A stretch of DNA of 55,263 nt from Jiangella asiatica. GTDB taxonomy: Bacteria; Actinomycetota; Actinomycetes; Jiangellales; Jiangellaceae. This document shows positions 1 through 55,263 of this stretch, one piece after another. Position 1 is the stretch's first letter, and each line of letters opens with the position of its first letter. Both the position numbers and the translations under genes were made by a program. Under the pieces are notes generated by a model. The model ran no database searches and was not told where the DNA came from. It saw only the letters and a list, made by a program, of their open reading frames with translations. The stretch covers positions 1 to 55,263 of the forward strand of contig NZ_SMKZ01000047.1 of the NCBI RefSeq assembly GCF_004349065.1, written 5' to 3'.

Positions 1-249
1 ACCTACGACAAACCACCCGAACCCATCGGCCCCACCACCGAAGCGCCCCCGACCCGCCACCCTTCTGATGCGGAGAAGCACAAGGCTGGTGTCCGGCTCG
101 CGCCGGCCACGGTCGTGGGCGGCATCACCGCGAACGCCGCGCCAAGGCGTCCAGGCCCCGCGCCACCGCGACCACCTATGGGGCGCGCCGCGGTTCGCCG
201 AGAGCGGGCCGAGCTGATCCCGGACCGGCAACCCGACGCCGCGGCGTGA
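1..249 (+). CDS. Possible 3' end of an unidentified gene entering from the left
   Basis: Frame 1 is open from the first base to a TGA at 247-249, giving about 82 codons of a protein whose start lies outside the window. The translation is rich in Pro, Ala and Arg and shows no domain I recognise. A frame this short stays open easily in such GC-rich DNA, so this may not be coding. It would end one base before the stop of the convergent HAD gene, which fits compact convergent genes but proves nothing. Confidence 0.2.
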   Translation, partial: TYDKPPEPIGPTTEAPPTRHPSDAEKHKAGVRLAPATVVGGITANAAPRRPGPAPPRPPMGRAAVRRERAELIPDRQPDAAA

Positions 250-250
250 C

Positions 251-931
251 CTATCTGCGGACCGAGTCCGGAAGCCCTGATCGCGGCTGGACGACGACGT
301 GGTCGATCGCCGCCGGGCACGTGTCGACGATGACCGACGGCGCGAATGCGCGGTCGTGCCAGGTCCGTCCGTGGTGGACCCAGACGCTGTCCAGCCCGGC
401 CGCGTGGGCACCGCCGATGTCGTTCGCGGCCGAGTCGCCGATCATCCACGCGCCGTCCAGCGGTCGGCCGGCGACGCGGGCGGCGAGGTCGAAGATGCGG
501 GGATCGGGCTTGGCGCATCCCGCCGCCTCCGACACCACCCAGCCGGCGACGAGCCGGTCCAGCCCGGTGCGCCGGAGCTTCCGCTCCTGCTGTACCAGAG
601 CGCCGTTGGTCACGACGACGGGCACCCACCCGGCGTCCCTCGCCGCGGCGAGGGCTCGAGGCACCTCCGCAGCGAGGACGAGACGCTCGACGACCGCATG
701 CCGGAGGTCGGCGGCCAAGTCGTCCACCGACCAGCCCGTGAGGCCGAACCGTTCCAGGATCGCCGCGGCGACCCGCTCCCTCGGCTCGTAGCCCTCCCGG
801 TCCACGGTGATCAGCCAGTCGAGGTCCTCTCCCGACAACCGGTGGTCGCGGACCAGCTCCTCGGCCCAGCCGCGAAACGCGCTCGCACGATCGATCAGGG
901 TGTCGTCGAGATCGAGAAAAAGGGCAGGCAT
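251..931 (-). CDS. HAD family hydrolase (HAD-IA type phosphatase-like)
   Basis: A haloacid dehalogenase superfamily hydrolase of about 226 aa, expected to remove phosphate from a small metabolite in the cytoplasm. All four HAD motifs are visible: DLDDTLID at the N terminus (nucleophile and acid/base Asp), VVVTNG (motif II), the Lys of CAKPDP (motif III) and MIGDSAAND (motif IV). A helical cap lies between motifs I and II. I chose ATG 931 over ATG 940 because a -10-like TAGCAT lies 7 nt upstream of 931, fitting a leaderless transcript, and because the protein then begins MPALFLDLDDT, as is usual. Substrate unknown. It is divergent from the methyltransferase and not obviously part of the catabolic island. 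Confidence 0.85.
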   Translation of the reverse strand: MPALFLDLDDTLIDRASAFRGWAEELVRDHRLSGEDLDWLITVDREGYEPRERVAAAILERFGLTGWSVDDLAADLRHAVVERLVLAAEVPRALAAARDAGWVPVVVTNGALVQQERKLRRTGLDRLVAGWVVSEAAGCAKPDPRIFDLAARVAGRPLDGAWMIGDSAANDIGGAHAAGLDSVWVHHGRTWHDRAFAPSVIVDTCPAAIDHVVVQPRSGLPDSVRR

Positions 932-938
932 CACTCGC

Positions 939-944
939 ATGCTA
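939..944 (-). promoter_or_regulatory. Putative -10 box for leaderless HAD mRNA
   Basis: TAGCAT on the minus strand, followed by 7 nt and then ATG 931. The same TANNNT plus 6-7 nt plus start layout occurs before three other flanking genes (1090, 50085, 53483). No convincing -35 box is visible. Confidence 0.4.
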
Positions 945-1077
945 GGCGACGCGGGACTGACCGTACCGCACGCCTGGGTGCCGTGCCGCCGGCCACTTCG
1001 AACGGCGCATGACAGGCGACCCCGTCGACGTCATCACCATGAGCGACCTCGAGTCCAACGACCGCGTCCGCGCGGAG

Positions 1078-1083
1078 TAGCCT
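1078..1083 (+). promoter_or_regulatory. Putative -10 box for leaderless methyltransferase mRNA
   Basis: TAGCCT ends 6 nt before the GTG start at 1090, and there is no Shine-Dalgarno sequence between them. This is the typical actinobacterial leaderless arrangement, inferred from spacing only. Confidence 0.4.
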
Positions 1084-1089
1084 GCCGCC

Positions 1090-1926
1090 GTGGGCCGGCA
1101 TCCGTGGCAGGACGACGAGACGCTGTACGCCGGCAGCGCCAGGTACTACGGCACCGGCCGGATGGCCTACCCAGACGACCTCGTGGCGGCCGTCCGCGGC
1201 CAGCTCGGGCTGGACGGCGCCGGCCGGTTGCTCGACGTCGGCTGCGGCCCGGGCTCGTTGACGCTGCTCCTGGCGCCGCTGTTCGAGGCCGCCGTGGGGG
1301 TCGACGCCGACGGCGACATGGTCGCGGAGGCGCGCCGGCGGGCGGCGGCGGTCGGCATCACGACGATCGACTGGCGGCGGCTGCGGGCCGAGGAACTCCC
1401 CGCGGGACTGGGCGAGTTCCGCGTGGTCACGTTCGCCCAGTCGTTCCACTGGATGGATCAGCCGCTCGTGGCGCGGCGGGTGCGCGAGATGTTCACCGCC
1501 GACGGCGCGTGGGTCCACGTCCACGCGACCACCCACCGCGGCGTAGACGGCGACGACCCGCTGCCGCAACCGCGCCCGCCCTGGGACCGGGTCGACGACC
1601 TGGTCCGGCACTATCTCGGGCCGGTGCGGCGGGCCGGCCGGACCGTCCTGCCGGACGGCACCCAGTCCGGCGAAGAGGAGGTCATGCGACAGGCCGGGTA
1701 CGCCGGTCCCGCGAGGATCGACGTCGGCGGCGGCCAGGTCGTGACCCGCTCGGCCGACGACGTCGTCGCCTCGGTCCTGTCGCTCTCCAGCTCCGCGCCG
1801 CACCTGTTCGGCGATCGCCTGCCGGCCTTCGAGGCCGACCTGCGCGGCCTCCTGGACGCCGCCTCGCCGGCGGGCCTGTTCAGCGAGCGCACTCGCGAGG
1901 TCGGCCTGGTGATCTGGCGCCCGTGA
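1090..1926 (+). CDS. Class I SAM-dependent methyltransferase
   Basis: A 278-aa cytoplasmic methyltransferase with a Rossmann fold. The SAM-binding glycine loop is LLDVGCGPGS (residues about 47-56). An acidic residue at the end of strand 2 (GVDADGDM) would bind the ribose, and SFHWMD resembles motif IV of the Methyltransf_11/25 group. The acceptor cannot be read from the sequence. The GTG start lies 6 nt after a -10-like box, suggesting leaderless translation. The gene is convergent with unit 1 of the catabolic island, ends 24 bp from that unit's last stop codon, and is probably not part of the pathway. Confidence 0.85.
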   Translation: MGRHPWQDDETLYAGSARYYGTGRMAYPDDLVAAVRGQLGLDGAGRLLDVGCGPGSLTLLLAPLFEAAVGVDADGDMVAEARRRAAAVGITTIDWRRLRAEELPAGLGEFRVVTFAQSFHWMDQPLVARRVREMFTADGAWVHVHATTHRGVDGDDPLPQPRPPWDRVDDLVRHYLGPVRRAGRTVLPDGTQSGEEEVMRQAGYAGPARIDVGGGQVVTRSADDVVASVLSLSSSAPHLFGDRLPAFEADLRGLLDAASPAGLFSERTREVGLVIWRP

Positions 1927-1950
1927 CGACGCGACACCGGACGACCACGT

Positions 1951-2931
1951 TCACAGCAGGCCGTGCCGGCGCCAGACGGCCTCGGCCGCGGGATGGAACG
2001 GGATCGGCAGCGGTGCGTCGACGGCGTCGGCGCACATCCGCTCCAGCGGCAGGGTGGAGCCGCCCTGCCAGGCGATCCGATCGCGTGCGGCCACGAGCGC
2101 CTCACAGAAGCCGCCCACCGCGCCTCCGGCCGCGTCGGCGCGGGTGAAGATCAGGAAACCGCTGAAGTCGACGGTCGCCACGTCGGCGGCAAGTGCCGGG
2201 TACCGCTGCCGGCGCAGCCAGCCGCGTCGGTAGCCCAGTACGGTCAGCCGGGCCATGGCGTCGTCGGGGACGTCAAGGAAGGACAGGCCCGCGTCCGTGG
2301 CCAGCTCGACCCAGTTGTACACGCCCTCGTCGAAGACGGCGTCGACGGCGCCGCCGCGCAGCAGGCCGGCGCGCACCGAGGCGTGGGGCAGGCCGTTGTC
2401 GTAGCGGACGGTGCCGCCCCAGGACTCCAGGTCAGCCACCGAGGCACCGCCCGCCCGCAGCGTGTCGTCCAGCACCAGGTGCACCAGGTGGTTGGGCCGG
2501 TTGCCGCGCAGCGACAAGCGCAGCGCCGGCGCCGCGGCGACGAGGTCGTCCAGGGTGCCGAGGCCGAGCGCCCGCGGCACCGCCAGGCCCAGCTGGTCGT
2601 ATGACGGCACGGTGGCGATGGCCGCCAGCTCGTCTCCGGTCGTCCCGTCCAGCCGCAGCAGGGCCGGCTGGACGGCTGTTGCCGGGTTGATGATCGCGAC
2701 GAGGCTGGCGCCGCTCAGGACCGCCTCGACCGCATCGACCCCGTCGCTGGCGAACAGCGACGTGGCCCAGTCCGCCGCGCCGGGCGCCCGCATGTCGACG
2801 CGCACCTGCTGATGCGGCCAGGACCTGGTGCCGACCAGCTCCGACGCGACCTCCAGCATGAGCCGCGACCGCACCGAGGCCGCGCGGGGCCGCCGCTGCG
2901 GATACCGCGGCGGCTCGGCCCGGTCGGTCAC
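1951..2931 (-). CDS. TAXI/NMT1-like binding-fold protein without signal peptide
   Basis: A 326-aa protein resembling the TAXI-type TRAP solute receptors (periplasmic-binding fold, PF16868/NMT1 neighbourhood). Supporting segments are the VRVDMRA opening strand, AIINPATAVQPA, RLSLRGNRPNHLV, and the closing LPIPFHPAAEAVWR, which resembles the end of TAXI receptors. It has no signal peptide, lipobox or membrane segment: the N terminus is PRYPQRRPRAASVRS. It may therefore be a cytoplasmic enzyme or sensor built on a receptor fold, like the DHPDC-like proteins of this island. No TRAP membrane subunits are nearby. Its GTG start overlaps the ubiX-like stop (GTGA), so it is the last gene of the 13.6-kb unit 1. 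Function not known. Confidence 0.6.
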   Translation of the reverse strand: MTDRAEPPRYPQRRPRAASVRSRLMLEVASELVGTRSWPHQQVRVDMRAPGAADWATSLFASDGVDAVEAVLSGASLVAIINPATAVQPALLRLDGTTGDELAAIATVPSYDQLGLAVPRALGLGTLDDLVAAAPALRLSLRGNRPNHLVHLVLDDTLRAGGASVADLESWGGTVRYDNGLPHASVRAGLLRGGAVDAVFDEGVYNWVELATDAGLSFLDVPDDAMARLTVLGYRRGWLRRQRYPALAADVATVDFSGFLIFTRADAAGGAVGGFCEALVAARDRIAWQGGSTLPLERMCADAVDAPLPIPFHPAAEAVWRRHGLL

Positions 2932-3533
2932 GGCCGCTGCCTCGTGACGTTGCCGTCCCAGCGGGGGCTCTGCTGCGAGACCAGCCCGACCTGGTCCAGC
3001 GCCCGGGTAACGATGTGGTCCACCGCCTCCTCCAGCGTCTTGGGTCGCGCATAGAACCCCGGCACCGGCGGCAGGATCGAGACGCCCATTCTCGCCAGCT
3101 TGAGCATGTTCTCCAGGTGGATCTCGCTCAGGGGCGCCTCACGGACCAGCAGCACCAGCCGGCGCCGTTCCTTCAGAACCACGTCGGCGGCTCTGGCCAC
3201 GAGGTCTTCGGCATAGCCCGCGGCGATGGCGGCGAGGGTCTTGACGCTGCACGGCGCGACCATCATCCCGTCGGTGTGGAACGACCCGCTGGAGATGGTG
3301 GCACCGAGGTCGCCGGGCCGGTGCACCACGTCGGCCAGCTGCCGGACCTCCGCGAGCGACCAGTTCGTCTCGTGCTCCAGCGTGCGTCCGCCCCACGCGG
3401 TGACGACCAGGTGGGTCTCGACGTCGAACTCGCGAAGCCGCTCGAGCATGCGCACGCCGAGGATCGAGCCGCTGGCGCCGGTGATGGCGACGATCAGCCG
3501 CCGCGGCTGCGCCTGGCCCCGCGTGGTGCTCAT
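2928..3533 (-). CDS. ubiX: UbiX-family flavin prenyltransferase
   Basis: A 201-aa UbiX/Pad1 homologue. The family joins dimethylallyl phosphate to reduced FMN to make prenylated FMN, the cofactor of UbiD decarboxylases. Family marks are the N-terminal flavin loop ITGASGSILGVRML, the Ser/Thr-rich GATISSGSFHTDGM, the APCSVKTLAAIAAG segment, the KERRRLVLLVREAPLS stretch with phosphate-binding residues, and the C-terminal PPVPGFYARPKTLEE. The start is ATG 3533, overlapping the upstream stop (ATGA). Longer in-frame extensions would run into the neighbouring gene. It is the only ubiX-like gene in the window and probably supplies all three UbiD proteins. Confidence 0.92.
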   Translation of the reverse strand: MSTTRGQAQPRRLIVAITGASGSILGVRMLERLREFDVETHLVVTAWGGRTLEHETNWSLAEVRQLADVVHRPGDLGATISSGSFHTDGMMVAPCSVKTLAAIAAGYAEDLVARAADVVLKERRRLVLLVREAPLSEIHLENMLKLARMGVSILPPVPGFYARPKTLEEAVDHIVTRALDQVGLVSQQSPRWDGNVTRQRP

Positions 3534-4006
3534 CCGGCCACCTCCCGCAGCTTCTGGACCTGCCAGGACCACCGTTCGACGACGGCGGCGGGGTCGGCCA
3601 GCCGGTAGGTGATGCCGGAGACGAGCTCGGCGTAGCCGACTCGGTCCTCGTCCACCGCCTCGACGTGGCCGTGGAAGAACGCCAGTGGCTCGCCGCCCCG
3701 GTCGATGCGCCGGACCCGCGCCCGGATCTTGTAGCTGGTCCCGTCCAGCACGAGGTTGAGCAGTGCCCGGCCCGACCCGGCGAGCGCCGCGGTCGTGCCG
3801 CTTCCGGCGTACAGGGCGAGCCGGAGGTCGGTGCCGGTGACGCTGAGCACCTCGCCAACGCTGAGCAGCGCGAGCCGTGGCCACCCGTCGTCGCCGGCGG
3901 TCGTGAGCGAGATGGTGTGGCCGACGCGTCCGGCGAGGTCGGTCCCGTCGAGCAGGGCCGCGACCGGCGATGGCAACCGGACGTCAGTGCAGGGAGGTGT
4001 GTTCAC
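3530..4006 (-). CDS. FMN-binding split-barrel (PNPOx-like) protein
   Basis: A 158-aa protein resembling the pyridoxamine 5'-phosphate oxidase-like split-barrel fold: GHTISLTTAGDDGWPRLALLSVGEVL, then RLALYAGSGTTAAL, RALLNLVLDGTSYKIRARVRRI, and a C-terminal SGITYRLADP. Such proteins bind FMN, F420 or haem. Because it lies directly upstream of ubiX and overlaps its start by 4 bp, a role in flavin supply or reduction for prenyl-FMN is tempting, but that is inference. The start is GTG 4006, two bases past the MmgE/PrpD stop. An upstream in-frame ATG (4117) would lie inside the MmgE/PrpD gene and encodes Arg/Pro-rich sequence that looks like a shadow. Confidence 0.6.
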   Translation of the reverse strand: MNTPPCTDVRLPSPVAALLDGTDLAGRVGHTISLTTAGDDGWPRLALLSVGEVLSVTGTDLRLALYAGSGTTAALAGSGRALLNLVLDGTSYKIRARVRRIDRGGEPLAFFHGHVEAVDEDRVGYAELVSGITYRLADPAAVVERWSWQVQKLREVAG

Positions 4007-4007
4007 G

Positions 4008-5357
4008 CTAGCTCCTTCCGGCGGTGGCCGACGACGGGGTCGCGCGCAGCGCCGCGGCCACCTCGGCCGCGGACCGCCCGGCGACGCCGAAGACCACCTC
4101 GTCGAGACTGCCGCCACCGACGGCGGCCAGCTTCTCGCGGATCGTCTCCCGGGTCAGCGGTTCGGCAGGTTCCCCGGGCGCACCGTCGCGGTGGACCACC
4201 AGGGGGGAGCCGCTCCGGCGGGTGATCCGCAGCCCGACCCCGGACGGCGGCAGGCCCGCGCCGACATCGACGCTCACCCGGGCGCGGGCGAACTGCGCGA
4301 GTGGGACGTCACTCCTGCGATCCGCGGTGAACTGCTCGATCCAGCACTGTCTGTCGTGCAGCACGACCGTGGTGACGTAACGGGCGGACTGCATGGCGCT
4401 GAGCTCGTCGTCCCAGCCCATGTCCCCGCACATCGCGTAGGACGTGGGCGGCAGCGCGACGTCGACGCCGACGAGGTCCGACGGCCGCAAGTCGTCGGCG
4501 GGGACCGACAGCAGGGCGGCGACCAGCGACTGGAGCGAGCTCGCCGCGGCCCAGCGGCGCAGCGAGATCTGCTCCAGCTCCCACCGCTCGCCCAGCTGCC
4601 GGGTGATGTGCCCGGGACGGCCGCCACCGGCGTAGGTCGTGAGCAGTCCGCCGTCGGTGTGCGTGAGGATGTTCTCGGCCCCGCCGAGGCCGCCGGCGGC
4701 GAACCGGGCCGCCCACAGCCCCGAGACCGCGCCGCGGGCCTGGTGGAACTTCACCGCCGGGGTGCCGAGCGCGGCGAACGTGCCGGCCGCCTGGCTGCCG
4801 CCCAGGCCCATCGCCGCGCAGACGCCGGCGGCGTCCAGACCCAGCGCCCGCGCCGCGGCCATCGCTGCGCCGATCGTGCCGATGACACCGGGTGCGTGCC
4901 AGCCCCTGGCCCTGAAGACCGGGTAGTCGACACCGAGGCCGAGCCTGGTGGTGACCTCGAGGCCGGCCGCGATGGCGGTGAGCAGGTCCCGTCCGCTGAC
5001 GTCGCCGGCTTCGGCGACGGCCAGCACGGCCGGTACCACCTCCGGAGTCACGTGGCACAGGGCCGGGCGGTACACGTCGCACATGGTGAACGCGGTGATC
5101 TGGTAGCCGTTCAGCAGGGCGGCTCCGGTGGGCGCCAGGGTGCCGCCGCCGACGACGGTGCTGTCGCCGGGGCCGCACAGCGCGGTGGCCAGCCCTTCGA
5201 CCGCCGCCGTGTTGGCGGCGGACCGGCCGGCCAGGGCGTTGGCCACCGCGTCCGCCCAGATCTCGACGACGCGGTCCTGGACCCGGGGCGGCAGGTCGTC
5301 CCAGTCCAGCTCCGCGACGAACCGGCTCAGCTTGGTCTCCGGCGTGGTGGGCTTCAC
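4008..5357 (-). CDS. MmgE/PrpD family protein
   Basis: A 449-aa member of the MmgE/PrpD family. Known members are 2-methylcitrate dehydratase, iminodisuccinate epimerase and cis-aconitate decarboxylase, which act on small di- and tricarboxylic acids. The all-helical N-terminal domain contains ALLNGYQITAFTMCDVYRP, then GRGWHAPGVIGTIGAAMAAA-like sequence (the FRARGWHAPG segment is typical), MGLGGSQAAGTFAALGTPAVKFHQARG, and the C-terminal lid LTRETIREKLAAVG. The exact reaction cannot be assigned. Given the tricarboxylate-type transporters and decarboxylases around it, dehydration, decarboxylation or epimerisation of a polycarboxylate intermediate is likely. It starts with a GTG that overlaps the LLM gene's stop (GTGA). 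Confidence 0.85.
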   Translation of the reverse strand: MKPTTPETKLSRFVAELDWDDLPPRVQDRVVEIWADAVANALAGRSAANTAAVEGLATALCGPGDSTVVGGGTLAPTGAALLNGYQITAFTMCDVYRPALCHVTPEVVPAVLAVAEAGDVSGRDLLTAIAAGLEVTTRLGLGVDYPVFRARGWHAPGVIGTIGAAMAAARALGLDAAGVCAAMGLGGSQAAGTFAALGTPAVKFHQARGAVSGLWAARFAAGGLGGAENILTHTDGGLLTTYAGGGRPGHITRQLGERWELEQISLRRWAAASSLQSLVAALLSVPADDLRPSDLVGVDVALPPTSYAMCGDMGWDDELSAMQSARYVTTVVLHDRQCWIEQFTADRRSDVPLAQFARARVSVDVGAGLPPSGVGLRITRRSGSPLVVHRDGAPGEPAEPLTRETIREKLAAVGGGSLDEVVFGVAGRSAAEVAAALRATPSSATAGRS

Positions 5358-6316
5358 GCGCGCACGGCCCCGTCCTGCCGGGCGCGCGCACCCGCGATCC
5401 GCTCGCGGAACGGTTCAACCACCGACTCGTGGAACCGCTCGACCGCGGCGGTCACCTGCGCCGGAGTCGCCGCGTCGAAGACCAGGACCAGCTCGTGCAG
5501 ACCGGCCTCGGCGAAGCGCACGACCTCGTCCACCATTCGTGCGGCCGAGCCGTGCAAGGTGTAGACGTCACGGGCCGCCGCGCCGAACTCGACGCGGGCT
5601 CGCACCGACAGCGTCGGCAGCGCCCGGCCCGCGTCAGCGGCGAGCGAGGCCAGCATCGGCAGCCGCCCGGCGAGGTCGGCCGGGCCGGTCTGCGAGGCGT
5701 GGTACCCGTCGGCGAGCCGGGCGGCCCGGCGCAGTGCCCGCTCGCTGCGCCCGCCACACCACACGGGGATGTCTCGCGCTGTGGGCAGCGGCAGGAACAC
5801 GTAGCCCGACAACGTATGGAACTCACCCGCGAACGGGTCGGTGCGACCGGACCACAGGTGCCGCCACAGCGCGATCGACTCGTCCACGTACGCGCCGCGG
5901 CGGGCGAACCGGTCGGCCTTGCCGAGGTTGGTGTACTCGGGCAGGTCCATGCGGTCGCTCGCGCCGACGCCGACCACGAGCCGGCCGCCGCTGAGCACGT
6001 CGAGTGTGGCCAGCTCCTTCGCCAGCAGCGGCGAGTCGCGCATCGCCGGCACGACGACGCTGGTGCCGACGGTGACCCGCTCGTGCCGCGCGGCCACGTA
6101 GGTGAGCGAGGTCAGTGCCTCCAGCATCGAGCCGTACTCGCCGGCCTCCGGCCCGTCCGGCACCATCAGGTGGTCGGTGACCCACACACTGTGCCAGCCC
6201 AGCCGCTCGACGGCGGCGGCGCCGGCGTCCAGCGCCTCGGGCCCGGCGCCGCGGCCCTTGTTCGCCAGCACCAGGCCGAAGCGCAGGTCAGAACTGGGCT
6301 CATAGCCGGCCGTCAC
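5354..6316 (-). CDS. LLM class flavin-dependent oxidoreductase
   Basis: A 320-aa luciferase-like TIM-barrel oxidoreductase, FMN- or F420-dependent. Supporting segments: LRFGLVLANKG (strand 1), AVERLGWHSVWVTDHLMVPDG, VTVGTSVVVPAMRDSPLLAKELATLDVLSGGRLVVGVG (the classic LLM core, residues about 75-115), IPVWCGGRSERALRRAARLADGYH and a C-terminal HELVLVFD. The GTG start at 6316 overlaps the UbiD stop (GTGA). A longer frame to 6415 exists but would lie inside ubiD. It may hydroxylate or reduce a pathway intermediate. A second, less similar LLM gene occurs at 27971-29035. Confidence 0.85.
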   Translation of the reverse strand: MTAGYEPSSDLRFGLVLANKGRGAGPEALDAGAAAVERLGWHSVWVTDHLMVPDGPEAGEYGSMLEALTSLTYVAARHERVTVGTSVVVPAMRDSPLLAKELATLDVLSGGRLVVGVGASDRMDLPEYTNLGKADRFARRGAYVDESIALWRHLWSGRTDPFAGEFHTLSGYVFLPLPTARDIPVWCGGRSERALRRAARLADGYHASQTGPADLAGRLPMLASLAADAGRALPTLSVRARVEFGAAARDVYTLHGSAARMVDEVVRFAEAGLHELVLVFDAATPAQVTAAVERFHESVVEPFRERIAGARARQDGAVRA

Positions 6317-7851
6317 GGCGTGCTCCGCAAGATCCAGTCCCACGTCTCGCGCACGGCGAGCTTCTCCGCGGGTGCCGGGCCGATCGGGTCGGGGAACCGG
6401 TCGCGCCACTCCCACGGCCGCGTCGCGTCGATGATCAGCCGGCTGTTGTAGCCCTTCCTGCCCGGTTCGATGGCCGGGTCGAGGTTACCGCTGGTGGTGC
6501 GCGTGAGGATCTGCACGTCGCGCTCGGGGTCGTGCCGGGTGCAGACGGCCCAGATGACCTCGTGCAGGTCGGTGACGTCGATGTCGTCGTCGACCACGAC
6601 GACGATGCGGCCGAGGTAGGCGCCCTGCCGGCACTGGCTGGCCACCAGGGCGGCCTGCTTGGCGTGGCCGGCGTACTGCTGCTTGATCGAGATGACGTTG
6701 AACAGCCGGCAGCCGCCGACGCTGTGCGTCCACGCGGCGACGACGCCCGGCACGCCGGCGGCCCGCACCTCGCGGCGCAGGTTGGCGCTGCGCCCGTACT
6801 GCTGGAACCGCTGGCCCTCGTACGGCGGCTTCTGCGGCGGGCAGCCCAGCAGGATGGGGTCGTCCCGGTGGTAGATCGCGTCCACCCGGAACACCGGCTG
6901 CTGCTGTTCCTTCGAGGCGTAGTAGCCGGTCCACTCGCCGAACGGGCCCTCCAACCGGGTCTCGTCCGGCAGCACGTATCCCTCCAGCGCGATCTCGGCA
7001 CCGGCCGGGATCGGCAGCCCGGTGACGCGCCCCTCGACGCAGTCGATCGCCTCGCCGGTGATACCGCCGATCCACTCCAGCTCGCTGACCCCGTCCGGGA
7101 TCTCCAGCGCCGCGCCCAGGAAGTGCAACGGCGACAGCCCGACCAACATGACGCACGGCATCGGCTCGCCGCGGTCGAACCAGGCCTGCTGGTGGGCTCG
7201 CCCGTGCTTGCCCGGCGAGATGTAGAGGCCGGTGTGGTTGCGGTCGTGGATCATCGCCCGGTACGTGCCGTAGTTGACCCAGCCGGTGTCGGGGTCGGCC
7301 GTGACCACGGCGACCGCGGTGCCGATGTAGCGGCCGCCGTCCTCCTGGTGCCACAGCGGCGTCGGAAACGCGTTGAGGTCGACGTCGTCATCGGCCAGCA
7401 CGTTCTCGGTGATCGGGCCCTCGACGACGACGTTCACCGGCCGGGGCCGCGCGTCGATGAGCCAGGCCTCCCACGCGTCCACGAGGCCGGCGGCCGAGAC
7501 GTTCTCGTCCAGCCCGATGGTCATGGCCAGCCGGTTGCGCCGCGACAGCGTGTTCACCAGTATCCGGTACCCGGACGGGTACCCGGGGATGTCGTCGAAG
7601 AGCACGGCCGGGGCGTCCTCGTCGTGGTGCAGCATCTCGGTGATCTGTCCGATGCCGCGCTCGCAGTCCACGCCGCGCAGCACCCGCAGCTCACCCATGG
7701 ACGCCGCGCGTGCCAGCCACTCGCGGGCGTCTCGTGGCACCTTCGGCGCCGCCCGCCCGTCGGCCGGCCCGTCGATGGCATAGGGCACCATGCGCACCGT
7801 CCTGCCGTCGACCACGCGCTCCACGCCGGTGGTCGTGTTCTCCAGCGTCAT
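6313..7851 (-). CDS. UbiD family decarboxylase (copy 1)
   Basis: A 512-aa UbiD-type decarboxylase. These enzymes use prenylated FMN for reversible, non-oxidative removal of CO2 from aromatic, heteroaromatic or alpha,beta-unsaturated acids. The active-site Arg-Glu-Glu set is visible: Arg in YGTYRAMIHDRN (about residue 206) and both Glu in EGPFGEW (about residue 300). HTGLYISPGKH and VVVVDDDIDVTDLHEVIWA are also conserved. The start is ATG 7851, preceded by an AGGGAG ribosome site. It is co-transcribed with ubiX four genes downstream. Closely related to the UbiD at 23303-24739 and less so to that at 45896-47329. It has about 30 more N-terminal residues than copy 2. Confidence 0.92.
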   Translation of the reverse strand: MTLENTTTGVERVVDGRTVRMVPYAIDGPADGRAAPKVPRDAREWLARAASMGELRVLRGVDCERGIGQITEMLHHDEDAPAVLFDDIPGYPSGYRILVNTLSRRNRLAMTIGLDENVSAAGLVDAWEAWLIDARPRPVNVVVEGPITENVLADDDVDLNAFPTPLWHQEDGGRYIGTAVAVVTADPDTGWVNYGTYRAMIHDRNHTGLYISPGKHGRAHQQAWFDRGEPMPCVMLVGLSPLHFLGAALEIPDGVSELEWIGGITGEAIDCVEGRVTGLPIPAGAEIALEGYVLPDETRLEGPFGEWTGYYASKEQQQPVFRVDAIYHRDDPILLGCPPQKPPYEGQRFQQYGRSANLRREVRAAGVPGVVAAWTHSVGGCRLFNVISIKQQYAGHAKQAALVASQCRQGAYLGRIVVVVDDDIDVTDLHEVIWAVCTRHDPERDVQILTRTTSGNLDPAIEPGRKGYNSRLIIDATRPWEWRDRFPDPIGPAPAEKLAVRETWDWILRSTP

Positions 7852-7861
7852 CGGGCTCCCT

Positions 7862-8296
7862 TCAGTTGGGCTCGGTCGCGCCGTCGGTACCGTCGGTGCT
7901 GACGAAACGCGGCACCCGGACGCCGTCCTCGTCGTCGAAGACCACCCGGACCGCCATCCCCACCCGCAGGTCCGCGCCGGAGAGCGGCAGCACATTGCTG
8001 ATCAGCCGTGGCCCCTCGTCCAGCTGCACCAGGACGACGTTGTAGGGCACCCGGTCCGACCATGCCGGGTGGTAGCGCTGGTGGACCACCACGTACGAGA
8101 GCACCTCGCCGCGGCCCGACACCGGCTGCCAGGTCCACTCGGCGTCGAGGCAGCGCGGGCAGCGCGACGCCGGCGGATACCGCAGCTCCCCGCAGCCCAG
8201 GCACCGCTGGACCCGCAGGACGCCGTCGTCGACGCCCTCCCAGAAGCCGCGGTTGACCTCGGTCCGCACCGGCCGGACGAACCCCCCGTCGCTCAT
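7862..8296 (-). CDS. DUF35 zinc-ribbon/OB-fold protein
   Basis: A 144-aa member of the DUF35 (OB-fold plus rubredoxin-like zinc ribbon) family. The Zn ligands are CLGCGELRYPPASRCPRC (residues about 32-49), followed by an OB domain with GRGEVLSYVVVHQRYHP and NVVLVQLDEGPRLISNV. DUF35 proteins form complexes with thiolase-fold enzymes: the archaeal thiolase/HMG-CoA synthase complex, and ChsH2 with the steroid aldolase Ltp2. It overlaps the upstream thiolase-fold gene by 4 bp (ATGA), so the two very likely form one complex and this subunit gates substrate access. Confidence 0.9.
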   Translation of the reverse strand: MSDGGFVRPVRTEVNRGFWEGVDDGVLRVQRCLGCGELRYPPASRCPRCLDAEWTWQPVSGRGEVLSYVVVHQRYHPAWSDRVPYNVVLVQLDEGPRLISNVLPLSGADLRVGMAVRVVFDDEDGVRVPRFVSTDGTDGATEPN

Positions 8297-9441
8297 GCCG
8301 TGCCTCCCAAGATCAGGCAGCTCGCCGTGTTCAGAGTCATGCCGCGCCCGGTCACCAGGCACAGCCGCGCACCGTCGACCTGTCGGGGCCCGCACTCGCC
8401 GCGAAGCTGCCGGACGCCCTCGACGACGTGCAGCCAGCCCTGCATGTACGACTCGGACAGGTTGCCTCCGGCGGTGTTCACCGGCAGGTCGCCGCCCAGG
8501 CGGATCCGCTTGCCGCCCTCGACGAACGGTCCGGCCTCGCCGGGCGCGCAGAACCCGGCGTGCTCCAGCCAGAACAGCACCGAGATGGTGAAGTTGTCGT
8601 AGAGCTGCGCGACATCGATGTCCGCGGGCGACACGCCGGCCATCCGGTAGGCGTCGCTCACGCAGTCGGCCTGGTGCGGCAGGTACCACCAGTCCGGCCG
8701 GCCCAGCTTCTCCAGCGTGTGCCCCTGCCCCATCCCCCAGATGTCCACCGGCGCGCTGCGGGCGTCGCGGGCCCGCTCGGGTGAGGTGACGATGACCGCG
8801 ACGGCACCGTCGGAGATGATGCAGCAGTCCAGCAGGTGCAGCGGGTCGACGATCATCCGCGAGCTCTGGTGGTCGTCGAGGGTGATCCGCTCGCGCATGA
8901 TCGCGTCGGGGTTCAGTGCTGCGTGCTCGCGCATGGTGACCGCGACCCAGCCGAGCTGCTCGCTGGTGGTGCCGTACCGCGCCATGTGCCGCTGGGCGCC
9001 GAACGCGCTGTTGGCGGCGTTGCCGAACATGCCCCAGATGCCCCAGGAGTCGGTGTCGGTGCCGGCGGCGGCGTTGAACCGGCTGCCGCCGGTCTTCGCG
9101 GTGTCGCCGAAGACGCAGGCGACCGTCGAGGCCATGCCGGCGTCGATGGCCAGGGCCGCCTGCTGGATGAGCACGCCGGCCGTCGCGCCGCCCATGGACA
9201 GGCTGCCGGTGATCCGCGGGTTGATGCCCAGCTGCTCACCCAGCGCTAGGTAATGCTTGGCGCCCTCCGGTGACTTCGTGCCGGGCATGGTCAACAGTCC
9301 GTCGACGTTCTCGCGCCGCAGCCCGGCGTCGTCCAGCGCTGCCACGAACGCCTCGGCCGCGAGGGAGTTGGGGGTCTCGTCCGGCAGCTTGCCCTGCCGG
9401 CTCACGCCCACCCCGCTGATGGCCGCCCGTCGCCATCCCAT
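8293..9441 (-). CDS. Thiolase-fold lipid-transfer-type protein (Ltp2-like aldolase candidate)
   Basis: A 382-aa thiolase superfamily protein of the SCP-x/lipid-transfer branch. Domain signs: the N-terminal AAISGVGVSRQGKLPDET, GSLSMGGATAGVLIQQAALAIDAG where thiolases carry the nucleophilic Cys, AQLYDNFTISV where they carry the HD-F motif, and NTAGGNLSESYMQGWLHVVEG at the C-terminal glycine motif. Cys is replaced in GGATAG and His by Tyr in YDNF, so Claisen thiolysis is unlikely. Loss of these residues with use of Tyr is known for Ltp2, which performs a retro-aldol cleavage of a beta-hydroxyacyl-CoA with a DUF35 partner. The adjacent DUF35 and upstream enoyl-CoA hydratase fit that role. ATG 9441 is preceded by GAGAGGAC. 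Confidence 0.85.
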   Translation of the reverse strand: MGWRRAAISGVGVSRQGKLPDETPNSLAAEAFVAALDDAGLRRENVDGLLTMPGTKSPEGAKHYLALGEQLGINPRITGSLSMGGATAGVLIQQAALAIDAGMASTVACVFGDTAKTGGSRFNAAAGTDTDSWGIWGMFGNAANSAFGAQRHMARYGTTSEQLGWVAVTMREHAALNPDAIMRERITLDDHQSSRMIVDPLHLLDCCIISDGAVAVIVTSPERARDARSAPVDIWGMGQGHTLEKLGRPDWWYLPHQADCVSDAYRMAGVSPADIDVAQLYDNFTISVLFWLEHAGFCAPGEAGPFVEGGKRIRLGGDLPVNTAGGNLSESYMQGWLHVVEGVRQLRGECGPRQVDGARLCLVTGRGMTLNTASCLILGGTA

Positions 9442-9485
9442 CGTCGCACCGTCCTCTCGACTCGCAGCGACCCTGTCAGGGACAC

Positions 9486-10238
9486 TCAGCGGCCGAGGAA
9501 CCGCGGCCGGCGCTTCTCCCGGAACGCCGCGCGGCCCTCGGCCCGATCCTCGGTCGTGGCGAGCAGCCGCCACAGCAGTCGTTCCATCGCCAGCTCGGAG
9601 CCCGCACCCCGGGCCGCCGTTCGCGCGAGCTTGGCGGCGCGCATCGACAGCGGCGCCGCTTCGGCCAGCGTCGCCACCAGGGCCGCGACGTCGGCGTCGA
9701 ACGTCTCGGCCGGCAGCACGTCGCTGACCAGGCCGAACCGTGCGGCGTCCGCGGCGTCCATCCGGCTGCCGGTCAGCAGCATCCGCCACGCCAGCGCGGA
9801 GGGCAGCGCGTCGAACAGCCGCTGGGTGCCGCCGCTGCCCGGCAGGCTGCCCAGGCGCAGCTCGCTGAGCTGGAACCAGGCGGTGCCGGCTGCCACCCGG
9901 AGGTCGGCGGCCAGCGCCAGTTCGAAGCCGCCGCCGACGGCCGGGCCGTTCACGGCGGCCAGCACCGGTCGGGTGCAGCGGTCGACCGGCGCGCTCACCG
10001 GTGCGCCGAGGTCCAGCAGCCCTCGCGCCGGCGCCTCCTCGAGCAGGTCGACCCCCGCGCAGAAGGCCGTGCCGGTCCCGGTGAGGACGATGACCCCGAC
10101 GTCGTCGTCGGCCTCCAGTTCCGCGAACGCCTCCGCCAGCCTGCGCCGGGTCGCCTGGTCGATGGCGTTACGGCGCTCGGGGCGGTTCAGCCGCACCCAC
10201 CCGACGCCCCCGTCGCGCTCCCACAGCACCGCCTCCAT
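9486..10238 (-). CDS. Enoyl-CoA hydratase/isomerase family protein
   Basis: A 250-aa crotonase-fold protein. Oxyanion-hole segments are visible: GTAFCAGVDLLEEAP and AAVNGPAVGGGFELALAADLRVA. The usual catalytic region is ELRLGSLPGSGGTQRLFDALP (Glu at ELRLG), followed by ARFGLVSDVLP. It probably adds water to an alpha,beta-unsaturated acyl-CoA to give the beta-hydroxyacyl-CoA that the neighbouring thiolase-fold protein could split. It ends in RPRFLGR, typical of the family. Its ATG shares one base with the CoA-transferase stop codon (TGATG), so the two are translationally coupled. No acyl-CoA dehydrogenase is nearby, implying that the substrate arrives already unsaturated. Confidence 0.9.
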   Translation of the reverse strand: MEAVLWERDGGVGWVRLNRPERRNAIDQATRRRLAEAFAELEADDDVGVIVLTGTGTAFCAGVDLLEEAPARGLLDLGAPVSAPVDRCTRPVLAAVNGPAVGGGFELALAADLRVAAGTAWFQLSELRLGSLPGSGGTQRLFDALPSALAWRMLLTGSRMDAADAARFGLVSDVLPAETFDADVAALVATLAEAAPLSMRAAKLARTAARGAGSELAMERLLWRLLATTEDRAEGRAAFREKRRPRFLGR

Positions 10239-11458
10239 CAGCGGAACACTCCGTCGCGGACAAGATCGTCGTACTGCTCGTCGGTGAGCTCCAGGAGGCC
10301 GGTCGCCACCTCGCGGGTGTGCTCGCCGAGCAGCGGCGGCGGGGTCATCTCGGGCCGTGGGCCGTCGCCGAGCCGGAACGGCAGGTGCGACATCGGGATC
10401 TCGCCGATCACGGCGTGGTTGACCGGCTGCCAGAAGCCGCGGGCGGTCAGGTGCGGGTCGGCCAGCATGTCCTTGGCGCTGTTGACCGGGCCGGCGGGCA
10501 CGCCCGCGGCCGTCAGCGCGTCCACCACGGCCGGGCGGCGTCGTGACTCCAGAGCGACACGTAGCAGCTCGTCCAGCTCGTCGGCGTGGCCGATGCGCTC
10601 CAGGACGGTGCTGAACCGATCGTCGGTCAGCCAGCCGGGCCGGTCGAGCACGCTTGCCAGCGCCTGCCAGTGCTCATCGGTGTGGCAGGCCAGCGCGATC
10701 CACTCGCCGTCGGCACACCGGTATGCCCCGCGCGGTGCCGTGCCCGGCGAACGGTTGCCCGCCGGCTCGACGTCGCCGCCGAGGGAGCTGTGCACCACCC
10801 CGTGGCCGACGACGTTGACGGTCGACTCCAGCTGGGACAGTTCGACGTACTGGCCCTCGCCGGTGCGCTGCTGGTGGTAGATGGCCGCCAGGAGGGCGAC
10901 CAGGGCGTGGCCGGGGTTGGGCACGTGGTCCGGGTAGTGCGTGCCGGTGCCGACGGGTGGGCGGCCGGGCACCGCGGTGGTGTGCACCAGGCCGGCCAGC
11001 GCGGCGATGGTGGACCCGAAGCCGACGTAGTCGCGGTGCGGGCCGTCGCTGCCCTGCATGGGCATCGCCAGGAACACCACTCGCGGGTTGACGGTGCGGA
11101 CGTCGGCATACGTCATCCGCCAGCGCTCCAGCACCCCGGTGCGGAAGTTGCTGGTGAACACGTCGGAGCGGGCGGCCAGCGCGAGCGCGATCTCGCGGGC
11201 CCGGGGGTGCTTCATGTTCAGCGCCACGCTCTTCTTGCCCGGGTTCCGCGAGGCGAAGTAGCCCGACGCGTCCAGCCCTGTGGTGCCCGGCCGGAACGGC
11301 GGCGACTGGCGCAGGTTGTCCGGCCGGACCCGCGACTCGATGCGGATCACCTCCGCGCCCAATTCCGCCAGCGCCTTGGTGACCAGGGCACCGGCACCGA
11401 TCCACGCGAAGTCCAGGACTCGCAGCCCGGCCAGCGGCGCCGGCGTCTCAGGTTCCAT
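10238..11458 (-). CDS. CaiB/BaiF (class III) CoA-transferase
   Basis: A 406-aa class III CoA-transferase. These move CoA between a donor thioester and a carboxylic acid through an Asp-linked mixed anhydride. Family segments: LAGLRVLDFAWIGAGALVTKALAELGAEVIRIE at the N terminus, NPGKKSVALNMKHPRAREIA, and the catalytic Asp in HYPDHVPNPG (about residue 177) followed by HALVALLAAIYHQQRTGEG. It would activate the imported acid or a pathway acid at the expense of another acyl-CoA. It overlaps the RpiR gene by 11 bp and the hydratase gene by 1 bp. Unlike the second CoA-transferase of the window (30026-31306), it keeps the Asp. Confidence 0.92.
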   Translation of the reverse strand: MEPETPAPLAGLRVLDFAWIGAGALVTKALAELGAEVIRIESRVRPDNLRQSPPFRPGTTGLDASGYFASRNPGKKSVALNMKHPRAREIALALAARSDVFTSNFRTGVLERWRMTYADVRTVNPRVVFLAMPMQGSDGPHRDYVGFGSTIAALAGLVHTTAVPGRPPVGTGTHYPDHVPNPGHALVALLAAIYHQQRTGEGQYVELSQLESTVNVVGHGVVHSSLGGDVEPAGNRSPGTAPRGAYRCADGEWIALACHTDEHWQALASVLDRPGWLTDDRFSTVLERIGHADELDELLRVALESRRRPAVVDALTAAGVPAGPVNSAKDMLADPHLTARGFWQPVNHAVIGEIPMSHLPFRLGDGPRPEMTPPPLLGEHTREVATGLLELTDEQYDDLVRDGVFR

Positions 11459-12329
11459 GGTCCGGCCCCAGCAGGAAGAGGTCCCAGTCTCCGGCCAGCG
11501 ACCCGACGGCCTTGTAGCGTTCCAGCGACGTGTCCTCGTTGCGCTGGATCAGCCCGTTCACCAGCGCGTTGGCCACCGCCAGTCCCGGCACGAGCGTGTT
11601 CTGCGGCCCGATGCCCGACGCCATCACCGACAGCACGATGGACACCCGCTGCCCGACCGGCGAGATGGCCGCGTCGGTGACGCCGATGGTGAGCGTGCGC
11701 CGCCGCACCGCGGAGTCCACGACGCGCAGGACGTTCCGCGAGTACGGCGGGAACGTGTACGCGAGCAGGACGTCGTCCGGTCCCATCTCGAGCAGCGCCG
11801 TCGCACCTTCGGCGTCGGCCCGCACCAGCCGCACCTTCTCGCGGGCCCGGCCCACCGCGATCGCGGTGAAGTAGGCCAGGCAGTACGAGGTCAGGTCACC
11901 GGTGATGTAGACGTGCTCGGCCTCGCTCATCGCCGTCACGGCGCGGTCCAGCACGTCACGGTCCAGCGAGCGGGCGGTGCGCTGCAGGTGCGCCAGGTCG
12001 CGGTCGAGCGAGGCCTGGAACGGTGTGTCGGCCAGGTGGCTGGTCGGCGTCGAGCCCTCGGTGTTGCTGGCCGTGCGGTACTGCTGCCTGATCTGCCTGC
12101 GCACCCGCTCCTGGAGGTCCTGGTACCCGTCCAGGCCCAGCTTGTAGGCGAACCGGACGACGGTCGACGCCGCGACGTCGAGGCGGCTGGCGAGCTTGTC
12201 GACGGTCGCGAACGCGACGAACTCCGGGTCTTCGATGATGGTCTCGGCGATCCGCTTCTGCGAATTCGTGAGCTTGTCGTACTTGCTGCGGACGGTCTCC
12301 GCCACGTCGTCCATCGGTGCTGTGGTCAT
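11448..12329 (-). CDS. MurR/RpiR family transcriptional regulator
   Basis: A 293-aa regulator with the RpiR layout: an N-terminal helix-turn-helix domain (residues about 1-80, KLASRLDVAASTVVRFAYKLG) and a C-terminal SIS domain (about 110-265) with AEHVYITGDLTSYCLAYFTA, DVLLAYTFPPYSRNVLRVVDSA and LTIGVTDAAISPVGQR. SIS domains usually bind phosphosugars, but RpiR proteins of acid-catabolic clusters may sense other ligands. It is the only transcription factor I recognise in the island and lies inside the longest operon, so autoregulation is likely. It is the prime candidate to bind the motifs at about 15590, 17966 and 31428. Confidence 0.92.
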   Translation of the reverse strand: MTTAPMDDVAETVRSKYDKLTNSQKRIAETIIEDPEFVAFATVDKLASRLDVAASTVVRFAYKLGLDGYQDLQERVRRQIRQQYRTASNTEGSTPTSHLADTPFQASLDRDLAHLQRTARSLDRDVLDRAVTAMSEAEHVYITGDLTSYCLAYFTAIAVGRAREKVRLVRADAEGATALLEMGPDDVLLAYTFPPYSRNVLRVVDSAVRRRTLTIGVTDAAISPVGQRVSIVLSVMASGIGPQNTLVPGLAVANALVNGLIQRNEDTSLERYKAVGSLAGDWDLFLLGPDHGT

Positions 12330-12342
12330 CTCCGGTCTCTCT

Positions 12343-13782
12343 TCAGTCCGCCTCGGGGGCCAGCACGAGCAACCGTTGCTCGCTCATGTCCGCTATCGTC
12401 CACCGGATTCCTTCCCGGCCGAGGCCAGAACTCTTCACTCCGCCGAACGGCATGTTGTCGACCCGGAACGTGGGCACGTCGTTGATGATCACCGCACCGA
12501 ATTCCAGCGCCTCGAACGCCCGCCAGGTGCGGTGCAGGTCGCGGGTGAAGTACCCCGCCTGCAGGCCGTACGGCGTCGCGTCGGCGGCCGCGAACGCCGC
12601 GTCCACGTCGTCGAACGGCGAGACGACGACCACCGGCCCGAACGCCTCCTCCGCCGCTACCCGGGCGGTGGCCGGCACCTGCTCGAGCACCGCGGGCGCG
12701 ACGTAGGCTCCATCGCCGGCACCACCGGTCAGCAACCGGGCGCCACCGCTGACCGCCTCGTCGACCCACGACCGGATCCGGTCCGCCGCCGCGACGGAGA
12801 TCATCGGACCGACCTGAGTGTTCTCGTCCAGCGGGGCGCCGACGGTGAGCGCCTCCGCTCCCTTGACGAGGCCGCCGACGAACTCGTCCCACACCGCGCG
12901 GTGCACGAACGCCCGCTGGACGCTGATGCACAGTTGGCCGGCGTACTTGAAGCCGCCGGCCACGGTGCGGGCGACGGCGTGCGCGACGTCGGCTGTCTCG
13001 TCGACGATCACCGGCGCGTTGCCGCCCAGCTCGAGGGTGACCTTCTTGGTGCCGGCCCGGGACCGGATGTCCCACCCGGCCCGGGCCGAGCCGGTGAAGC
13101 TGACCATGCGGAACCGGTCGTCGGTGACCATCCGGTCGCCAACGGAGGTGCTCATCGGCAGCATGCTCAGTGCCCCGGCGGGCACGCCGGCCTCGACCAG
13201 CAGCCCGGCCAGTCGCAGCAGGGTCAGCGCCGCCCGCGAGTCGGGCTTGAGCACGACGGTGCAGCCGGCCGCCAGCGCCGGCGCCAGCTTGTGCGCGGAC
13301 AGGCTGAGCGGCACGTTGAACGGCGTGATCGCGGCGACCGGGCCGATCGGCAGGTGCCGGGTGATGCCCCAGCGGCCGCGCGCGCTCGGCAGCAGGTCGA
13401 GCGGTAGCATCTCGCCGCCGATCCGCTCGGCCTCCTCACCGGCCATCCGGAACGTGGTGGCGGTGCGCCGCACCTCCAGCCGGGCGTCGTTGATCGGCTT
13501 GCCGATCTCCGCGGCGAGGGTCCTCGCCAGACCTTCGACGTCGGCGGCGATCAGCTCGGCGGCGCGGCGCAGCAGCTCACCGCGCTCGTACGAGGCCGAG
13601 CGGCGGGTGCCGTCGAAGGCGCGGACCGCGCCGGTGGTGGCGCGGTCCAGCTGTTCGGGCAGCGCGTGGAAGGTGTGGCCCACCACCGGCCCGTCACCGG
13701 CGGCACATGCCGCGAACGGCTCCCCCGCGCGCTCCCACTCCCCCGCCACCAGCAGCGGCGCCGCGTCGTCGCCGCCGCTCAT
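12343..13782 (-). CDS. NAD(P)-dependent aldehyde dehydrogenase family protein
   Basis: A 479-aa ALDH superfamily enzyme oxidising an aldehyde to an acid. Visible: the active-site region PIGPVAAITPFNVPLSLSAHKLAPALAAG with the conserved Asn, VVLKPDS, the nucleotide-binding VSFTGSARAG, the general base Glu in TLELGGNAPVIV, the nucleophile Cys in YAGQLCISVQR (about residue 285), and EEAFGPVVVV. The C-terminal FRVDNMPFGGVKSSGLGREG is typical. The ISVQR context resembles lactaldehyde/phosphonoacetaldehyde-type ALDHs rather than betaine ALDH. Its start overlaps the TPP-enzyme stop by 4 bp, and it may consume the aldehyde made by that enzyme or by the retro-aldol pair. Confidence 0.92.
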   Translation of the reverse strand: MSGGDDAAPLLVAGEWERAGEPFAACAAGDGPVVGHTFHALPEQLDRATTGAVRAFDGTRRSASYERGELLRRAAELIAADVEGLARTLAAEIGKPINDARLEVRRTATTFRMAGEEAERIGGEMLPLDLLPSARGRWGITRHLPIGPVAAITPFNVPLSLSAHKLAPALAAGCTVVLKPDSRAALTLLRLAGLLVEAGVPAGALSMLPMSTSVGDRMVTDDRFRMVSFTGSARAGWDIRSRAGTKKVTLELGGNAPVIVDETADVAHAVARTVAGGFKYAGQLCISVQRAFVHRAVWDEFVGGLVKGAEALTVGAPLDENTQVGPMISVAAADRIRSWVDEAVSGGARLLTGGAGDGAYVAPAVLEQVPATARVAAEEAFGPVVVVSPFDDVDAAFAAADATPYGLQAGYFTRDLHRTWRAFEALEFGAVIINDVPTFRVDNMPFGGVKSSGLGREGIRWTIADMSEQRLLVLAPEAD

Positions 13783-15548
13783 CTGGCCAGCTTCAGTTGC
13801 CCATAGGAGGGGTAGCTGGCACCCCAGGTGTCGGGGTAGAAGCGGTCGAGGCCCTTGGTGAAGTAGCTGGGTACCGTGACGTCGATGGCCACGTCGAGCA
13901 CCGTCGGGCGACCCGACTCCACCGCCTTCTCCAGCGCCGGCCGGAACTGCCCGGCCTCTTCGATCCGCTCGCCCTCGGCGCCGAACGACCTGGCCAGCGC
14001 CGCGAAGTCGGGAGTATAGGGCTCACCGGTCGCTTCGATGGTGAACGAGTACCAGGGGTGGCTGCGGCCGAACTTGCCGACGGCGCCCTTGCGCTCGATG
14101 CCGAGCTCGAGGTTGTTGAGGATGACCCAGGTGACCGGCAGGCCGTGCTCGACCGCCGTCGCGACGGCCTGCGGTCCCATCATGAACGCGCCGTCGCCGG
14201 TGAGCACGACGGCAGGGTCGTCCGGCGCCACCAGGCAGGCCGCGGAGGCGCCCTGCGCCGCCCATCCCATCTCGGCCATCCCGGGGCTGATGTGCCAGGT
14301 GCCGGGCCGGCGCACCGTCATGTAGGGCTCGGCGTACTGGATGACGTCGCCGATGTCGATGAACACCCGGCCCCGCTGCGCCAGGACCTCTCCCACCTCG
14401 TAGCACATCCGGCCCGGGTGGATCGGCGAGGTCGGGGCGGTCAGCACCGGCTCGATGGAGGCGCGCCACTCGTCGCGGAAGCCGGCGACGCGCTGGACCC
14501 AGCCGGCGTAGGCGTCGGCCGGGCCGTCGGTGGCTGCCAACAGGTCCTCCAGGAACGCAGTGCCGTCACCGACCAGCCCGAGCTCGACCGGGTAGTTGCG
14601 GCCGATCTCGTCGGGGTCGACGTTCACCTGGACGACCTTCGTGATGTCCATGTCGTAGATGGCGCCCTTGCGCCAGTTGGCGGTGTGGTTGTCCGAGAAC
14701 CGGGCACCGACGGCGATCACGAGGTCGGCCTCGCGGGTGGCCCGGGCGGCGCACTCGGTGCCCGACCGGCCCACACAGCCCAGCGAGAGCGGGTGCTCCT
14801 CACCGAGCAGGCCCTTGCCCGGCAGGCTGGTGACGACCGGAACGCCGCGCTGCTCGGCCACCGCCTGAAGTGCCTGCGCGCCGCCGGGCGAGCGCACCAG
14901 CCCGCCGCCGACCAGAAGCACGGGACGTTCGGCCGCCGCCAGCAGCCGACCCGCCTCGGTCACGTCCGCGGCATCGACCCGGGTGCGCTGGCGGACCGAG
15001 CGGCGCACCGGCGGCTCGACCTGGCCCTCGACCTCGCCGAGCTGGACGTCGAGCGGGAGCTGGATGAGCACGGGGCCGGGGCGGCCGCTGGTCGCGACCC
15101 GCAGCGCGTGGTTCAGGAGGTCGATCACGGTGTCCGGGCGGACGGCGAGCCAGGCGCCCTTGGTGACGGGCTTGAAGACCGGGACGGCGTCGTCGAAGCC
15201 GGCGTAGAACAGTTCCTGCATGCCGCCCTTGCCCATGAAGTGGGTCGGCCCGGAGCCCGCGATGACGAGTAGTGGGATGCCGTCGTGCATGGCACTGGCC
15301 ACGCCGCCGACGCAGTTGAGCAGGCCCGGTCCCTTGGTGACGATCACCGCCGCGACCCGGCCGGTGGTCCGGTAGTGGATGTCGGCCTGATGCACGGCGT
15401 GCGACTCGTGCTTGGCCTGGACACCGCGCAGTTCCGGACGGTCCACGAGGGCGTCCAGCAACGGCCAGACGGCGCCGCCCGCATAGCCGTAGTAGTGCGT
15501 GGTACCGGCCGCTTCGAGCCACTCGGCCACGGCGTCCACGGTCCGCAT
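13779..15548 (-). CDS. Thiamine-diphosphate-dependent enzyme, acetolactate synthase-like
   Basis: A 589-aa TPP enzyme of the acetolactate synthase/2-oxoacid decarboxylase superfamily. Three domains: PYR (residues 1-170, catalytic Glu in VQAKHESHAVHQ), central (about 200-330) and PP (about 380-560) with the GDGAFMMG to ILNNLELG pair that binds Mg-TPP. The substrate is unknown. With the ALDH next to it, decarboxylation of a 2-oxoacid to an aldehyde, or carboligation, are both possible. I chose ATG 15548, not the frame-extending 15620: a GGAAGGGGAG ribosome site ends 6 nt before it, and the promoter at 15575-15604 would lie inside a longer gene. It is the first gene of unit 1. Confidence 0.9.
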   Translation of the reverse strand: MRTVDAVAEWLEAAGTTHYYGYAGGAVWPLLDALVDRPELRGVQAKHESHAVHQADIHYRTTGRVAAVIVTKGPGLLNCVGGVASAMHDGIPLLVIAGSGPTHFMGKGGMQELFYAGFDDAVPVFKPVTKGAWLAVRPDTVIDLLNHALRVATSGRPGPVLIQLPLDVQLGEVEGQVEPPVRRSVRQRTRVDAADVTEAGRLLAAAERPVLLVGGGLVRSPGGAQALQAVAEQRGVPVVTSLPGKGLLGEEHPLSLGCVGRSGTECAARATREADLVIAVGARFSDNHTANWRKGAIYDMDITKVVQVNVDPDEIGRNYPVELGLVGDGTAFLEDLLAATDGPADAYAGWVQRVAGFRDEWRASIEPVLTAPTSPIHPGRMCYEVGEVLAQRGRVFIDIGDVIQYAEPYMTVRRPGTWHISPGMAEMGWAAQGASAACLVAPDDPAVVLTGDGAFMMGPQAVATAVEHGLPVTWVILNNLELGIERKGAVGKFGRSHPWYSFTIEATGEPYTPDFAALARSFGAEGERIEEAGQFRPALEKAVESGRPTVLDVAIDVTVPSYFTKGLDRFYPDTWGASYPSYGQLKLAR

Positions 15549-15574
15549 TGGCATCTCCCCTTCCGTCGAATCCA

Positions 15575-15604
15575 ACACTATGCAGCAACAATTGCTGCTG
15601 TCAA
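15575..15604 (-). promoter_or_regulatory. Promoter A with operator in the -35/-10 spacer
   Basis: On the minus strand, TTGACA (15604-15599) is separated by 18 nt from TAGTGT (15580-15575), a good sigma-70-type promoter for unit 1. The first 17 spacer bases, GCAGCAATTGTTGCTGC, form a perfect 7-bp inverted repeat around TTG and match 13 of 17 bases of the spacers of promoters B and C. The predicted transcript starts near 15568, giving a leader of about 20 nt with GGAAGGGGAG before ATG 15548. The -35 box overlaps the stop codon of the MFS gene. Confidence 0.75.
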
Positions 15605-16899
15605 TGATCCTGGTCGCCACTCGCCTTGCCGGCCGGCTCCACGGTCGAGGGGGTCATCGGCGGCCGCGAGTGGGCCCGACGGAACATCCGTTCCGCCACG
15701 GCGGCGACGGCGAGCGCGCTCAGGCCGCCGACGAGCAGGCCGACGCGCGCGCCCCACCGCTCGCACACCCAGCCGAGCAGCAGGCCGCCGATTGGGGTAC
15801 TGCCCAGGAACACCACGCCGTGCAGGGCTAGGACGCGTCCGTGCATCGCCTGGTCGGCGACAAGCTGCAGCACCGTGCGGGCCAAGGTGTTGAACGAGAA
15901 GTTCGCGATGCCGACGACCACCGTCACCGCCAGAGCGAGGCCCAGGGTCGGGCTGATGGCCAGGGCGGTGCCGGCCAGCCCGAACCCGGCGGCGGCGACG
16001 ATCAGTCCGCGCACGGTGGCCGTCTGCCGGGCGGCCGTGAACACCGCGGCCAGCATCGCGCCCAGCCCGAGCATCGCCATCAGCGTCCCGTAGGTGCCCG
16101 CGCCGCCGTCGAACAGCTCGGCGCCGACGAGCGGGAACACCACCCGGAAGTTCTGCCCCAGTACGCAGACGACCAGCAGCAGGACCATGGCGATGCGCAG
16201 GTCGGGATGGTCGCGGACATAGCGCAGACCGGCCCGCGCCTGTCCCCGTCCCCTCACCAGGCGCGGCGGCCGGCGCAGGGTCGCGCCGTCCATCCGGGCC
16301 AGGTTCACCAGCAGCGGCAGGAACGACGCGGCGTTCACCAGGAACGCCGCGCCCGCACCCTGCCACGCGATCACGCCCCCGGCGGCCACCGGGCCGGCGA
16401 CCTTGCCCAGATTGTGCGCCGCGGAGTTGAGCACCTGCGCGTTGGCGATGCTGTCGCGGTCGACCAGCTCGGCGACGAATGCCTGCCGGACCGGCTGGTC
16501 CACCACCGTCGCCAGGCCCAGCAGCAGCGAGAAGGCCATCACGATCCACAGGTGGTCGATGCCGGCGACCACCAGGGTCCCCAGCACCAGGGCGAGGACG
16601 AGCTGGACGGCCTGGGTGACCAGGAGGGCGATGCGCCGGTCGACCCGGTCGGCGATCACCCCGCCCCAGATGCCCAGCAGCAGGATCGGGCCGAACTGCA
16701 GCGCCATCGCGGCGCCGATGGCCACCGCGCTGCCGGTGATCTCGAACACCAGCCAGTCCTGCGCCACCCGCTGCATCCAGGTGCCGGCCACGGAGATCGC
16801 GTGCCCGCCGAAGAACAACCGGTAGTTGCGCACCCGTAGCGACTGCAGCGACCGGCGCAACGCCTCCCGGGCCCGGCGCCGCACCCGCCCATCGACCAC
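15601..16899 (-). CDS. MFS transporter, EntS/MFS_3-like
   Basis: A 432-aa membrane protein with about 12 predicted segments. The N terminus SLRVRNYRLFFGGHAISVAGTWMQRVAQDWLVF is typical of the MFS_3 (enterobactin exporter EntS-like) group. The loop 2-3 motif is GGVIADRVDRR, the second half has GTYGTLMAMLGLGAMLAA, and the tail is rich in Arg/His. The group is usually annotated as exporters. Here it follows the DHPDC-like gene by 11 bp in unit 2 and may move the island's substrate or product in either direction. The gene ends exactly in the -35 region of promoter A, so its stop and that promoter overlap. Confidence 0.88.
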   Translation of the reverse strand: MVDGRVRRRAREALRRSLQSLRVRNYRLFFGGHAISVAGTWMQRVAQDWLVFEITGSAVAIGAAMALQFGPILLLGIWGGVIADRVDRRIALLVTQAVQLVLALVLGTLVVAGIDHLWIVMAFSLLLGLATVVDQPVRQAFVAELVDRDSIANAQVLNSAAHNLGKVAGPVAAGGVIAWQGAGAAFLVNAASFLPLLVNLARMDGATLRRPPRLVRGRGQARAGLRYVRDHPDLRIAMVLLLVVCVLGQNFRVVFPLVGAELFDGGAGTYGTLMAMLGLGAMLAAVFTAARQTATVRGLIVAAAGFGLAGTALAISPTLGLALAVTVVVGIANFSFNTLARTVLQLVADQAMHGRVLALHGVVFLGSTPIGGLLLGWVCERWGARVGLLVGGLSALAVAAVAERMFRRAHSRPPMTPSTVEPAGKASGDQDH

Positions 16900-16910
16900 G
16901 CCGGCACCGT

Positions 16911-17924
16911 CTAGAGGTCGAGCGTGCTGGGCGCGAAGAGCCCGGCCACGTCGGCACGCTCGGATGTGAGGCCCTGCTCGTGCGAGTAGCCGGCGATCGT
17001 CTCCAGGGCCGCTCGGTTGGCCCGGACACCGTACGGGAACAGGTCGGGCCCGAGCAGTTCCTCGGTGCGGGCGAGATACTCCTCACGGAAGATCAAGCTC
17101 AGCGGGACGCTGTTCACGAGGTCGCGTTCGGCCAGCTCCTTGGCGCGCAGCATCGCCTGGTACAGATTGAACGGGACCCACGGATACCGGCGCGCCACGT
17201 CGCCGCGCACCACATACGTGTGGTTGACGGGGACGAAGCCATGCGCGCGGTAGAAGCGCTGACCCTCCGCCATCGGGTCGGCGAAGACCGGCCGGGTCAC
17301 CCGCCGGAACTCCGCCGGCGCGACCGTCAGCCGGGCCGAGCGCTCCACCACGTTCGACGCCGGCTTGCGCATCGCCCGCTTGACCAGGGCGGCGTCGATC
17401 TGGTGGGTGGCCAGCATCGTGGACAGGCTCCGGTCCCCCGGCACGAACCGCAGTGAGATCCCCGGCGGGGGTTGGAACCCGGTGGCCGCGCCGTGGCTGC
17501 GGTCCGGGGTCCGTTCCATGTACCACTCGACGTCGAACTGCGAGACGCCGAAGTCGTGCTCGAGGATGCCGCGGGTCCACAGTGCCGCGGTCTGCTGGTA
17601 CTCGCCCACGCCCAACCGCTTGCCGGCGAGGTCGGCCGGACCCCCGATGCCGGCGTCGCGGTGGCACACCAACTCGGTGTGCATGAAGCGCCGGGACGGG
17701 AACGCCGGGATCGCCACCAGGTCGGCGCCCCGCTCCAAGGCCATGAGCAACGACGAGATCGACATCTCCGACACGTCGAACTCGCCGAAGCGCAGCATCC
17801 GCCAGAAGGTCTCGGCCGGATCGGACACCACCGGACACAGCGTGATGCCTTCGGGCTGGACGGTTCCGTCCATGATCGGCCGGGTTCGTTCGTTCACCGC
17901 CGACGCGAATGACAGGGTCACCAC
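16911..17924 (-). CDS. 4,5-dihydroxyphthalate decarboxylase-like/NMT1-fold protein (copy 1)
   Basis: A 337-aa protein of the family annotated as 4,5-dihydroxyphthalate decarboxylase or NMT1-like receptor. Core marks: MDGTVQPEGITL, ETFWRMLRFGEFDVSEMSISS, GADLVAIPAFPSRRFMHT, GKRLGVGEYQQTAALWTRGILEHDFGV and DVEWYMER. There is no signal peptide or lipobox, so it should be cytoplasmic and is more likely an enzyme than a transport receptor. I chose GTG 17924: ATG 17936 lies inside the -10 box of the promoter, while GTG 17924 is 8 nt downstream of it and aligns with the start of the paralogue at 41807. It is a close paralogue of 41807-42841 and more distant from 29032-30012. Confidence 0.8.
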   Translation of the reverse strand: MVTLSFASAVNERTRPIMDGTVQPEGITLCPVVSDPAETFWRMLRFGEFDVSEMSISSLLMALERGADLVAIPAFPSRRFMHTELVCHRDAGIGGPADLAGKRLGVGEYQQTAALWTRGILEHDFGVSQFDVEWYMERTPDRSHGAATGFQPPPGISLRFVPGDRSLSTMLATHQIDAALVKRAMRKPASNVVERSARLTVAPAEFRRVTRPVFADPMAEGQRFYRAHGFVPVNHTYVVRGDVARRYPWVPFNLYQAMLRAKELAERDLVNSVPLSLIFREEYLARTEELLGPDLFPYGVRANRAALETIAGYSHEQGLTSERADVAGLFAPSTLDL

Positions 17925-17932
17925 GGCGGTAC

Positions 17933-17962
17933 ACATTATCTCTACCCAGCTCTTGACTGCAA
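17933..17962 (-). promoter_or_regulatory. Promoter B, leftward arm
   Basis: On the minus strand, TTGCAG (17962-17957) and TAATGT (17938-17933) are 18 nt apart. The start point would fall near 17926, two bases before GTG 17924, so the DHPDC-like mRNA is predicted to be leaderless. The same pair of boxes with the same spacing occurs at 31395-31424. The -35 box overlaps the rightward operator. Confidence 0.65.
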
Positions 17963-17981
17963 CATTCATTGCTGCAATGCT
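17953..17981 (+). promoter_or_regulatory. Promoter B, rightward arm with operator in spacer
   Basis: TTGACT (17953-17958), the 17-nt spacer GCAACATTCATTGCTGC (17959-17975), then AATGCT (17976-17981). It would drive the ABC importer of unit 3. The 24-nt block 17952-17975 is identical to 31414-31437. The spacer is a degenerate palindrome (GCAACAT/TTGCTGC) and resembles the spacer of promoter A. Confidence 0.7.
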
Positions 17982-18033
17982 CGCACGATCCCGCAACGTT
18001 ACAGTTCTTCGGCCACGGCTTGGGGAGATGACG

Positions 18034-19185
18034 ATGAAGTCAGCCGGGACACGACCGGCCCGCCGACTCGGCGGCCGGCGCTCCACGCGGACGTCCCTCG
18101 CGGCGGCCGCCGCGATCGGTCTGGTGCTCGCCGCGTGCGGTAGCGAGGACGGCACCGCCAGCTCGGGCGACTCCGACCGGGGCTCGGCGGCCGACACCTT
18201 CGACCGCTTCAACGAGATGTCGGGCCAGGAACGGCACGACGCCCTCGTCGAAGCGGCCGAGGAGGAGGGCAGCGTCGTCTTCTACACGGCGAGCTCCGGC
18301 ATGGATCCGGTGATCGCCGCGTTCGAGGACACCTACGACGTCACGGTGGAGCTCTACTCCGGGCAGTCCGACACCGTGCTCCAGCGCATCCTGCAGGAGT
18401 ACGAGGCCGGCTTCTACGGTGCGGACGTCATGGACGACTCCGAGTCGTTCAGCATCGCCCAGCAGGGGCTGACCTACGAGTACATCAACCCGGAGCTGAC
18501 CGACCAGATCCCCGGCTACGACCCGGAGTCGCACGTCGCCGCGACCCGGTTGAGCGTCTACACGCAGGGCTGGAACACCGACCTCGTGTCCGAGGACGAG
18601 ATCCCGGACACGCTCGACGGGTTCACCGACCCCAAGTGGGACGGCAAGCTCTCCATCGATCCGCGCGACTGGATCTGGTACACGGGCGTCATGGACTACT
18701 ACCTCGAACAGGGGTGGACCGAGGACGAGGTCGACGAGATGATCCAGACCCTGGCCTCGTACTCGACCTACAATGCCGGCCACACCGTGCAGGCCCAGCT
18801 GCTGCTGGCCGGAGAGTTCCCGGTGTCGCTGTCGGTGTACACGCAGTCGATCGACCGCGAGACCGAGGCCGCGCCCGACGCGCCCATCGCCTGGCGCAAG
18901 TCCGACGGCAGCTACGTCGAGCCGCTGATCTTCCAGCCGCAGGGGATAACCCTGTTGAAGAACGCGCCGCACCCGGCCGCGGCCATGCTGTTCGTCGACT
19001 TCCTGCTCGACGAGGGCCAGCAGATCATCTCCCAGGAGGACCGCACGCCCACCGCCGTCCCGCAACCCGGCGGCCCACTCGAGGACATCCACGAGGAGGA
19101 CCTGCACCAGGTCGACTTCGAGAAGTTCACCACCGAGCGGAGCGAGTGGACGAGCCGGTTCGAAGAGCTGCTCAACCAGAGCTGA
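18034..19185 (+). CDS. ABC transporter substrate-binding lipoprotein, family 1 (iron/polyamine type; copy 1)
   Basis: A 383-aa extracellular receptor. The signal sequence has an Arg-rich start and lipobox LVLAACGS (Cys at about residue 31). The mature part is of the AfuA/FbpA-PotD kind: EGSVVFYTASSGMDPVIAAFE (first strand), FYGADVMDDSESFSI, GFTDPKWDGKLSIDPRD and HPAAAMLFVDFLLDEGQQI. Family members bind Fe3+, phosphonates, sugars or organic anions, so the ligand is open. I chose ATG 18034 over 18028 because GGGGAG then lies 6 nt upstream, as for the TPP enzyme. It has the same length as the paralogue at 42894-44045 and shares IPDTxxGFTDPKW. It is followed by its permease and ATPase. Confidence 0.9.
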   Translation: MKSAGTRPARRLGGRRSTRTSLAAAAAIGLVLAACGSEDGTASSGDSDRGSAADTFDRFNEMSGQERHDALVEAAEEEGSVVFYTASSGMDPVIAAFEDTYDVTVELYSGQSDTVLQRILQEYEAGFYGADVMDDSESFSIAQQGLTYEYINPELTDQIPGYDPESHVAATRLSVYTQGWNTDLVSEDEIPDTLDGFTDPKWDGKLSIDPRDWIWYTGVMDYYLEQGWTEDEVDEMIQTLASYSTYNAGHTVQAQLLLAGEFPVSLSVYTQSIDRETEAAPDAPIAWRKSDGSYVEPLIFQPQGITLLKNAPHPAAAMLFVDFLLDEGQQIISQEDRTPTAVPQPGGPLEDIHEEDLHQVDFEKFTTERSEWTSRFEELLNQS

Positions 19186-19204
19186 CCGCGGGCGAGGAGA
19201 GCGC

Positions 19205-21010
19205 ATGACGACCAGGCCGACCGCTGGCCCGCCCGCGGCCGTCGAGATCGAGCCTCAGCCGCCGGCCGGCGGCGCGCCCCCGCCCGCCGCGGCGTCGCGG
19301 GCGGCAGGCGACGGCCGGGCGAGGGGGTGGATCCGGTCGGCGCTGCAGGCGCGCACGCTCGTGCTGCTGGCGGTGGTGATCGTCATCGGCTACCTCGCCA
19401 TGACGCCGCTGCTCTACCTCGCGTACGGGACCTTCGTCGACGAGGGCGCCTTCACGCTGTCCGGGTTCGAGCGGGCCTATGCGAGCTCGGGGCTGGGCGG
19501 GATGGTCCGCAACTCCGTCGTCTTCACCATCGGCTCGTCGCTGCTGGCCTTCGTCACCGGCACGTTCCTCGCCTACGTGACCGTCCGCACCAACGTCCCG
19601 TTCCGGCCGCTGCTGGTGGCCACAGCCATGGTCCCACTCATCATCCCGGGGCTCTTGTACACGATCTCGTGGATCATGTTGAGCAGCGAGAACGTCGGAC
19701 TGCTCAACCAGGTCTCGGAAGCGGTCGTGGGTCAGCCGGTCTTCGACATCTTCAGCATGGCCGGCATGATCTGGGTCGAGGGCACCCACTCCGCTCCCCT
19801 GGTCTTCCTGTTCATGGTCGCCGCGTTCCGCTCGATGGACCCGGCACTGGAGGAGTCGGCGCTGGTCTGCGGCGCCAGCCGGTTCACCATGATCCGCCGG
19901 ATCACGGTGCCACTCACCCGCCCGGCCATCGCCGGCGCCATGCTGATCATCGGGGTGAACGGGCTGACCAGTTTCGAGGTGCCGGTGCTGCTCGGCCTCC
20001 CGGACCGGATCAACGTGTTCACCAGCCAGATCTTCACCGAGCTGCGGCAGTTCCCGTACGACTACGGCGCGGCCGGCGCGCTCTCGATCGGGCTGGTCCT
20101 GGTGGCCGTCGCCGGCGTCTACGCGGTCAACCGGCTGGGCGGCGGGGGCCGTGAGTACGCCACCGTCACTGGGAAAGGCTTCCGGCCGCGACCGCTGGAC
20201 CTGGGCCTGGCCAGGGTCCCCGTCGGCGCCGCAGTGGTGCTGTACTTCGTCGCCACCACGGCGCTGCCGGTCCTGATCATGGTCTACAACTCCTTCCTGC
20301 CGTATTACCAGCGCTTCTCCTTCGCCTCCTTCGGCGACTTCTCGCTGGCCAACTACAGCGCGCTGTTCGAGAACCGGATCTTCACCCGGTCGCTGGTCAA
20401 CTCGCTGGGGCTCAGCGTCGGATCGGCGACGGCGGTCATGCTGCTCACCGCGATCGCTGCCTGGCTGGTGATCCGGACCCGGATACCCGGGCGGCAGGTC
20501 GTCGACCAGCTCACCTTCCTGCCGCTGATCGTGCCCGGGCTGGTCATGGGTGTCGCCATCTCCTTCGTGTACCTGCGAAACCCGCTGCCGATCCCGGTTT
20601 ACGGCACCATGCTGATCCTGCTGATCGCCTATGTGACCCGGTTCATGCCCTATGGGATGCGCTACGCGTCGTCGTCGCTGACGCAGATCTCCGCCGAGCT
20701 CGAGGAGTCCGCGGCGGTGTCCGGCGCGAGCTGGCTGCAGACCGGCCGCCGGATCGTCCTGCCGCTGATGGTCTCCGGGTTGACGGCCGGCTGGATCTAC
20801 ATCGTCATCGTCTCGATCCGGGAGCTCTCCAGCTCGATCCTGCTCTACAGCCCCGGCAACGAGGTGCTGGCGATCGTGATCTTCCAGTTCTACGAGAAAG
20901 GCGAGATGACGGCGGTGTCAGCCCTTGGGGTGGTGATGGTCGCCACGCTCGTCGTCTTCGTCTCGGCCGCCTACAAGCTCGGCGCCAGCATCGGGCTGCG
21001 CAGCGATTGA
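19205..21010 (+). CDS. ABC transporter permease, fused double domain (copy 1)
   Basis: A 601-aa inner-membrane protein with two BPD_transp_1 domains in tandem (ThiP/FbpB style), about 12 membrane segments. Each half carries an EAA loop: EESALVCGASRFTMIRR (residues about 218-234) and EESAAVSGASWLQTGRR (about 500-516). The soluble Pro/Ala-rich N terminus of about 45 residues is cytoplasmic. It imports the ligand delivered by the lipoprotein encoded 19 bp upstream, powered by the ATPase at 21050. It is about as long as, and very similar to, the permease at 44065-45849, including VFLFMVAAFRSMDPALEESAL versus VYLFMVAAFRSMDPAMEESAL. Confidence 0.93.
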   Translation: MTTRPTAGPPAAVEIEPQPPAGGAPPPAAASRAAGDGRARGWIRSALQARTLVLLAVVIVIGYLAMTPLLYLAYGTFVDEGAFTLSGFERAYASSGLGGMVRNSVVFTIGSSLLAFVTGTFLAYVTVRTNVPFRPLLVATAMVPLIIPGLLYTISWIMLSSENVGLLNQVSEAVVGQPVFDIFSMAGMIWVEGTHSAPLVFLFMVAAFRSMDPALEESALVCGASRFTMIRRITVPLTRPAIAGAMLIIGVNGLTSFEVPVLLGLPDRINVFTSQIFTELRQFPYDYGAAGALSIGLVLVAVAGVYAVNRLGGGGREYATVTGKGFRPRPLDLGLARVPVGAAVVLYFVATTALPVLIMVYNSFLPYYQRFSFASFGDFSLANYSALFENRIFTRSLVNSLGLSVGSATAVMLLTAIAAWLVIRTRIPGRQVVDQLTFLPLIVPGLVMGVAISFVYLRNPLPIPVYGTMLILLIAYVTRFMPYGMRYASSSLTQISAELEESAAVSGASWLQTGRRIVLPLMVSGLTAGWIYIVIVSIRELSSSILLYSPGNEVLAIVIFQFYEKGEMTAVSALGVVMVATLVVFVSAAYKLGASIGLRSD

Positions 21011-21049
21011 CCGCCGGATCGAACGTCGAGAGGAACGTGAGGACGAACC

Positions 21050-22195
21050 ATGCTCGAGATCACGAACCTGGTGAAGACCTTCGCCGGCGATCGTCAGCCG
21101 CGACGGGAGAACGGTGACCGCGCCGCCAGCCGGGTACGCGCCGTCGACGACATCAGCATCGACGTGCGGGACGGGGAGCTGTTCACCCTGCTCGGACCGT
21201 CCGGCTGCGGCAAGACCACCACGCTGCGTTCGGTGGCCGGCCTGGAGCGCCCCGACTCCGGTGAGATCAGCGTGGCCGGCCGGGTCCTGTTCAGCGGCGG
21301 CTCGAGCCGGACCTTCCATCTGCCGCCCAACCAGCGCGGCCTGGGCATGGTGTTCCAGTCATACGCGATCTGGCCGCACATGAAGGTCTTCGACAACGTC
21401 GCCTTCCCGTTGCAGGTCATGTCGCGCGGCAGCCGGCCGGGGAAGAAGGCCATCGCGGAGAAGGTCATGTCGGTGCTGGAGACGATGGAACTGGCGCACC
21501 TGGCCGGCCGCCAGGCGACCAAGCTGTCCGGCGGGCAGCAGCAGCGCCTGGCCCTCGCCCGGGCCCTGGTCACCGAGCCGCCATTGCTGCTGCTCGACGA
21601 GCCGCTGTCCAACCTCGACGCGAAGCTGCGCGAGTCGCTGCGGTTCGAGCTCAAGCGCATGCAGCGCGAGCTCGGCATCACCAGCGTCTACGTCACGCAC
21701 GACCAGATCGAGGCGCTGGCGCTGTCCTCCCGCATCGCGGTGATGCGCGACGGGAAGATCATGCAGACCGGGACGCCGCGCGACATCTACGAGCGGCCGG
21801 ACAACCGCTTCGTCGCCGAGTTCATCGGCACGTCCAACTTCCTCAGCGGCACCGTCGCCGGGCACGAGAACGGGCTCCTCGCCGTCGACACCGAGCACGG
21901 CCAGCTCCTGGTCCGCGCGGAGGTGCGACCGGGGACCGGCGAGGCCGTGGTGCTCGCCGCCCGGCCCGAGGCGGTCGCGCTCACCGACCAGGCGCCAACC
22001 CACGACACGCCCAACCAGCTCACCGGCAGCGTCGTCACGCGCAGCTTCGTCGGCGACGCCGTCGACCACATCGTCCGAGTCGGTGGCCAGGAGGTCCGCG
22101 CCCGGTGCGAGCCGTCGGTCTCTCTGGCGCCGTCGACCACCGTCACCCTGCGGATCGACCCGGCGAACCTCACCCTCATCCCGGTCGGCGACTGA
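21050..22195 (+). CDS. ABC transporter ATP-binding protein, iron/polyamine type
   Basis: A 381-aa ATPase. Walker A is GPSGCGKTT (about residue 50), followed by the Q-loop VFQSYAIWPHM, signature LSGGQQQRLALARAL, Walker B LLLLDEPLSNLD and the switch His in VTHDQIEALAL. The C-terminal third (about 245-380) is a TOBE-like regulatory domain. Two small insertions (residues about 13-25, rich in Arg, and FSGGSSRTFH) are unusual for the family. It completes unit 3. Because the second receptor-permease pair (42894-45849) has no ATPase, this protein may serve both. Its 3' end overlaps the convergent MFS gene by 20 bp. Confidence 0.93.
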   Translation: MLEITNLVKTFAGDRQPRRENGDRAASRVRAVDDISIDVRDGELFTLLGPSGCGKTTTLRSVAGLERPDSGEISVAGRVLFSGGSSRTFHLPPNQRGLGMVFQSYAIWPHMKVFDNVAFPLQVMSRGSRPGKKAIAEKVMSVLETMELAHLAGRQATKLSGGQQQRLALARALVTEPPLLLLDEPLSNLDAKLRESLRFELKRMQRELGITSVYVTHDQIEALALSSRIAVMRDGKIMQTGTPRDIYERPDNRFVAEFIGTSNFLSGTVAGHENGLLAVDTEHGQLLVRAEVRPGTGEAVVLAARPEAVALTDQAPTHDTPNQLTGSVVTRSFVGDAVDHIVRVGGQEVRARCEPSVSLAPSTTVTLRIDPANLTLIPVGD

Positions 22196-23306
22196 CCACG
22201 CCGAGACCGAGCACCGGCGCCACCATGCCCGCCGCGGTCAACGCGATCGCCAACGGCACACCGACCAGCCCGCCCGCCGTCGCCAGGACGGCGGGCGTGG
22301 CCAGCCGCGCCGCGGCCCGGTACGTGCCGGTGAGCGCGATGGCCATGCCCTGGTCGCGCTCGTGGACCGAGGCGTTGACCATGGCCGGGCCCACCGAGCC
22401 CGCCAGCCCGGCACCCGCGCCGGCCACCGCCAGCGCGACGCCGGCCAGCACGGGCTGACCGGCGACCGCCGGCAGGACGGTCGCGCCGGCGAGCACCGCC
22501 ATCGCCCCGAACCGGACCAGCTGCCCGAACGGCTCGCGCCCGTACCGGGCCAGCGCCACCGCGACCACCACGACGGCGCCTTCGGCCACCGCGACCAGCC
22601 ACCCGATCGTCGCGGTGCTCAACCCCGCCGTGGCGAGGACCACCGGAACGAAGGCGTCCAGGATCCCGCGCCAGCCGCCGGCGCAGAAGCTGGTCCAGCA
22701 GCCCAGGGCAACGGTCCGCCGCCGCCACAGCCGGCTGCGCCGCGTCCCGCGCGGCCGCCGCGCGTAGGGTGCACGCCGCACCAGCAGGCTCCCGGTGACC
22801 ATGCCGGCCACCGCCGCGGCGACCACCAGGCCCAGCGCCAGGTGCGGGCTCAGGGCGAGCAACGCCCCGGCCGCGGCCGGTCCGGCCAGCGATCCGACGT
22901 GCCCGGAGCTGTGTACCTGGGCCAGCCGGCGGATCGGCGTGCCGGGCGAGCGCACGGCATGGGTCTGGCTGGAGGTCCAGAACAGCGCCCGGGCCAGGCC
23001 TTGGAGCAGCTGAGCGCCGACGAACGCCGCGAACGCCGTGCTCACCAGCAGCGTCGCTCCCGACAGGGCCATGGCGACGCAGGCCGAAACGATCAGCGCC
23101 CGGTCCGGTACCCGCTCCAGCAACCAGGGCAGCGCCAGCCGCGAGGTCAGCTGCGATGCGCCGGAGACCGCCGCCAGCGCGCCAACCACCGGCGCGGAGA
23201 TGCCCGCGTCCAACGCCAGCAGCGGAAAAGTGACGGTCGAGGCGCCCAGGGCGAGCCCGAAGGCGATGATGGTCGCGATGCTGCGCCCCGTGTCCGCTCG
23301 GCTCAC
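22176..23306 (-). CDS. MFS transporter (copy 2, last gene of unit 4)
   Basis: A 376-aa polytopic membrane protein with about 12 segments, Ala/Val/Leu-rich, beginning VSRADTGRSIATIIAFGLAL. MFS-like features are LLALDAGISAPVVGALAAVSGASQLTSRLALPWLLERVPDR (loop 2-3 region) and the Arg-rich central loop RRAPYARRPRGTRR. Its GTG start overlaps the UbiD stop by 4 bp (GTGA). A longer open frame upstream is only a shadow of ubiD. It lacks clear similarity to the MFS protein at 15601-16899. The substrate is unknown; by position it could export the decarboxylated product or import the acid. Confidence 0.82.
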   Translation of the reverse strand: MSRADTGRSIATIIAFGLALGASTVTFPLLALDAGISAPVVGALAAVSGASQLTSRLALPWLLERVPDRALIVSACVAMALSGATLLVSTAFAAFVGAQLLQGLARALFWTSSQTHAVRSPGTPIRRLAQVHSSGHVGSLAGPAAAGALLALSPHLALGLVVAAAVAGMVTGSLLVRRAPYARRPRGTRRSRLWRRRTVALGCWTSFCAGGWRGILDAFVPVVLATAGLSTATIGWLVAVAEGAVVVVAVALARYGREPFGQLVRFGAMAVLAGATVLPAVAGQPVLAGVALAVAGAGAGLAGSVGPAMVNASVHERDQGMAIALTGTYRAAARLATPAVLATAGGLVGVPLAIALTAAGMVAPVLGLGVVSRRPG

Positions 23307-24739
23307 CGGAGCAGGTGGCCCCAGCGCTCCCGGGTGGCGCGCTTGGTCTCCGGGTCCGGACCGATCGCCGCCGGGAACCGGTCGCGCCATGCCCACGGCC
23401 GCGTCGCGTCGACCAGCAGGCGCGAGTTGAGCCCCTTTCGGTCCGGGTGGACGGCGGTGTCCAGCGGCCCGGACCACACCTTGCGGATGATGTCCATGTC
23501 CTCCTCGGGGTCCGACCGCGTGCAGATCGCCCAGATGACGTCGGACAGGTCGGTGATGTCGACGTCGTCGTCCACGACCACCACGATGCGGCCCAGGTAG
23601 GCGCCGGCATGGCACTGGGCGGCCACATGCAGGGCCTGGCGCGCGTGGCCGGCGTACTTCTGCTGGATGGAGACGACGTTGAACAGCCGGTTGCCGCCGA
23701 CGGCGAAGCACTGGGCGTCGACAACCCCGGGCACGCCGGCCTGTCGCAGGTTGCGCAGCAGCAACGCCGAGCGCAGGTACTCGCGGTACCTCATCGGCTC
23801 CCACGGCGGCTTGTTCGGTGGGACCCCCAGCATGATCGGATCGTCGCGGTGGTAGACGGCCGACACCTCGACGACGGGCTCGGGCCGCTGGCCGCTGGCG
23901 TAGTAGCCGTGCCACTCGCCGAACGGTCCTTCGGGCAGGAACCGGTCGTGGTGGAGGAAGCCCTCGAGGACGATCTCCGCCGCCGCCGGCACCGGCAGAC
24001 CCGTCACCGGCGCGTTCACGACGGGGTAGGGCTCGCCGCGGATGCCGCCGACCCAGTCGTACTCGCAGACCCCGTACGGCACCTCGACGGTGGAGCCGAC
24101 GAACAGCAGCGGGTCTGGGCCCGGGATGATCGCGACCGGGCAGGGCTGCTTGCGCTCGAAGTAGGTGTCGACGAACTGTTTGCCGTGCTTGCCGGGCGAG
24201 ATGTAGAGACCGACGTGGCGGCCGTCGTGGATCATCACGCGGTAGGTGCCGACGTTGACCCAGTCCGAGTCGGGGTCCTTGATCACGACGCTGACGCCGG
24301 TGCCGAGGTACCGGCCGCCGTCGCGGGGATGCCACAGCGGCGTCGGGAACGTCAGCACGTCGACGTCGCCGCCGGTGGCCACGTTCTGAAACACCGGTGC
24401 GTCGGTCGGGCCCACCACCACCGGCGGGATGGCCTTCCCCTCCTCGGTGAGCTCGAGGAACCGGTCCATGAGGCCGCGCCGGTCGACGTCGAGGTCCAGC
24501 CCGAGGGTCAGCGCCAGTCGCTGCAACGTGGCGTTGGCATTGACCAGGATCCGGTGCCCGTGCGGGTAGCCCGGGATGTCGTCGAACAACGCCGCCGGCG
24601 CGCCGTCGGTGTGGTGGAACATCTCGGTGATGCGGCCGATGTCCTCCTCCCAGGTCGCGCCGCTGACGTCGCGCACCTGGCCGAGCGCCCGCACCTGGTC
24701 GATCCAGCCGCGCAGATCGTCGTACTTCACCACGGGCAC
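23303..24739 (-). CDS. UbiD family decarboxylase (copy 2)
   Basis: A 478-aa prenyl-FMN-dependent decarboxylase. The Arg-Glu-Glu set is present: Arg in VGTYRVMIHDGRH (about residue 172) and the Glu pair in EGPFGEWHGYYAS (about residue 270). ISPGKHGKQ, MLGVPPNKPPWEP and VVVVDDDVDITDLSDVIWAIC match copy 1 closely. The GTG start follows the TctB stop by 31 bp. It sits in unit 4 between the tripartite transporter and an MFS gene, with no ubiX of its own. Copies 1 and 2 probably arose by duplication and may act on related acids, or one on the acid and one on a downstream product. Confidence 0.92.
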   Translation of the reverse strand: MPVVKYDDLRGWIDQVRALGQVRDVSGATWEEDIGRITEMFHHTDGAPAALFDDIPGYPHGHRILVNANATLQRLALTLGLDLDVDRRGLMDRFLELTEEGKAIPPVVVGPTDAPVFQNVATGGDVDVLTFPTPLWHPRDGGRYLGTGVSVVIKDPDSDWVNVGTYRVMIHDGRHVGLYISPGKHGKQFVDTYFERKQPCPVAIIPGPDPLLFVGSTVEVPYGVCEYDWVGGIRGEPYPVVNAPVTGLPVPAAAEIVLEGFLHHDRFLPEGPFGEWHGYYASGQRPEPVVEVSAVYHRDDPIMLGVPPNKPPWEPMRYREYLRSALLLRNLRQAGVPGVVDAQCFAVGGNRLFNVVSIQQKYAGHARQALHVAAQCHAGAYLGRIVVVVDDDVDITDLSDVIWAICTRSDPEEDMDIIRKVWSGPLDTAVHPDRKGLNSRLLVDATRPWAWRDRFPAAIGPDPETKRATRERWGHLLR

Positions 24740-24770
24740 CTCCGTGTTCGGGTCGGACGGGTCACTGGCG

Positions 24771-25355
24771 CTACAGGCGGACGTTGAGGAGGACGCCCAG
24801 CAGCAGGTACATGAGAGCGGAGATGGAGGCGGTGATGGCCACGGTCTTCACCCAGCTCATGCCCACCCAGCGGATGATGAACAGCAGCCCGGCCACGACC
24901 GCCGGGACGAAGTACGTGCGCAGGCCGGGGATCGGCTGCAGATACTCCGTCGCCAGCACCGGCACCATCACGACCGCGAGCCCCCAGAGCGCGAAGACCC
25001 GCTGACGGCGCAGCTCCTGGCCGCCGGTCGCCAGCTCAGCGTCGGCCGCGACCTCCTCGCGCGCGGCCCGGGTGAGGTCTGCCAGCGACGCCGTCGCCAG
25101 CCCGTCGGGCCGGCTGGCAGCCCTGCCGCGCTCGGGGTTCGTGCCGCGCAGGTCGAGGACGGTGCGGACCAGCATGGCGGCCAGGGTGGGCAAGCCGACG
25201 ATGAGGGGGACAAGCCGAGAGTCCGGCCGCAGGTCGAGGCTGGAGTAGACGAAGGTGGCCAGGAACGCCGCCAGCAGCAGGTCGAAGGTGATCCGGTGCG
25301 GCTCGCGCCGCCGGTCACGCGTCGAACCGCGCGCGGCCCGAGCCGGCTCACTCAT
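24771..25355 (-). CDS. TctB-like small membrane subunit of tripartite tricarboxylate transporter
   Basis: A 194-aa protein with four predicted membrane segments: FDLLLAAFLATFVYSS, LVPLIVGLPTLAAMLV, the pair around VFALWGLAVVMVPVLA and YFVPAVVAGLLFIIRWVG, and a final TASISALMYLLLGVLL. A long hydrophilic central loop (about residues 65-120) is typical of DUF1468/TctB. It forms the transport channel with TctA. It overlaps the TctA stop by 4 bp (ATGA). Confidence 0.85.
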   Translation of the reverse strand: MSEPARAARGSTRDRRREPHRITFDLLLAAFLATFVYSSLDLRPDSRLVPLIVGLPTLAAMLVRTVLDLRGTNPERGRAASRPDGLATASLADLTRAAREEVAADAELATGGQELRRQRVFALWGLAVVMVPVLATEYLQPIPGLRTYFVPAVVAGLLFIIRWVGMSWVKTVAITASISALMYLLLGVLLNVRL

Positions 25356-26863
25356 CGGGCCACCTCCACGTCGGCGGGGGCCGGCTTGCGGCGCAGCCGC
25401 CGCGCCACCGGCGGGCCGAACAGGGCCAGCACCGCCACCGCGAGCAGGGCGAGCGCGATCGGCCGGGTGACGAAGCCGCTGGCGCCGAACGTGGTCATCG
25501 TCTGGTGGTACGAGCTCTCGAACAGCCCGCCGAGCACCAGCGCGATGATGAACGTCAACCGGGAGAACCCGAACCGCTCCATCGCGTAGCCGACGTAGCA
25601 GAAGATCAGGGTCAGCACGACGTCCAGCGGCTCGTTGCGCAGCGCGTAGACGCTCAACAGGGTCACGGCGGCGATCGCCGGTGCCAGGATGTCGCCGCGG
25701 ATGCGGGTGAGCACGGTCGCCTTCATGCCGAGCAGCAGCACGATGCCCGCCGCCAGCAGGCGCGGCAGGAACGCCGCGACCACGAGCACGTAGACGATGT
25801 GCAGGTCGCCGCGGAGCAGGTTCGGGCCGGCCGGGACGCCGTGGACCAGCAGGCCGGAGAGCAGGACGGCCATGATGACGCCGCCGGGGATGCCGAACGC
25901 CAGCGTCGGCAGCAGGCCGCCGCCCTTGTCCGCGTCGTTGGCGGTCTCCGGGGCGATGACACCCTCCACGGCCCCCTTGCCGAACCGCTCCGGATGTCTC
26001 GACGAGCGAGCGGCCTGGCCGTATGCGACGAAGGCGGCCAGCGTGCCGCTGATACCGGGCACGATGCCCGCGCCGAACCCGATGACGGAGCTGGTCACCA
26101 CCACTCTCCAGTGCCGGACCGTCGCCCGGAACCCGTCCATGACCCGCGAGGCCTCCCCGCCCGGCGGCGCCGCCGCAAGGCCCTGCTCGCCACGATGACT
26201 GAACAGCGCCAACAGCTCCGCGCCGGCGAACAGGCCGATCAGGACCGGGACGATGTCGACGCCGTCCCACAGGTAGAGCGATTCGAAGGTGAACCTCGGG
26301 TTCCCGTTGACCGGGTCCAGTCCGACGAACGCGACCATCAGCCCGGCTGCGGCGGCGATCAGCCCCTTGTGAACGCTGTCGCCGGTCAGCCGCGAGACGA
26401 GCACCAGCCCGGTCAGCGCCAGCATGAAGAACTCGGGATAGGAGAATGCCAGCACGAACTCCCGGGCGAACGGGAGCACGGCCAGCATCAGGACCATGCC
26501 GATGGTCGCGCCGAACACCGAGCCGAAGGTCGCCGCGCCCATCGCCTCGGCCGCCTTGCCCTGCTTGGTCATGGCGAAGCCGTCGATCGTAGTGGCGGCG
26601 TTCGGCGGATCGCCGGGCACGCTGATCAGGATCGACGAGACCTGGCCGCCGATGCCGGACGTGGCGCCGACCGCCATCAGGAACGCGATGCCGTGCGAGG
26701 GTTCCATCGCGAAGGTGAAGGGGATCAGCAGGGCCATCGCTCCCCCGCCACCCAGCCCGGGCAGCACGCCGACGACCAGCCCTACGACGACCCCGAGCAG
26801 CAGGTAGAGCGGGCTCGGCCAGGTCATCAGGTCGGCGAACGCCGAGGAGAGGCCGTCGATCAT
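25352..26863 (-). CDS. TctA-like large permease of tripartite tricarboxylate transporter
   Basis: A 503-aa polytopic permease. The TctA signature is visible: GLGGGGAMALLIPFTF, then ISVPGDPPNAATTIDG (the conserved PG-P-A-T segment) and GKAAEAMGAATFGSVFGA. The second half repeats it as GIVPGISGTLAAFVAYGQA and LAFGIPGGVIMAVLL. The subunit moves di- or tricarboxylates with a proton or Na+ gradient. I chose ATG 26863, with AGGTG 5 nt upstream; a GTG directly before it (26866) is an alternative. It is followed by tctB, downstream of tctC. Confidence 0.92.
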   Translation of the reverse strand: MIDGLSSAFADLMTWPSPLYLLLGVVVGLVVGVLPGLGGGGAMALLIPFTFAMEPSHGIAFLMAVGATSGIGGQVSSILISVPGDPPNAATTIDGFAMTKQGKAAEAMGAATFGSVFGATIGMVLMLAVLPFAREFVLAFSYPEFFMLALTGLVLVSRLTGDSVHKGLIAAAAGLMVAFVGLDPVNGNPRFTFESLYLWDGVDIVPVLIGLFAGAELLALFSHRGEQGLAAAPPGGEASRVMDGFRATVRHWRVVVTSSVIGFGAGIVPGISGTLAAFVAYGQAARSSRHPERFGKGAVEGVIAPETANDADKGGGLLPTLAFGIPGGVIMAVLLSGLLVHGVPAGPNLLRGDLHIVYVLVVAAFLPRLLAAGIVLLLGMKATVLTRIRGDILAPAIAAVTLLSVYALRNEPLDVVLTLIFCYVGYAMERFGFSRLTFIIALVLGGLFESSYHQTMTTFGASGFVTRPIALALLAVAVLALFGPPVARRLRRKPAPADVEVAR

Positions 26864-26888
26864 CACGTCACCTGCCCGTCCGGCGCGG

Positions 26889-27920
26889 TCAGCCTTCGAA
26901 GCTCTGGCTGAGGAGGTCCTCGTACTCGGTGAGTGTGTCGATGGTGCTCTGCAGCACCTCCTGCGCCTCGGCGGCGTCCATGTGCGCCGGGACCAGTCCG
27001 GCCTCCTGGAAGTCGCCGACGAGCCCGTCGTCCTGGAACGCCGCCGCCATCGACTCGGACAGACTCTCCACGATGCACTGTGGAGTGTCCGGCGCCGTTG
27101 CCACGATGCGGTGCTGCTCCAGGGCCGCGCCGAGGCCGTCCTGGCCGGTGGCCTCGTCCAGGGTGGGCACCCCGGCGACGACGTCGGCGTCCGGGTTGTC
27201 CTCGCCAGGTGGCGTGCCGACCAGCAACAAGGGCTTCAGGTCGCCGGCGCGGATGCCCTCGGCGACGCTCGCGAGCGGGAAGAGGGCGATGGCGGTGTCG
27301 CCCCGCACCACGCTCAGCAGCGCCTCGCTGCTGCCGTCGTGCGAGACGTTCTCGAACGGGATCCCGAGTTCGTCGAAGCTGATGATGTTGACCGCGGCGA
27401 GCCCGCCGGTGCCCATCAGGACCGGTCCGCCGCCGGCGGCGGCCTGGACGTCCTCGATGGTGTCCCACTCCGAGTCGGCGCGCACCACGATCACCTCCGG
27501 CCCGACCGCGACCCGCCCGACCACGTCGAGCTCAGCGAAGTCCAGGTCGGAGGTGCCGGTGAGCTGGGCGGTGGCCAGGATGCCGGGCTCGGTGATGACG
27601 ATGGTGCTGCCGTCCGGCCGGGTGCCGAACACCTCGGTGACGCCGGTGATGCCGCCGGCACCGTCGCGGTTGGCCACCGGCACGTTGACGCCCAGGTCGT
27701 CGGCGAGCTCCGGCGCGATCACGCGCGCCCAGGTGTCGAAGCCGCCCCCGGCGGAGTACGGCACGATGAACTCGATGTCCGAACCCGGGTAGTCGGCGCA
27801 TTCCTCGTCACCGCCCCCGGAGGCGCCGTCACTGCAGGCCACCGCGCACAGCACCGGAGCGACGGCCAGCGCGGCCAGCACCGGCGTCCTGCTGGTTCCA
27901 GTCCTCCCCATTACGTGCAT
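26889..27920 (-). CDS. TctC-like substrate-binding lipoprotein
   Basis: A 343-aa receptor of the Bug/TctC family, which capture carboxylates such as citrate, phthalate, terephthalate and other aromatic acids. Signal peptide with lipobox AVACSDG (Cys at about residue 29). Family core: IEFIVPYSAGGGFDTWARVIAPELADDLG, VANRDGAGGITGVTEVF and GDTAIALFPLASVAEGIRAG. ATG 27920 is preceded by GGAGAGG. It heads the tctC-tctA-tctB set of unit 4. In this family the loop after the first strand selects for carboxylates, and the SAGGG loop is intact. Confidence 0.92.
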   Translation of the reverse strand: MHVMGRTGTSRTPVLAALAVAPVLCAVACSDGASGGGDEECADYPGSDIEFIVPYSAGGGFDTWARVIAPELADDLGVNVPVANRDGAGGITGVTEVFGTRPDGSTIVITEPGILATAQLTGTSDLDFAELDVVGRVAVGPEVIVVRADSEWDTIEDVQAAAGGGPVLMGTGGLAAVNIISFDELGIPFENVSHDGSSEALLSVVRGDTAIALFPLASVAEGIRAGDLKPLLLVGTPPGEDNPDADVVAGVPTLDEATGQDGLGAALEQHRIVATAPDTPQCIVESLSESMAAAFQDDGLVGDFQEAGLVPAHMDAAEAQEVLQSTIDTLTEYEDLLSQSFEG

Positions 27921-27970
27921 TGGTCCTCTCCTCGCAAAGCCTTGTCGTCGTCGGTAGCTGCGCGCCGACG

Positions 27971-29035
27971 TCAGTCGACGAGCCGGTAGGCACCGCGCGA
28001 CCTCCTTCCCCGCACCCGGGGGACGACCTCGTGGGCGAACTGGACGGCGAAGTCCTCCACGTCCATGCCATCGGCCGGGAAGGGCCAGGCGATGCATTCC
28101 TGGACCCCCTCGTCACGTAGGGCGATGAGCTGGGCGGCCACCTGATCCGCGGTGCCCACCACCGCGAACTGCTCGATGACCACGCGCGGGATCAGCCGGC
28201 GCAGTTCGGCCATGACCGCCGGCGACCACTCGTGGGGCGCGTCCTTCATGAACGCGAGGAACTCGTCCTCGCCGGACAGGTCGACGCTCTCCAGCAGCTG
28301 GTTCGCGACGGCCCTGCTGGACCAGAGCGCGTGGCTGACGCCGCGACGGACCCCGGCGGGGACATCGTCGTCCGCGGACTCCAGCACGCTCACGTAGAGC
28401 CACGACGCAAGGCCGATGTCGTCCCAGGTGCGCCCGGCGCGCTCCAGGCCGCCGGCGACCAGCTCCTTGGCGTAGCGGATGCCCGCCGGCGTGGCGAAGC
28501 TGCCGATCAGGACGCCGTCGGCGACCTGGCCGGCCATGCGCAGGATCTGCCGGCCGCGGCCCGCGACCCACACGCCGGGCCGATGCTCGGGTGCGACGGG
28601 GAAGTCGAGCTCGCCGCCGGTGAACCGCACGATCTCGCCGTCGAGCGTGACCCGCTCGCCGTCCCACAACCGGCGCATCAGCTCGATCGACTCGCGGATG
28701 CCGACCACCGGCCGGACCGACGCGTAACCGGGCAGCGTCTCGAAGTGGCTGCCGGCACCCAGGAACACCCGCAGCCGCCCGCTCGACGCCTCGCCGAGGG
28801 TGGCGGCCGCCTGAGCGGTCAGCGCGGGATGCCGGGTATAGGGGTCGGTCACGGTGATGCCGAGCCCGATCCGCGACGTCGACGCGGCGGCGACGGCCAG
28901 CCGGACGTAGACGTCGCGCGTCCACTTCTCGTCGGAGTGGCAGAAGGACTCGTACCCGAGCAGCTCACAGAGCCGGACGAACTCGCCGAAGCGGCCGGCC
29001 GGCTCCTCGCCGAGGGACGCGATGGAGAATCTCAT
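27971..29035 (-). CDS. LLM class flavin-dependent oxidoreductase (copy 2)
   Basis: A 354-aa luciferase-like TIM barrel close to the F420-dependent (Mer/TIGR03-type) branch. Visible are MRFSIASLGE, ESFCHSDEKW, RIGLGITVTDPYTRHPALTAQAAATLGEAS, RLRVFLGAGSHF, and WVAGRGRQILRMAGQVADGVLIGSFATPAG. The dPYTRHPA and ADGVLIGS segments are those of the methylene-tetrahydromethanopterin reductase-like group. It overlaps the DHPDC-like stop by 4 bp (ATGA), so the two are probably made together. Only distantly similar to the LLM at 5354. It may reduce or hydroxylate the decarboxylation substrate. Confidence 0.86.
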   Translation of the reverse strand: MRFSIASLGEEPAGRFGEFVRLCELLGYESFCHSDEKWTRDVYVRLAVAAASTSRIGLGITVTDPYTRHPALTAQAAATLGEASSGRLRVFLGAGSHFETLPGYASVRPVVGIRESIELMRRLWDGERVTLDGEIVRFTGGELDFPVAPEHRPGVWVAGRGRQILRMAGQVADGVLIGSFATPAGIRYAKELVAGGLERAGRTWDDIGLASWLYVSVLESADDDVPAGVRRGVSHALWSSRAVANQLLESVDLSGEDEFLAFMKDAPHEWSPAVMAELRRLIPRVVIEQFAVVGTADQVAAQLIALRDEGVQECIAWPFPADGMDVEDFAVQFAHEVVPRVRGRRSRGAYRLVD

Positions 29036-30012
29036 ACCCGCGATACCTTCCTGACGCTGGCCGGGAAAATGTCGTCGACGTCGACGGGTTCGGGCAGCAG
29101 CCCCTGGACGTGGGCGTAGCGGACGAACGCCTCGAGCGTGGCGCGGTTGGCCTCCACGCCGTACGACCAGAAGTCCTCACCCATCACCGCCACGGTCTCC
29201 TGGACGTGCTCGACCAGGAAGGGCAGCTGGATGGGCAGCGCGGTCGTGTCCCGCAGCGCCGCGTCCGCGACCTGCTTGGCCTGCAGGAACGCGGAGGTCA
29301 GCGTCTGCGGCACCCACGGGTTGGCGTCCACGATGTCGCGTGAGATCGCGACGATGTGCATGATCGGGAAGATGCCGGTGCGGCGGTAGTAGTCGCGCTC
29401 GGCGCGGCCGGGGTCCGGGAACAGGCGGGTCACCCGGCCGCTGCCGTCGCTGAACGTCGACGGCACCCGCGGGCTGATCAGCGCGTCGATCTCACCGTCG
29501 GCGAGCATGCCGGCCAGCGTCGCGTCCTCCGGCGCGAAGCTGAGGTCCACGCCGTCCGGTTCGACGGGCTCGAACGGACGGCGTCCCGGCTGCTCCAGCC
29601 CGCCCTGCACCCATCGGACGTCGCGTGCGTCCACGCCGTGCTCGTCGTGGAGCAGCCCACGTGCCCACACCGCCGCGGTGATCTGGTACTCCGGAACGCC
29701 GATACGGCGTCCGGCAAGCTCTTCGGGCTTGGTGATGCCGCTCGCCGCGCTGAGGTAGATGGCCGAGTGCCGGAAGCAGCGGGAGAGGAACACCGGGATC
29801 GGGACCAGGTCGTCCACTCCCCTGGCCCGGCGGATCAGGTAGCCGGACAGGGACAGCTCCGACGCGTCAAACTCGCGGTGACGCATCATGCGCCAGAAGA
29901 TCTGCTCGACGTTGAGCGGCAGCCAGGTGATCTCCAGGCCCTCGGGCCGGATCCTGCCGTCGTGCAGCGCCGCGGTCCGGTCGTAGCGGCCGGTGGCGAT
30001 GGTCATCTTCAC
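29032..30012 (-). CDS. 4,5-dihydroxyphthalate decarboxylase-like protein (copy 2, closest to the canonical type)
   Basis: A 326-aa cytoplasmic protein. Of the three paralogues this looks most like characterised 4,5-dihydroxyphthalate decarboxylase: YDRTAALHDGRIRPEGLEI, EQIFWRMMRHREFDASELSLS, PIPVFLSRCFRHSAIY, GRRIGVPEYQITAAVWARG, GGLEQPGRRP and MLADGEIDALISPRVPS. No signal peptide. Start GTG 30012 has GAGAGGAG 7 nt upstream, better placed than for ATG 30006. Family members remove one carboxyl from 4,5-dihydroxyphthalate, giving protocatechuate. Whether that is the substrate here is unproven, as no phthalate dioxygenase or protocatechuate dioxygenase is present. It lies between a CoA-transferase and an LLM oxidoreductase gene. 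Confidence 0.85.
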   Translation of the reverse strand: MKMTIATGRYDRTAALHDGRIRPEGLEITWLPLNVEQIFWRMMRHREFDASELSLSGYLIRRARGVDDLVPIPVFLSRCFRHSAIYLSAASGITKPEELAGRRIGVPEYQITAAVWARGLLHDEHGVDARDVRWVQGGLEQPGRRPFEPVEPDGVDLSFAPEDATLAGMLADGEIDALISPRVPSTFSDGSGRVTRLFPDPGRAERDYYRRTGIFPIMHIVAISRDIVDANPWVPQTLTSAFLQAKQVADAALRDTTALPIQLPFLVEHVQETVAVMGEDFWSYGVEANRATLEAFVRYAHVQGLLPEPVDVDDIFPASVRKVSRV

Positions 30013-30025
30013 GGTGGAACTCCTC

Positions 30026-31306
30026 TCACAGCACACCACGCGCGGCCAGGCTCTCCAGCTCGGCCGGGCTCAACCCGGCCTCCTTGACATAGACGTCGAC
30101 GTTGTCCGCACCGCGCCGCGGCGCCGGCCGGGGCCCGGGCAACGGGGTGCCGCTCAACCGGTACGGCGGGCCGGGGTAGGTCAGCGTCCGTCCGACCTCA
30201 GGGTCGTCGACGTCGACGAAGAAGTCACGACTGGCCAGCTGGGCGTCCTCCAGGACCGCGGCGAGATCGTTCACCGGTGACAGCGCGATGCCCCGCTCCT
30301 GCGCACCGCGATAGAGCTCCTGCCGGCTCCGGGTGGCGGCGAACCGCTCGAAGATCACGCGGAACGTCTCGATGGCATCCGGCCGCTGCCGGTACTCGAA
30401 CCGCGACCACTGCTCCTCGGTCAGCATCGTGGCGTCCGGATCGGCTTCGGTGATCCACCGCACCAGCGACGCCCATGCGGCCGCGGTGCCCAGCCGCCCC
30501 GCCACCACACTCACGTAGCCGTCGCCGCACCGGTAGACCCCGCTGCCGGCCTCCTTCGCGACATCACCCTGCGGGGCGCGCACCTCGCCGGTCAGGGCGT
30601 AGCGCATCACGCTCTCCTCCAGGGCCTGGGCGACGCACTCCTGGGCGGACACGTCGGCGGTGACCGCCACGCGGGTGCGGTGCCGCCCGACCAGGCCCAC
30701 GATCGCGGCGACGGCGGCGAAGATGGAGGCCATGTAGCTGCTCTGCTCGCCGTAGACCGCCACCGGGCCGATGTCGGGATAGCCGCCCATGTGCAACAGG
30801 CCGCCGGCGCCCAGCAGCACCAGGTCGTCCGGCGGCACGGGCGCCGTCGCGCCGGAGGACCGATCGCCACCGTCCGCGCCGTACGGCGAGACCCGGACGT
30901 GGATCAGGCCCGGGTTGACCTCTTGCAGCCACTCGGGCGGCCAGCCGGCCGCCGCCAGCACCGGCCCCGGGCTCTCAACGACGACGTCGGCGCTCACCAG
31001 CAGCTCACGCAGCAGCGGCTCGGCCTCCGGCGCGGTCAGGTCGAGCGTCACCGACTTCTTACCCGCGTTGACGAACCGCTCGAACAGGCTCACCGGCGGA
31101 CTGCCGGGGACCAACCAGAACGGCGCCCTGTCCAGGCTGCCTCGCCCGGTCACGGGCTCGATGCGGATCACGTCCGCGCCGAGGTCGGCCAGCAGTCGGC
31201 ACCCGTACGCCCCGAGCGGGTCGGCAAGGTCAAGGACCCGCACGCCGTCCAACGGACCGGCCGACCGATCGGTCTCGGCTGTCGCCTCCGGCGGGGTGCG
31301 ACTCAT
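30026..31306 (-). CDS. CaiB/BaiF-family protein with altered catalytic residue
   Basis: A 426-aa class III CoA-transferase homologue. N-terminal GVRVLDLADPLGAYGCRLLADLGADVIRIEP, the RFVNAGKKSVTLDLTAPEAEPLL segment, and LVLLGAGGLLHMGGYPDIGP are standard. At the place of the catalytic Asp the protein reads VYGEQSSYMAS, so a Glu appears to replace Asp. Glu might still form an anhydride, or the protein may be a non-transferring subunit or a racemase-like relative. Start ATG 31306 has only a weak ribosome site of its own and overlaps the stop of a 16-codon leader ORF (ATGA). It is the first long gene of unit 4, behind promoter C. Confidence 0.85.
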   Translation of the reverse strand: MSRTPPEATAETDRSAGPLDGVRVLDLADPLGAYGCRLLADLGADVIRIEPVTGRGSLDRAPFWLVPGSPPVSLFERFVNAGKKSVTLDLTAPEAEPLLRELLVSADVVVESPGPVLAAAGWPPEWLQEVNPGLIHVRVSPYGADGGDRSSGATAPVPPDDLVLLGAGGLLHMGGYPDIGPVAVYGEQSSYMASIFAAVAAIVGLVGRHRTRVAVTADVSAQECVAQALEESVMRYALTGEVRAPQGDVAKEAGSGVYRCGDGYVSVVAGRLGTAAAWASLVRWITEADPDATMLTEEQWSRFEYRQRPDAIETFRVIFERFAATRSRQELYRGAQERGIALSPVNDLAAVLEDAQLASRDFFVDVDDPEVGRTLTYPGPPYRLSGTPLPGPRPAPRRGADNVDVYVKEAGLSPAELESLAARGVL

Positions 31307-31353
31307 GCCCGGCCCGCATCCCGCCACCCCGCTACGGCATTCCCGGTCCGCAT
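31303..31353 (-). CDS. Putative 16-aa leader peptide translationally coupled to the CoA-transferase gene
   Basis: A 16-codon ORF (MRTGNAVAGWRDAGRA) preceded at 31368-31361 by a perfect GGAGGGAG, 7 nt from its ATG. Its TGA overlaps the ATG of the CoA-transferase homologue (ATGA). It starts about 35 nt into the transcript predicted from promoter C. It shows no run of a single regulatory amino acid, so coupling or ribosome loading is more likely than classical attenuation. It could instead be chance, since the ribosome site might serve a different start of the downstream gene; the in-frame GTG beginning VAGCGPG lies about 40 nt from the ribosome site, which is too far. Confidence 0.4.
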   Translation of the reverse strand: MRTGNAVAGWRDAGRA

Positions 31354-31394
31354 CAAGCGTCTCCCTCCGTCGCCGCCGAGCTGATTGTCGGTAC

Positions 31395-31424
31395 ACATTA
31401 TCGACATAACAAGCTTGACTGCAA
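31395..31424 (-). promoter_or_regulatory. Promoter C, leftward arm
   Basis: TTGCAG (31424-31419) and TAATGT (31400-31395), 18 nt apart, exactly as in promoter B. It would drive unit 4 with a 5' leader of about 80 nt that includes the 16-codon ORF. The 13 bases GGTACACATTATC around the -10 are also shared with promoter B. Confidence 0.65.
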
Positions 31425-31443
31425 CATTCATTGCTGCGATCAT
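31415..31443 (+). promoter_or_regulatory. Promoter C, rightward arm with operator in spacer
   Basis: TTGACT (31415-31420), spacer GCAACATTCATTGCTGC (31421-31437), then GATCAT (31438-31443). The predicted transcript starts near 31450, 20 nt before ATG 31470, and includes GAGAGGGGA. It drives unit 5. The spacer is identical to that of promoter B. Confidence 0.7.
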
Positions 31444-31469
31444 CGCTGCTGCGCAGAGAGGGGACGCCG

Positions 31470-32543
31470 ATGTTCTCCAGCACGCACATCCCTGGCCGTG
31501 GGGCGGCCCGAGCCGTCATCGCGGGGTTCGGCCTCCTGCTCCTGGCCGCGGCGTGTTCCGACGACGACGGCACCGAGGCAGCGGGTGAGTCCGGCGGCGA
31601 GGCCCGGCCGTTCGACGGCGAGACCATCGAGCTCGTGGTCGGCTACGACCCGGGAGGCAGCTTCGACGACGCCGCGCGCTGGCTGCAGCCATATCTGGAG
31701 GAACAGACCGGCGCGACCGTCGTCGTGGAGAACCGGCCCGGCGCGGGCAACCTGATCGCGCTCAACTACGTCTGGGCGTCCGAGCCCGACGGCTCGGTCA
31801 TCGGAACTCTCAACGGTCCCGGCAACACCGTCACCGTGCTCGCCGAGACCGCATCGGACTCGGTGGAGTTCGAGCTCCCCCGCTTCAGCTATCTCGCCGG
31901 GCTGACGTCCGAGCCGCGGCTGATGACCGTCGGCGCCGACAGCCCGTACGAGACGTTCGAGGACCTGCTGGCCGCCGACGAGGAGATCTTGCTCGGGGTC
32001 ACCGGCACCTCCGGGTCCGGCTACAACGACGCGGTGTTCATGCAGAGCGTGTTCGGCGACCAGATCGAGACGGAGATCGTCTCGGGCTTCGAGAGCGGCG
32101 CCGAGAACCAGCTGGCGCTCATCCGCGGCGAGGTGGACGCCTCGTTCAATCTCCTCGGCGGGGAGCTGGCCGCCATCGAGGCCGGCGAGATCCGCGGGCT
32201 CGTGGTGCTCGGTAACGAACGAAGCCCGCTGCTCCCGGACGTTCCGGCCATCGTCGAGTACGACCTGCCCGCCGACGTCATGGAGATGCTGGACATCCAC
32301 ATCACGATCTCGCAGCTGGGTGTCGCCCTGGTCGCGCCGCCGGACCTGCCCGACGACCTGCTGGGTCCGCTGAGCGACGCCGTGTTCGAGGCGGCCAGCG
32401 ACCCGGCGCTGGTCGAGGAGGCCACCTCGCGCGGCGTCAACTGGGCGCCGCGGACCGGTGCGGAGCTGAAGAGCGCGGTCGAGGACGCCTTGGACGCCCC
32501 GGCGGAGTACGTCGAGCTGATGCGCGAAGCCGCCACCTCATAG
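31470..32543 (+). CDS. TctC-like substrate-binding lipoprotein (copy 2)
   Basis: A 357-aa Bug/TctC receptor. Signal peptide with lipobox LAAACSDD (Cys at about residue 29), then an Asp/Glu-rich linker. Core: IELVVGYDPGGSFDDAARWLQPYLEEQTG, VVVENRPGAGNLIALNYVW and GFESGAENQLALIRGEVDAS. The first loop is DPGGS, unlike SAGGG in the other TctC, so the ligands may differ. ATG 31470 is preceded by GAGAGGGGA. It heads unit 5 and is followed by tctB-like and tctA-like genes, the reverse of the order in unit 4 (C-A-B). Confidence 0.92.
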   Translation: MFSSTHIPGRGAARAVIAGFGLLLLAAACSDDDGTEAAGESGGEARPFDGETIELVVGYDPGGSFDDAARWLQPYLEEQTGATVVVENRPGAGNLIALNYVWASEPDGSVIGTLNGPGNTVTVLAETASDSVEFELPRFSYLAGLTSEPRLMTVGADSPYETFEDLLAADEEILLGVTGTSGSGYNDAVFMQSVFGDQIETEIVSGFESGAENQLALIRGEVDASFNLLGGELAAIEAGEIRGLVVLGNERSPLLPDVPAIVEYDLPADVMEMLDIHITISQLGVALVAPPDLPDDLLGPLSDAVFEAASDPALVEEATSRGVNWAPRTGAELKSAVEDALDAPAEYVELMREAATS

Positions 32544-32553
32544 GGAGCGGCGG

Positions 32554-33015
32554 ATGGACACCGGACAGAAGACCGACCCGTCGATCGGGTCGCTCGCCTT
32601 CACCGTCGTGCTGTGGCTGCTGGCCGGATACATCTTCACCGGTGCGTTCGACTTCGCGTATCCGGCGAACGTCGCGCCGACGATCATCGGCGGCTGCGCG
32701 TTCGCCCTGATGACCGGCCTGCTGGTACGTGAGGTGGTCCGGTTGCTGCGCCGCCGGCCGCGTCCCGGCGCCGATCGCGGCCATCGGCACGAGGCCGTCA
32801 CGCTCGGTTGGGTCGCCGGGAGCATCGGCCTGCTCTTCCTCCTCGGCTTCCTGGCCGGGATGTCGCTGGCGATGGTGGCGCTGCTGCGCGGCTACTCCCG
32901 GGAGTCCTGGCCGACGACGGTCGCGGTCACCGCCGGCGTCATGGTCACCGTCTATCTCGCCTTCGCGGTGGGTCTGGACGTCCCGGTATTCGGCGGCCTG
33001 CTCGGCGGAGGCTGA
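32554..33015 (+). CDS. TctB-like small membrane subunit (copy 2)
   Basis: A 153-aa protein with four predicted membrane segments: LAFTVVLWLLAGYIFTGAF, VAPTIIGGCAFALMTGLLV, a pair around VAGSIGLLFLLGFLAGMSLAM, and VAVTAGVMVTVYLAFAVGL. It ends FGGLLGGG, as many TctB proteins do. It is shorter than its counterpart in unit 4, mainly in the central loop. It starts 10 bp after tctC and ends 3 bp before the tctA-like start. Confidence 0.85.
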   Translation: MDTGQKTDPSIGSLAFTVVLWLLAGYIFTGAFDFAYPANVAPTIIGGCAFALMTGLLVREVVRLLRRRPRPGADRGHRHEAVTLGWVAGSIGLLFLLGFLAGMSLAMVALLRGYSRESWPTTVAVTAGVMVTVYLAFAVGLDVPVFGGLLGGG

Positions 33016-33018
33016 CCG

Positions 33019-34575
33019 ATGGATGCCATCGTCGAAGGGCTCGGCCACCTCGCGGACCCCACCCTGCTGTTCGCGATCGTGGTCTCCGTCGCCGTCGCCC
33101 AGGTCATCGCCATCATCCCGGGCCTGGGCGGGGCGTTCATCCTCGCCGTGCTCATCCCCTTCGCCTACCAGCTGGACCCGCTGGTGGCCATCGCCATGCT
33201 GGTGGCGGCCACCGCGACGGACGGCACCGGCAACGCCGTGACGTCGATCCTGTTCGGGGTGCCCGGCTCGGCCACCTCCACCGCCCTGCTCTTCGACGGC
33301 CACCCGATGGCGCGCAACGGCATGGCGGGCCGGGCGATCGGCGCGGCCCTGACGGCAAGCGCGGTGGGCGGCGTCATCGGCGCGGTGACGCTCGCACTGG
33401 CCATTCCGATAGCCCGGCCCGTCGTCCTGGCCTTCGGGCCGGCCGAGTTCTTCATCATCGTCGTGGCCGCGCTGTTCACGCTGGCGTACGTGCGCGAGGA
33501 GCAGTTCGCGAAAGGGCTGGTCTCCGCCGCGCTGGGCCTGTCGCTGGCGCTGGTCGGCATGGACGCCGCCACCGGCACCCAGCGCTACACGTCCGACCAG
33601 CTCTACCTGTGGGACGGGCTGCGTCTCGTCCCGGTGCTGATCGGGCTGTTCGCCGTGGCCGAGGCCATCAGCATGTTGCGCGACGCGCGGGAGCAGCGGG
33701 CCGCCGGCCAGCCGGCACCGGTGCCGGCGGCCGCCGCGAGCCCCGCCGGCGGCACCCTGGAGGGCGTCAAGGACGTGTTCCGCCACTTCGACGCCACCTG
33801 GCTCGGCTCGTGGATCGGCCTGGTGATCGGCATGCTCCCCGGGGTCGGCGGCGCCGCCGGGCAGTTCATGGCCTACTCGACGGTGGCGAAGACCTCCACC
33901 GCCCGCGGCCGGGGCCGGGGCCTGCCGCCGTTCGGGAAGGGCAACGTCCGCGGCGTCGTCGGCGCGGACGCGAGCACGAACTCCACCGTCGGCGGCGAGC
34001 TGGTCCCGGCGCTGGCGTTCGGCATCCCGTCCAGCTCCACGATGGCCATCGTGCTCGCGGCGTTGGTCACGATCGGCATCCAGCCGGGCCCGGAGATGCT
34101 CGAGGACGACCTCGACGTCGTCTGGATGATCGTCTTCGTTCTCATGGTTAGCAATCTGCTGGCCAGCGGGATGGTGCTGGCGTTCGTGCGGCAGCTGGCG
34201 AAGCTGGCGAGCGTCCGGCCGTCGCTGCTGGGCCCAGGCATCCTCGCGGTGGCGTTCTTCGGCGCCTACGCGACGTCGCAGCACGTCGGCGACATCATCA
34301 CCGCCGCGGTGGCCGGGCTGGCCGGCTACCACCTGAAGAAGTACGGGTACGGGCGGGTGACGTTCCTCATCGGCTTCGTCCTGGGACCGGTCCTCGAGCA
34401 CTACCTCGTCCTGTCGTTGCAGATCTACGGCCCGGACTTCCTGCTGGCCCGGCCGTTTGCGGCCACGCTGACCGGGCTGATGGCCGTCGGTATCGCCTGG
34501 TCGGCGGTCAAGGCCCTGCGCGCGCGCCGTGCGCGGCCGGCCGACCAAGTCACGGCGAGCGGGAGGGACGGCTGA
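33019..34575 (+). CDS. TctA-like large permease (copy 2)
   Basis: A 518-aa polytopic permease of the tripartite tricarboxylate family. First half: IIPGLGGAFILAVLIPFAYQLDP, FGVPGSATSTALLFDGHPMARNGMAGRAIGAAL. Second half: GMLPGVGGAAGQFMAYSTVAKTS and LAFGIPSSSTMAIVLAALVTIG. The two halves each hold one PG-loop that forms the substrate path. The linker between them is Ala/Pro-rich (about residues 230-245). It works with the receptor and small subunit encoded directly upstream. Confidence 0.92.
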   Translation: MDAIVEGLGHLADPTLLFAIVVSVAVAQVIAIIPGLGGAFILAVLIPFAYQLDPLVAIAMLVAATATDGTGNAVTSILFGVPGSATSTALLFDGHPMARNGMAGRAIGAALTASAVGGVIGAVTLALAIPIARPVVLAFGPAEFFIIVVAALFTLAYVREEQFAKGLVSAALGLSLALVGMDAATGTQRYTSDQLYLWDGLRLVPVLIGLFAVAEAISMLRDAREQRAAGQPAPVPAAAASPAGGTLEGVKDVFRHFDATWLGSWIGLVIGMLPGVGGAAGQFMAYSTVAKTSTARGRGRGLPPFGKGNVRGVVGADASTNSTVGGELVPALAFGIPSSSTMAIVLAALVTIGIQPGPEMLEDDLDVVWMIVFVLMVSNLLASGMVLAFVRQLAKLASVRPSLLGPGILAVAFFGAYATSQHVGDIITAAVAGLAGYHLKKYGYGRVTFLIGFVLGPVLEHYLVLSLQIYGPDFLLARPFAATLTGLMAVGIAWSAVKALRARRARPADQVTASGRDG

Positions 34576-34578
34576 GCG

Positions 34579-35355
34579 ATGCAGAACCTACGCGAACAGG
34601 TGGCGACCGGATGCCGCATCCTGGCCCAGCAGGGCCTCGTGCACGAGATCGCCGGGCATGTCAGCGCCCGGATTCCCGGCACCGAGCGGATGTTCGTCCG
34701 CGGCCGCTCCGCGGCCGAGCGCGGCCTCCGCTACACCACCACCGACGCCATCAGGACGTGCGGCTTCCGCGGCGAGGACCACGCCGCAGAGGGCTTCGAG
34801 CTCCCACTGGAGCTGCCGATCCACGGCGAGACCTATCGGCTGCGCGACGACGTGAACGCCGTCGTGCACGCCCACCCGACCTACAGCGTGCTGTGCTCGG
34901 TGGCCGGCCTCCCCCTCGAACCGGCCTACGGCGGGTACGACAGCGGCGGCCTGCGGCTGGCACTGCGCGGCGTGCCGACCTACCCGCACTCGAGGCTGGT
35001 CGACGACGTCGAGAGCGCGCACGAGCTGGTCGCCGCCATGGCCGACCGCGCCGCCTGCCTGATGCGAGGTCACGGCGTCACCGTCGTCGGGCGCGATGTG
35101 CCGGAGGCGGTCATGAACGCCCTGCGCCTGGAGCGCCTGGCCCGGTTCACCTGGCAGCTGCGCCTGGCCGGCGTTCGGGCCGAGCCGGTCAGCGATGCCG
35201 ACCAGGCCTTCTTCACCCGGCCGTACAAGCGGGCGATGGGCGCGGACACCAACGTCGCCACCGGCCGAGAGCGGGGCGCCGACACCGACTGGCGGTGGGT
35301 CTCCTACGTCGCCGAGGACGCGGCACACCGGCGCATGGAGCTCGGCGAGAGCTGA
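34579..35355 (+). CDS. Class II aldolase/adducin family protein, decarboxylase candidate
   Basis: A 258-aa metal-dependent class II aldolase-fold enzyme. Metal ligands: AVVHAHPTY (two His, about residues 96-98) and a third His in MRGHGVTVVG (about residue 163). Besides sugar-phosphate aldolases this family includes the 3,4-dihydroxyphthalate 2-decarboxylase (PhtC type) of actinobacterial phthalate catabolism and the HCOMODA decarboxylases. SSARIP-like VSARIPGTERMFVRG matches that group better than fuculose-phosphate aldolase, as does the C-terminal TDWRWVSYVAED. The gene lies 3 bp after the transporter, directly followed by another decarboxylase-type gene, so decarboxylation of a hydroxylated aromatic acid is the favoured role. 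Confidence 0.82.
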   Translation: MQNLREQVATGCRILAQQGLVHEIAGHVSARIPGTERMFVRGRSAAERGLRYTTTDAIRTCGFRGEDHAAEGFELPLELPIHGETYRLRDDVNAVVHAHPTYSVLCSVAGLPLEPAYGGYDSGGLRLALRGVPTYPHSRLVDDVESAHELVAAMADRAACLMRGHGVTVVGRDVPEAVMNALRLERLARFTWQLRLAGVRAEPVSDADQAFFTRPYKRAMGADTNVATGRERGADTDWRWVSYVAEDAAHRRMELGES

Positions 35356-35382
35356 TCAGGCGGAACGGAAGGACGGCGAGCG

Positions 35383-36402
35383 ATGGCGATGCGACGGATC
35401 GGCACGGAGGAGCACTTCGCGATCCCGGAACAGCTAGACGCGTGGCGAGGGATGGCCCGCAGCGTCTGGGCATCGCAGGACCTCGAGCTGGTCCGCGGCG
35501 CTATGAGCTACCACGGCCAGCGGCTGATCGACGACCTCCTGCAGCTCGGCGACGCCCGGATCGCCGCGATGGACGAGCACGGCATCGACGTCGCGGTGCT
35601 CTCGCTGTGCTCCCCCGGCGTCCAGCTGTTCGACCCGGAGACCGCGAGCGATATGGCGGAGCTGGCCAACGACCGGCTCGCCGAGCAGGTCCGTGCCCAC
35701 CCCGGCCGGCTCGCCGGCCTGGCCGTGTTCGCGCCGCACCATCCCGAGCGCGCCGTGGCCGAGGTGCGGCGAGCGATCCGGGAGCTCGGCCTGCACGGCC
35801 TGGTGGTCAACTCGCACACCGACGGCCACTATCTCGACGAGCCGCGGTTCTGGGACGTCCTGGCGGCCATCGAGGAGCTCGGCGTCCCGCTCTACATCCA
35901 CCCGCGGACCCTCCCCGACGCGGTGGCCGCGCCGTTCTCCGTCTACCACCTGTCCCGCGCGGCCTGGGGCTACGCCGTCGAGACGGCCACGCACGCGTAC
36001 CGGCTGATCGTCAGCGGCGTGCTGGACCGGTTCCCCCGGCTGCGACTGGTGCTCGGCCACCTCGGCGAGGGCATCCCGTTCTGGCTGTATCGGATCGACT
36101 ACTGGAACGGCAAGCACCAGGGCAAGACCGCCCCCCAGCTGCAGCTGAAGGCCAGCGACTACGTCAAGCGCAACTTCGCGATCACGGTCAGCGGCGCCTA
36201 TCAACGCTCAGCCCTCGACCTGTGCCTCACCGAGCTCGGCGACGAGAACATCATGTTCGCGACCGACTACCCCTACCAGCGGATGGACGAGGCCGTCGAG
36301 TTCTTCGACCAGCAGGGCGACCTGCCCGCCGCCAGCCTCGAGCGGATCCTGCACGCCAACGCCGAGCGCATCTTCGGCCTGACCACGGGACAGCCGACGT
36401 GA
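35383..36402 (+). CDS. Amidohydrolase-family decarboxylase (ACMSD/gamma-resorcylate decarboxylase type)
   Basis: A 339-aa TIM-barrel amidohydrolase_2 enzyme. Divalent-metal ligands are visible: TEEHFAIPE (Glu9, His11), LYIHPRTLP, LVLGHLGEGIPFWLYRID and FATDYPYQ (Asp). This arrangement, with GHLGEGIPFWLYRID, is typical of 2,6-dihydroxybenzoate (gamma-resorcylate) decarboxylase, 5-carboxyvanillate decarboxylase LigW and related non-oxidative decarboxylases, rather than hydrolases. The substrate is probably a phenolic or heteroaromatic acid. Its stop overlaps the GTG of the ABC permease gene (GTGA), tying enzyme and importer in one unit. Confidence 0.88.
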   Translation: MAMRRIGTEEHFAIPEQLDAWRGMARSVWASQDLELVRGAMSYHGQRLIDDLLQLGDARIAAMDEHGIDVAVLSLCSPGVQLFDPETASDMAELANDRLAEQVRAHPGRLAGLAVFAPHHPERAVAEVRRAIRELGLHGLVVNSHTDGHYLDEPRFWDVLAAIEELGVPLYIHPRTLPDAVAAPFSVYHLSRAAWGYAVETATHAYRLIVSGVLDRFPRLRLVLGHLGEGIPFWLYRIDYWNGKHQGKTAPQLQLKASDYVKRNFAITVSGAYQRSALDLCLTELGDENIMFATDYPYQRMDEAVEFFDQQGDLPAASLERILHANAERIFGLTTGQPT

Positions 36403-37175
36403 GCCGGGCCGCGACACCGCTGTGGTCGGTGGCCCGGCGGCGCCGGTGGCCGCTCCTGGCGGCATCCGCCGTGCTGCTGGGCGCCTGGGAGATCTACGGG
36501 CAGGCCAGGGACTCGATCATCCTGCCGCCACCGTCGAAGGTGGCGGCCGCGTTCGGCGACCTGGTCGTCAGCGGTCAGCTGCTCGAGGCAGCCGTCCCGA
36601 GCCTGCAGCTGCTGGCCGCCGGCCTGGGCGCCTCGGTCCTCGTCGGCGTCGCGGTCGGTTTCCTGGTCGCCCGCGTGCCGCTCGCGGACCGGCTGCTGGG
36701 CCCGTACATCTCCGCCCTGTACGCCACGCCCGAGGTGGCGCTCATCCCGATCCTGATCGTCTGGTTCGGCTACGGCTTCAGCGGCCGCTTCGTGATCGTG
36801 CTGCTGGCCGGCGTCTTCCCGATGATCTACAACGTTCGCGCCGGAGTGCTCGCCGCCCCACCGGACTTGGAGGACATGGCCCGCTCGTTCGACGCGCGGC
36901 GGTCCACGGTCGTGCTGCGGGTGCTGCTGCCCAGCGCCGCGCCGTACATCGTCGTCGGCCTGCGCCAGAGCATCGGCCGCTGCGTCGTCGGCATGATCCT
37001 CGCCGAGGCGTTCCTGCGCCTGGGCGGACTCGGCGGCCTGGTCTTCACCTTCGGCGCGCGCTTCGCCACCGACTACCTGATGGCGTCGGTGCTCGTGCTT
37101 CCTGTCCTGGGCGTCGCGCTGACCAGGCTGGTCGACGTCATCTATCTGCGGCTGTCGCCCTGGCGGCGGGCCTGA
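36399..37175 (+). CDS. ABC transporter permease, TauC/SsuC type (1 of 2)
   Basis: A 258-aa membrane protein, about six segments, with the BPD_transp_1 EAA-like loop DLEDMARSFDARRSTVVLRVLLPSAAP. LPPPSKVAAAF near the N terminus and ISALYATPEVALIPILIVWFGYG are typical of TauC/SsuC/ThiX-type importers for sulfonates, phthalate and other organic anions. GTG 36399 overlaps the previous stop. A second permease of the same family follows at 38304, so the channel may be a heterodimer. Confidence 0.9.
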   Translation: MSRAATPLWSVARRRRWPLLAASAVLLGAWEIYGQARDSIILPPPSKVAAAFGDLVVSGQLLEAAVPSLQLLAAGLGASVLVGVAVGFLVARVPLADRLLGPYISALYATPEVALIPILIVWFGYGFSGRFVIVLLAGVFPMIYNVRAGVLAAPPDLEDMARSFDARRSTVVLRVLLPSAAPYIVVGLRQSIGRCVVGMILAEAFLRLGGLGGLVFTFGARFATDYLMASVLVLPVLGVALTRLVDVIYLRLSPWRRA

Positions 37176-37212
37176 GGGCCGGCGCCGTCCGGCACAACGA
37201 AAGGAACCAGCG

Positions 37213-38307
37213 ATGAGAGCCAGAGCCAGTCACGGGCACCGGGCACCGGCCCGCAGAGCCGCCGCCGGCGCCGTCACCGTCGTCCTCGCCGTCCCGGCCT
37301 GCGCCGCGTTCGACGACTCCGGCAGCGAGGACGCCGCCGGCGGGGCCAGCGAGGCGGCCGCGACGGTCTCCGGCCCGGACGACATCGACCTGTCCGGGAC
37401 CACCGTCCGGATCACCGTGCCGCCGGCCGAGGCCCTGCTGACGACCATGTACTACATGCTCGACCGGCTGGAGGGCTGGGGCGCCGAGCTCGACGTCATC
37501 ACGATCACCTCGACGACCGGGACCCAGGCCATCCTCGCCGGCCAGGCGGACTGGGTGTCCGCGCCCAGCGACGAGCTGATCCTCGGCGCCGCCAGCGGTG
37601 CCGACCTGGTGGCCGTCGGCTCGCCGCGCTCCACCCTCGACTACGTGCTCGCGGCCACGACGGACATCGAGACCCCGGACGACCTGGTGGACCGGACGAT
37701 GGGCATGTCCGGACCGGCCGGCTTCGACGCGTTGCTGTCGCGGATCGCCCTGGACCGCAACGACATCGAGGCGGAAGACGTGGACTTCGTCCAAATCGGC
37801 GGCAGCGGCGAGCGTGCTGCCGCCCTGCTCGCCGGCCGCATCGACGCCAGCACGATCATCCTCAGCGACTGGCTCGTGCTGTCCAACCAGACCGACGACG
37901 TGCACGCGGTTCTGACCATGTCCGACGTGCTCGACGACTTCACGAAGGAGGCGCTGTTCGCCAAGCGTGACTACGTCGAGGACAACCCGGACGTGGCCCT
38001 GGCGGTGGCCTGCGCGAACCTGGAGGCGAACGCCTGGTTCCACGACGACCCCGACGCCTGGGTCGACCTCGCTGTGGAGAACGTGCCCAACATCAGCGAG
38101 GAGGAGCTGCACGAGCTGCACGCGACCGTCACGGACATGAACATGTTCCCGACGCAATGGCAGGACCTCCTGCCCGAGGGCGGCATGCAGGCACTGGCCG
38201 ACGCGATGCTCGACAACGGCGACATCGCCCAGGACGTCGACGGCGAGGCGCTGGTCATGCGCGACTTCCTCGAGCAGGCGGCCGGCATGGGCTGCGGTGC
38301 TTCATGA
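37213..38307 (+). CDS. ABC transporter substrate-binding protein, TauA/NMT1 type
   Basis: A 364-aa exported receptor. The Arg-rich signal sequence ends AVPACAAF, a possible lipobox (Cys at about residue 30). Mature core: TVRITVPPAEALLTTMYYMLDRL, GTQAILAGQADWVSAPSDELILG, VGSPRSTLDYVLAATTDIETPDDLVDRTMGMSGPAG and GGSGERAAALLAGRIDAS. These are the standard NMT1/TauA elements. Here a true signal sequence is present, in contrast to the cytoplasmic NMT1-fold DHPDC-like proteins. It lies between two permease genes and shares an ATGA overlap with the second. Confidence 0.9.
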   Translation: MRARASHGHRAPARRAAAGAVTVVLAVPACAAFDDSGSEDAAGGASEAAATVSGPDDIDLSGTTVRITVPPAEALLTTMYYMLDRLEGWGAELDVITITSTTGTQAILAGQADWVSAPSDELILGAASGADLVAVGSPRSTLDYVLAATTDIETPDDLVDRTMGMSGPAGFDALLSRIALDRNDIEAEDVDFVQIGGSGERAAALLAGRIDASTIILSDWLVLSNQTDDVHAVLTMSDVLDDFTKEALFAKRDYVEDNPDVALAVACANLEANAWFHDDPDAWVDLAVENVPNISEEELHELHATVTDMNMFPTQWQDLLPEGGMQALADAMLDNGDIAQDVDGEALVMRDFLEQAAGMGCGAS

Positions 38308-39092
38308 CGCCGCCGGTCCGAGCCGGCCGCGGGCGGCCGCGCCGGAGCTGGCGGACACCGCTGTTGCGCCTGGCCACCCTGGCGGTGTTCCTCGGCTGCT
38401 GGTTGCTGTTCTCCGCGTCGGTCGATCCGCTGCTGTTCCCAAGCCCGGTCCGGGTGGTCGAGGCGTACCGCGAAATGCTCGAGACCGGCGAGCTGGTCGG
38501 TGCCGCGTGGACCACGGCCTGGACGTTCGCGGTGTCGATGGTGCTGGCGGTCGTCGCCGGGCTGGCACTCGCGCTGCTCGCCGTCCGCTCGGGCGTCCTC
38601 GGCTCGATCATCGATCCCTACCTGCTGGCCCTCTACGCCACGCCGGTGATCGTCATGGTCCCGCTGATCATCCTGTGGATCGGAGTCGGCGACGTGGGAC
38701 GCATCACGCTGGTGTTCATCGGCGCCTTCATCCCGATCTACGTCAACGCCGAGGAAGGGCTGCGCAACGTCCGGGCCGACCTGGTCGAGGTGACGGCGTC
38801 GTTCGGCGCCTCCCGCCGCGACGTCGTCAGAGAGGTCGTCATCCCGGGCGCGCTGCCGTTCATCGCCGCGGGGCTGCGCATCGGTCTGGGCCGGGCGCTC
38901 GCCGCCATCGTCGTCGCCGAGATCTTCCTCAGCCTGACCGGGCTGGGCGGGCTGATCCAGGCCAGCGTCGGCTACCTCCGCGTGGACAAGATGGTCGCCG
39001 CCGCGCTGGTTTTGTCCGCGGCCGGCATTCTCACGATGGCGCTCATGTCCCGCCTGGAGAAACGGCTGGAACCGTGGCGAACCACCACCTGA
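38304..39092 (+). CDS. ABC transporter permease, TauC/SsuC type (2 of 2)
   Basis: A 262-aa permease with six predicted segments. Features: LLFPSPVRVVEAYREML, LALYATPVIVMVPLIILWIGVGDVGR, and the EAA loop DLVEVTASFGASRRDVVREVVIPGALPF. It is clearly related to the permease at 36399 (YATPxVxxxPLIxxWxG). The ATG overlaps the receptor stop by 4 bp. It presumably pairs with the first permease. Confidence 0.9.
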   Translation: MTPPVRAGRGRPRRSWRTPLLRLATLAVFLGCWLLFSASVDPLLFPSPVRVVEAYREMLETGELVGAAWTTAWTFAVSMVLAVVAGLALALLAVRSGVLGSIIDPYLLALYATPVIVMVPLIILWIGVGDVGRITLVFIGAFIPIYVNAEEGLRNVRADLVEVTASFGASRRDVVREVVIPGALPFIAAGLRIGLGRALAAIVVAEIFLSLTGLGGLIQASVGYLRVDKMVAAALVLSAAGILTMALMSRLEKRLEPWRTTT

Positions 39093-39121
39093 CCGACGAG
39101 CAGACCGTGGAGAACGCGATC

Positions 39122-39947
<826 letters not shown>

Positions 39948-39961
<14 letters not shown>

Positions 39962-41684
39962 GCCCGTACGTCCGTGGCTCGCGGGCAAGCCCCGCGTCGC
40001 GGTGTTCGCCGGGCCGAACGCGACAGTGCTCAACAGCGCGCCCCTGGTCACGTCCAACCAGGCGCGGGAGCGGCACGGCCTGCCGCCGCTCACCGACCGG
40101 TGGGGCGACCGTCTGCGGTTCGACCAGCTCCGGCCGCAGCGGCTGGCCGCACCGGTGACGGTGTACGTGGAGCAGTTCTCGGCCCATCCGCTGGAGGCCG
40201 ACGCCGCCCACCTCTACGGACCACCGGACGGCTATCTCGACGACGCCGGCCGGTTCGGCACTGAGCGGCGCGCACCGTCGGACCGGCCGGTCTATCGCAT
40301 CGAGCTGCGGCCCGAGGACGGTCTGCTGCCTCTGCCCTACATGGGTGTCCGGGCCGACGGCAGCGCGTGGGACGGCGACGCCACCGGGCCGGACGCTCCC
40401 CCGGACGCGACCCGGCAGCCGTTCTACCCGGACGCGGCGCGCGTGTTCGAGGAGATCGACCGCCTCGGCTACGGCGAGCACGCCGAGAGCAACCTGCTCG
40501 GCCGGCACGCCGACTTCGACTTCTTCCGCGTTCTGCCGTCGGGCGGCTACACCCGCGGCCTGGCCGAGGGCGAGCGCACCGACGTGGGCACCGGCGGGAT
40601 CGCTGCGGAACGATGGGGCGAGGACTTCTTCCCGTACCGGCCCGGCCACCTTCGCGGCGAGCCGCCCCGCGCGGCGCTGGCCGAGGTCACCAACCGGCTC
40701 AGCGGTGCCCTGGCCACCGGCACGTATCAGGCGGCGCTGTGGCTCGACGCGAGCCCGGCCATCGAGGAGACGCTGTACTGGCTCACGCTGGTGCTCGACA
40801 CCGAGGTGCCGATCGTCGGATGCGCGTCGACCGAGTGGCCGCACGGCTGCCTGGGCGCCACCGGCGACCGCAACCTGGTGCACGCCGTCGAGTACCTGCG
40901 CTCCGGGATCTGGCGTGACCACCAGGGCCGCGACCGGCTCGGCGCGGTCCTGGTCGACGCCGAGCGGGTGCTGCTGGCCCGGGACGTGCAGAAGGCCGAC
41001 GCCCGGCCGGGCGGGTTCGGCGTCACCGGCGGGCACGGCGGTATCGTCGCCACCATCGGCGACCCGGGCCCGCCGGTGCTCACGGCGCTGCCGGTGTGGC
41101 GGCACACCTACGGTTCCGACGTGCGGCTGACGGCGATCCCCCGGCGGGTGCGGGGCGTCCGCCGATCCGGCGCCGGTGACGGAGCCGAGGCCATCGACGT
41201 CGAGGTGAAGGACGGTGCGGGCGGGCTGCTCGGCTCCGCGGTGCCGCACGTGTCGATCTTCAAGCACGCCCGGTATCTCACCACCGGGCCCGACGGCATC
41301 GACGACGAGGTCGAGCTGCTGGCGCGGATCGACCACAACCTGCGCCACCGCGGGCTCGCCGGCTTCGTGGTGGAGGCGAACGCGCCCTACGGGTCCAGCG
41401 CGCCGTCGGCTGACGCGGTGCTGCGCCGGACCGCCCTGTGCGGGATGCCGGTCGTCCGGGTCGGCCGGGGCAACGGCGAAGGCTGGGTGCCGCACGACCG
41501 CATGCGGCTGGCGATCGCCGGGGCCAATCTCACCGCGACCAAGGCTCGGATGCTGCTGATGGCGTGCCTGCTGCGGTTCGGGGCGCCGCCGCCGGCCGCC
41601 GATCCGGACTCGCCGACCGCAGCGGAGCTGGCCGCCGTCGAGGCCGCCCTGCAGCATTACCAGGCCGTCTTCGACACCCATTGA
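39948..41684 (+). CDS. Asparaginase-like (PF00710-fold) protein with altered active site
   Basis: A 578-aa protein whose halves resemble type I/II L-asparaginases, much longer than the usual 320-350 aa. Related segments: PRVAVFAGPNATVLNSAPLV (place of the TGGTI motif), DASPAIEETLYWLTLVLD (place of THGTDTMEETA), EVPIVGCAS and GDRNLVHAVEYL. At the C terminus GLAGFVVEANAPYG, GMPVVRVGRGN and NLTATKARMLLMACL match the asparaginase small domain. The catalytic Thr-Asp pair reads Ser-Pro, so normal asparaginase chemistry is unlikely. Long insertions occur at residues about 30-190. GTG start overlaps the ATPase gene. Possibly a specialised amidase, or a lactone or ester hydrolase; function not known. 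Confidence 0.65.
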
Positions 41685-41747
41685 CGCGATGCGGCCGGCC
41701 CGCCTCGCACCTGGCGTTGCACGCCGCCGCACGAAATGGCGGAACTA

Positions 41748-41776
41748 TTGCTTTATTCATATGCCGCTGCTACAAA
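41748..41776 (+). promoter_or_regulatory. Promoter D for unit 6, with weaker operator-like spacer
   Basis: TTGCTT (41748-41753), 17-nt spacer TATTCATATGCCGCTGC, then TACAAA (41771-41776). The spacer shares 8 of 17 bases with those of promoters B and C, mainly CAT/ATT-like and GCTGC. The predicted start is near 41783, with GGAGAGG before GTG 41807. The surrounding 122 bp are clearly less GC-rich than the genes. Presence of a promoter is likely; membership of the regulon is less sure. Confidence 0.5.
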
Positions 41777-41806
41777 CTTAGTTACTCGACGGAGAGGCGG
41801 ACGACC

Positions 41807-42841
41807 GTGGCACACGTGAGGTTGTCGTTCGGCTCCGGTCTCAACGTGCACACCGAGGCCCTCGTCGACGGCACCGTCACCCCGCAGGGCATCGAGCTCG
41901 TCCCCACGGTCGCCCACCCGTCGGAGCTGTTCTGGCGCCAGCTGCGGTACGGCGAGTTCGACGTCTGCGAGATGTCGCTGTCGTCGCTGTTCATCGCCCA
42001 TGCCAGGGGCAGTGACCTGGTCGCGCTGCCGGTGTTCCCGTCGCGCCGCTTCTTCCACACCGAGCTGGACGTCCACGTCGACGCGGGTGTCACCGAACCG
42101 CACCTCCTGGCCGGCAAGCGCATCGGTGTCGGCGAGTACCAGCAGACGGCGGCCCTGTGGCTGCGCGCGGTACTCGAGCACGACTTCGGTGTCTCGCAGT
42201 ACGACGTCGAGTGGTACATGGAGCGCGGGGTCGAGCACAGCCACGGTGGCGCCACCGGCTTCACCCCACCCGACGGCATCTCGTTCCACCGTGTCCCGCC
42301 GGAGAAGAGCCTCGCGTCGATGCTGCTCGACCGCGAGCTGGACGCGGCCTTCGTCCGGCCGAACCGCCGCACCGCGGCCACCAACTTCATCGAACGGTCC
42401 CAGCGCCAGCGCGGCGGCGACTGGAGCAAGGTCGCTCCGGCGTTCGGCGACGGCGTCGCCGAGGGTGCCCGGTTCTTCGCGGCGCACGGCTACATCCCGA
42501 TCAACCACGCCTACGTCGTCCGTGCCGACCTGCTGCGCCGGCATCCCTGGGTCGCGCACAACCTGTGTGCGGCCTTCCTCGAGGCCAAGCTCGCCGGCCA
42601 GCGACGAACGTTCGAGCGCATCCCCCTCAACCTGGTCTTCCGGTGGGAGTACCTGGAGCGCACCCGCGCCGCGGTCGGCGAGGACCCCTTTCCCTACGGC
42701 CTCGGCGCCAACCGCCCCGTCCTCGAGTCGATGGTGCGCTTCTCGCACGAACAGGGACTCATCCCCGAGGTCTTCCCCGTCGACGACCTGTTCGCCGAGA
42801 GCACCCGGCTGTGGTCGGCCGGCGGCCAGGGGACGCGCTGA
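41807..42841 (+). CDS. 4,5-dihydroxyphthalate decarboxylase-like/NMT1-fold protein (copy 3)
   Basis: A 344-aa cytoplasmic protein, a near paralogue of 16911-17924. Shared segments include DGTVxPxGIxL, GEFDVCEMSLSSLF, ALPVFPSRRFFHTEL, GKRIGVGEYQQTAALWLRAVLEHDFGVSQYDVEWYMERG and HSHGGATGF. No signal peptide. GTG 41807 has GGAGAGG about 9 nt upstream; a longer open frame to 41438 lies inside the asparaginase-like gene. It heads unit 6, before an ABC receptor and permease, as copy 1 stands back to back with the other ABC set. Possibly a decarboxylase; an adaptor or sensor role is not excluded. Confidence 0.82.
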   Translation: MAHVRLSFGSGLNVHTEALVDGTVTPQGIELVPTVAHPSELFWRQLRYGEFDVCEMSLSSLFIAHARGSDLVALPVFPSRRFFHTELDVHVDAGVTEPHLLAGKRIGVGEYQQTAALWLRAVLEHDFGVSQYDVEWYMERGVEHSHGGATGFTPPDGISFHRVPPEKSLASMLLDRELDAAFVRPNRRTAATNFIERSQRQRGGDWSKVAPAFGDGVAEGARFFAAHGYIPINHAYVVRADLLRRHPWVAHNLCAAFLEAKLAGQRRTFERIPLNLVFRWEYLERTRAAVGEDPFPYGLGANRPVLESMVRFSHEQGLIPEVFPVDDLFAESTRLWSAGGQGTR

Positions 42842-42893
42842 ACCGTCCAGGGCCCGGACGCAACGGGGCCGTGAGCTGAAAGGAGACCGAGCA

Positions 42894-44045
42894 ATGACGC
42901 TTCCCCTCCGGCGGCGACGCCGGCCCAGAGCACGCGTCCTGGCCGGCCTGGTCGCCGCTGCCGCCGTCGTCGGCTCGTGCGGCGACGGGTCGGGCGGCAC
43001 CGGCGGCGACGGTGGGACCAGTGAGGCCCAGGAGCAGGCCGAGGGCGTCTACGAGGAGTTCGCCAGCATGTCCGGCACCGAGCGCGAGCAGGCCCTCTAC
43101 GAGGGTGCGCTCGATGCCGGCGGGCGCATCACGGTCTACACCTCCAACTCCGCCATCGACTCCATCATCGAAGGCTTCGAGGAAACGTACGAGGACCTCG
43201 AGGTCAACACCTACCGGGCCACGCCACAGGCATTCATCCAGCGCTTTTTCCAGGAGCAGGAGGCCGGCTACCACGGCGTCGACGTCGTGGAGGACGCCGA
43301 CGTCACGCTGGTCACCGAGCGCGGCCTGGCCGGCGAGTACGTCCATCCGGACCTCACCGACCAGATCCGTGGCCTGGACGACGTGCAGGGCCAGTTCATC
43401 CCCACCCGGATGGGAGCGTTCGTGGTGTCGTGGAACACCGACGCGGTGGACGAGAGCGAGATCCCGGACACGATCGAGGGCTTCACAGACCCGAAATGGG
43501 AGGGCCGGCTCTCGATCGCCGACGCGGACTGGCCGTGGTACATGGCCCTGCACGAGCAGATGGAGGCGGCGGGCAAGTCGCATGAGCAGATCGTCGAGAT
43601 CTTCCAGACGCTGGCCAGCTACTCGACCATCGTGCCCAGCCACACCCTCCAGGCCGAGCTGCTTGCCGCCGGTGAGTACGACGTCGCACTCACCACCTTC
43701 AACCACGCGGTGAACCTGCTCCAGGCCGACGGGGCCGCAGTGACGTGGAAGCGCGCGGACGGCAGCGCCGTCGAGCCCATCGTGTTCCACCAGGAAGGTG
43801 CCGTGCCGGTAGTCAACGCGCCGAACCCGTGGGGCGCGCTGCTGTTCATCGACTACCTGCTGACCGGCGGGCAGGACATCATGGCCGGCCTCTACCGGCC
43901 GACGTCGATCCCCCAGGGCCAGGACGACCTGTTCGCGGGGCTCGACCAGGTATTCGTCCCGATCGACGAGTACTTCAACAGCCGCGACGAATGGGAGCCG
44001 GAATGGCTCGGCTTCCTCGACGAGGGCACCCAGCACCAGGAGTAG
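42894..44045 (+). CDS. ABC transporter substrate-binding lipoprotein, family 1 (copy 2)
   Basis: A 383-aa receptor, exactly the length of its paralogue at 18034. Signal peptide rich in Arg (PLRRRRRPRARV) with lipobox VVGSCGDG (Cys at about residue 29), then a Gly/Glu linker. Core: GRITVYTSNSAIDSIIEGFEE, YHGVDVVEDADVTLVTERGL, IPDTIEGFTDPKWEGRLSI, YSTIVPSHTLQAELLAAGEYD and NPWGALLFIDYLLTGGQDI. GAAAGGAGA precedes ATG 42894. The ligand is unknown but is likely close to that of copy 1. Confidence 0.9.
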   Translation: MTLPLRRRRRPRARVLAGLVAAAAVVGSCGDGSGGTGGDGGTSEAQEQAEGVYEEFASMSGTEREQALYEGALDAGGRITVYTSNSAIDSIIEGFEETYEDLEVNTYRATPQAFIQRFFQEQEAGYHGVDVVEDADVTLVTERGLAGEYVHPDLTDQIRGLDDVQGQFIPTRMGAFVVSWNTDAVDESEIPDTIEGFTDPKWEGRLSIADADWPWYMALHEQMEAAGKSHEQIVEIFQTLASYSTIVPSHTLQAELLAAGEYDVALTTFNHAVNLLQADGAAVTWKRADGSAVEPIVFHQEGAVPVVNAPNPWGALLFIDYLLTGGQDIMAGLYRPTSIPQGQDDLFAGLDQVFVPIDEYFNSRDEWEPEWLGFLDEGTQHQE

Positions 44046-44064
44046 GCGACGGCTGGAGGCGACC

Positions 44065-45849
44065 GTGAGCGAAGCAGGACCGACGACGGCGACGTTGCCG
44101 CCGGCGCCGAAGCGTGGCGAGCCGGGCTCCGGCGGCGTGTCCGGCAATGGCCGGTGGCTGCGGCTGGCCCGCACGGGCTTCCAGACCCGCAACCTCATCG
44201 TGCTCGCCGTCGTGATCGTCATCGCGTACCTGGCCGCGGTACCGCTGTTCTACCTGATCCACGGCACGTTCGTGGAGAACGGGTCGGTCACCCTCGACGC
44301 CTTCGGCCGAGCCTACTCCGCCGTCGGGCTCGGCGAGATGGTCTGGAACTCGTTCCTGTTCGCCGGCGGCAGTGCCCTGCTGGCGATGGTGATCGGCACC
44401 TTCCTCGCCTACGTGACCATCCGCACCGACGCGCCGTTCCCGACGCTGGTCTTCGCCGCCTCCATGGTGCCCCTGATCATCCCCGGCGTCCTCTACACCA
44501 TCGCCTGGATCCTGCTGTCCAGCGAGAACATCGGCGTGCTGAACCAGGTCTCGTCCGCGATCCTGGGGCGGCCGGTCTTCGACGCGTTCTCGATGCCGGG
44601 CATGATCTGGGTGGAGGGGACGCACAACGCTCCCCTGGTCTACCTGTTCATGGTGGCCGCGTTCCGCTCCATGGACCCGGCGATGGAGGAGTCGGCCCTG
44701 CTGTCCGGGGCGAACCGGCTCACCATGATCCGCCGGATCGCGCTGCCGCTGGTCCGCCCGGCTCTCGCCGCCGCGACGCTGATCATGGTCGTGCGCGGGC
44801 TGGAGGGCTTCGAGGTGCCGGCGCTGCTCGGCGTGCCCGGCGGCATCTTCGTGTTCACCAGCCGGATCTTCTACGAGCTGCAGAACTTCCCGATCGACAC
44901 CGCGGCCGCCGGGTCGCTGTCGCTGAGCCTGCTCGCCTTCGCCGCTGTCGGCGTCTTCCTCACCAACAGGTTCGGCAGCGGGCGGGACGGCCAGTTCAGC
45001 ACGATCACCGGCAAGGGGTTCCGTCCGCACCCGATCGAGCTGCGGCGCGCCAAGCCCGTCGTCGGAACGCTCGTGCTGCTCTACTTCCTGGTCACCGCCG
45101 CACTGCCCGTTGGCGTGCTGCTCTACACCTCGATGCTGCCGTTCGCACAGCAGTTCTCGCTCGACGTCTTCTCGTCCATGACCTTCGACAACTACGCCGA
45201 GCTGTTCGACGACCGCGCGTTCCCGCGCGCCACCATGAACTCGCTGCTGCTCGGCGCCGGCGCGGCAACGGCGGTGGTGGTCCTGGCCGCAATCGCGGCG
45301 TGGCTGATCGCCCGCACCAAGGTTCCCGGCCGGCAGATCGTCGACCAGCTGGCGTTCCTGCCCCTCGTCGTGCCCGGCATCGTGCTCGGCCTGGCCGTCT
45401 CGTTCGTCTACCTGCGCAACCCGCTGCCGTTCCAGGTGTACGGGACGATGCTGATCTTGCTGATCGCCTACGTCACCCGCTTCCTGCCCTACGGGATGCG
45501 GTACGCCGTGTCGGCGATCCAGCAGATCTCCGGTGAGCTCGAGGAGTCGGCCTACGTGTCCGGGGCGAGCTGGTGGAAGACGTTCCGGCGCGTCCTGGTG
45601 CCGCTGATCGTCCCCGGGCTGCTGGCCGGCTGGCTCTACACGTTCATCATCTCCGTCCGCGAGTTGTCCAGCTCGATCGTGCTCTACACGCCGGGCAACG
45701 AGGTGCTGTCGATCCTCACCTGGAACTACTACGAGGACGGCCAGCTCACCACGGTCGCCGCACTCGGCGTGGTGATGATCGGCGGCCTCACCGTGCTCGT
45801 CACCCTCGTCTACGCCATCGGCACCAGATTCGGCCTGCGTGATCGCTGA
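44065..45849 (+). CDS. ABC transporter permease, fused double domain (copy 2)
   Basis: A 594-aa permease with two tandem BPD_transp_1 domains, closely similar to 19205-21010 throughout (GTFLAYVTxRTxxPF, GLLYTISW versus GVLYTIAW, TGKGFRP). EAA loops: MEESALLSGANRLTMIRR and LEESAYVSGASWWKTFRR. The GTG start is 19 bp after the receptor stop. No ATPase gene follows: the next gene is a UbiD. The ATPase encoded at 21050 is the obvious candidate partner, since the coupling loops in both permeases are conserved. Confidence 0.93.
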   Translation: MSEAGPTTATLPPAPKRGEPGSGGVSGNGRWLRLARTGFQTRNLIVLAVVIVIAYLAAVPLFYLIHGTFVENGSVTLDAFGRAYSAVGLGEMVWNSFLFAGGSALLAMVIGTFLAYVTIRTDAPFPTLVFAASMVPLIIPGVLYTIAWILLSSENIGVLNQVSSAILGRPVFDAFSMPGMIWVEGTHNAPLVYLFMVAAFRSMDPAMEESALLSGANRLTMIRRIALPLVRPALAAATLIMVVRGLEGFEVPALLGVPGGIFVFTSRIFYELQNFPIDTAAAGSLSLSLLAFAAVGVFLTNRFGSGRDGQFSTITGKGFRPHPIELRRAKPVVGTLVLLYFLVTAALPVGVLLYTSMLPFAQQFSLDVFSSMTFDNYAELFDDRAFPRATMNSLLLGAGAATAVVVLAAIAAWLIARTKVPGRQIVDQLAFLPLVVPGIVLGLAVSFVYLRNPLPFQVYGTMLILLIAYVTRFLPYGMRYAVSAIQQISGELEESAYVSGASWWKTFRRVLVPLIVPGLLAGWLYTFIISVRELSSSIVLYTPGNEVLSILTWNYYEDGQLTTVAALGVVMIGGLTVLVTLVYAIGTRFGLRDR

Positions 45850-45895
45850 CAACCCGACCGGCGCCAGCCAGACCACCCGAGCGAAGGAGACCCGG

Positions 45896-47329
45896 ATGGA
45901 CAGCCTCACCCTCGACCTGCGCGAGTTCATCAAGGCCGTCGAGGCCGGCCAGCCGGATGCGCTGGTGCACGTCGACAAGCCGGTCGACCCCGCGGCATTC
46001 GAGGTCACTGCCGTCCTCCAGCAGCTGGAGGATGCGGGCCGCTTCCCGATGGCGATCTTCCATCAGCCGCTGAACCTGCGCGGCGAGGTCTCCCGGTTCC
46101 CGCTGATCACCAACGTGTTCGCCGACCGCGCCCGGTGCGCACAGGCCCTCGGGCTGCCGGTCACCGAGGCGAAGTTCCCGCTGAGCATCGAGTACGGCCG
46201 CCGCGAGCAGGACCGCATCGCACCCACCGTCGTCACGCCCGGCGAGAGCCCGGTGAAGGACGTCGTCAAGGTGGGTGACCAGGTGGACCTGCGCGAGTTC
46301 CCCATCGTGCGCCACCACCACATGGACCCGGCGCCCTACATCGACATGACGCCGATCATGCGCGACCCCGACTCCGGCGCGTACAACGCCGCCTACCTGC
46401 GCACCATGTACAAAGGGCCCCGCAAGCTCGGCCTGCACATGTCGCCGCGGCACAGCTGGCAGATCACCCGCAAGCACGAGGACCGTGGGCTGCCAACACC
46501 CGTGGTGATCGTGGTCAGCCACCATCCGGCGTTCTTCCTCGGCACCCTCAACGTCGCACCGTTCGGCGACGACGACTACGAGGTGATCGGCTCGGTCGCC
46601 GGCCGCTCGCTGCGGCTGGTGCCGTCGGAGACCTGGGGCGAGGACTTCATGGTGCCGGCCGACGCCGAGATCGTGATCGAGGGCGTGATCCCGCCGGGCG
46701 TGCGAGAGGTCGAGGGACCGTTCGGGGAGTTCCCTGGCACGTACGGCCCGCAGCGGCTTCGGTGGGTCGTCGACGTCACCGCCGTCACACACCGCCGCGA
46801 CGCCATCTATCAGGACGTGTTCGTTGGGCACCCGGACGACTGGATCCAGGGCGGGCTGCCGAAGGAGGCGCGGATCTACAACCGGATCAAGGGTGTCGTG
46901 CCGTCCGTCCAGGCCGTCCACCTGCCGGTCTCCGGGGTGTGCCGGCTGCACTGCAACATCGCCATCGACAAGAAGGTGGACGGCGAATCCAAGCAGGCGG
47001 CGATGATCGCGCTCGGCGAGGTCGACATGATCAAGCACGTGTTCGTGGTCGACGCCGACGTCGACCCCTTCGACGACCGGCAGGTGCTCTGGGCGATCGC
47101 CACCCGGGTCCAGGCCGACCAGGCGATCGACATGATCAAGAACGCCAAGGGCAACACCCTCGACCCGTCCCAGACGGACCCCATCATGACCACCAAGATG
47201 ATCGTGGACGCGACGAAGCCGGTGCGGCGGCCGTTCTCGGAGCGGATTCTTGTCCCGGACGATGCGAAGGCCAGGGTCCCGATGGCCGACTACGTCCGCG
47301 AGTCCGCCCCCGCGGCGGCGGGCGAGTGA
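45896..47329 (+). CDS. UbiD family decarboxylase (copy 3, divergent subfamily)
   Basis: A 477-aa prenyl-FMN-dependent decarboxylase, less like copies 1 and 2 than they are like each other. Active-site set: Arg in AAYLRTMYKGPRKLG (about residue 170), Glu pair in EGPFGEFPGTYGP (about residue 272). Also the N-terminal DLREFIKAVEA and LHVDKPVDPAAFEVTAVLQ-like region, and C-terminal DADVDPFDDRQVLWAIATR. It resembles the vanillate/hydroxybenzoate-decarboxylase and 3-polyprenyl-4-hydroxybenzoate branch. ATG 45896 has AAGGAGA upstream. It follows an ABC permease by 46 bp and precedes a small zinc-ribbon gene by 12 bp. Confidence 0.92.
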   Translation: MDSLTLDLREFIKAVEAGQPDALVHVDKPVDPAAFEVTAVLQQLEDAGRFPMAIFHQPLNLRGEVSRFPLITNVFADRARCAQALGLPVTEAKFPLSIEYGRREQDRIAPTVVTPGESPVKDVVKVGDQVDLREFPIVRHHHMDPAPYIDMTPIMRDPDSGAYNAAYLRTMYKGPRKLGLHMSPRHSWQITRKHEDRGLPTPVVIVVSHHPAFFLGTLNVAPFGDDDYEVIGSVAGRSLRLVPSETWGEDFMVPADAEIVIEGVIPPGVREVEGPFGEFPGTYGPQRLRWVVDVTAVTHRRDAIYQDVFVGHPDDWIQGGLPKEARIYNRIKGVVPSVQAVHLPVSGVCRLHCNIAIDKKVDGESKQAAMIALGEVDMIKHVFVVDADVDPFDDRQVLWAIATRVQADQAIDMIKNAKGNTLDPSQTDPIMTTKMIVDATKPVRRPFSERILVPDDAKARVPMADYVRESAPAAAGE

Positions 47330-47341
47330 CAGGAGCAGCCC

Positions 47342-47536
47342 ATGGCCTCGATCTTCACCGTGGAATGCCCGTCGTGCGGGCAGAGCTTCCCCTGCCACAC
47401 CGAGCTGTGGCAGGCCGGCTACGACCTGCTGTGCCCGTTCTGCCAGGCCACGTTCCCGCAGGAGCGGAGCCCGCGCATCGTCTCCGCCACCGGCGACGTG
47501 GTGCGCAACGACACCGGCGCCGCCGAGGGGATGTAG
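47342..47536 (+). CDS. Small zinc-ribbon protein next to UbiD
   Basis: A 64-aa protein with two Cys pairs, CPSCGQ (residues 9-14) and CPFCQATF (about 31-38), and an intervening PCHTELW. Two CxxC knuckles predict one bound Zn2+. Small cysteine-rich D subunits (VdcD/BsdD type, about 75 aa) accompany UbiD C subunits in hydroxyarylic acid decarboxylases. This protein has the same position and size class but I cannot show homology. The gene starts 12 bp after ubiD copy 3, with AGGAGC before the ATG, and is the last of unit 6. Confidence 0.72.
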   Translation: MASIFTVECPSCGQSFPCHTELWQAGYDLLCPFCQATFPQERSPRIVSATGDVVRNDTGAAEGM

Positions 47537-47580
47537 CCGCGCGCCCGGCCTGCTGGTGGGGTTCTTCGCCAAGTGAGCGG

Positions 47581-49923
47581 TCACTCGCGGGCCATCATCG
47601 CCATGGCTTCCTTCTCGATGTCGAAGAACGGCTGGCCGGACACGTCGACTATCACGGCCTTGATGGCGCCGCCGGTGAACGCGTAAGGGCTCGTTCCGGG
47701 GTACTCGGACGTCACCGGCGAGGCGGGGTCCTTGCCGACGTTGAGGCCCTCGCCGACGAGGGAGAAGTTGCCCGGCTGGGTGACGATCCGGTCCTCGCCC
47801 ACCTTCTCGTCGTCGACGTAGAGGCTCAGCGTGCCGGTGGTCGGCATGGCGTCGCCGTCGCGGACGAAGACCGCGGAGAGCACGACGTCGCCGGTGGGGA
47901 CCGGTGACGCCCCGACGACGGTCCGCACCGTGGTCCCGACGAAGTTGTAGACGTAGTGCAGCCGGCCGTCCCTGATGTAGAGCGCATGCCCACCGAAGCG
48001 CGCGCCGTGTGAGAACAGCACGCCGGAGGCGTCGGCCGAGTCGACGAGCACGTCCACCGCGACGGTGTAGTCGCGGTTGCGGATGTTTACCGCGGCCGAC
48101 TCCGGCACCTCCGCGGTGCCGGGGTAGTACACGTACCGGTCCCGGGGCGGCGCCACCTGGGGGCGGGACGGGTCGGCAAGCACCTCCCGCGCCGTGCGGT
48201 CGTTCAGCGGCAGGCCTCGATACCGGCCGGCCAGGTGGAACCAGTGGTTGACGAGCTCCTGTACCTTGACCGGCTGCTGCGCGGCGAGGTCGTGGCACTC
48301 GGTGGGATCCTCGTCGGTGTTGTAGAGCTCCCACCGGTCGCGGTCGAAGTGACCCCAGCCGGAGAGGGTGGGGTGGACGCTCACGGCCTTCCACCCCCGG
48401 TGCCAGACCGCCCGTGAGCCCAGCATGGAGAAGAACGCCGACTCCTTCGGCGTCGGCACGTCGTCGCCGTCGAAGGTCGACCGGAAGCTGACGCCCTCGA
48501 GCGGGACCTGTGGATAGCCCTTGACCGTCGCGGGCAGGTCGACGCGGAGCAGGTCGTACATCGTCGGCACCACGTCGGTCGCGTGGAGGAACTGGTGGCG
48601 CAGCTCGCCGCGTGCGGTGATGCCGCGCGGCCAGGAGACCAGCAGTGGATCGGCCACGCCGCCCTCGAAGTTGTAGCGCTTCCACATCTTGAACGGCGTG
48701 TTGAACGCCCAGGCCCACCCCGTCGGGTAGTGGTTGTAGGTGGCCGGCGAACCGAGCTCGTCGAGGTAGCGCAGGTTCTCCTCGATGTCGTCCGGGATGC
48801 CGTTGAAGAACTTGTTCTCGTTCACCGAGCCGTTCGGCCCACCCTCGCCGCTGGCGCCGTTGTCCGAGACCAGCACGACGATCGTGTTCTCCAGCTCGCC
48901 GGTCTCGTCGAGGAAGTCGAGCAGCCGCCCGATCTCGTGGTCGGTGTGCGAGAGGAAGCCCGCGAAGACCTCCGCCATGCGGCAGAACAACCGCTTCTCC
49001 TCCTCCGACAGCGAGTCCCAGGGCCGCACGGTGTCCAGTGGGGGCCACGGCTCGCCGTCGACAGAACTCTCGCCGACGTACGGGTTCAGCGGCGACAGCT
49101 CGGCACTCTCGGGGAAGATCCCGAGCCGTTTCTGCCGATCGAAGACGACGTCCCGGTAGACCTCGTAGCCCATGTCGAACACGCCGCGGTACTTCTCGAT
49201 CCACTCCTTCGCCACGTGGTGCGGCGCGTGCGCCGCGCCGGGGGCGAAGTACATGAAGAAGGGCTTGTCCGGCGTGATCATCTTGGCGTCGCGGATGAAC
49301 TCGATCGCCTTGTCGGTCAGGTCGGTGGTCAGGTGGTACCCGTCCTCCGGCAGGGCCGGCTGGTCGACCGGATGGTTGTCGTACATCAGGTCCGGATACC
49401 ACTGGTTGGTCTCGCCGCCGAGGAACCCGTAGTAGCGCTCGAACCCGCGTCCCAGCGGCCAGTTCCGCTTCGTCGAGGCCAGGTTCATCTCGTCGCTCGG
49501 ACACAGGTGCCACTTGCCGAGCAGGTACGTGTTCCAGCCTCGCTCCCCCAGCACCTCCGCGATCGTGGCGCACTCGAACGGGATGTGCCCGTGCGCGTTG
49601 GGGAACCCGCTGGTCGCCTCCGCGATGCACGCCATGCCGTTGGTCGTGTGGTTGCGCCCGGTCAGCAGCGACGACCGGGTCGGCGAGCACAGCGCAGTGG
49701 TGTGCCAGTTCGTGTAGGTGAGACCGTTGGCCGCCAGGCGGTTGACGTTCGGCGTCTCGATCAGCCCGCCCCACGGCTCCATGGCCGAGAAGCCGACGTC
49801 ATCGAGCACGATGTAAAGCACGTTCGGCGCGCCGTCCGGAGCCACCGGCTGCAGGTACGGAGTCCAGTCCGGCGTCGACTCCCGCTCGTCGATGTCGATG
49901 ACGCCACGGAACGGCTCGGTCAT
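47581..49923 (-). CDS. Arylsulfatase, formylglycine-dependent type I
   Basis: A 780-aa sulfatase. N-terminal APNVLYIVLDDVGFSAMEPWGG carries the metal-binding Asp pair. The CxPxR signature that is converted to formylglycine is LCSPTRSSLLTGRN (Cys at about residue 83). LLGKWHLCPSDE, FFMYFAPGAAHAPHH and VVLVSDNGASGEGG add further active-site residues. The C-terminal 180 residues look like a concanavalin/LamG-like beta domain (YTVAVDVLVDSAD, ALYIRDGRLHYVYNF). No signal peptide is evident, so it is probably cytoplasmic. ATG 49923 has GAGAGGTG upstream. It is convergent with unit 6; whether it releases a sulfated aromatic for this island is speculative. Confidence 0.9.
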   Translation of the reverse strand: MTEPFRGVIDIDERESTPDWTPYLQPVAPDGAPNVLYIVLDDVGFSAMEPWGGLIETPNVNRLAANGLTYTNWHTTALCSPTRSSLLTGRNHTTNGMACIAEATSGFPNAHGHIPFECATIAEVLGERGWNTYLLGKWHLCPSDEMNLASTKRNWPLGRGFERYYGFLGGETNQWYPDLMYDNHPVDQPALPEDGYHLTTDLTDKAIEFIRDAKMITPDKPFFMYFAPGAAHAPHHVAKEWIEKYRGVFDMGYEVYRDVVFDRQKRLGIFPESAELSPLNPYVGESSVDGEPWPPLDTVRPWDSLSEEEKRLFCRMAEVFAGFLSHTDHEIGRLLDFLDETGELENTIVVLVSDNGASGEGGPNGSVNENKFFNGIPDDIEENLRYLDELGSPATYNHYPTGWAWAFNTPFKMWKRYNFEGGVADPLLVSWPRGITARGELRHQFLHATDVVPTMYDLLRVDLPATVKGYPQVPLEGVSFRSTFDGDDVPTPKESAFFSMLGSRAVWHRGWKAVSVHPTLSGWGHFDRDRWELYNTDEDPTECHDLAAQQPVKVQELVNHWFHLAGRYRGLPLNDRTAREVLADPSRPQVAPPRDRYVYYPGTAEVPESAAVNIRNRDYTVAVDVLVDSADASGVLFSHGARFGGHALYIRDGRLHYVYNFVGTTVRTVVGASPVPTGDVVLSAVFVRDGDAMPTTGTLSLYVDDEKVGEDRIVTQPGNFSLVGEGLNVGKDPASPVTSEYPGTSPYAFTGGAIKAVIVDVSGQPFFDIEKEAMAMMARE

Positions 49924-50072
49924 CGCAAACACCTCTCCCGCTCGGTCCGACGGTGGCGTCATCGTCTGATCGATCGGGGCGCACGTCATCACCCGATGCG
50001 GGTGAGCACGACCCGTCCTCGCCACGAGCCGTCCATCCGGCGTGGAGCGGGTTCGGGAACGGGTCTTCGTTC

Positions 50073-50078
50073 TAGGCT
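50073..50078 (+). promoter_or_regulatory. Putative -10 box for leaderless NYN gene mRNA
   Basis: TAGGCT ends 6 nt before ATG 50085 and no ribosome site separates them. It has the same layout as at 1078 and 53471. The 161-bp gap to the divergent sulfatase gene shows no other clear site. Confidence 0.45.
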
Positions 50079-50084
50079 GGCCGC

Positions 50085-50993
50085 ATGAACGCTCCTCGCG
50101 TCGCCGTCTACCTGGACTTCGACAACATCGTGATCTCCCGCTACGAGCAGGTGCATCCGGACATACGCGATGCGTGGCGCGCGGACAGCGCACGGTCCCA
50201 CACGCCGGACCCGGCCGGCTCGAACCCCGTCCAGGTCCGGCTGGCCGAGGCGACCGTCGACATCGGCGCGATCCTCGACTACGCATCCTCCTTCGGAACC
50301 GTCGCCCTGGCCCGCGCCTACGCCGACTGGTCGGTGCCGGCCAACGCCGCCTACCGGCGCCAGCTCGTCGACCGGGCGGTCGACCTCACCCAGCTGTTCC
50401 CGGTCAGCGGCACCAAGAACGGCGCGGACATCCGGCTGGCCGTCGACGCGATCGAACACCTGGTGCAGTACGCGGACATCACCCACGTCGTCATCGTCGG
50501 CGGCGACTCCGACTACATCGCGCTGGCCCAGCGGTGCAAGCAGCTCGGCCGCTTCGTCGTCGGCATCGGCGTCACCGGCTCGACCAGCCGAGCACTGATC
50601 GCCGCGTGCGACGAGTTCAGCCAGTACGACGCCCTGCCCGGCGTCAGCCCGGTCAAGCCCCGGGCCGCGGCCAAGAAGACGGCCGCCAAGACGGCGAAGA
50701 AGGCCGAGCAGAAGGCCACCACCCGCCGCTCGGCCAAGAGCAGCGAGGTCGACCCGTTCCAGGAGGCCACCGACCTGCTGGTGCGCGCCATCCGGATCGC
50801 TCAGGACAAGGCCGACGACGGCGAGTGGCTCAACGGCGGCGGCCTGAAGAGCCAGATGCAGCGCATGGACCCGTCCTTCAAGGAGCAGTCGCTGGGGTTC
50901 AAGACCTTCTCCGACTTCGTCGAGTCACTCGGCGAGCTGGTCGAGACCCGCACCGACGCCCCGGACGGGCACCTGCGGCTACGGCTGCGCTGA
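50085..50993 (+). CDS. NYN domain and OST-HTH/LOTUS domain protein
   Basis: A 302-aa LabA/DUF88-like protein. The NYN (PIN-like nuclease) domain spans residues about 1-175: VAVYLDFDNIVIS, the Asp of NGADIRLAVDAIEHL, and VVIVGGDSDYIALAQRCKQLG give the acidic metal site expected of a ribonuclease. A Lys/Ala-rich linker (about 187-220, KKTAAKTAKKAEQK) probably contacts nucleic acid. The C terminus (about 225-300) is an OST-HTH/LOTUS domain (WLNGGGLKSQMQRMDPSF, YKTFSDFVES-like FKTFSDFVES), which binds RNA. The protein is expected to cleave or bind RNA; the target is unknown. Not linked to the catabolic island. Confidence 0.88.
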   Translation: MNAPRVAVYLDFDNIVISRYEQVHPDIRDAWRADSARSHTPDPAGSNPVQVRLAEATVDIGAILDYASSFGTVALARAYADWSVPANAAYRRQLVDRAVDLTQLFPVSGTKNGADIRLAVDAIEHLVQYADITHVVIVGGDSDYIALAQRCKQLGRFVVGIGVTGSTSRALIAACDEFSQYDALPGVSPVKPRAAAKKTAAKTAKKAEQKATTRRSAKSSEVDPFQEATDLLVRAIRIAQDKADDGEWLNGGGLKSQMQRMDPSFKEQSLGFKTFSDFVESLGELVETRTDAPDGHLRLRLR

Positions 50994-51004
50994 ACGCCCG
51001 CCGC

Positions 51005-51031
51005 GGCCCGGCCGGTCGCGTCGGCCGGGCC
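51005..51031. terminator. Likely bidirectional terminator hairpin
   Basis: GGCCCGGCCG (51005-51014), 7-nt loop, CGGCCGGGCC (51022-51031): a perfect 10-bp GC stem between two convergent genes. It lacks a U-run, as is common for actinobacterial terminators. Confidence 0.6.
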
Positions 51032-51045
51032 CGGGGGGCGCGATC

Positions 51046-52455
51046 TCAGCTCGTCGTACGCGCCCGGCGCAGCAGGGCCAGCGCCACGCCGGCCAGTACG
51101 GCGCCCGCGACCAGGATCAGCCGCGCGTCGGTGCCGGTGTCCGGGAGCTGGTCGTCGGGCTCGTCGGTCGGCTGCTCGGTGGGCTGCGGCGTCGGCTCGC
51201 CGGTGGGTTCGCCGGTCGGCTCGTCCGACGGCTCATCTGTCGGCTCGTCGGTCGGGCTGGGCTCATTCGTCGGCTCATCCGTCGGCTCATCGGTCGGGCT
51301 GGGCTCGTCGGTCGGTTCGTCCGTCGGTTCCGAGCCGCCCTCGACGGTGACCGTCACGGTGGCGGGTGCCGAGACCGCCGCGCCGTCGGACACGGTGAAC
51401 GTGAACTCGTCCTCGCCGGTGAAGCCGTCGTCGGGTGTGTAGACCAGGTCCGGCTCGGTACCCGAGAGCTCGCCGTTGGCCGGATCCGACACGTCGCCGA
51501 ACGTGATCGGATCGCCGTCGGGGTCGGACCCGGTCAGGGTGATGTCGACCGGGGTGTCCATCTCCGTCTCCACCGCCTGGTCGTCGGCGACCGGCGGATG
51601 GTTGGCCTGGAACGTCCCGGCCGCGATCAACACCGTGGAGTCCAGGTACGGATCCGACGTGTCGGCGATCACCAGCTTGAGGTGATGGCTCTCGCCGGGC
51701 TCGACCGCCGCGGCGCAGGTGAGCACGCTCGTGAACCCGTCCAGCTCGGTATCGTGCGCGGCCTCGGGGAGCTCGTTGTCGACGTAGAGTTCCGCGTTCT
51801 GGCCGGCGTTGACGGTGTTCACCGAGACCCGCTGCGCATCCGCACCCACGACGGCGCAGTTCTCGCCGTCGACGTAGAACGCGAACACGTCGTCGAACGC
51901 CGAGCCGACGTACTCGTTGTACTCCTCCGAGCCGAAGATGTACTGGAACGAGATCTGGTCGGCATCGGACACGAAGTCGAACTCCAGCGTTGTGGCGTCG
52001 AGCGTCGCATACGGCGCGACGAGGCCATCGAGATCCGCGTCGCCCGGGGCGTCGAACTGGGTCGTCTGCGCATGGTTCACGTTCGGACCGATCACGTTGC
52101 TCAGCTCGCCTGCCAGCGAGCCCGACGACAGCAACACGCCGCCATCGACGCCGAGGGCTGCCTCGAAGCCCGCGCCCAGGCCGGCACCACGAGGGTCACC
52201 GGTGTACGTCACGTTCTCGTACGTCACCCCCTCCCCGATCAGCGCCTCCACCAGGTCGTGCGGCGTCAGCCCGCCGTTCAGATCGGTGACCTGCTGCGAG
52301 GCATCCCGGTCCGGCGCCGTCAGCTGGTCCCACAACGACGGGGGTTCCGGCACTCGCTCGCCACCATGAGCGGCACCCGTACCGACCGCTGCTAAGAAGA
52401 GAAACGAGCCCGCCGCGACAGCACTGGTCGTACGACGGTTCCACCACGAAGCCAC
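51046..52455 (-). CDS. Choice-of-anchor L domain, LPxTG-anchored surface protein
   Basis: A 469-aa secreted protein. Signal peptide at residues about 1-31 (TTSAVAAGSFLFLAAVGTGAAHG). Residues about 60-275 form a choice-of-anchor L domain: LVEALIGEGVTYENVTYTG, GVLLSSGSLAGE, and FQYIFGSEEYNEYVGSAFDDVFAFYVDG are diagnostic. An Ig/cadherin-like domain follows (about 290-375: NHPPVADDQAV to VTVTVEGG). A Pro/Thr/Asp/Glu repeat stalk (about 376-435), the sortase signal LPDTG, a membrane helix and RRARTTS end the protein. GTG 52455 has AAGGAG 4 nt upstream. It should be linked to peptidoglycan by a sortase encoded elsewhere. Adhesive or structural role unproven. Confidence 0.9.
   Translation of the reverse strand: MASWWNRRTTSAVAAGSFLFLAAVGTGAAHGGERVPEPPSLWDQLTAPDRDASQQVTDLNGGLTPHDLVEALIGEGVTYENVTYTGDPRGAGLGAGFEAALGVDGGVLLSSGSLAGELSNVIGPNVNHAQTTQFDAPGDADLDGLVAPYATLDATTLEFDFVSDADQISFQYIFGSEEYNEYVGSAFDDVFAFYVDGENCAVVGADAQRVSVNTVNAGQNAELYVDNELPEAAHDTELDGFTSVLTCAAAVEPGESHHLKLVIADTSDPYLDSTVLIAAGTFQANHPPVADDQAVETEMDTPVDITLTGSDPDGDPITFGDVSDPANGELSGTEPDLVYTPDDGFTGEDEFTFTVSDGAAVSAPATVTVTVEGGSEPTDEPTDEPSPTDEPTDEPTNEPSPTDEPTDEPSDEPTGEPTGEPTPQPTEQPTDEPDDQLPDTGTDARLILVAGAVLAGVALALLRRARTTS
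51157..51330 (-). repeat. Degenerate coding repeat encoding a PTDEP stalk
   Basis: About 170 bp of imperfect 12-nt units (variants of GTCGGCTCGTCG) within the LPxTG gene, encoding runs of PTDE, PSDE and PTGE. A 10-residue higher-order unit (PTDEPTDEPS) recurs. It forms an extended acidic stalk to lift the folded domains off the wall. Such repeats can change in number by slippage. Confidence 0.8.
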
Positions 52456-52770
52456 GATGCTCCTTCAAGAAGACGTGACGATTCCGCCACGGATGTGTTT
52501 GTCGAAATTGAGGCATCTGCCCGAAATATGCAGTTCGGGGTCGGAGCGGACGCCACGGTGGCACACCATAGCGGACGTCACCCCTCCGCCTGGCGCCCTT
52601 TCGCAACCACCGGCCGATCGGGGCCGCGCCGTTCCTGACAGCGCCGTCAGCCGGTGGACGACCACTGTTCACCTTTGCTTCCAAAGGTGTTTCGCGCACT
52701 CCCCTAGGTTCATCTCACCGGAATCCGGACGTCATCGCCTCGAGCACGAAAATTATCGGAGGGACACTAC
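52456..52770. other. Divergent intergenic region between LPxTG and I36 genes
   Basis: 315 bp without an evident gene, and less GC-rich than its surroundings at 52480-52530 and 52740-52760. Small inverted repeats are CTGAC/GTCAG (52636-52651) and CCTTTG/CAAAGG (about 52672-52687). It should hold promoters for both secreted-protein genes, but I cannot name the boxes with confidence. GGAGGG just before 52771 is the ribosome site of the I36 gene. Confidence 0.5.
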
Positions 52771-53379
52771 GTGCGAACCATGCATCGGATCCTGGCGGCG
52801 CTCAGCACGGGTGCGGCCATCCTGGCCGTCACTGCCGGGTCCGCCCATGCCGACCCGGCAGAATCCGCCACGCCATTGGTCAACCCCGAGACCGGTGGCC
52901 GCTATGCCGAGTACAACGGCGAGTACATCGACCTGTCGCAAGGATGGCAGGGCGCTCAGATCTGTGTCGAGCAGGCCGACGCGAGCATCGTCTGTTATGA
53001 CGACGAGGCCGACTACCGCGCTGGTGAAGGTTTGGCCGCCGACGGACCGGAGACCCTGGCCCTCAGCGACTGTCCGAGCGCCCATCTCTGCCTGTGGGAC
53101 GACCGCCAGTACGCGGGCCCCAAGATCGAGTTCCGGCAGGCGGGCTACAAGGACCTGCGCGACTACGGCTTCGCCGAGCGGGCCAACAGCTACTTCAACA
53201 ACCGGCAGACGGTCAGCGGCCTGTTCGACCACCACAACTCCAACGGCACCTTCACCCTCGAAGCGGGGCCGAGGGGCGGGACCAGGGACCGCCACGCGGA
53301 ACTGAGCCTGCTCCGCGAGTTCCGCGGCGGCGACGGCAGCTGGAACAACAAGATCGACGAGCTCCTGCTCACCAGCTGA
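52771..53379 (+). CDS. Peptidase inhibitor family I36-like secreted protein
   Basis: A 202-aa protein with a signal peptide (HRILAALSTGAAILAVTAGSAHA, cleaved near residue 27) and a crystallin-like I36 domain in its second half: CPSAHLCLWDDRQYAGPKIEFRQAGYKDLRDYGFAERANSYFNN is diagnostic when read in pieces (CLWDD, DYGF, NSYFNN). Two Cys pairs may form disulfides. Family I36 includes the Streptomyces metalloprotease inhibitor SMPI. The first half (about residues 30-90) contains a weakly similar CVEQADASIVCYDDEADY unit. GTG 52771 has GGAGGG upstream; ATG 52780 is possible. Inhibitor activity is not shown by the sequence. Confidence 0.82.
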   Translation: MRTMHRILAALSTGAAILAVTAGSAHADPAESATPLVNPETGGRYAEYNGEYIDLSQGWQGAQICVEQADASIVCYDDEADYRAGEGLAADGPETLALSDCPSAHLCLWDDRQYAGPKIEFRQAGYKDLRDYGFAERANSYFNNRQTVSGLFDHHNSNGTFTLEAGPRGGTRDRHAELSLLREFRGGDGSWNNKIDELLLTS

Positions 53380-53393
53380 CCAACCCGCCCCTT

Positions 53394-53451
53394 CCCTTGA
53401 TCATCAACCGTTGGCGACGTCATGGCGTCGCCAACGGTTGATGATCAAGGG
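53394..53451. repeat. Perfect 26-bp inverted repeat, terminator-like
   Basis: Left arm 53394-53419 and right arm 53426-53451 are perfectly complementary over 26 bp, with a 6-nt loop TCATGG. It starts 15 bp after the I36 stop codon. The outer part is AT-balanced (CCCTTGATCATCAACCG), unlike the usual GC-only terminators. It probably ends the I36 transcript and may also act as an mRNA stabiliser or protein site. Confidence 0.7.
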
Positions 53452-53470
53452 ACTCACGGGTCGACGGCTC

Positions 53471-53476
53471 TACGAT
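53471..53476 (+). promoter_or_regulatory. Putative -10 box for leaderless SRPBCC gene mRNA
   Basis: TACGAT followed by 6 nt and ATG 53483, 20 bp downstream of the 26-bp hairpin. It has the same leaderless layout as at 1078 and 50073. Confidence 0.45.
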
Positions 53477-53482
53477 GGCACG

Positions 53483-53944
53483 ATGGCACGGACAGACGCC
53501 GCCTCCAGGGTGATCGCGGCCCCGTCCGACCAGGTGTTCGCCGCACTGGTCGATCCGGAGGCGCTGACCGCGTGGCTGCCGCCGGACGGCATGAGCGGCC
53601 GGTTCGAGCGGTTCGACGCCCGGCCCGGCGGGTCGTACCGGCTGGTCCTCACCTACGCCGACGCCACCACGGCACCGGGCAAGGCGACACCGGACTCCGA
53701 CGTCGTCGAGGCACGCTTCGTCGATGTCGTCCCCGGCGAGCGCGTCGTCCAGGCCGTCGACTTCGTCTCCGGCGACCCCGCCTACTCCGGCACCATGACC
53801 ATGACCTGGGACGTGACCCCCGTCGAGGGAGGGACGCGGGTGGACATCCGCGCCGACGACGTCCCGGCCGGCATCTCGGCGGAGGACCATGCCGCGGGCC
53901 TCGCCTCCTCCCTGGCGAACCTCGCCGCCTTCCTGGAGCGGTAG
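53483..53944 (+). CDS. SRPBCC/AHSA1-like domain protein
   Basis: A 153-aa START-like hydrophobic-pocket protein of the AHSA1 (Aha1 C-terminal-like) group. Features are ASRVIAAPSDQVFAALVDPEALTAWLPPDG, FDARPGGSYRLVLTY, RFVDVVPGERVVQAVDF, MTMTWDVTPVEGGTRVDIRADDVP and AAGLASSLANLAAFLER. Most members have no known ligand. ATG 53483 is preferred because the alternative ATG at 53474 is out of frame. Single-gene unit. Confidence 0.88.
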   Translation: MARTDAASRVIAAPSDQVFAALVDPEALTAWLPPDGMSGRFERFDARPGGSYRLVLTYADATTAPGKATPDSDVVEARFVDVVPGERVVQAVDFVSGDPAYSGTMTMTWDVTPVEGGTRVDIRADDVPAGISAEDHAAGLASSLANLAAFLER

Positions 53945-53966
53945 CCGGCCGGTACCGACAGCTCGC

Positions 53967-54815
53967 TCAGCGCTGAGCACGGTTACGCCGTGCCAGGCCG
54001 ACGAGCAGCCCGACGCCGACGACGGACGCGAGGGCGGCGGCGACCCGCCAGGGGCCGAGGTCGACGACCCAGCCGCTGAGCGCGCCCTGTACCGACAGCG
54101 CCGCGTCGATGACCGGGTCGCCGGGGTCACCGCCCGCACTCACCCGCAGCTCGTAGACGCCGTAGTACGCGACGTAGCTGCCGGCCAGGACCAGCAGCGC
54201 ACCGCTCACCCTGGACACGTACGGCAGCAGCCGGCGGGCGTGACGCACGACACTGTCGCTGCCGAGCGCCACCGCGGCGGCCAGTACGCCGACGACGATG
54301 CCCATGCCGATCCCGTACGAGACCACGGCGAGGAGCCCGCCGGCCACGCCCGACGACGTGAACGTCGTCGTCGCCATCGCCAGGAACGGCGCGACGGTGC
54401 ACGACAGGCTGGCCACCGCGTAGGCGACGCCGTACCAGACCATCGACGGCCACGACGACGACGGTGCCGCGCCGGCCAGCCGCGGCACCCGCAACGGGAG
54501 CTCGCGCCCGGCGACCAGCCAGCCGCCGAGCCCGACCAGCGCTATCCCGATCGCGACGGTGGCCCACGGCAGGAAACGCTCGACGGACACCGCCGCCGGC
54601 ACCACGACCAGCCCGAACGCCCCGAACACGGCCACGAAGCCGGCCGTCATCGCCGCCGTCATGACGCCGGCCCGGCGCAGCGCGGCGGCCGATCCGGGCG
54701 GACCGCCCTGTGCCACCAGCAGCGTGAGGTAGGTCGGCAGCAGGGCGAAGCCGCACGGGTTGAGTGCCGCGACCGACCCCAGCAGCACGGCGAACTCGAC
54801 GGGCACCTCGGGCAT
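53967..54815 (-). CDS. CcdA/DsbD-like cytochrome c biogenesis membrane protein
   Basis: A 282-aa membrane protein with six to seven segments. The conserved Cys pair of the family is in ALNPCGFALLPTYL (residue about 21) and SLSCTVAPFLAMA (about 138). It passes reducing equivalents from cytoplasmic thioredoxin to an extracellular thiol protein. The partner is encoded 2 bp upstream by the thioredoxin-like gene. The stop lies inside a perfect 14-bp palindrome (53965-53978, GCTCAGCGCTGAGC). Confidence 0.88.
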   Translation of the reverse strand: MPEVPVEFAVLLGSVAALNPCGFALLPTYLTLLVAQGGPPGSAAALRRAGVMTAAMTAGFVAVFGAFGLVVVPAAVSVERFLPWATVAIGIALVGLGGWLVAGRELPLRVPRLAGAAPSSSWPSMVWYGVAYAVASLSCTVAPFLAMATTTFTSSGVAGGLLAVVSYGIGMGIVVGVLAAAVALGSDSVVRHARRLLPYVSRVSGALLVLAGSYVAYYGVYELRVSAGGDPGDPVIDAALSVQGALSGWVVDLGPWRVAAALASVVGVGLLVGLARRNRAQR

Positions 54816-54817
54816 GG

Positions 54818-55263
54818 TCAGTCCGCGACGAGCCGCTCGACCTCGGCGGCGATCTCGTCGTGCTCGAGCGGCCCGCGCACCACCTCGACCGTGCCGTCGG
54901 CCGACACGAACCCGAAGTCGTACTGCTGCGTGACCCCGAACCTCGTGTACACCTCACCGTCGCGGTCGTCGATGTGCGCGATGCCCCCGACGCCGCCGTC
55001 GGCGACGAACGACTCCATGGCGCCGAGGTCGCCGGACAGCCCAGCCACGCCGACGAACTCCACCCGCCCGGCATACCGGTCGGCGAGCTCGGCGATGAGC
55101 GACGCCTCCCGCTGGCACACCGGGCACCACGGCGCCCAGAACCACAGCACCGCGGGCCGACCGGCCAGGCTCGCGCCGTCGAACGTGCCGCCGTCGATCG
55201 TCGGCGCGGTGAAGTCCAGTTCCTCCGGCACTTCCGACGGCGGCGTCGGGGGCATCGCGCACA
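54818..55263 (-). CDS. TlpA/ResA-like thioredoxin, probably a lipoprotein cut by the window edge
   Basis: A thioredoxin-fold protein of the TlpA/redoxin group with active site WAPWCPVCQRE. FVGVAGLSGDLGAMESFV and GVTQQYDFGFVSADG (cis-Pro region replaced by Tyr-Asp) complete the fold. ATG 55255 could start it, but the frame remains open upstream to the edge and reads Cys-Ala directly before that Met. A lipobox Cys is thus likely, and the signal peptide probably lies beyond the window. It would be the extracellular partner of the CcdA protein encoded 2 bp downstream, reducing disulfides or apocytochrome. Confidence 0.85.
   Translation of the reverse strand, partial: CAMPPTPPSEVPEELDFTAPTIDGGTFDGASLAGRPAVLWFWAPWCPVCQREASLIAELADRYAGRVEFVGVAGLSGDLGAMESFVADGGVGGIAHIDDRDGEVYTRFGVTQQYDFGFVSADGTVEVVRGPLEHDEIAAEVERLVAD

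Follow-up and report, generated by a model that had tools for sequence, protein, structure and literature searches.

A decarboxylase- and CoA-enzyme-rich island in Jiangella asiatica, largely shared with a Chloroflexota bacterium, points to an undescribed polycarboxylate route

Gene content of the island

In this study, we analysed a stretch of 55,263 nucleotides (the window) of contig NZ_SMKZ01000047.1 from the actinomycete Jiangella asiatica. An island of ~45 kb within it (1951-47536) encodes three UbiD proteins, one UbiX, three 4,5-dihydroxyphthalate decarboxylase (DHPDC)-like proteins, a PhtC-like class II aldolase and a LigW-like amidohydrolase, together with two tripartite tricarboxylate (TTT) systems, two iron-type ABC sets, one Tau-type set and two MFS transporters (Table 1). 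This inventory, compiled in an earlier note, was borne out by profile, structure-relative and tblastn matches, except for the second iron-type set, next to which no ATPase was found. The genes listed there are real, but the list under-described the island: it omitted a class III CoA-transferase pair (CoAT1 and CoAT2), an enoyl-CoA hydratase, a thiolase with its Zn-OB partner, two F420-type luciferase-like (LLM) oxidoreductases, an MmgE/PrpD protein, a thiamine-diphosphate (TPP) enzyme, an aldehyde dehydrogenase and an RpiR regulator, all situated between the listed genes. The island also carries a TAXI-fold protein that has no signal peptide. Three of the four UbiD matches in the 7.03 Mb genome, and all three of its DHPDC-like matches, fall inside the window; the probability of such clustering under random placement is 1.6e-12, a post hoc figure to be read in the knowledge that duplication inside a cluster is not random placement.

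Table 1. Features of the island, with identity to the Chloroflexota counterpart where one was measured (est., start estimated)
Feature	Coordinates	Strand	Evidence	Identity (%)
TAXI-fold protein without signal peptide (core)	1951..2931	-	TAXI fold	
UbiX flavin prenyltransferase (core)	2928..~3500	-	NF004685 249 bits, cut-off 188	50
Small ORF upstream of UbiX, unassigned	3530..4009	-	no Pfam match	
MmgE/PrpD family protein (core)	4008..5357	-	PF03972 156 bits	48
LLM-a, F420-type oxidoreductase (core)	5354..6289 (est.)	-	TIGR03619 178 bits, cut-off 166.9	60
UbiD-1	6313..7854 (est.)	-	PF01977, PF20695, PF20696; best PDB 7pda, 350 bits	
Zn-ribbon/OB-fold thiolase partner (core)	7862..8260 (est.)	-	PF01796, PF12172	46
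SCP2-type thiolase (core)	8293..9432 (est.)	-	PF22691	79
Enoyl-CoA hydratase/isomerase family (core)	9486..10238	-	PF00378 187 bits	54
CoAT1, class III CoA-transferase (core)	10238..11458	-	PF02515 364 bits	53
RpiR/SIS regulator (core)	11448..12329	-	PF01418, PF01380	49
Aldehyde dehydrogenase (core)	12343..13782	-	PF00171 471 bits	57
TPP enzyme (core)	13779..15620	-	three TPP Pfam domains	61
MFS transporter 1	15601..16899	-	PF05977, PF07690	
DHPDC-like protein 1	16911..17939	-	tblastn 36% to DHPDC-like 2	
Iron-type ABC set: SBP, fused permease, ATPase	18055..22195	+	PF01547, PF00528, PF00005	two sets: permease 48 and 54, ATPase 54 and 59
MFS transporter 2 (core)	22176..23306	-	PF07690 79 bits	43
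UbiD-2 (core)	23303..24739	-	PF01977	71
TTT transporter 1: TctB, TctA, TctC (core)	24771..27900	-	PF01970 404 bits, PF03401; TctB (24771-25355) below Pfam cut-off	TctA 64, TctC 53, TctB 33
LLM-b, F420-type oxidoreductase (core)	27971..29035	-		72
DHPDC-like protein 2 (core)	29032..30039	-	PDB 9jp7, 306 bits	69
CoAT2, class III CoA-transferase (core)	30026..31267 (est.)	-	PF02515 214 bits	50
TTT transporter 2: TctC, TctB, TctA	31470..34575	+	PF03401, PF07331, PF01970	none found
Class II aldolase, PhtC-type	34579..35355	+	NF053537 217.8, cut-off 200	none found
Amidohydrolase, LigW-type	35383..36402	+	PDB 4icm, 294 bits	none found
Tau-type ABC set: permease, SBP, permease, ATPase	36399..39961	+	PF00528, PF09084, PF00005	ATPase 49, permeases 31-38, SBP 23
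578-aa protein, weak asparaginase-C tail, unassigned	39948..41684	+	PF17763 20 bits, below cut-off	none found
DHPDC-like protein 3 (core)	41792..42811	+	tblastn 38% to DHPDC-like 2	61
Second iron-type ABC set: SBP, fused permease	42900..45849	+	PF13343, PF00528; permease 60% to that of first set	
UbiD-3 (core)	45893..47329	+	PF01977; best PDB HmfF 6h6v, 281 bits	83
64-aa Zn-ribbon protein paired with UbiD-3 (core)	47342..47536	+	Cys motifs	69

All three UbiD proteins match the N, central and C domains of the family (PF20695, PF01977, PF20696) and contain the E-R-E network segments EGPFGE, I(A/V)(L/I)EG and TYR/YLR. The closest solved relative of UbiD-3 is the furandicarboxylate decarboxylase HmfF, in which, according to PMC7976604, the His at the position of HudA N318 determines furan specificity. 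This His (chain position 296 by our count, H297 in the numbering of that paper) aligns with Asp in UbiD-3 in the one loop alignment made, and UbiD-3 was rejected as an HmfF; it differs further in its Zn-ribbon partner gene, a pairing present in other genomes too.

PDB 9jp7, the best match of DHPDC-like 2, bears the name '4,5-dihydroxyphthalate decarboxylase', and by sequence all three DHPDC-like proteins are members of its family, with putative activity on 4,5-dihydroxyphthalate. In a tree, DHPDC-like 1 forms a clade with DHPDC-like 3 and one Chloroflexota copy, separate from other loci (support 0.90); the placement of DHPDC-like 2 is weak (0.40). Elsewhere, genes of this kind have varied neighbourhoods, and 8 of 80 loci have a UbiD match. 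The aldolase exceeds the cut-off of the NCBIfam profile for the 3,4-dihydroxyphthalate decarboxylase PhtC (NF053537), and the best solved relative of the amidohydrolase is the 5-carboxyvanillate decarboxylase LigW (4icm), with Glu, His and Asp conserved at what we presume to be the metal-ligand positions.

The best PDB relatives of LLM-b are F420-dependent Mer reductases (135 bits), and the Mer family profile is its nearest, yet at 145.5 against a cut-off of 276. CofD, the F420 synthesis gene searched, is above cut-off in both the Jiangella and the Chloroflexota genome. F420 LLM enzymes include the picrate ring hydride transferase, according to PMC8498797. A PF01613 flavin reductase is encoded upstream of UbiX in the Chloroflexota island and could support FMN-dependent oxygenation, which speaks against the F420 assignment of the LLMs; the small window ORF upstream of UbiX is not alignable to this reductase. 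A hydrophobic N-terminus was absent from 29 of 29 TAXI-fold sequences in a simple hydropathy test, and a solute-binding role for the TAXI-fold protein was set aside because this test gave no export signal.

A rearranged counterpart in Chloroflexota

Contig JAHBUZ010000009.1, from a Chloroflexota bacterium, holds a contiguous but rearranged counterpart of 31.6 kb (56,035-87,595), in the order LLM-b, MFS, aldehyde dehydrogenase, TPP enzyme, RpiR, CoAT2, CoAT1, hydratase, thiolase, OB partner, UbiX, UbiD-2, DHPDC-like protein, Tau ABC, UbiD-3, Zn-ribbon, TAXI-fold protein, TctC, TctA, TctB, DHPDC-like 2, LLM, DHPDC-like 3, MmgE and LLM-a; past this core come 6.5 kb without matches and then two iron-type ABC sets. 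At a threshold of at least 40% identity over at least 60% of length, 27 of 41 window proteins match this region at 43-83% identity (26 before a correction that added MFS transporter 2). Twenty-four of the 27 have a counterpart of their own, and UbiD-1, DHPDC-like 1 and the second permease share that of a paralogue. The next-best independent record matches 4 of 41, many records being shorter. Since another phylum holds this rearranged counterpart, much of the island appears to be a dedicated unit. The earlier claim of a dedicated unit with four decarboxylase folds is not upheld in that form. The window has four, but the portion with known conservation has two, because neither the PhtC-like aldolase nor the LigW-like amidohydrolase has a counterpart in the Chloroflexota region, and TTT transporter 2 and the 578-aa protein have none there either. 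Across 21 further genomes from this order, no UbiD-3 orthologue was found, which suggests that the island was acquired horizontally.

The CoA-thioester genes are distributed more widely. CoAT1 and CoAT2 (26% identical to each other) are separated by 18.6 kb in the window; in the Chloroflexota island their relatives are neighbours, as they are on two plasmids. The thiolase is 67% identical to that of Variovorax SRS16. The module of CoA-transferase, thiolase, OB partner and hydratase occurs on three plasmid stretches (40-45 kb read) without a UbiD or DHPDC match, and in plasmid clusters of Variovorax SRS16 and Chelativorans AA-79 it is joined to MmgE/PrpD and TTT genes. The module alone is therefore not a sign of an aromatic substrate.

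Relation to known pathways

Aerobic catabolism of aromatic acids usually rests on Rieske and ring-cleavage dioxygenases. The earlier note had reported that ring-cleavage enzymes are absent, and we likewise found none among the scanned window proteins. Genome-wide (99.99% complete), PF00848, PF00775, PF02900 and BoxB gave no match and TIGR03211 gave a partial one (37.8 bits, covering 87 of the 303 positions, against a cut-off of 320.2). This search covered these five families; Rieske oxygenases without PF00848 and ring-cleavage enzymes of the gentisate, homogentisate and 3-hydroxyanthranilate types may be encoded elsewhere in the genome. For TIGR03211 and TIGR03225, no control genome scored above cut-off. 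A full-text literature search returned no description of a pathway with this gene set, in agreement with the earlier note.

Three known pathways are partly similar. The anaerobic o-phthalate cluster on plasmid 2 of Aromatoleum aromaticum EbN1 (NC_006824.1) has in common UbiX (58% identity), UbiDs, a Tau-type ABC transporter, a TAXI protein and two class III CoA-transferases, which are adjacent in EbN1 and to which CoAT1 (36%, to CoAT_b) and CoAT2 (31%) are related; one of its UbiDs, UbiD_b, is the relative of UbiD-1/2 (49.5% to UbiD-2). However, its phthaloyl-CoA decarboxylase (WP_011255033) is only 25-27% identical to the window UbiDs, which score 46-80 bits against the solved structure of that enzyme and were rejected as candidates for it, and its annotated genes over 29 kb include no DHPDC, LLM, TTT or thiolase, in an annotation (PLSDB) that is incomplete. 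The bbs pathway of benzylsuccinate beta-oxidation comprises, according to PMC10818641, a class III CoA-transferase pair, a hydratase and a thiolase with a Zn-binding partner, all of which have likenesses here, but the scanned window proteins include no BbsG-type acyl-CoA dehydrogenase or BbsCD-type SDR. The thiolase was rejected as BbsB (NF053628, 106 against a cut-off of 750). The aerobic 4,5- and 3,4-dihydroxyphthalate routes (pht/oph) resemble the island in their DHPDC-like and PhtC-like decarboxylases and in TTT, ABC and MFS uptake, but differ in that the Jiangella genome lacks a Rieske oxygenase of the PF00848 type, the type searched, and the scanned window proteins include no dihydrodiol dehydrogenase.

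A proposed route and its alternatives

We propose, with a probability of roughly 0.45, that the island is a horizontally acquired catabolic unit for a polycarboxylic acid, most likely an aromatic or heteroaromatic di- or tricarboxylate, that acts through decarboxylation and CoA-thioester chemistry; we infer the substrate class, the order of steps, the CoA-transferase pairing and the LLM chemistry. The TTT and ABC systems would import the polycarboxylate anion, and CoAT1 and CoAT2, as a single two-subunit succinyl-CoA-dependent enzyme, would convert it to a CoA thioester. Carboxyl groups would be stripped by the UbiDs, using prFMN from the local UbiX and perhaps with help from the Zn-ribbon protein, and by the DHPDC-like decarboxylases of periplasmic-binding-protein (PBP) fold. 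In place of Rieske dioxygenases, the two LLMs would deliver hydrides to the ring or to a product of it, or take them away. MmgE/PrpD and the crotonase would add or remove water, so that the skeleton is opened or prepared, and the thiolase and its Zn-OB partner would split it into CoA esters, with the TPP enzyme and aldehyde dehydrogenase processing the released fragment.

Several other readings can be weighed against this one. Two or three catabolic clusters for different acids (the UbiD/LLM/CoA operon, the DHPDC/TTT operon and the PhtC/LigW/TTT/Tau segment) may have landed side by side, perhaps with a Rieske oxygenase from another part of the genome supplying the DHPDC and PhtC enzymes. The several divergent gene blocks of the window, the four features missing from the Chloroflexota region, the plasmid-borne CoA module without decarboxylases and the rarity of UbiD beside DHPDC-like genes are all consistent with such a patchwork, and the Rieske search leaves room for enzymes without PF00848. 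We nevertheless regard it as rather doubtful, given that much of the island stays together as a single contiguous block in a different phylum, where the main enzymes are 45-83% identical. An unlikely reading is that the substrate is non-aromatic, an unsaturated or substituted succinate or a citrate- or aconitate-like tricarboxylate degraded by Bbs-like beta-oxidation, in which the UbiD and DHPDC-like enzymes would take acrylic or beta-keto acids as substrates. In support of this, the tricarboxylate-family transporter, MmgE/PrpD, CoA-transferase pair, hydratase and Zn-OB thiolase would fit, the Variovorax and Chelativorans plasmid clusters make the same combination, and acrylic acids are also UbiD substrates according to PMC8379154; the names attached to the closest structures of DHPDC-like 2 and UbiD-3, and the location of the UbiD-1/2 relative in a phthalate cluster, argue against it.

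The earlier note had proposed a dedicated route for an aromatic or heteroaromatic polycarboxylate. 'Dedicated' is upheld by the Chloroflexota counterpart; 'aromatic' is weakened, as the CoA half also occurs on plasmid stretches free of UbiD and DHPDC and would suit a substituted succinate. An anaerobic-style conversion of o-phthalate to phthaloyl-CoA and benzoyl-CoA is suggested by the resemblance to the EbN1 cluster, but the distance of the UbiDs from phthaloyl-CoA decarboxylase, the lack of a genomic match for BoxB (benzoyl-CoA) and the lack of a TRAP permease among the scanned window proteins make it highly implausible. Also improbable is a dioxygenase-free reductive route, operating in both the actinomycete and the Chloroflexota bacterium, in which F420H2-dependent LLMs would dearomatise a CoA-activated, electron-poor ring, the UbiD and DHPDC-like enzymes would decarboxylate it in turn, the hydratase and Zn-OB thiolase would finish, and the TAXI-fold protein, cytosolic, would possibly be a further PBP-fold enzyme. 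At one locus of a member of the Desulfatiglandales, a lineage taken to be anaerobic, two DHPDC-like genes have two AOR-like oxidoreductases as neighbours instead, a possible low-potential equivalent.

Altogether, a decarboxylase- and CoA-rich mobile island, largely common to two phyla, suggests an as yet undescribed route for the breakdown of polycarboxylates, compounds that include plasticiser acids and products of humic or black-carbon breakdown. Its host genome has zero above-cut-off matches for the five ring-attack families tested, and the island offers defined decarboxylase candidates in UbiD-2, UbiD-3 with its Zn-ribbon partner, and the DHPDC-like proteins.

The island and its Chloroflexota counterpart

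Profile searches and tblastn recovered all of the proteins named in the earlier note, each at the position assigned to it. This contig accounts for three of the four UbiD matches in the host genome (7.03 Mb, 99.99% complete, 134 contigs) and for every one of its three DHPDC-like matches (DHPDC, 4,5-dihydroxyphthalate decarboxylase). Interspersed in the island (1951-47536) are genes that had gone unmentioned: MmgE/PrpD, two luciferase-like oxidoreductases (LLM-a and LLM-b), an OB-fold Zn-ribbon protein (OB), an SCP2-type thiolase, an enoyl-CoA hydratase (ECH), two class III CoA-transferases (CoAT1 and CoAT2), an RpiR regulator, an aldehyde dehydrogenase, a TPP enzyme, a TAXI-fold protein and a 64-residue Zn-ribbon protein behind UbiD-3. 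The minus-strand genes from 4008 to 17939 are nearly contiguous, with intergenic gaps of -20 to 53 bases (several starts being estimated), which is consistent with one operon. Two candidate genes were discarded. The supposed DHPDC-like frame at 36422-37216 is noise, the actual gene there being an ABC permease, and 42000-44045 is not a single gene, since two others, DHPDC-like 3 and a lipoprotein SBP, extend into it, each in its own frame. Immediately past the island lies a 901-aa ORF with a sulfatase domain, overlapped on the opposite strand by a NYN/OST-HTH ORF.

Patterns were derived by aligning the three DHPDC-like proteins and run against 84,980 species genomes, which gave 388 relatives; among the best 80 of these, which were examined, a single one exceeded 52% identity, at 69%, and it belongs to a Chloroflexota genome. 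A further 34.8 kb of that contig revealed a contiguous counterpart of the island with a 31.6-kb core (see table), followed by 6.5 kb without matches and then by two iron-type ABC sets, which reach the limit of the sequence read. Matches in the Chloroflexota pieces were found for 27 of the 41 window proteins, MFS2 included (at least 40% identity over at least 60% of the length). A counterpart of their own exists for 24, of which 22 fall inside the core; the other three, UbiD-1, DHPDC-like 1 and the second permease, each share one with a paralogue. Counted by place, there are 33 non-overlapping matches, and the 26 at 40% identity or more represent 23 distinct proteins of the window, or 24 when MFS2 is counted. 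The runner-up among independent records matched 4 of the 41, many of the records compared being shorter.

Features of the island, in the order of their counterparts in JAHBUZ010000009.1 (core 56,035-87,595), then other features of the window
Feature	Position in window (strand)	Identity of counterpart
LLM-b		72%
MFS (counterpart of MFS2)		43%
Aldehyde dehydrogenase		57%
TPP enzyme		61%
RpiR regulator		49%
CoAT2		50%
CoAT1		53%
ECH		54%
Thiolase		79%
OB		46%
Flavin reductase (Chloroflexota)		
UbiX		50%
UbiD-2	23303-24739 (-)	71%
DHPDC-like protein		38%
Tau ABC SBP		23%
Tau ABC ATPase		49%
Tau ABC permeases		38% and 31%
UbiD-3	45893-47329 (+)	83%
Zn-ribbon protein, 64 aa	47342-47536	69%
TAXI-fold protein	1951-2931	52%
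TctC		53%
TctA		64%
TctB		33%
DHPDC-like 2	29032-30039 (-)	69%
LLM		45%
DHPDC-like 3	41792-42811 (+)	61%
MmgE		48%
LLM-a		60%
Small ORF upstream of UbiX	3530-4009	
UbiD-1	6313-7854 (-)	
DHPDC-like 1	16911-17939 (-)	
MFS2	22176-23306	
578-aa protein	39948-41684	
901-aa ORF	47581-50286	

Judged from sequence comparison, the island is a real and mobile unit. The second tripartite tricarboxylate transporter, the PhtC-like class II aldolase, the LigW-like amidohydrolase and the 578-aa protein, which has a weak asparaginase-C-like tail, have no counterpart in the Chloroflexota region. Since the PhtC-like and LigW-like genes are among these, the demonstrably conserved part comprises two decarboxylase folds, UbiD and DHPDC-like, and not the four that had been proposed as one dedicated unit; for much of the block that proposal is supported.

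An orthologue of UbiD-3 (E<=1e-120) was present in none of the 21 other genomes of the host order and none of the 395 other genomes sampled in the host phylum (few candidates scored per genome), and in 8 genomes of a 400-genome sample from the phylum of the Chloroflexota genome, exceeding 65% identity in one only (G417). Around UbiD-3 in three further genomes of that sample, matches were limited to UbiD-3 itself, its Zn-ribbon protein and ABC ATPases. In a Peptococcaceae genome, the genes surrounding a DHPDC-like gene bore no resemblance to those of the window. Metagenomes yielded 1,057 relatives of UbiD-3 at E<=1e-100 among 8,000 scored, and 176 of DHPDC-like 2 at E<=1e-100, with at least six besides itself at 80% identity or more among the 120 listed. 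The longest contig given is 31,333 bases for one relative of UbiD-3 (82%) and likewise for two DHPDC-like ones (62% and 61%), which suggests that all three may lie on one metagenome contig. With DHPDC-like 2, UbiD-3, LLM-b, UbiD-2 and the TPP enzyme as queries, no plasmid match of at least 60% identity was among the best 10-25 matches listed.

The TAXI-fold protein has 148 metagenome relatives, listed or scored, at E<=1e-10, its own sequence included, and a hydrophobic N-terminus was absent from all 29 sequences examined with a simple hydropathy test. A transporter binding-protein fold thus has an uncharacterised, probably cytosolic role here. That 9jp7 was not among the matches listed by VIA-align for the TAXI-fold model is evidence neither for nor against.

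Decarboxylases and their small partners

UbiD-1 and UbiD-2 share 56% identity, against 30-31% with UbiD-3. The nearest solved structure to the former two is 7pda, on which no paper was found in open full text, and that to UbiD-3 is HmfF (6h6v). H297 of HmfF is named as key for furan specificity in PMC7976604, which also describes HudA, a pyrrole-2-carboxylate decarboxylase that stays active with Asp at that position (N318D). A single loop alignment places this His (chain position 296 by our count) opposite an Asp in UbiD-3, which may mean that UbiD-3 acts on something else than furandicarboxylate. The three UbiD proteins were ruled out as phthaloyl-CoA decarboxylases by sequence comparison (25-27% identity to the enzyme of Aromatoleum aromaticum EbN1). 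The phthalate cluster on EbN1 plasmid 2 holds a second UbiD kind (WP_011255029, 13920-15434) that is 49.5% identical to UbiD-1/2 and adjoins a Tau-type ABC set; UbiX, TAXI-TRAP genes and two adjacent CoA-transferases are also found there, different members of the latter being 36% and 31% identical to CoAT1 and CoAT2, respectively.

The 64-aa Zn-ribbon gene trails UbiD-3-type genes down to 44-46% identity (e.g. L104, 8748-8912), a pairing that suggests a small accessory subunit. The small ORF upstream of UbiX has no Pfam match and is not alignable with the flavin reductase that occupies the corresponding site in the Chloroflexota island. This ORF is a possible prFMN maturase of the PhdC kind (PMC13040415). 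The Chloroflexota flavin reductase could, by analogy with PhdC, act in prFMN maturation, or it may serve an FMN-dependent LLM monooxygenase, which would speak against the F420 reading.

A FastTree tree built from 88 DHPDC-like sequences places DHPDC-like 1 and 3 in a cluster with the Chloroflexota copy and one Desulfatiglandales copy (support 1.0), split from the remaining 84 (0.90). DHPDC-like 2 pairs with the orthologue from Chloroflexota (1.0), the next node, to 81 others, being weak (0.40). A simple pattern detected a Rieske-motif ORF in 20 of the 85 DHPDC-like loci examined, and in neither the Chloroflexota nor the Desulfatiglandales locus. One phthalate-like context, with a Rieske protein, a reductase and a Gfo/Idh dehydrogenase, occurs on a Polaromonas CJ2 plasmid (45.8% to DHPDC-like 2). 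The window proteins are assigned to the DHPDC family by their sequences; their tree position and locus contexts make it unlikely that DHPDC-like 1 and 3 are the phthalate enzyme.

The Desulfatiglandales locus (6750-14044, in a MAG) has two DHPDC-like genes, between which lie two AOR-like oxidoreductases with an Fe-S protein, adjoined by tripartite tricarboxylate transporter genes and a TPP enzyme. The AOR-like proteins scored 142 and 153 bits, far under the model cut-off, and no other locus examined had AOR matches beside DHPDC-like genes, making this a single case.

CoA chemistry, ring attack and the likely substrate

CoAT1 and CoAT2 share 26% identity. Grouped matches to the thiolase (67%), OB (50%), CoAT1 (43%), CoAT2 (34%) and ECH (40%) occur in Variovorax SRS16, and more loosely grouped ones on plasmids of Rhodococcus opacus and Chelativorans AA-79; the 40-45 kb read in each of these three contained nothing matching UbiD or DHPDC. 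The set resembles benzylsuccinate beta-oxidation, as described in PMC10818641, yet the scan of window proteins turned up no equivalent of BbsG or BbsCD, and the thiolase scored 106 against the BbsB model (cut-off 750). That LLM-a and LLM-b supply the BbsG and BbsCD oxidations is a guess. LLM-a scores above the threshold of an F420 subfamily model, the nearest relative of LLM-b is the F420-dependent Mer, and CofD is over cut-off in both the host and Chloroflexota genomes. Reduction of picrate by hydride transfer from F420H2 to the ring is listed for the LLM family in a review (PMC8498797).

The host genome had no match to PF00848 (Rieske alpha subunit, the one Pfam family by which Rieske oxygenases were sought), PF00775 (intradiol dioxygenase) or PF02900 (LigB-type dioxygenase); in each of these searches, 4 of 14 control genomes were over cut-off. 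BoxB was likewise without a match, and catechol 2,3-dioxygenase (TIGR03211) gave a partial one of 37.8 bits against a cut-off of 320.2; these two TIGR searches are without a positive control, as no control genome was over cut-off. For the families tested, the reported absence of ring-cleavage enzymes is borne out, and the lack of the three Pfam families makes a canonical phthalate or lignin route in the host less likely.

Nor did we find a described pathway with this gene set in open full text, in agreement with the earlier note. Its reading of the island as a route for an aromatic polycarboxylate is, from the relatives of the island proteins, the likeliest, at a probability of roughly 0.45, and two others still stand beside it. 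A patchwork origin, in which separate catabolic clusters came to lie side by side, is less likely. A non-aromatic polycarboxylate as substrate is somewhat less likely still. The best explanation at present is that J. asiatica acquired a catabolic island for a polycarboxylic, probably aromatic or heteroaromatic, acid.
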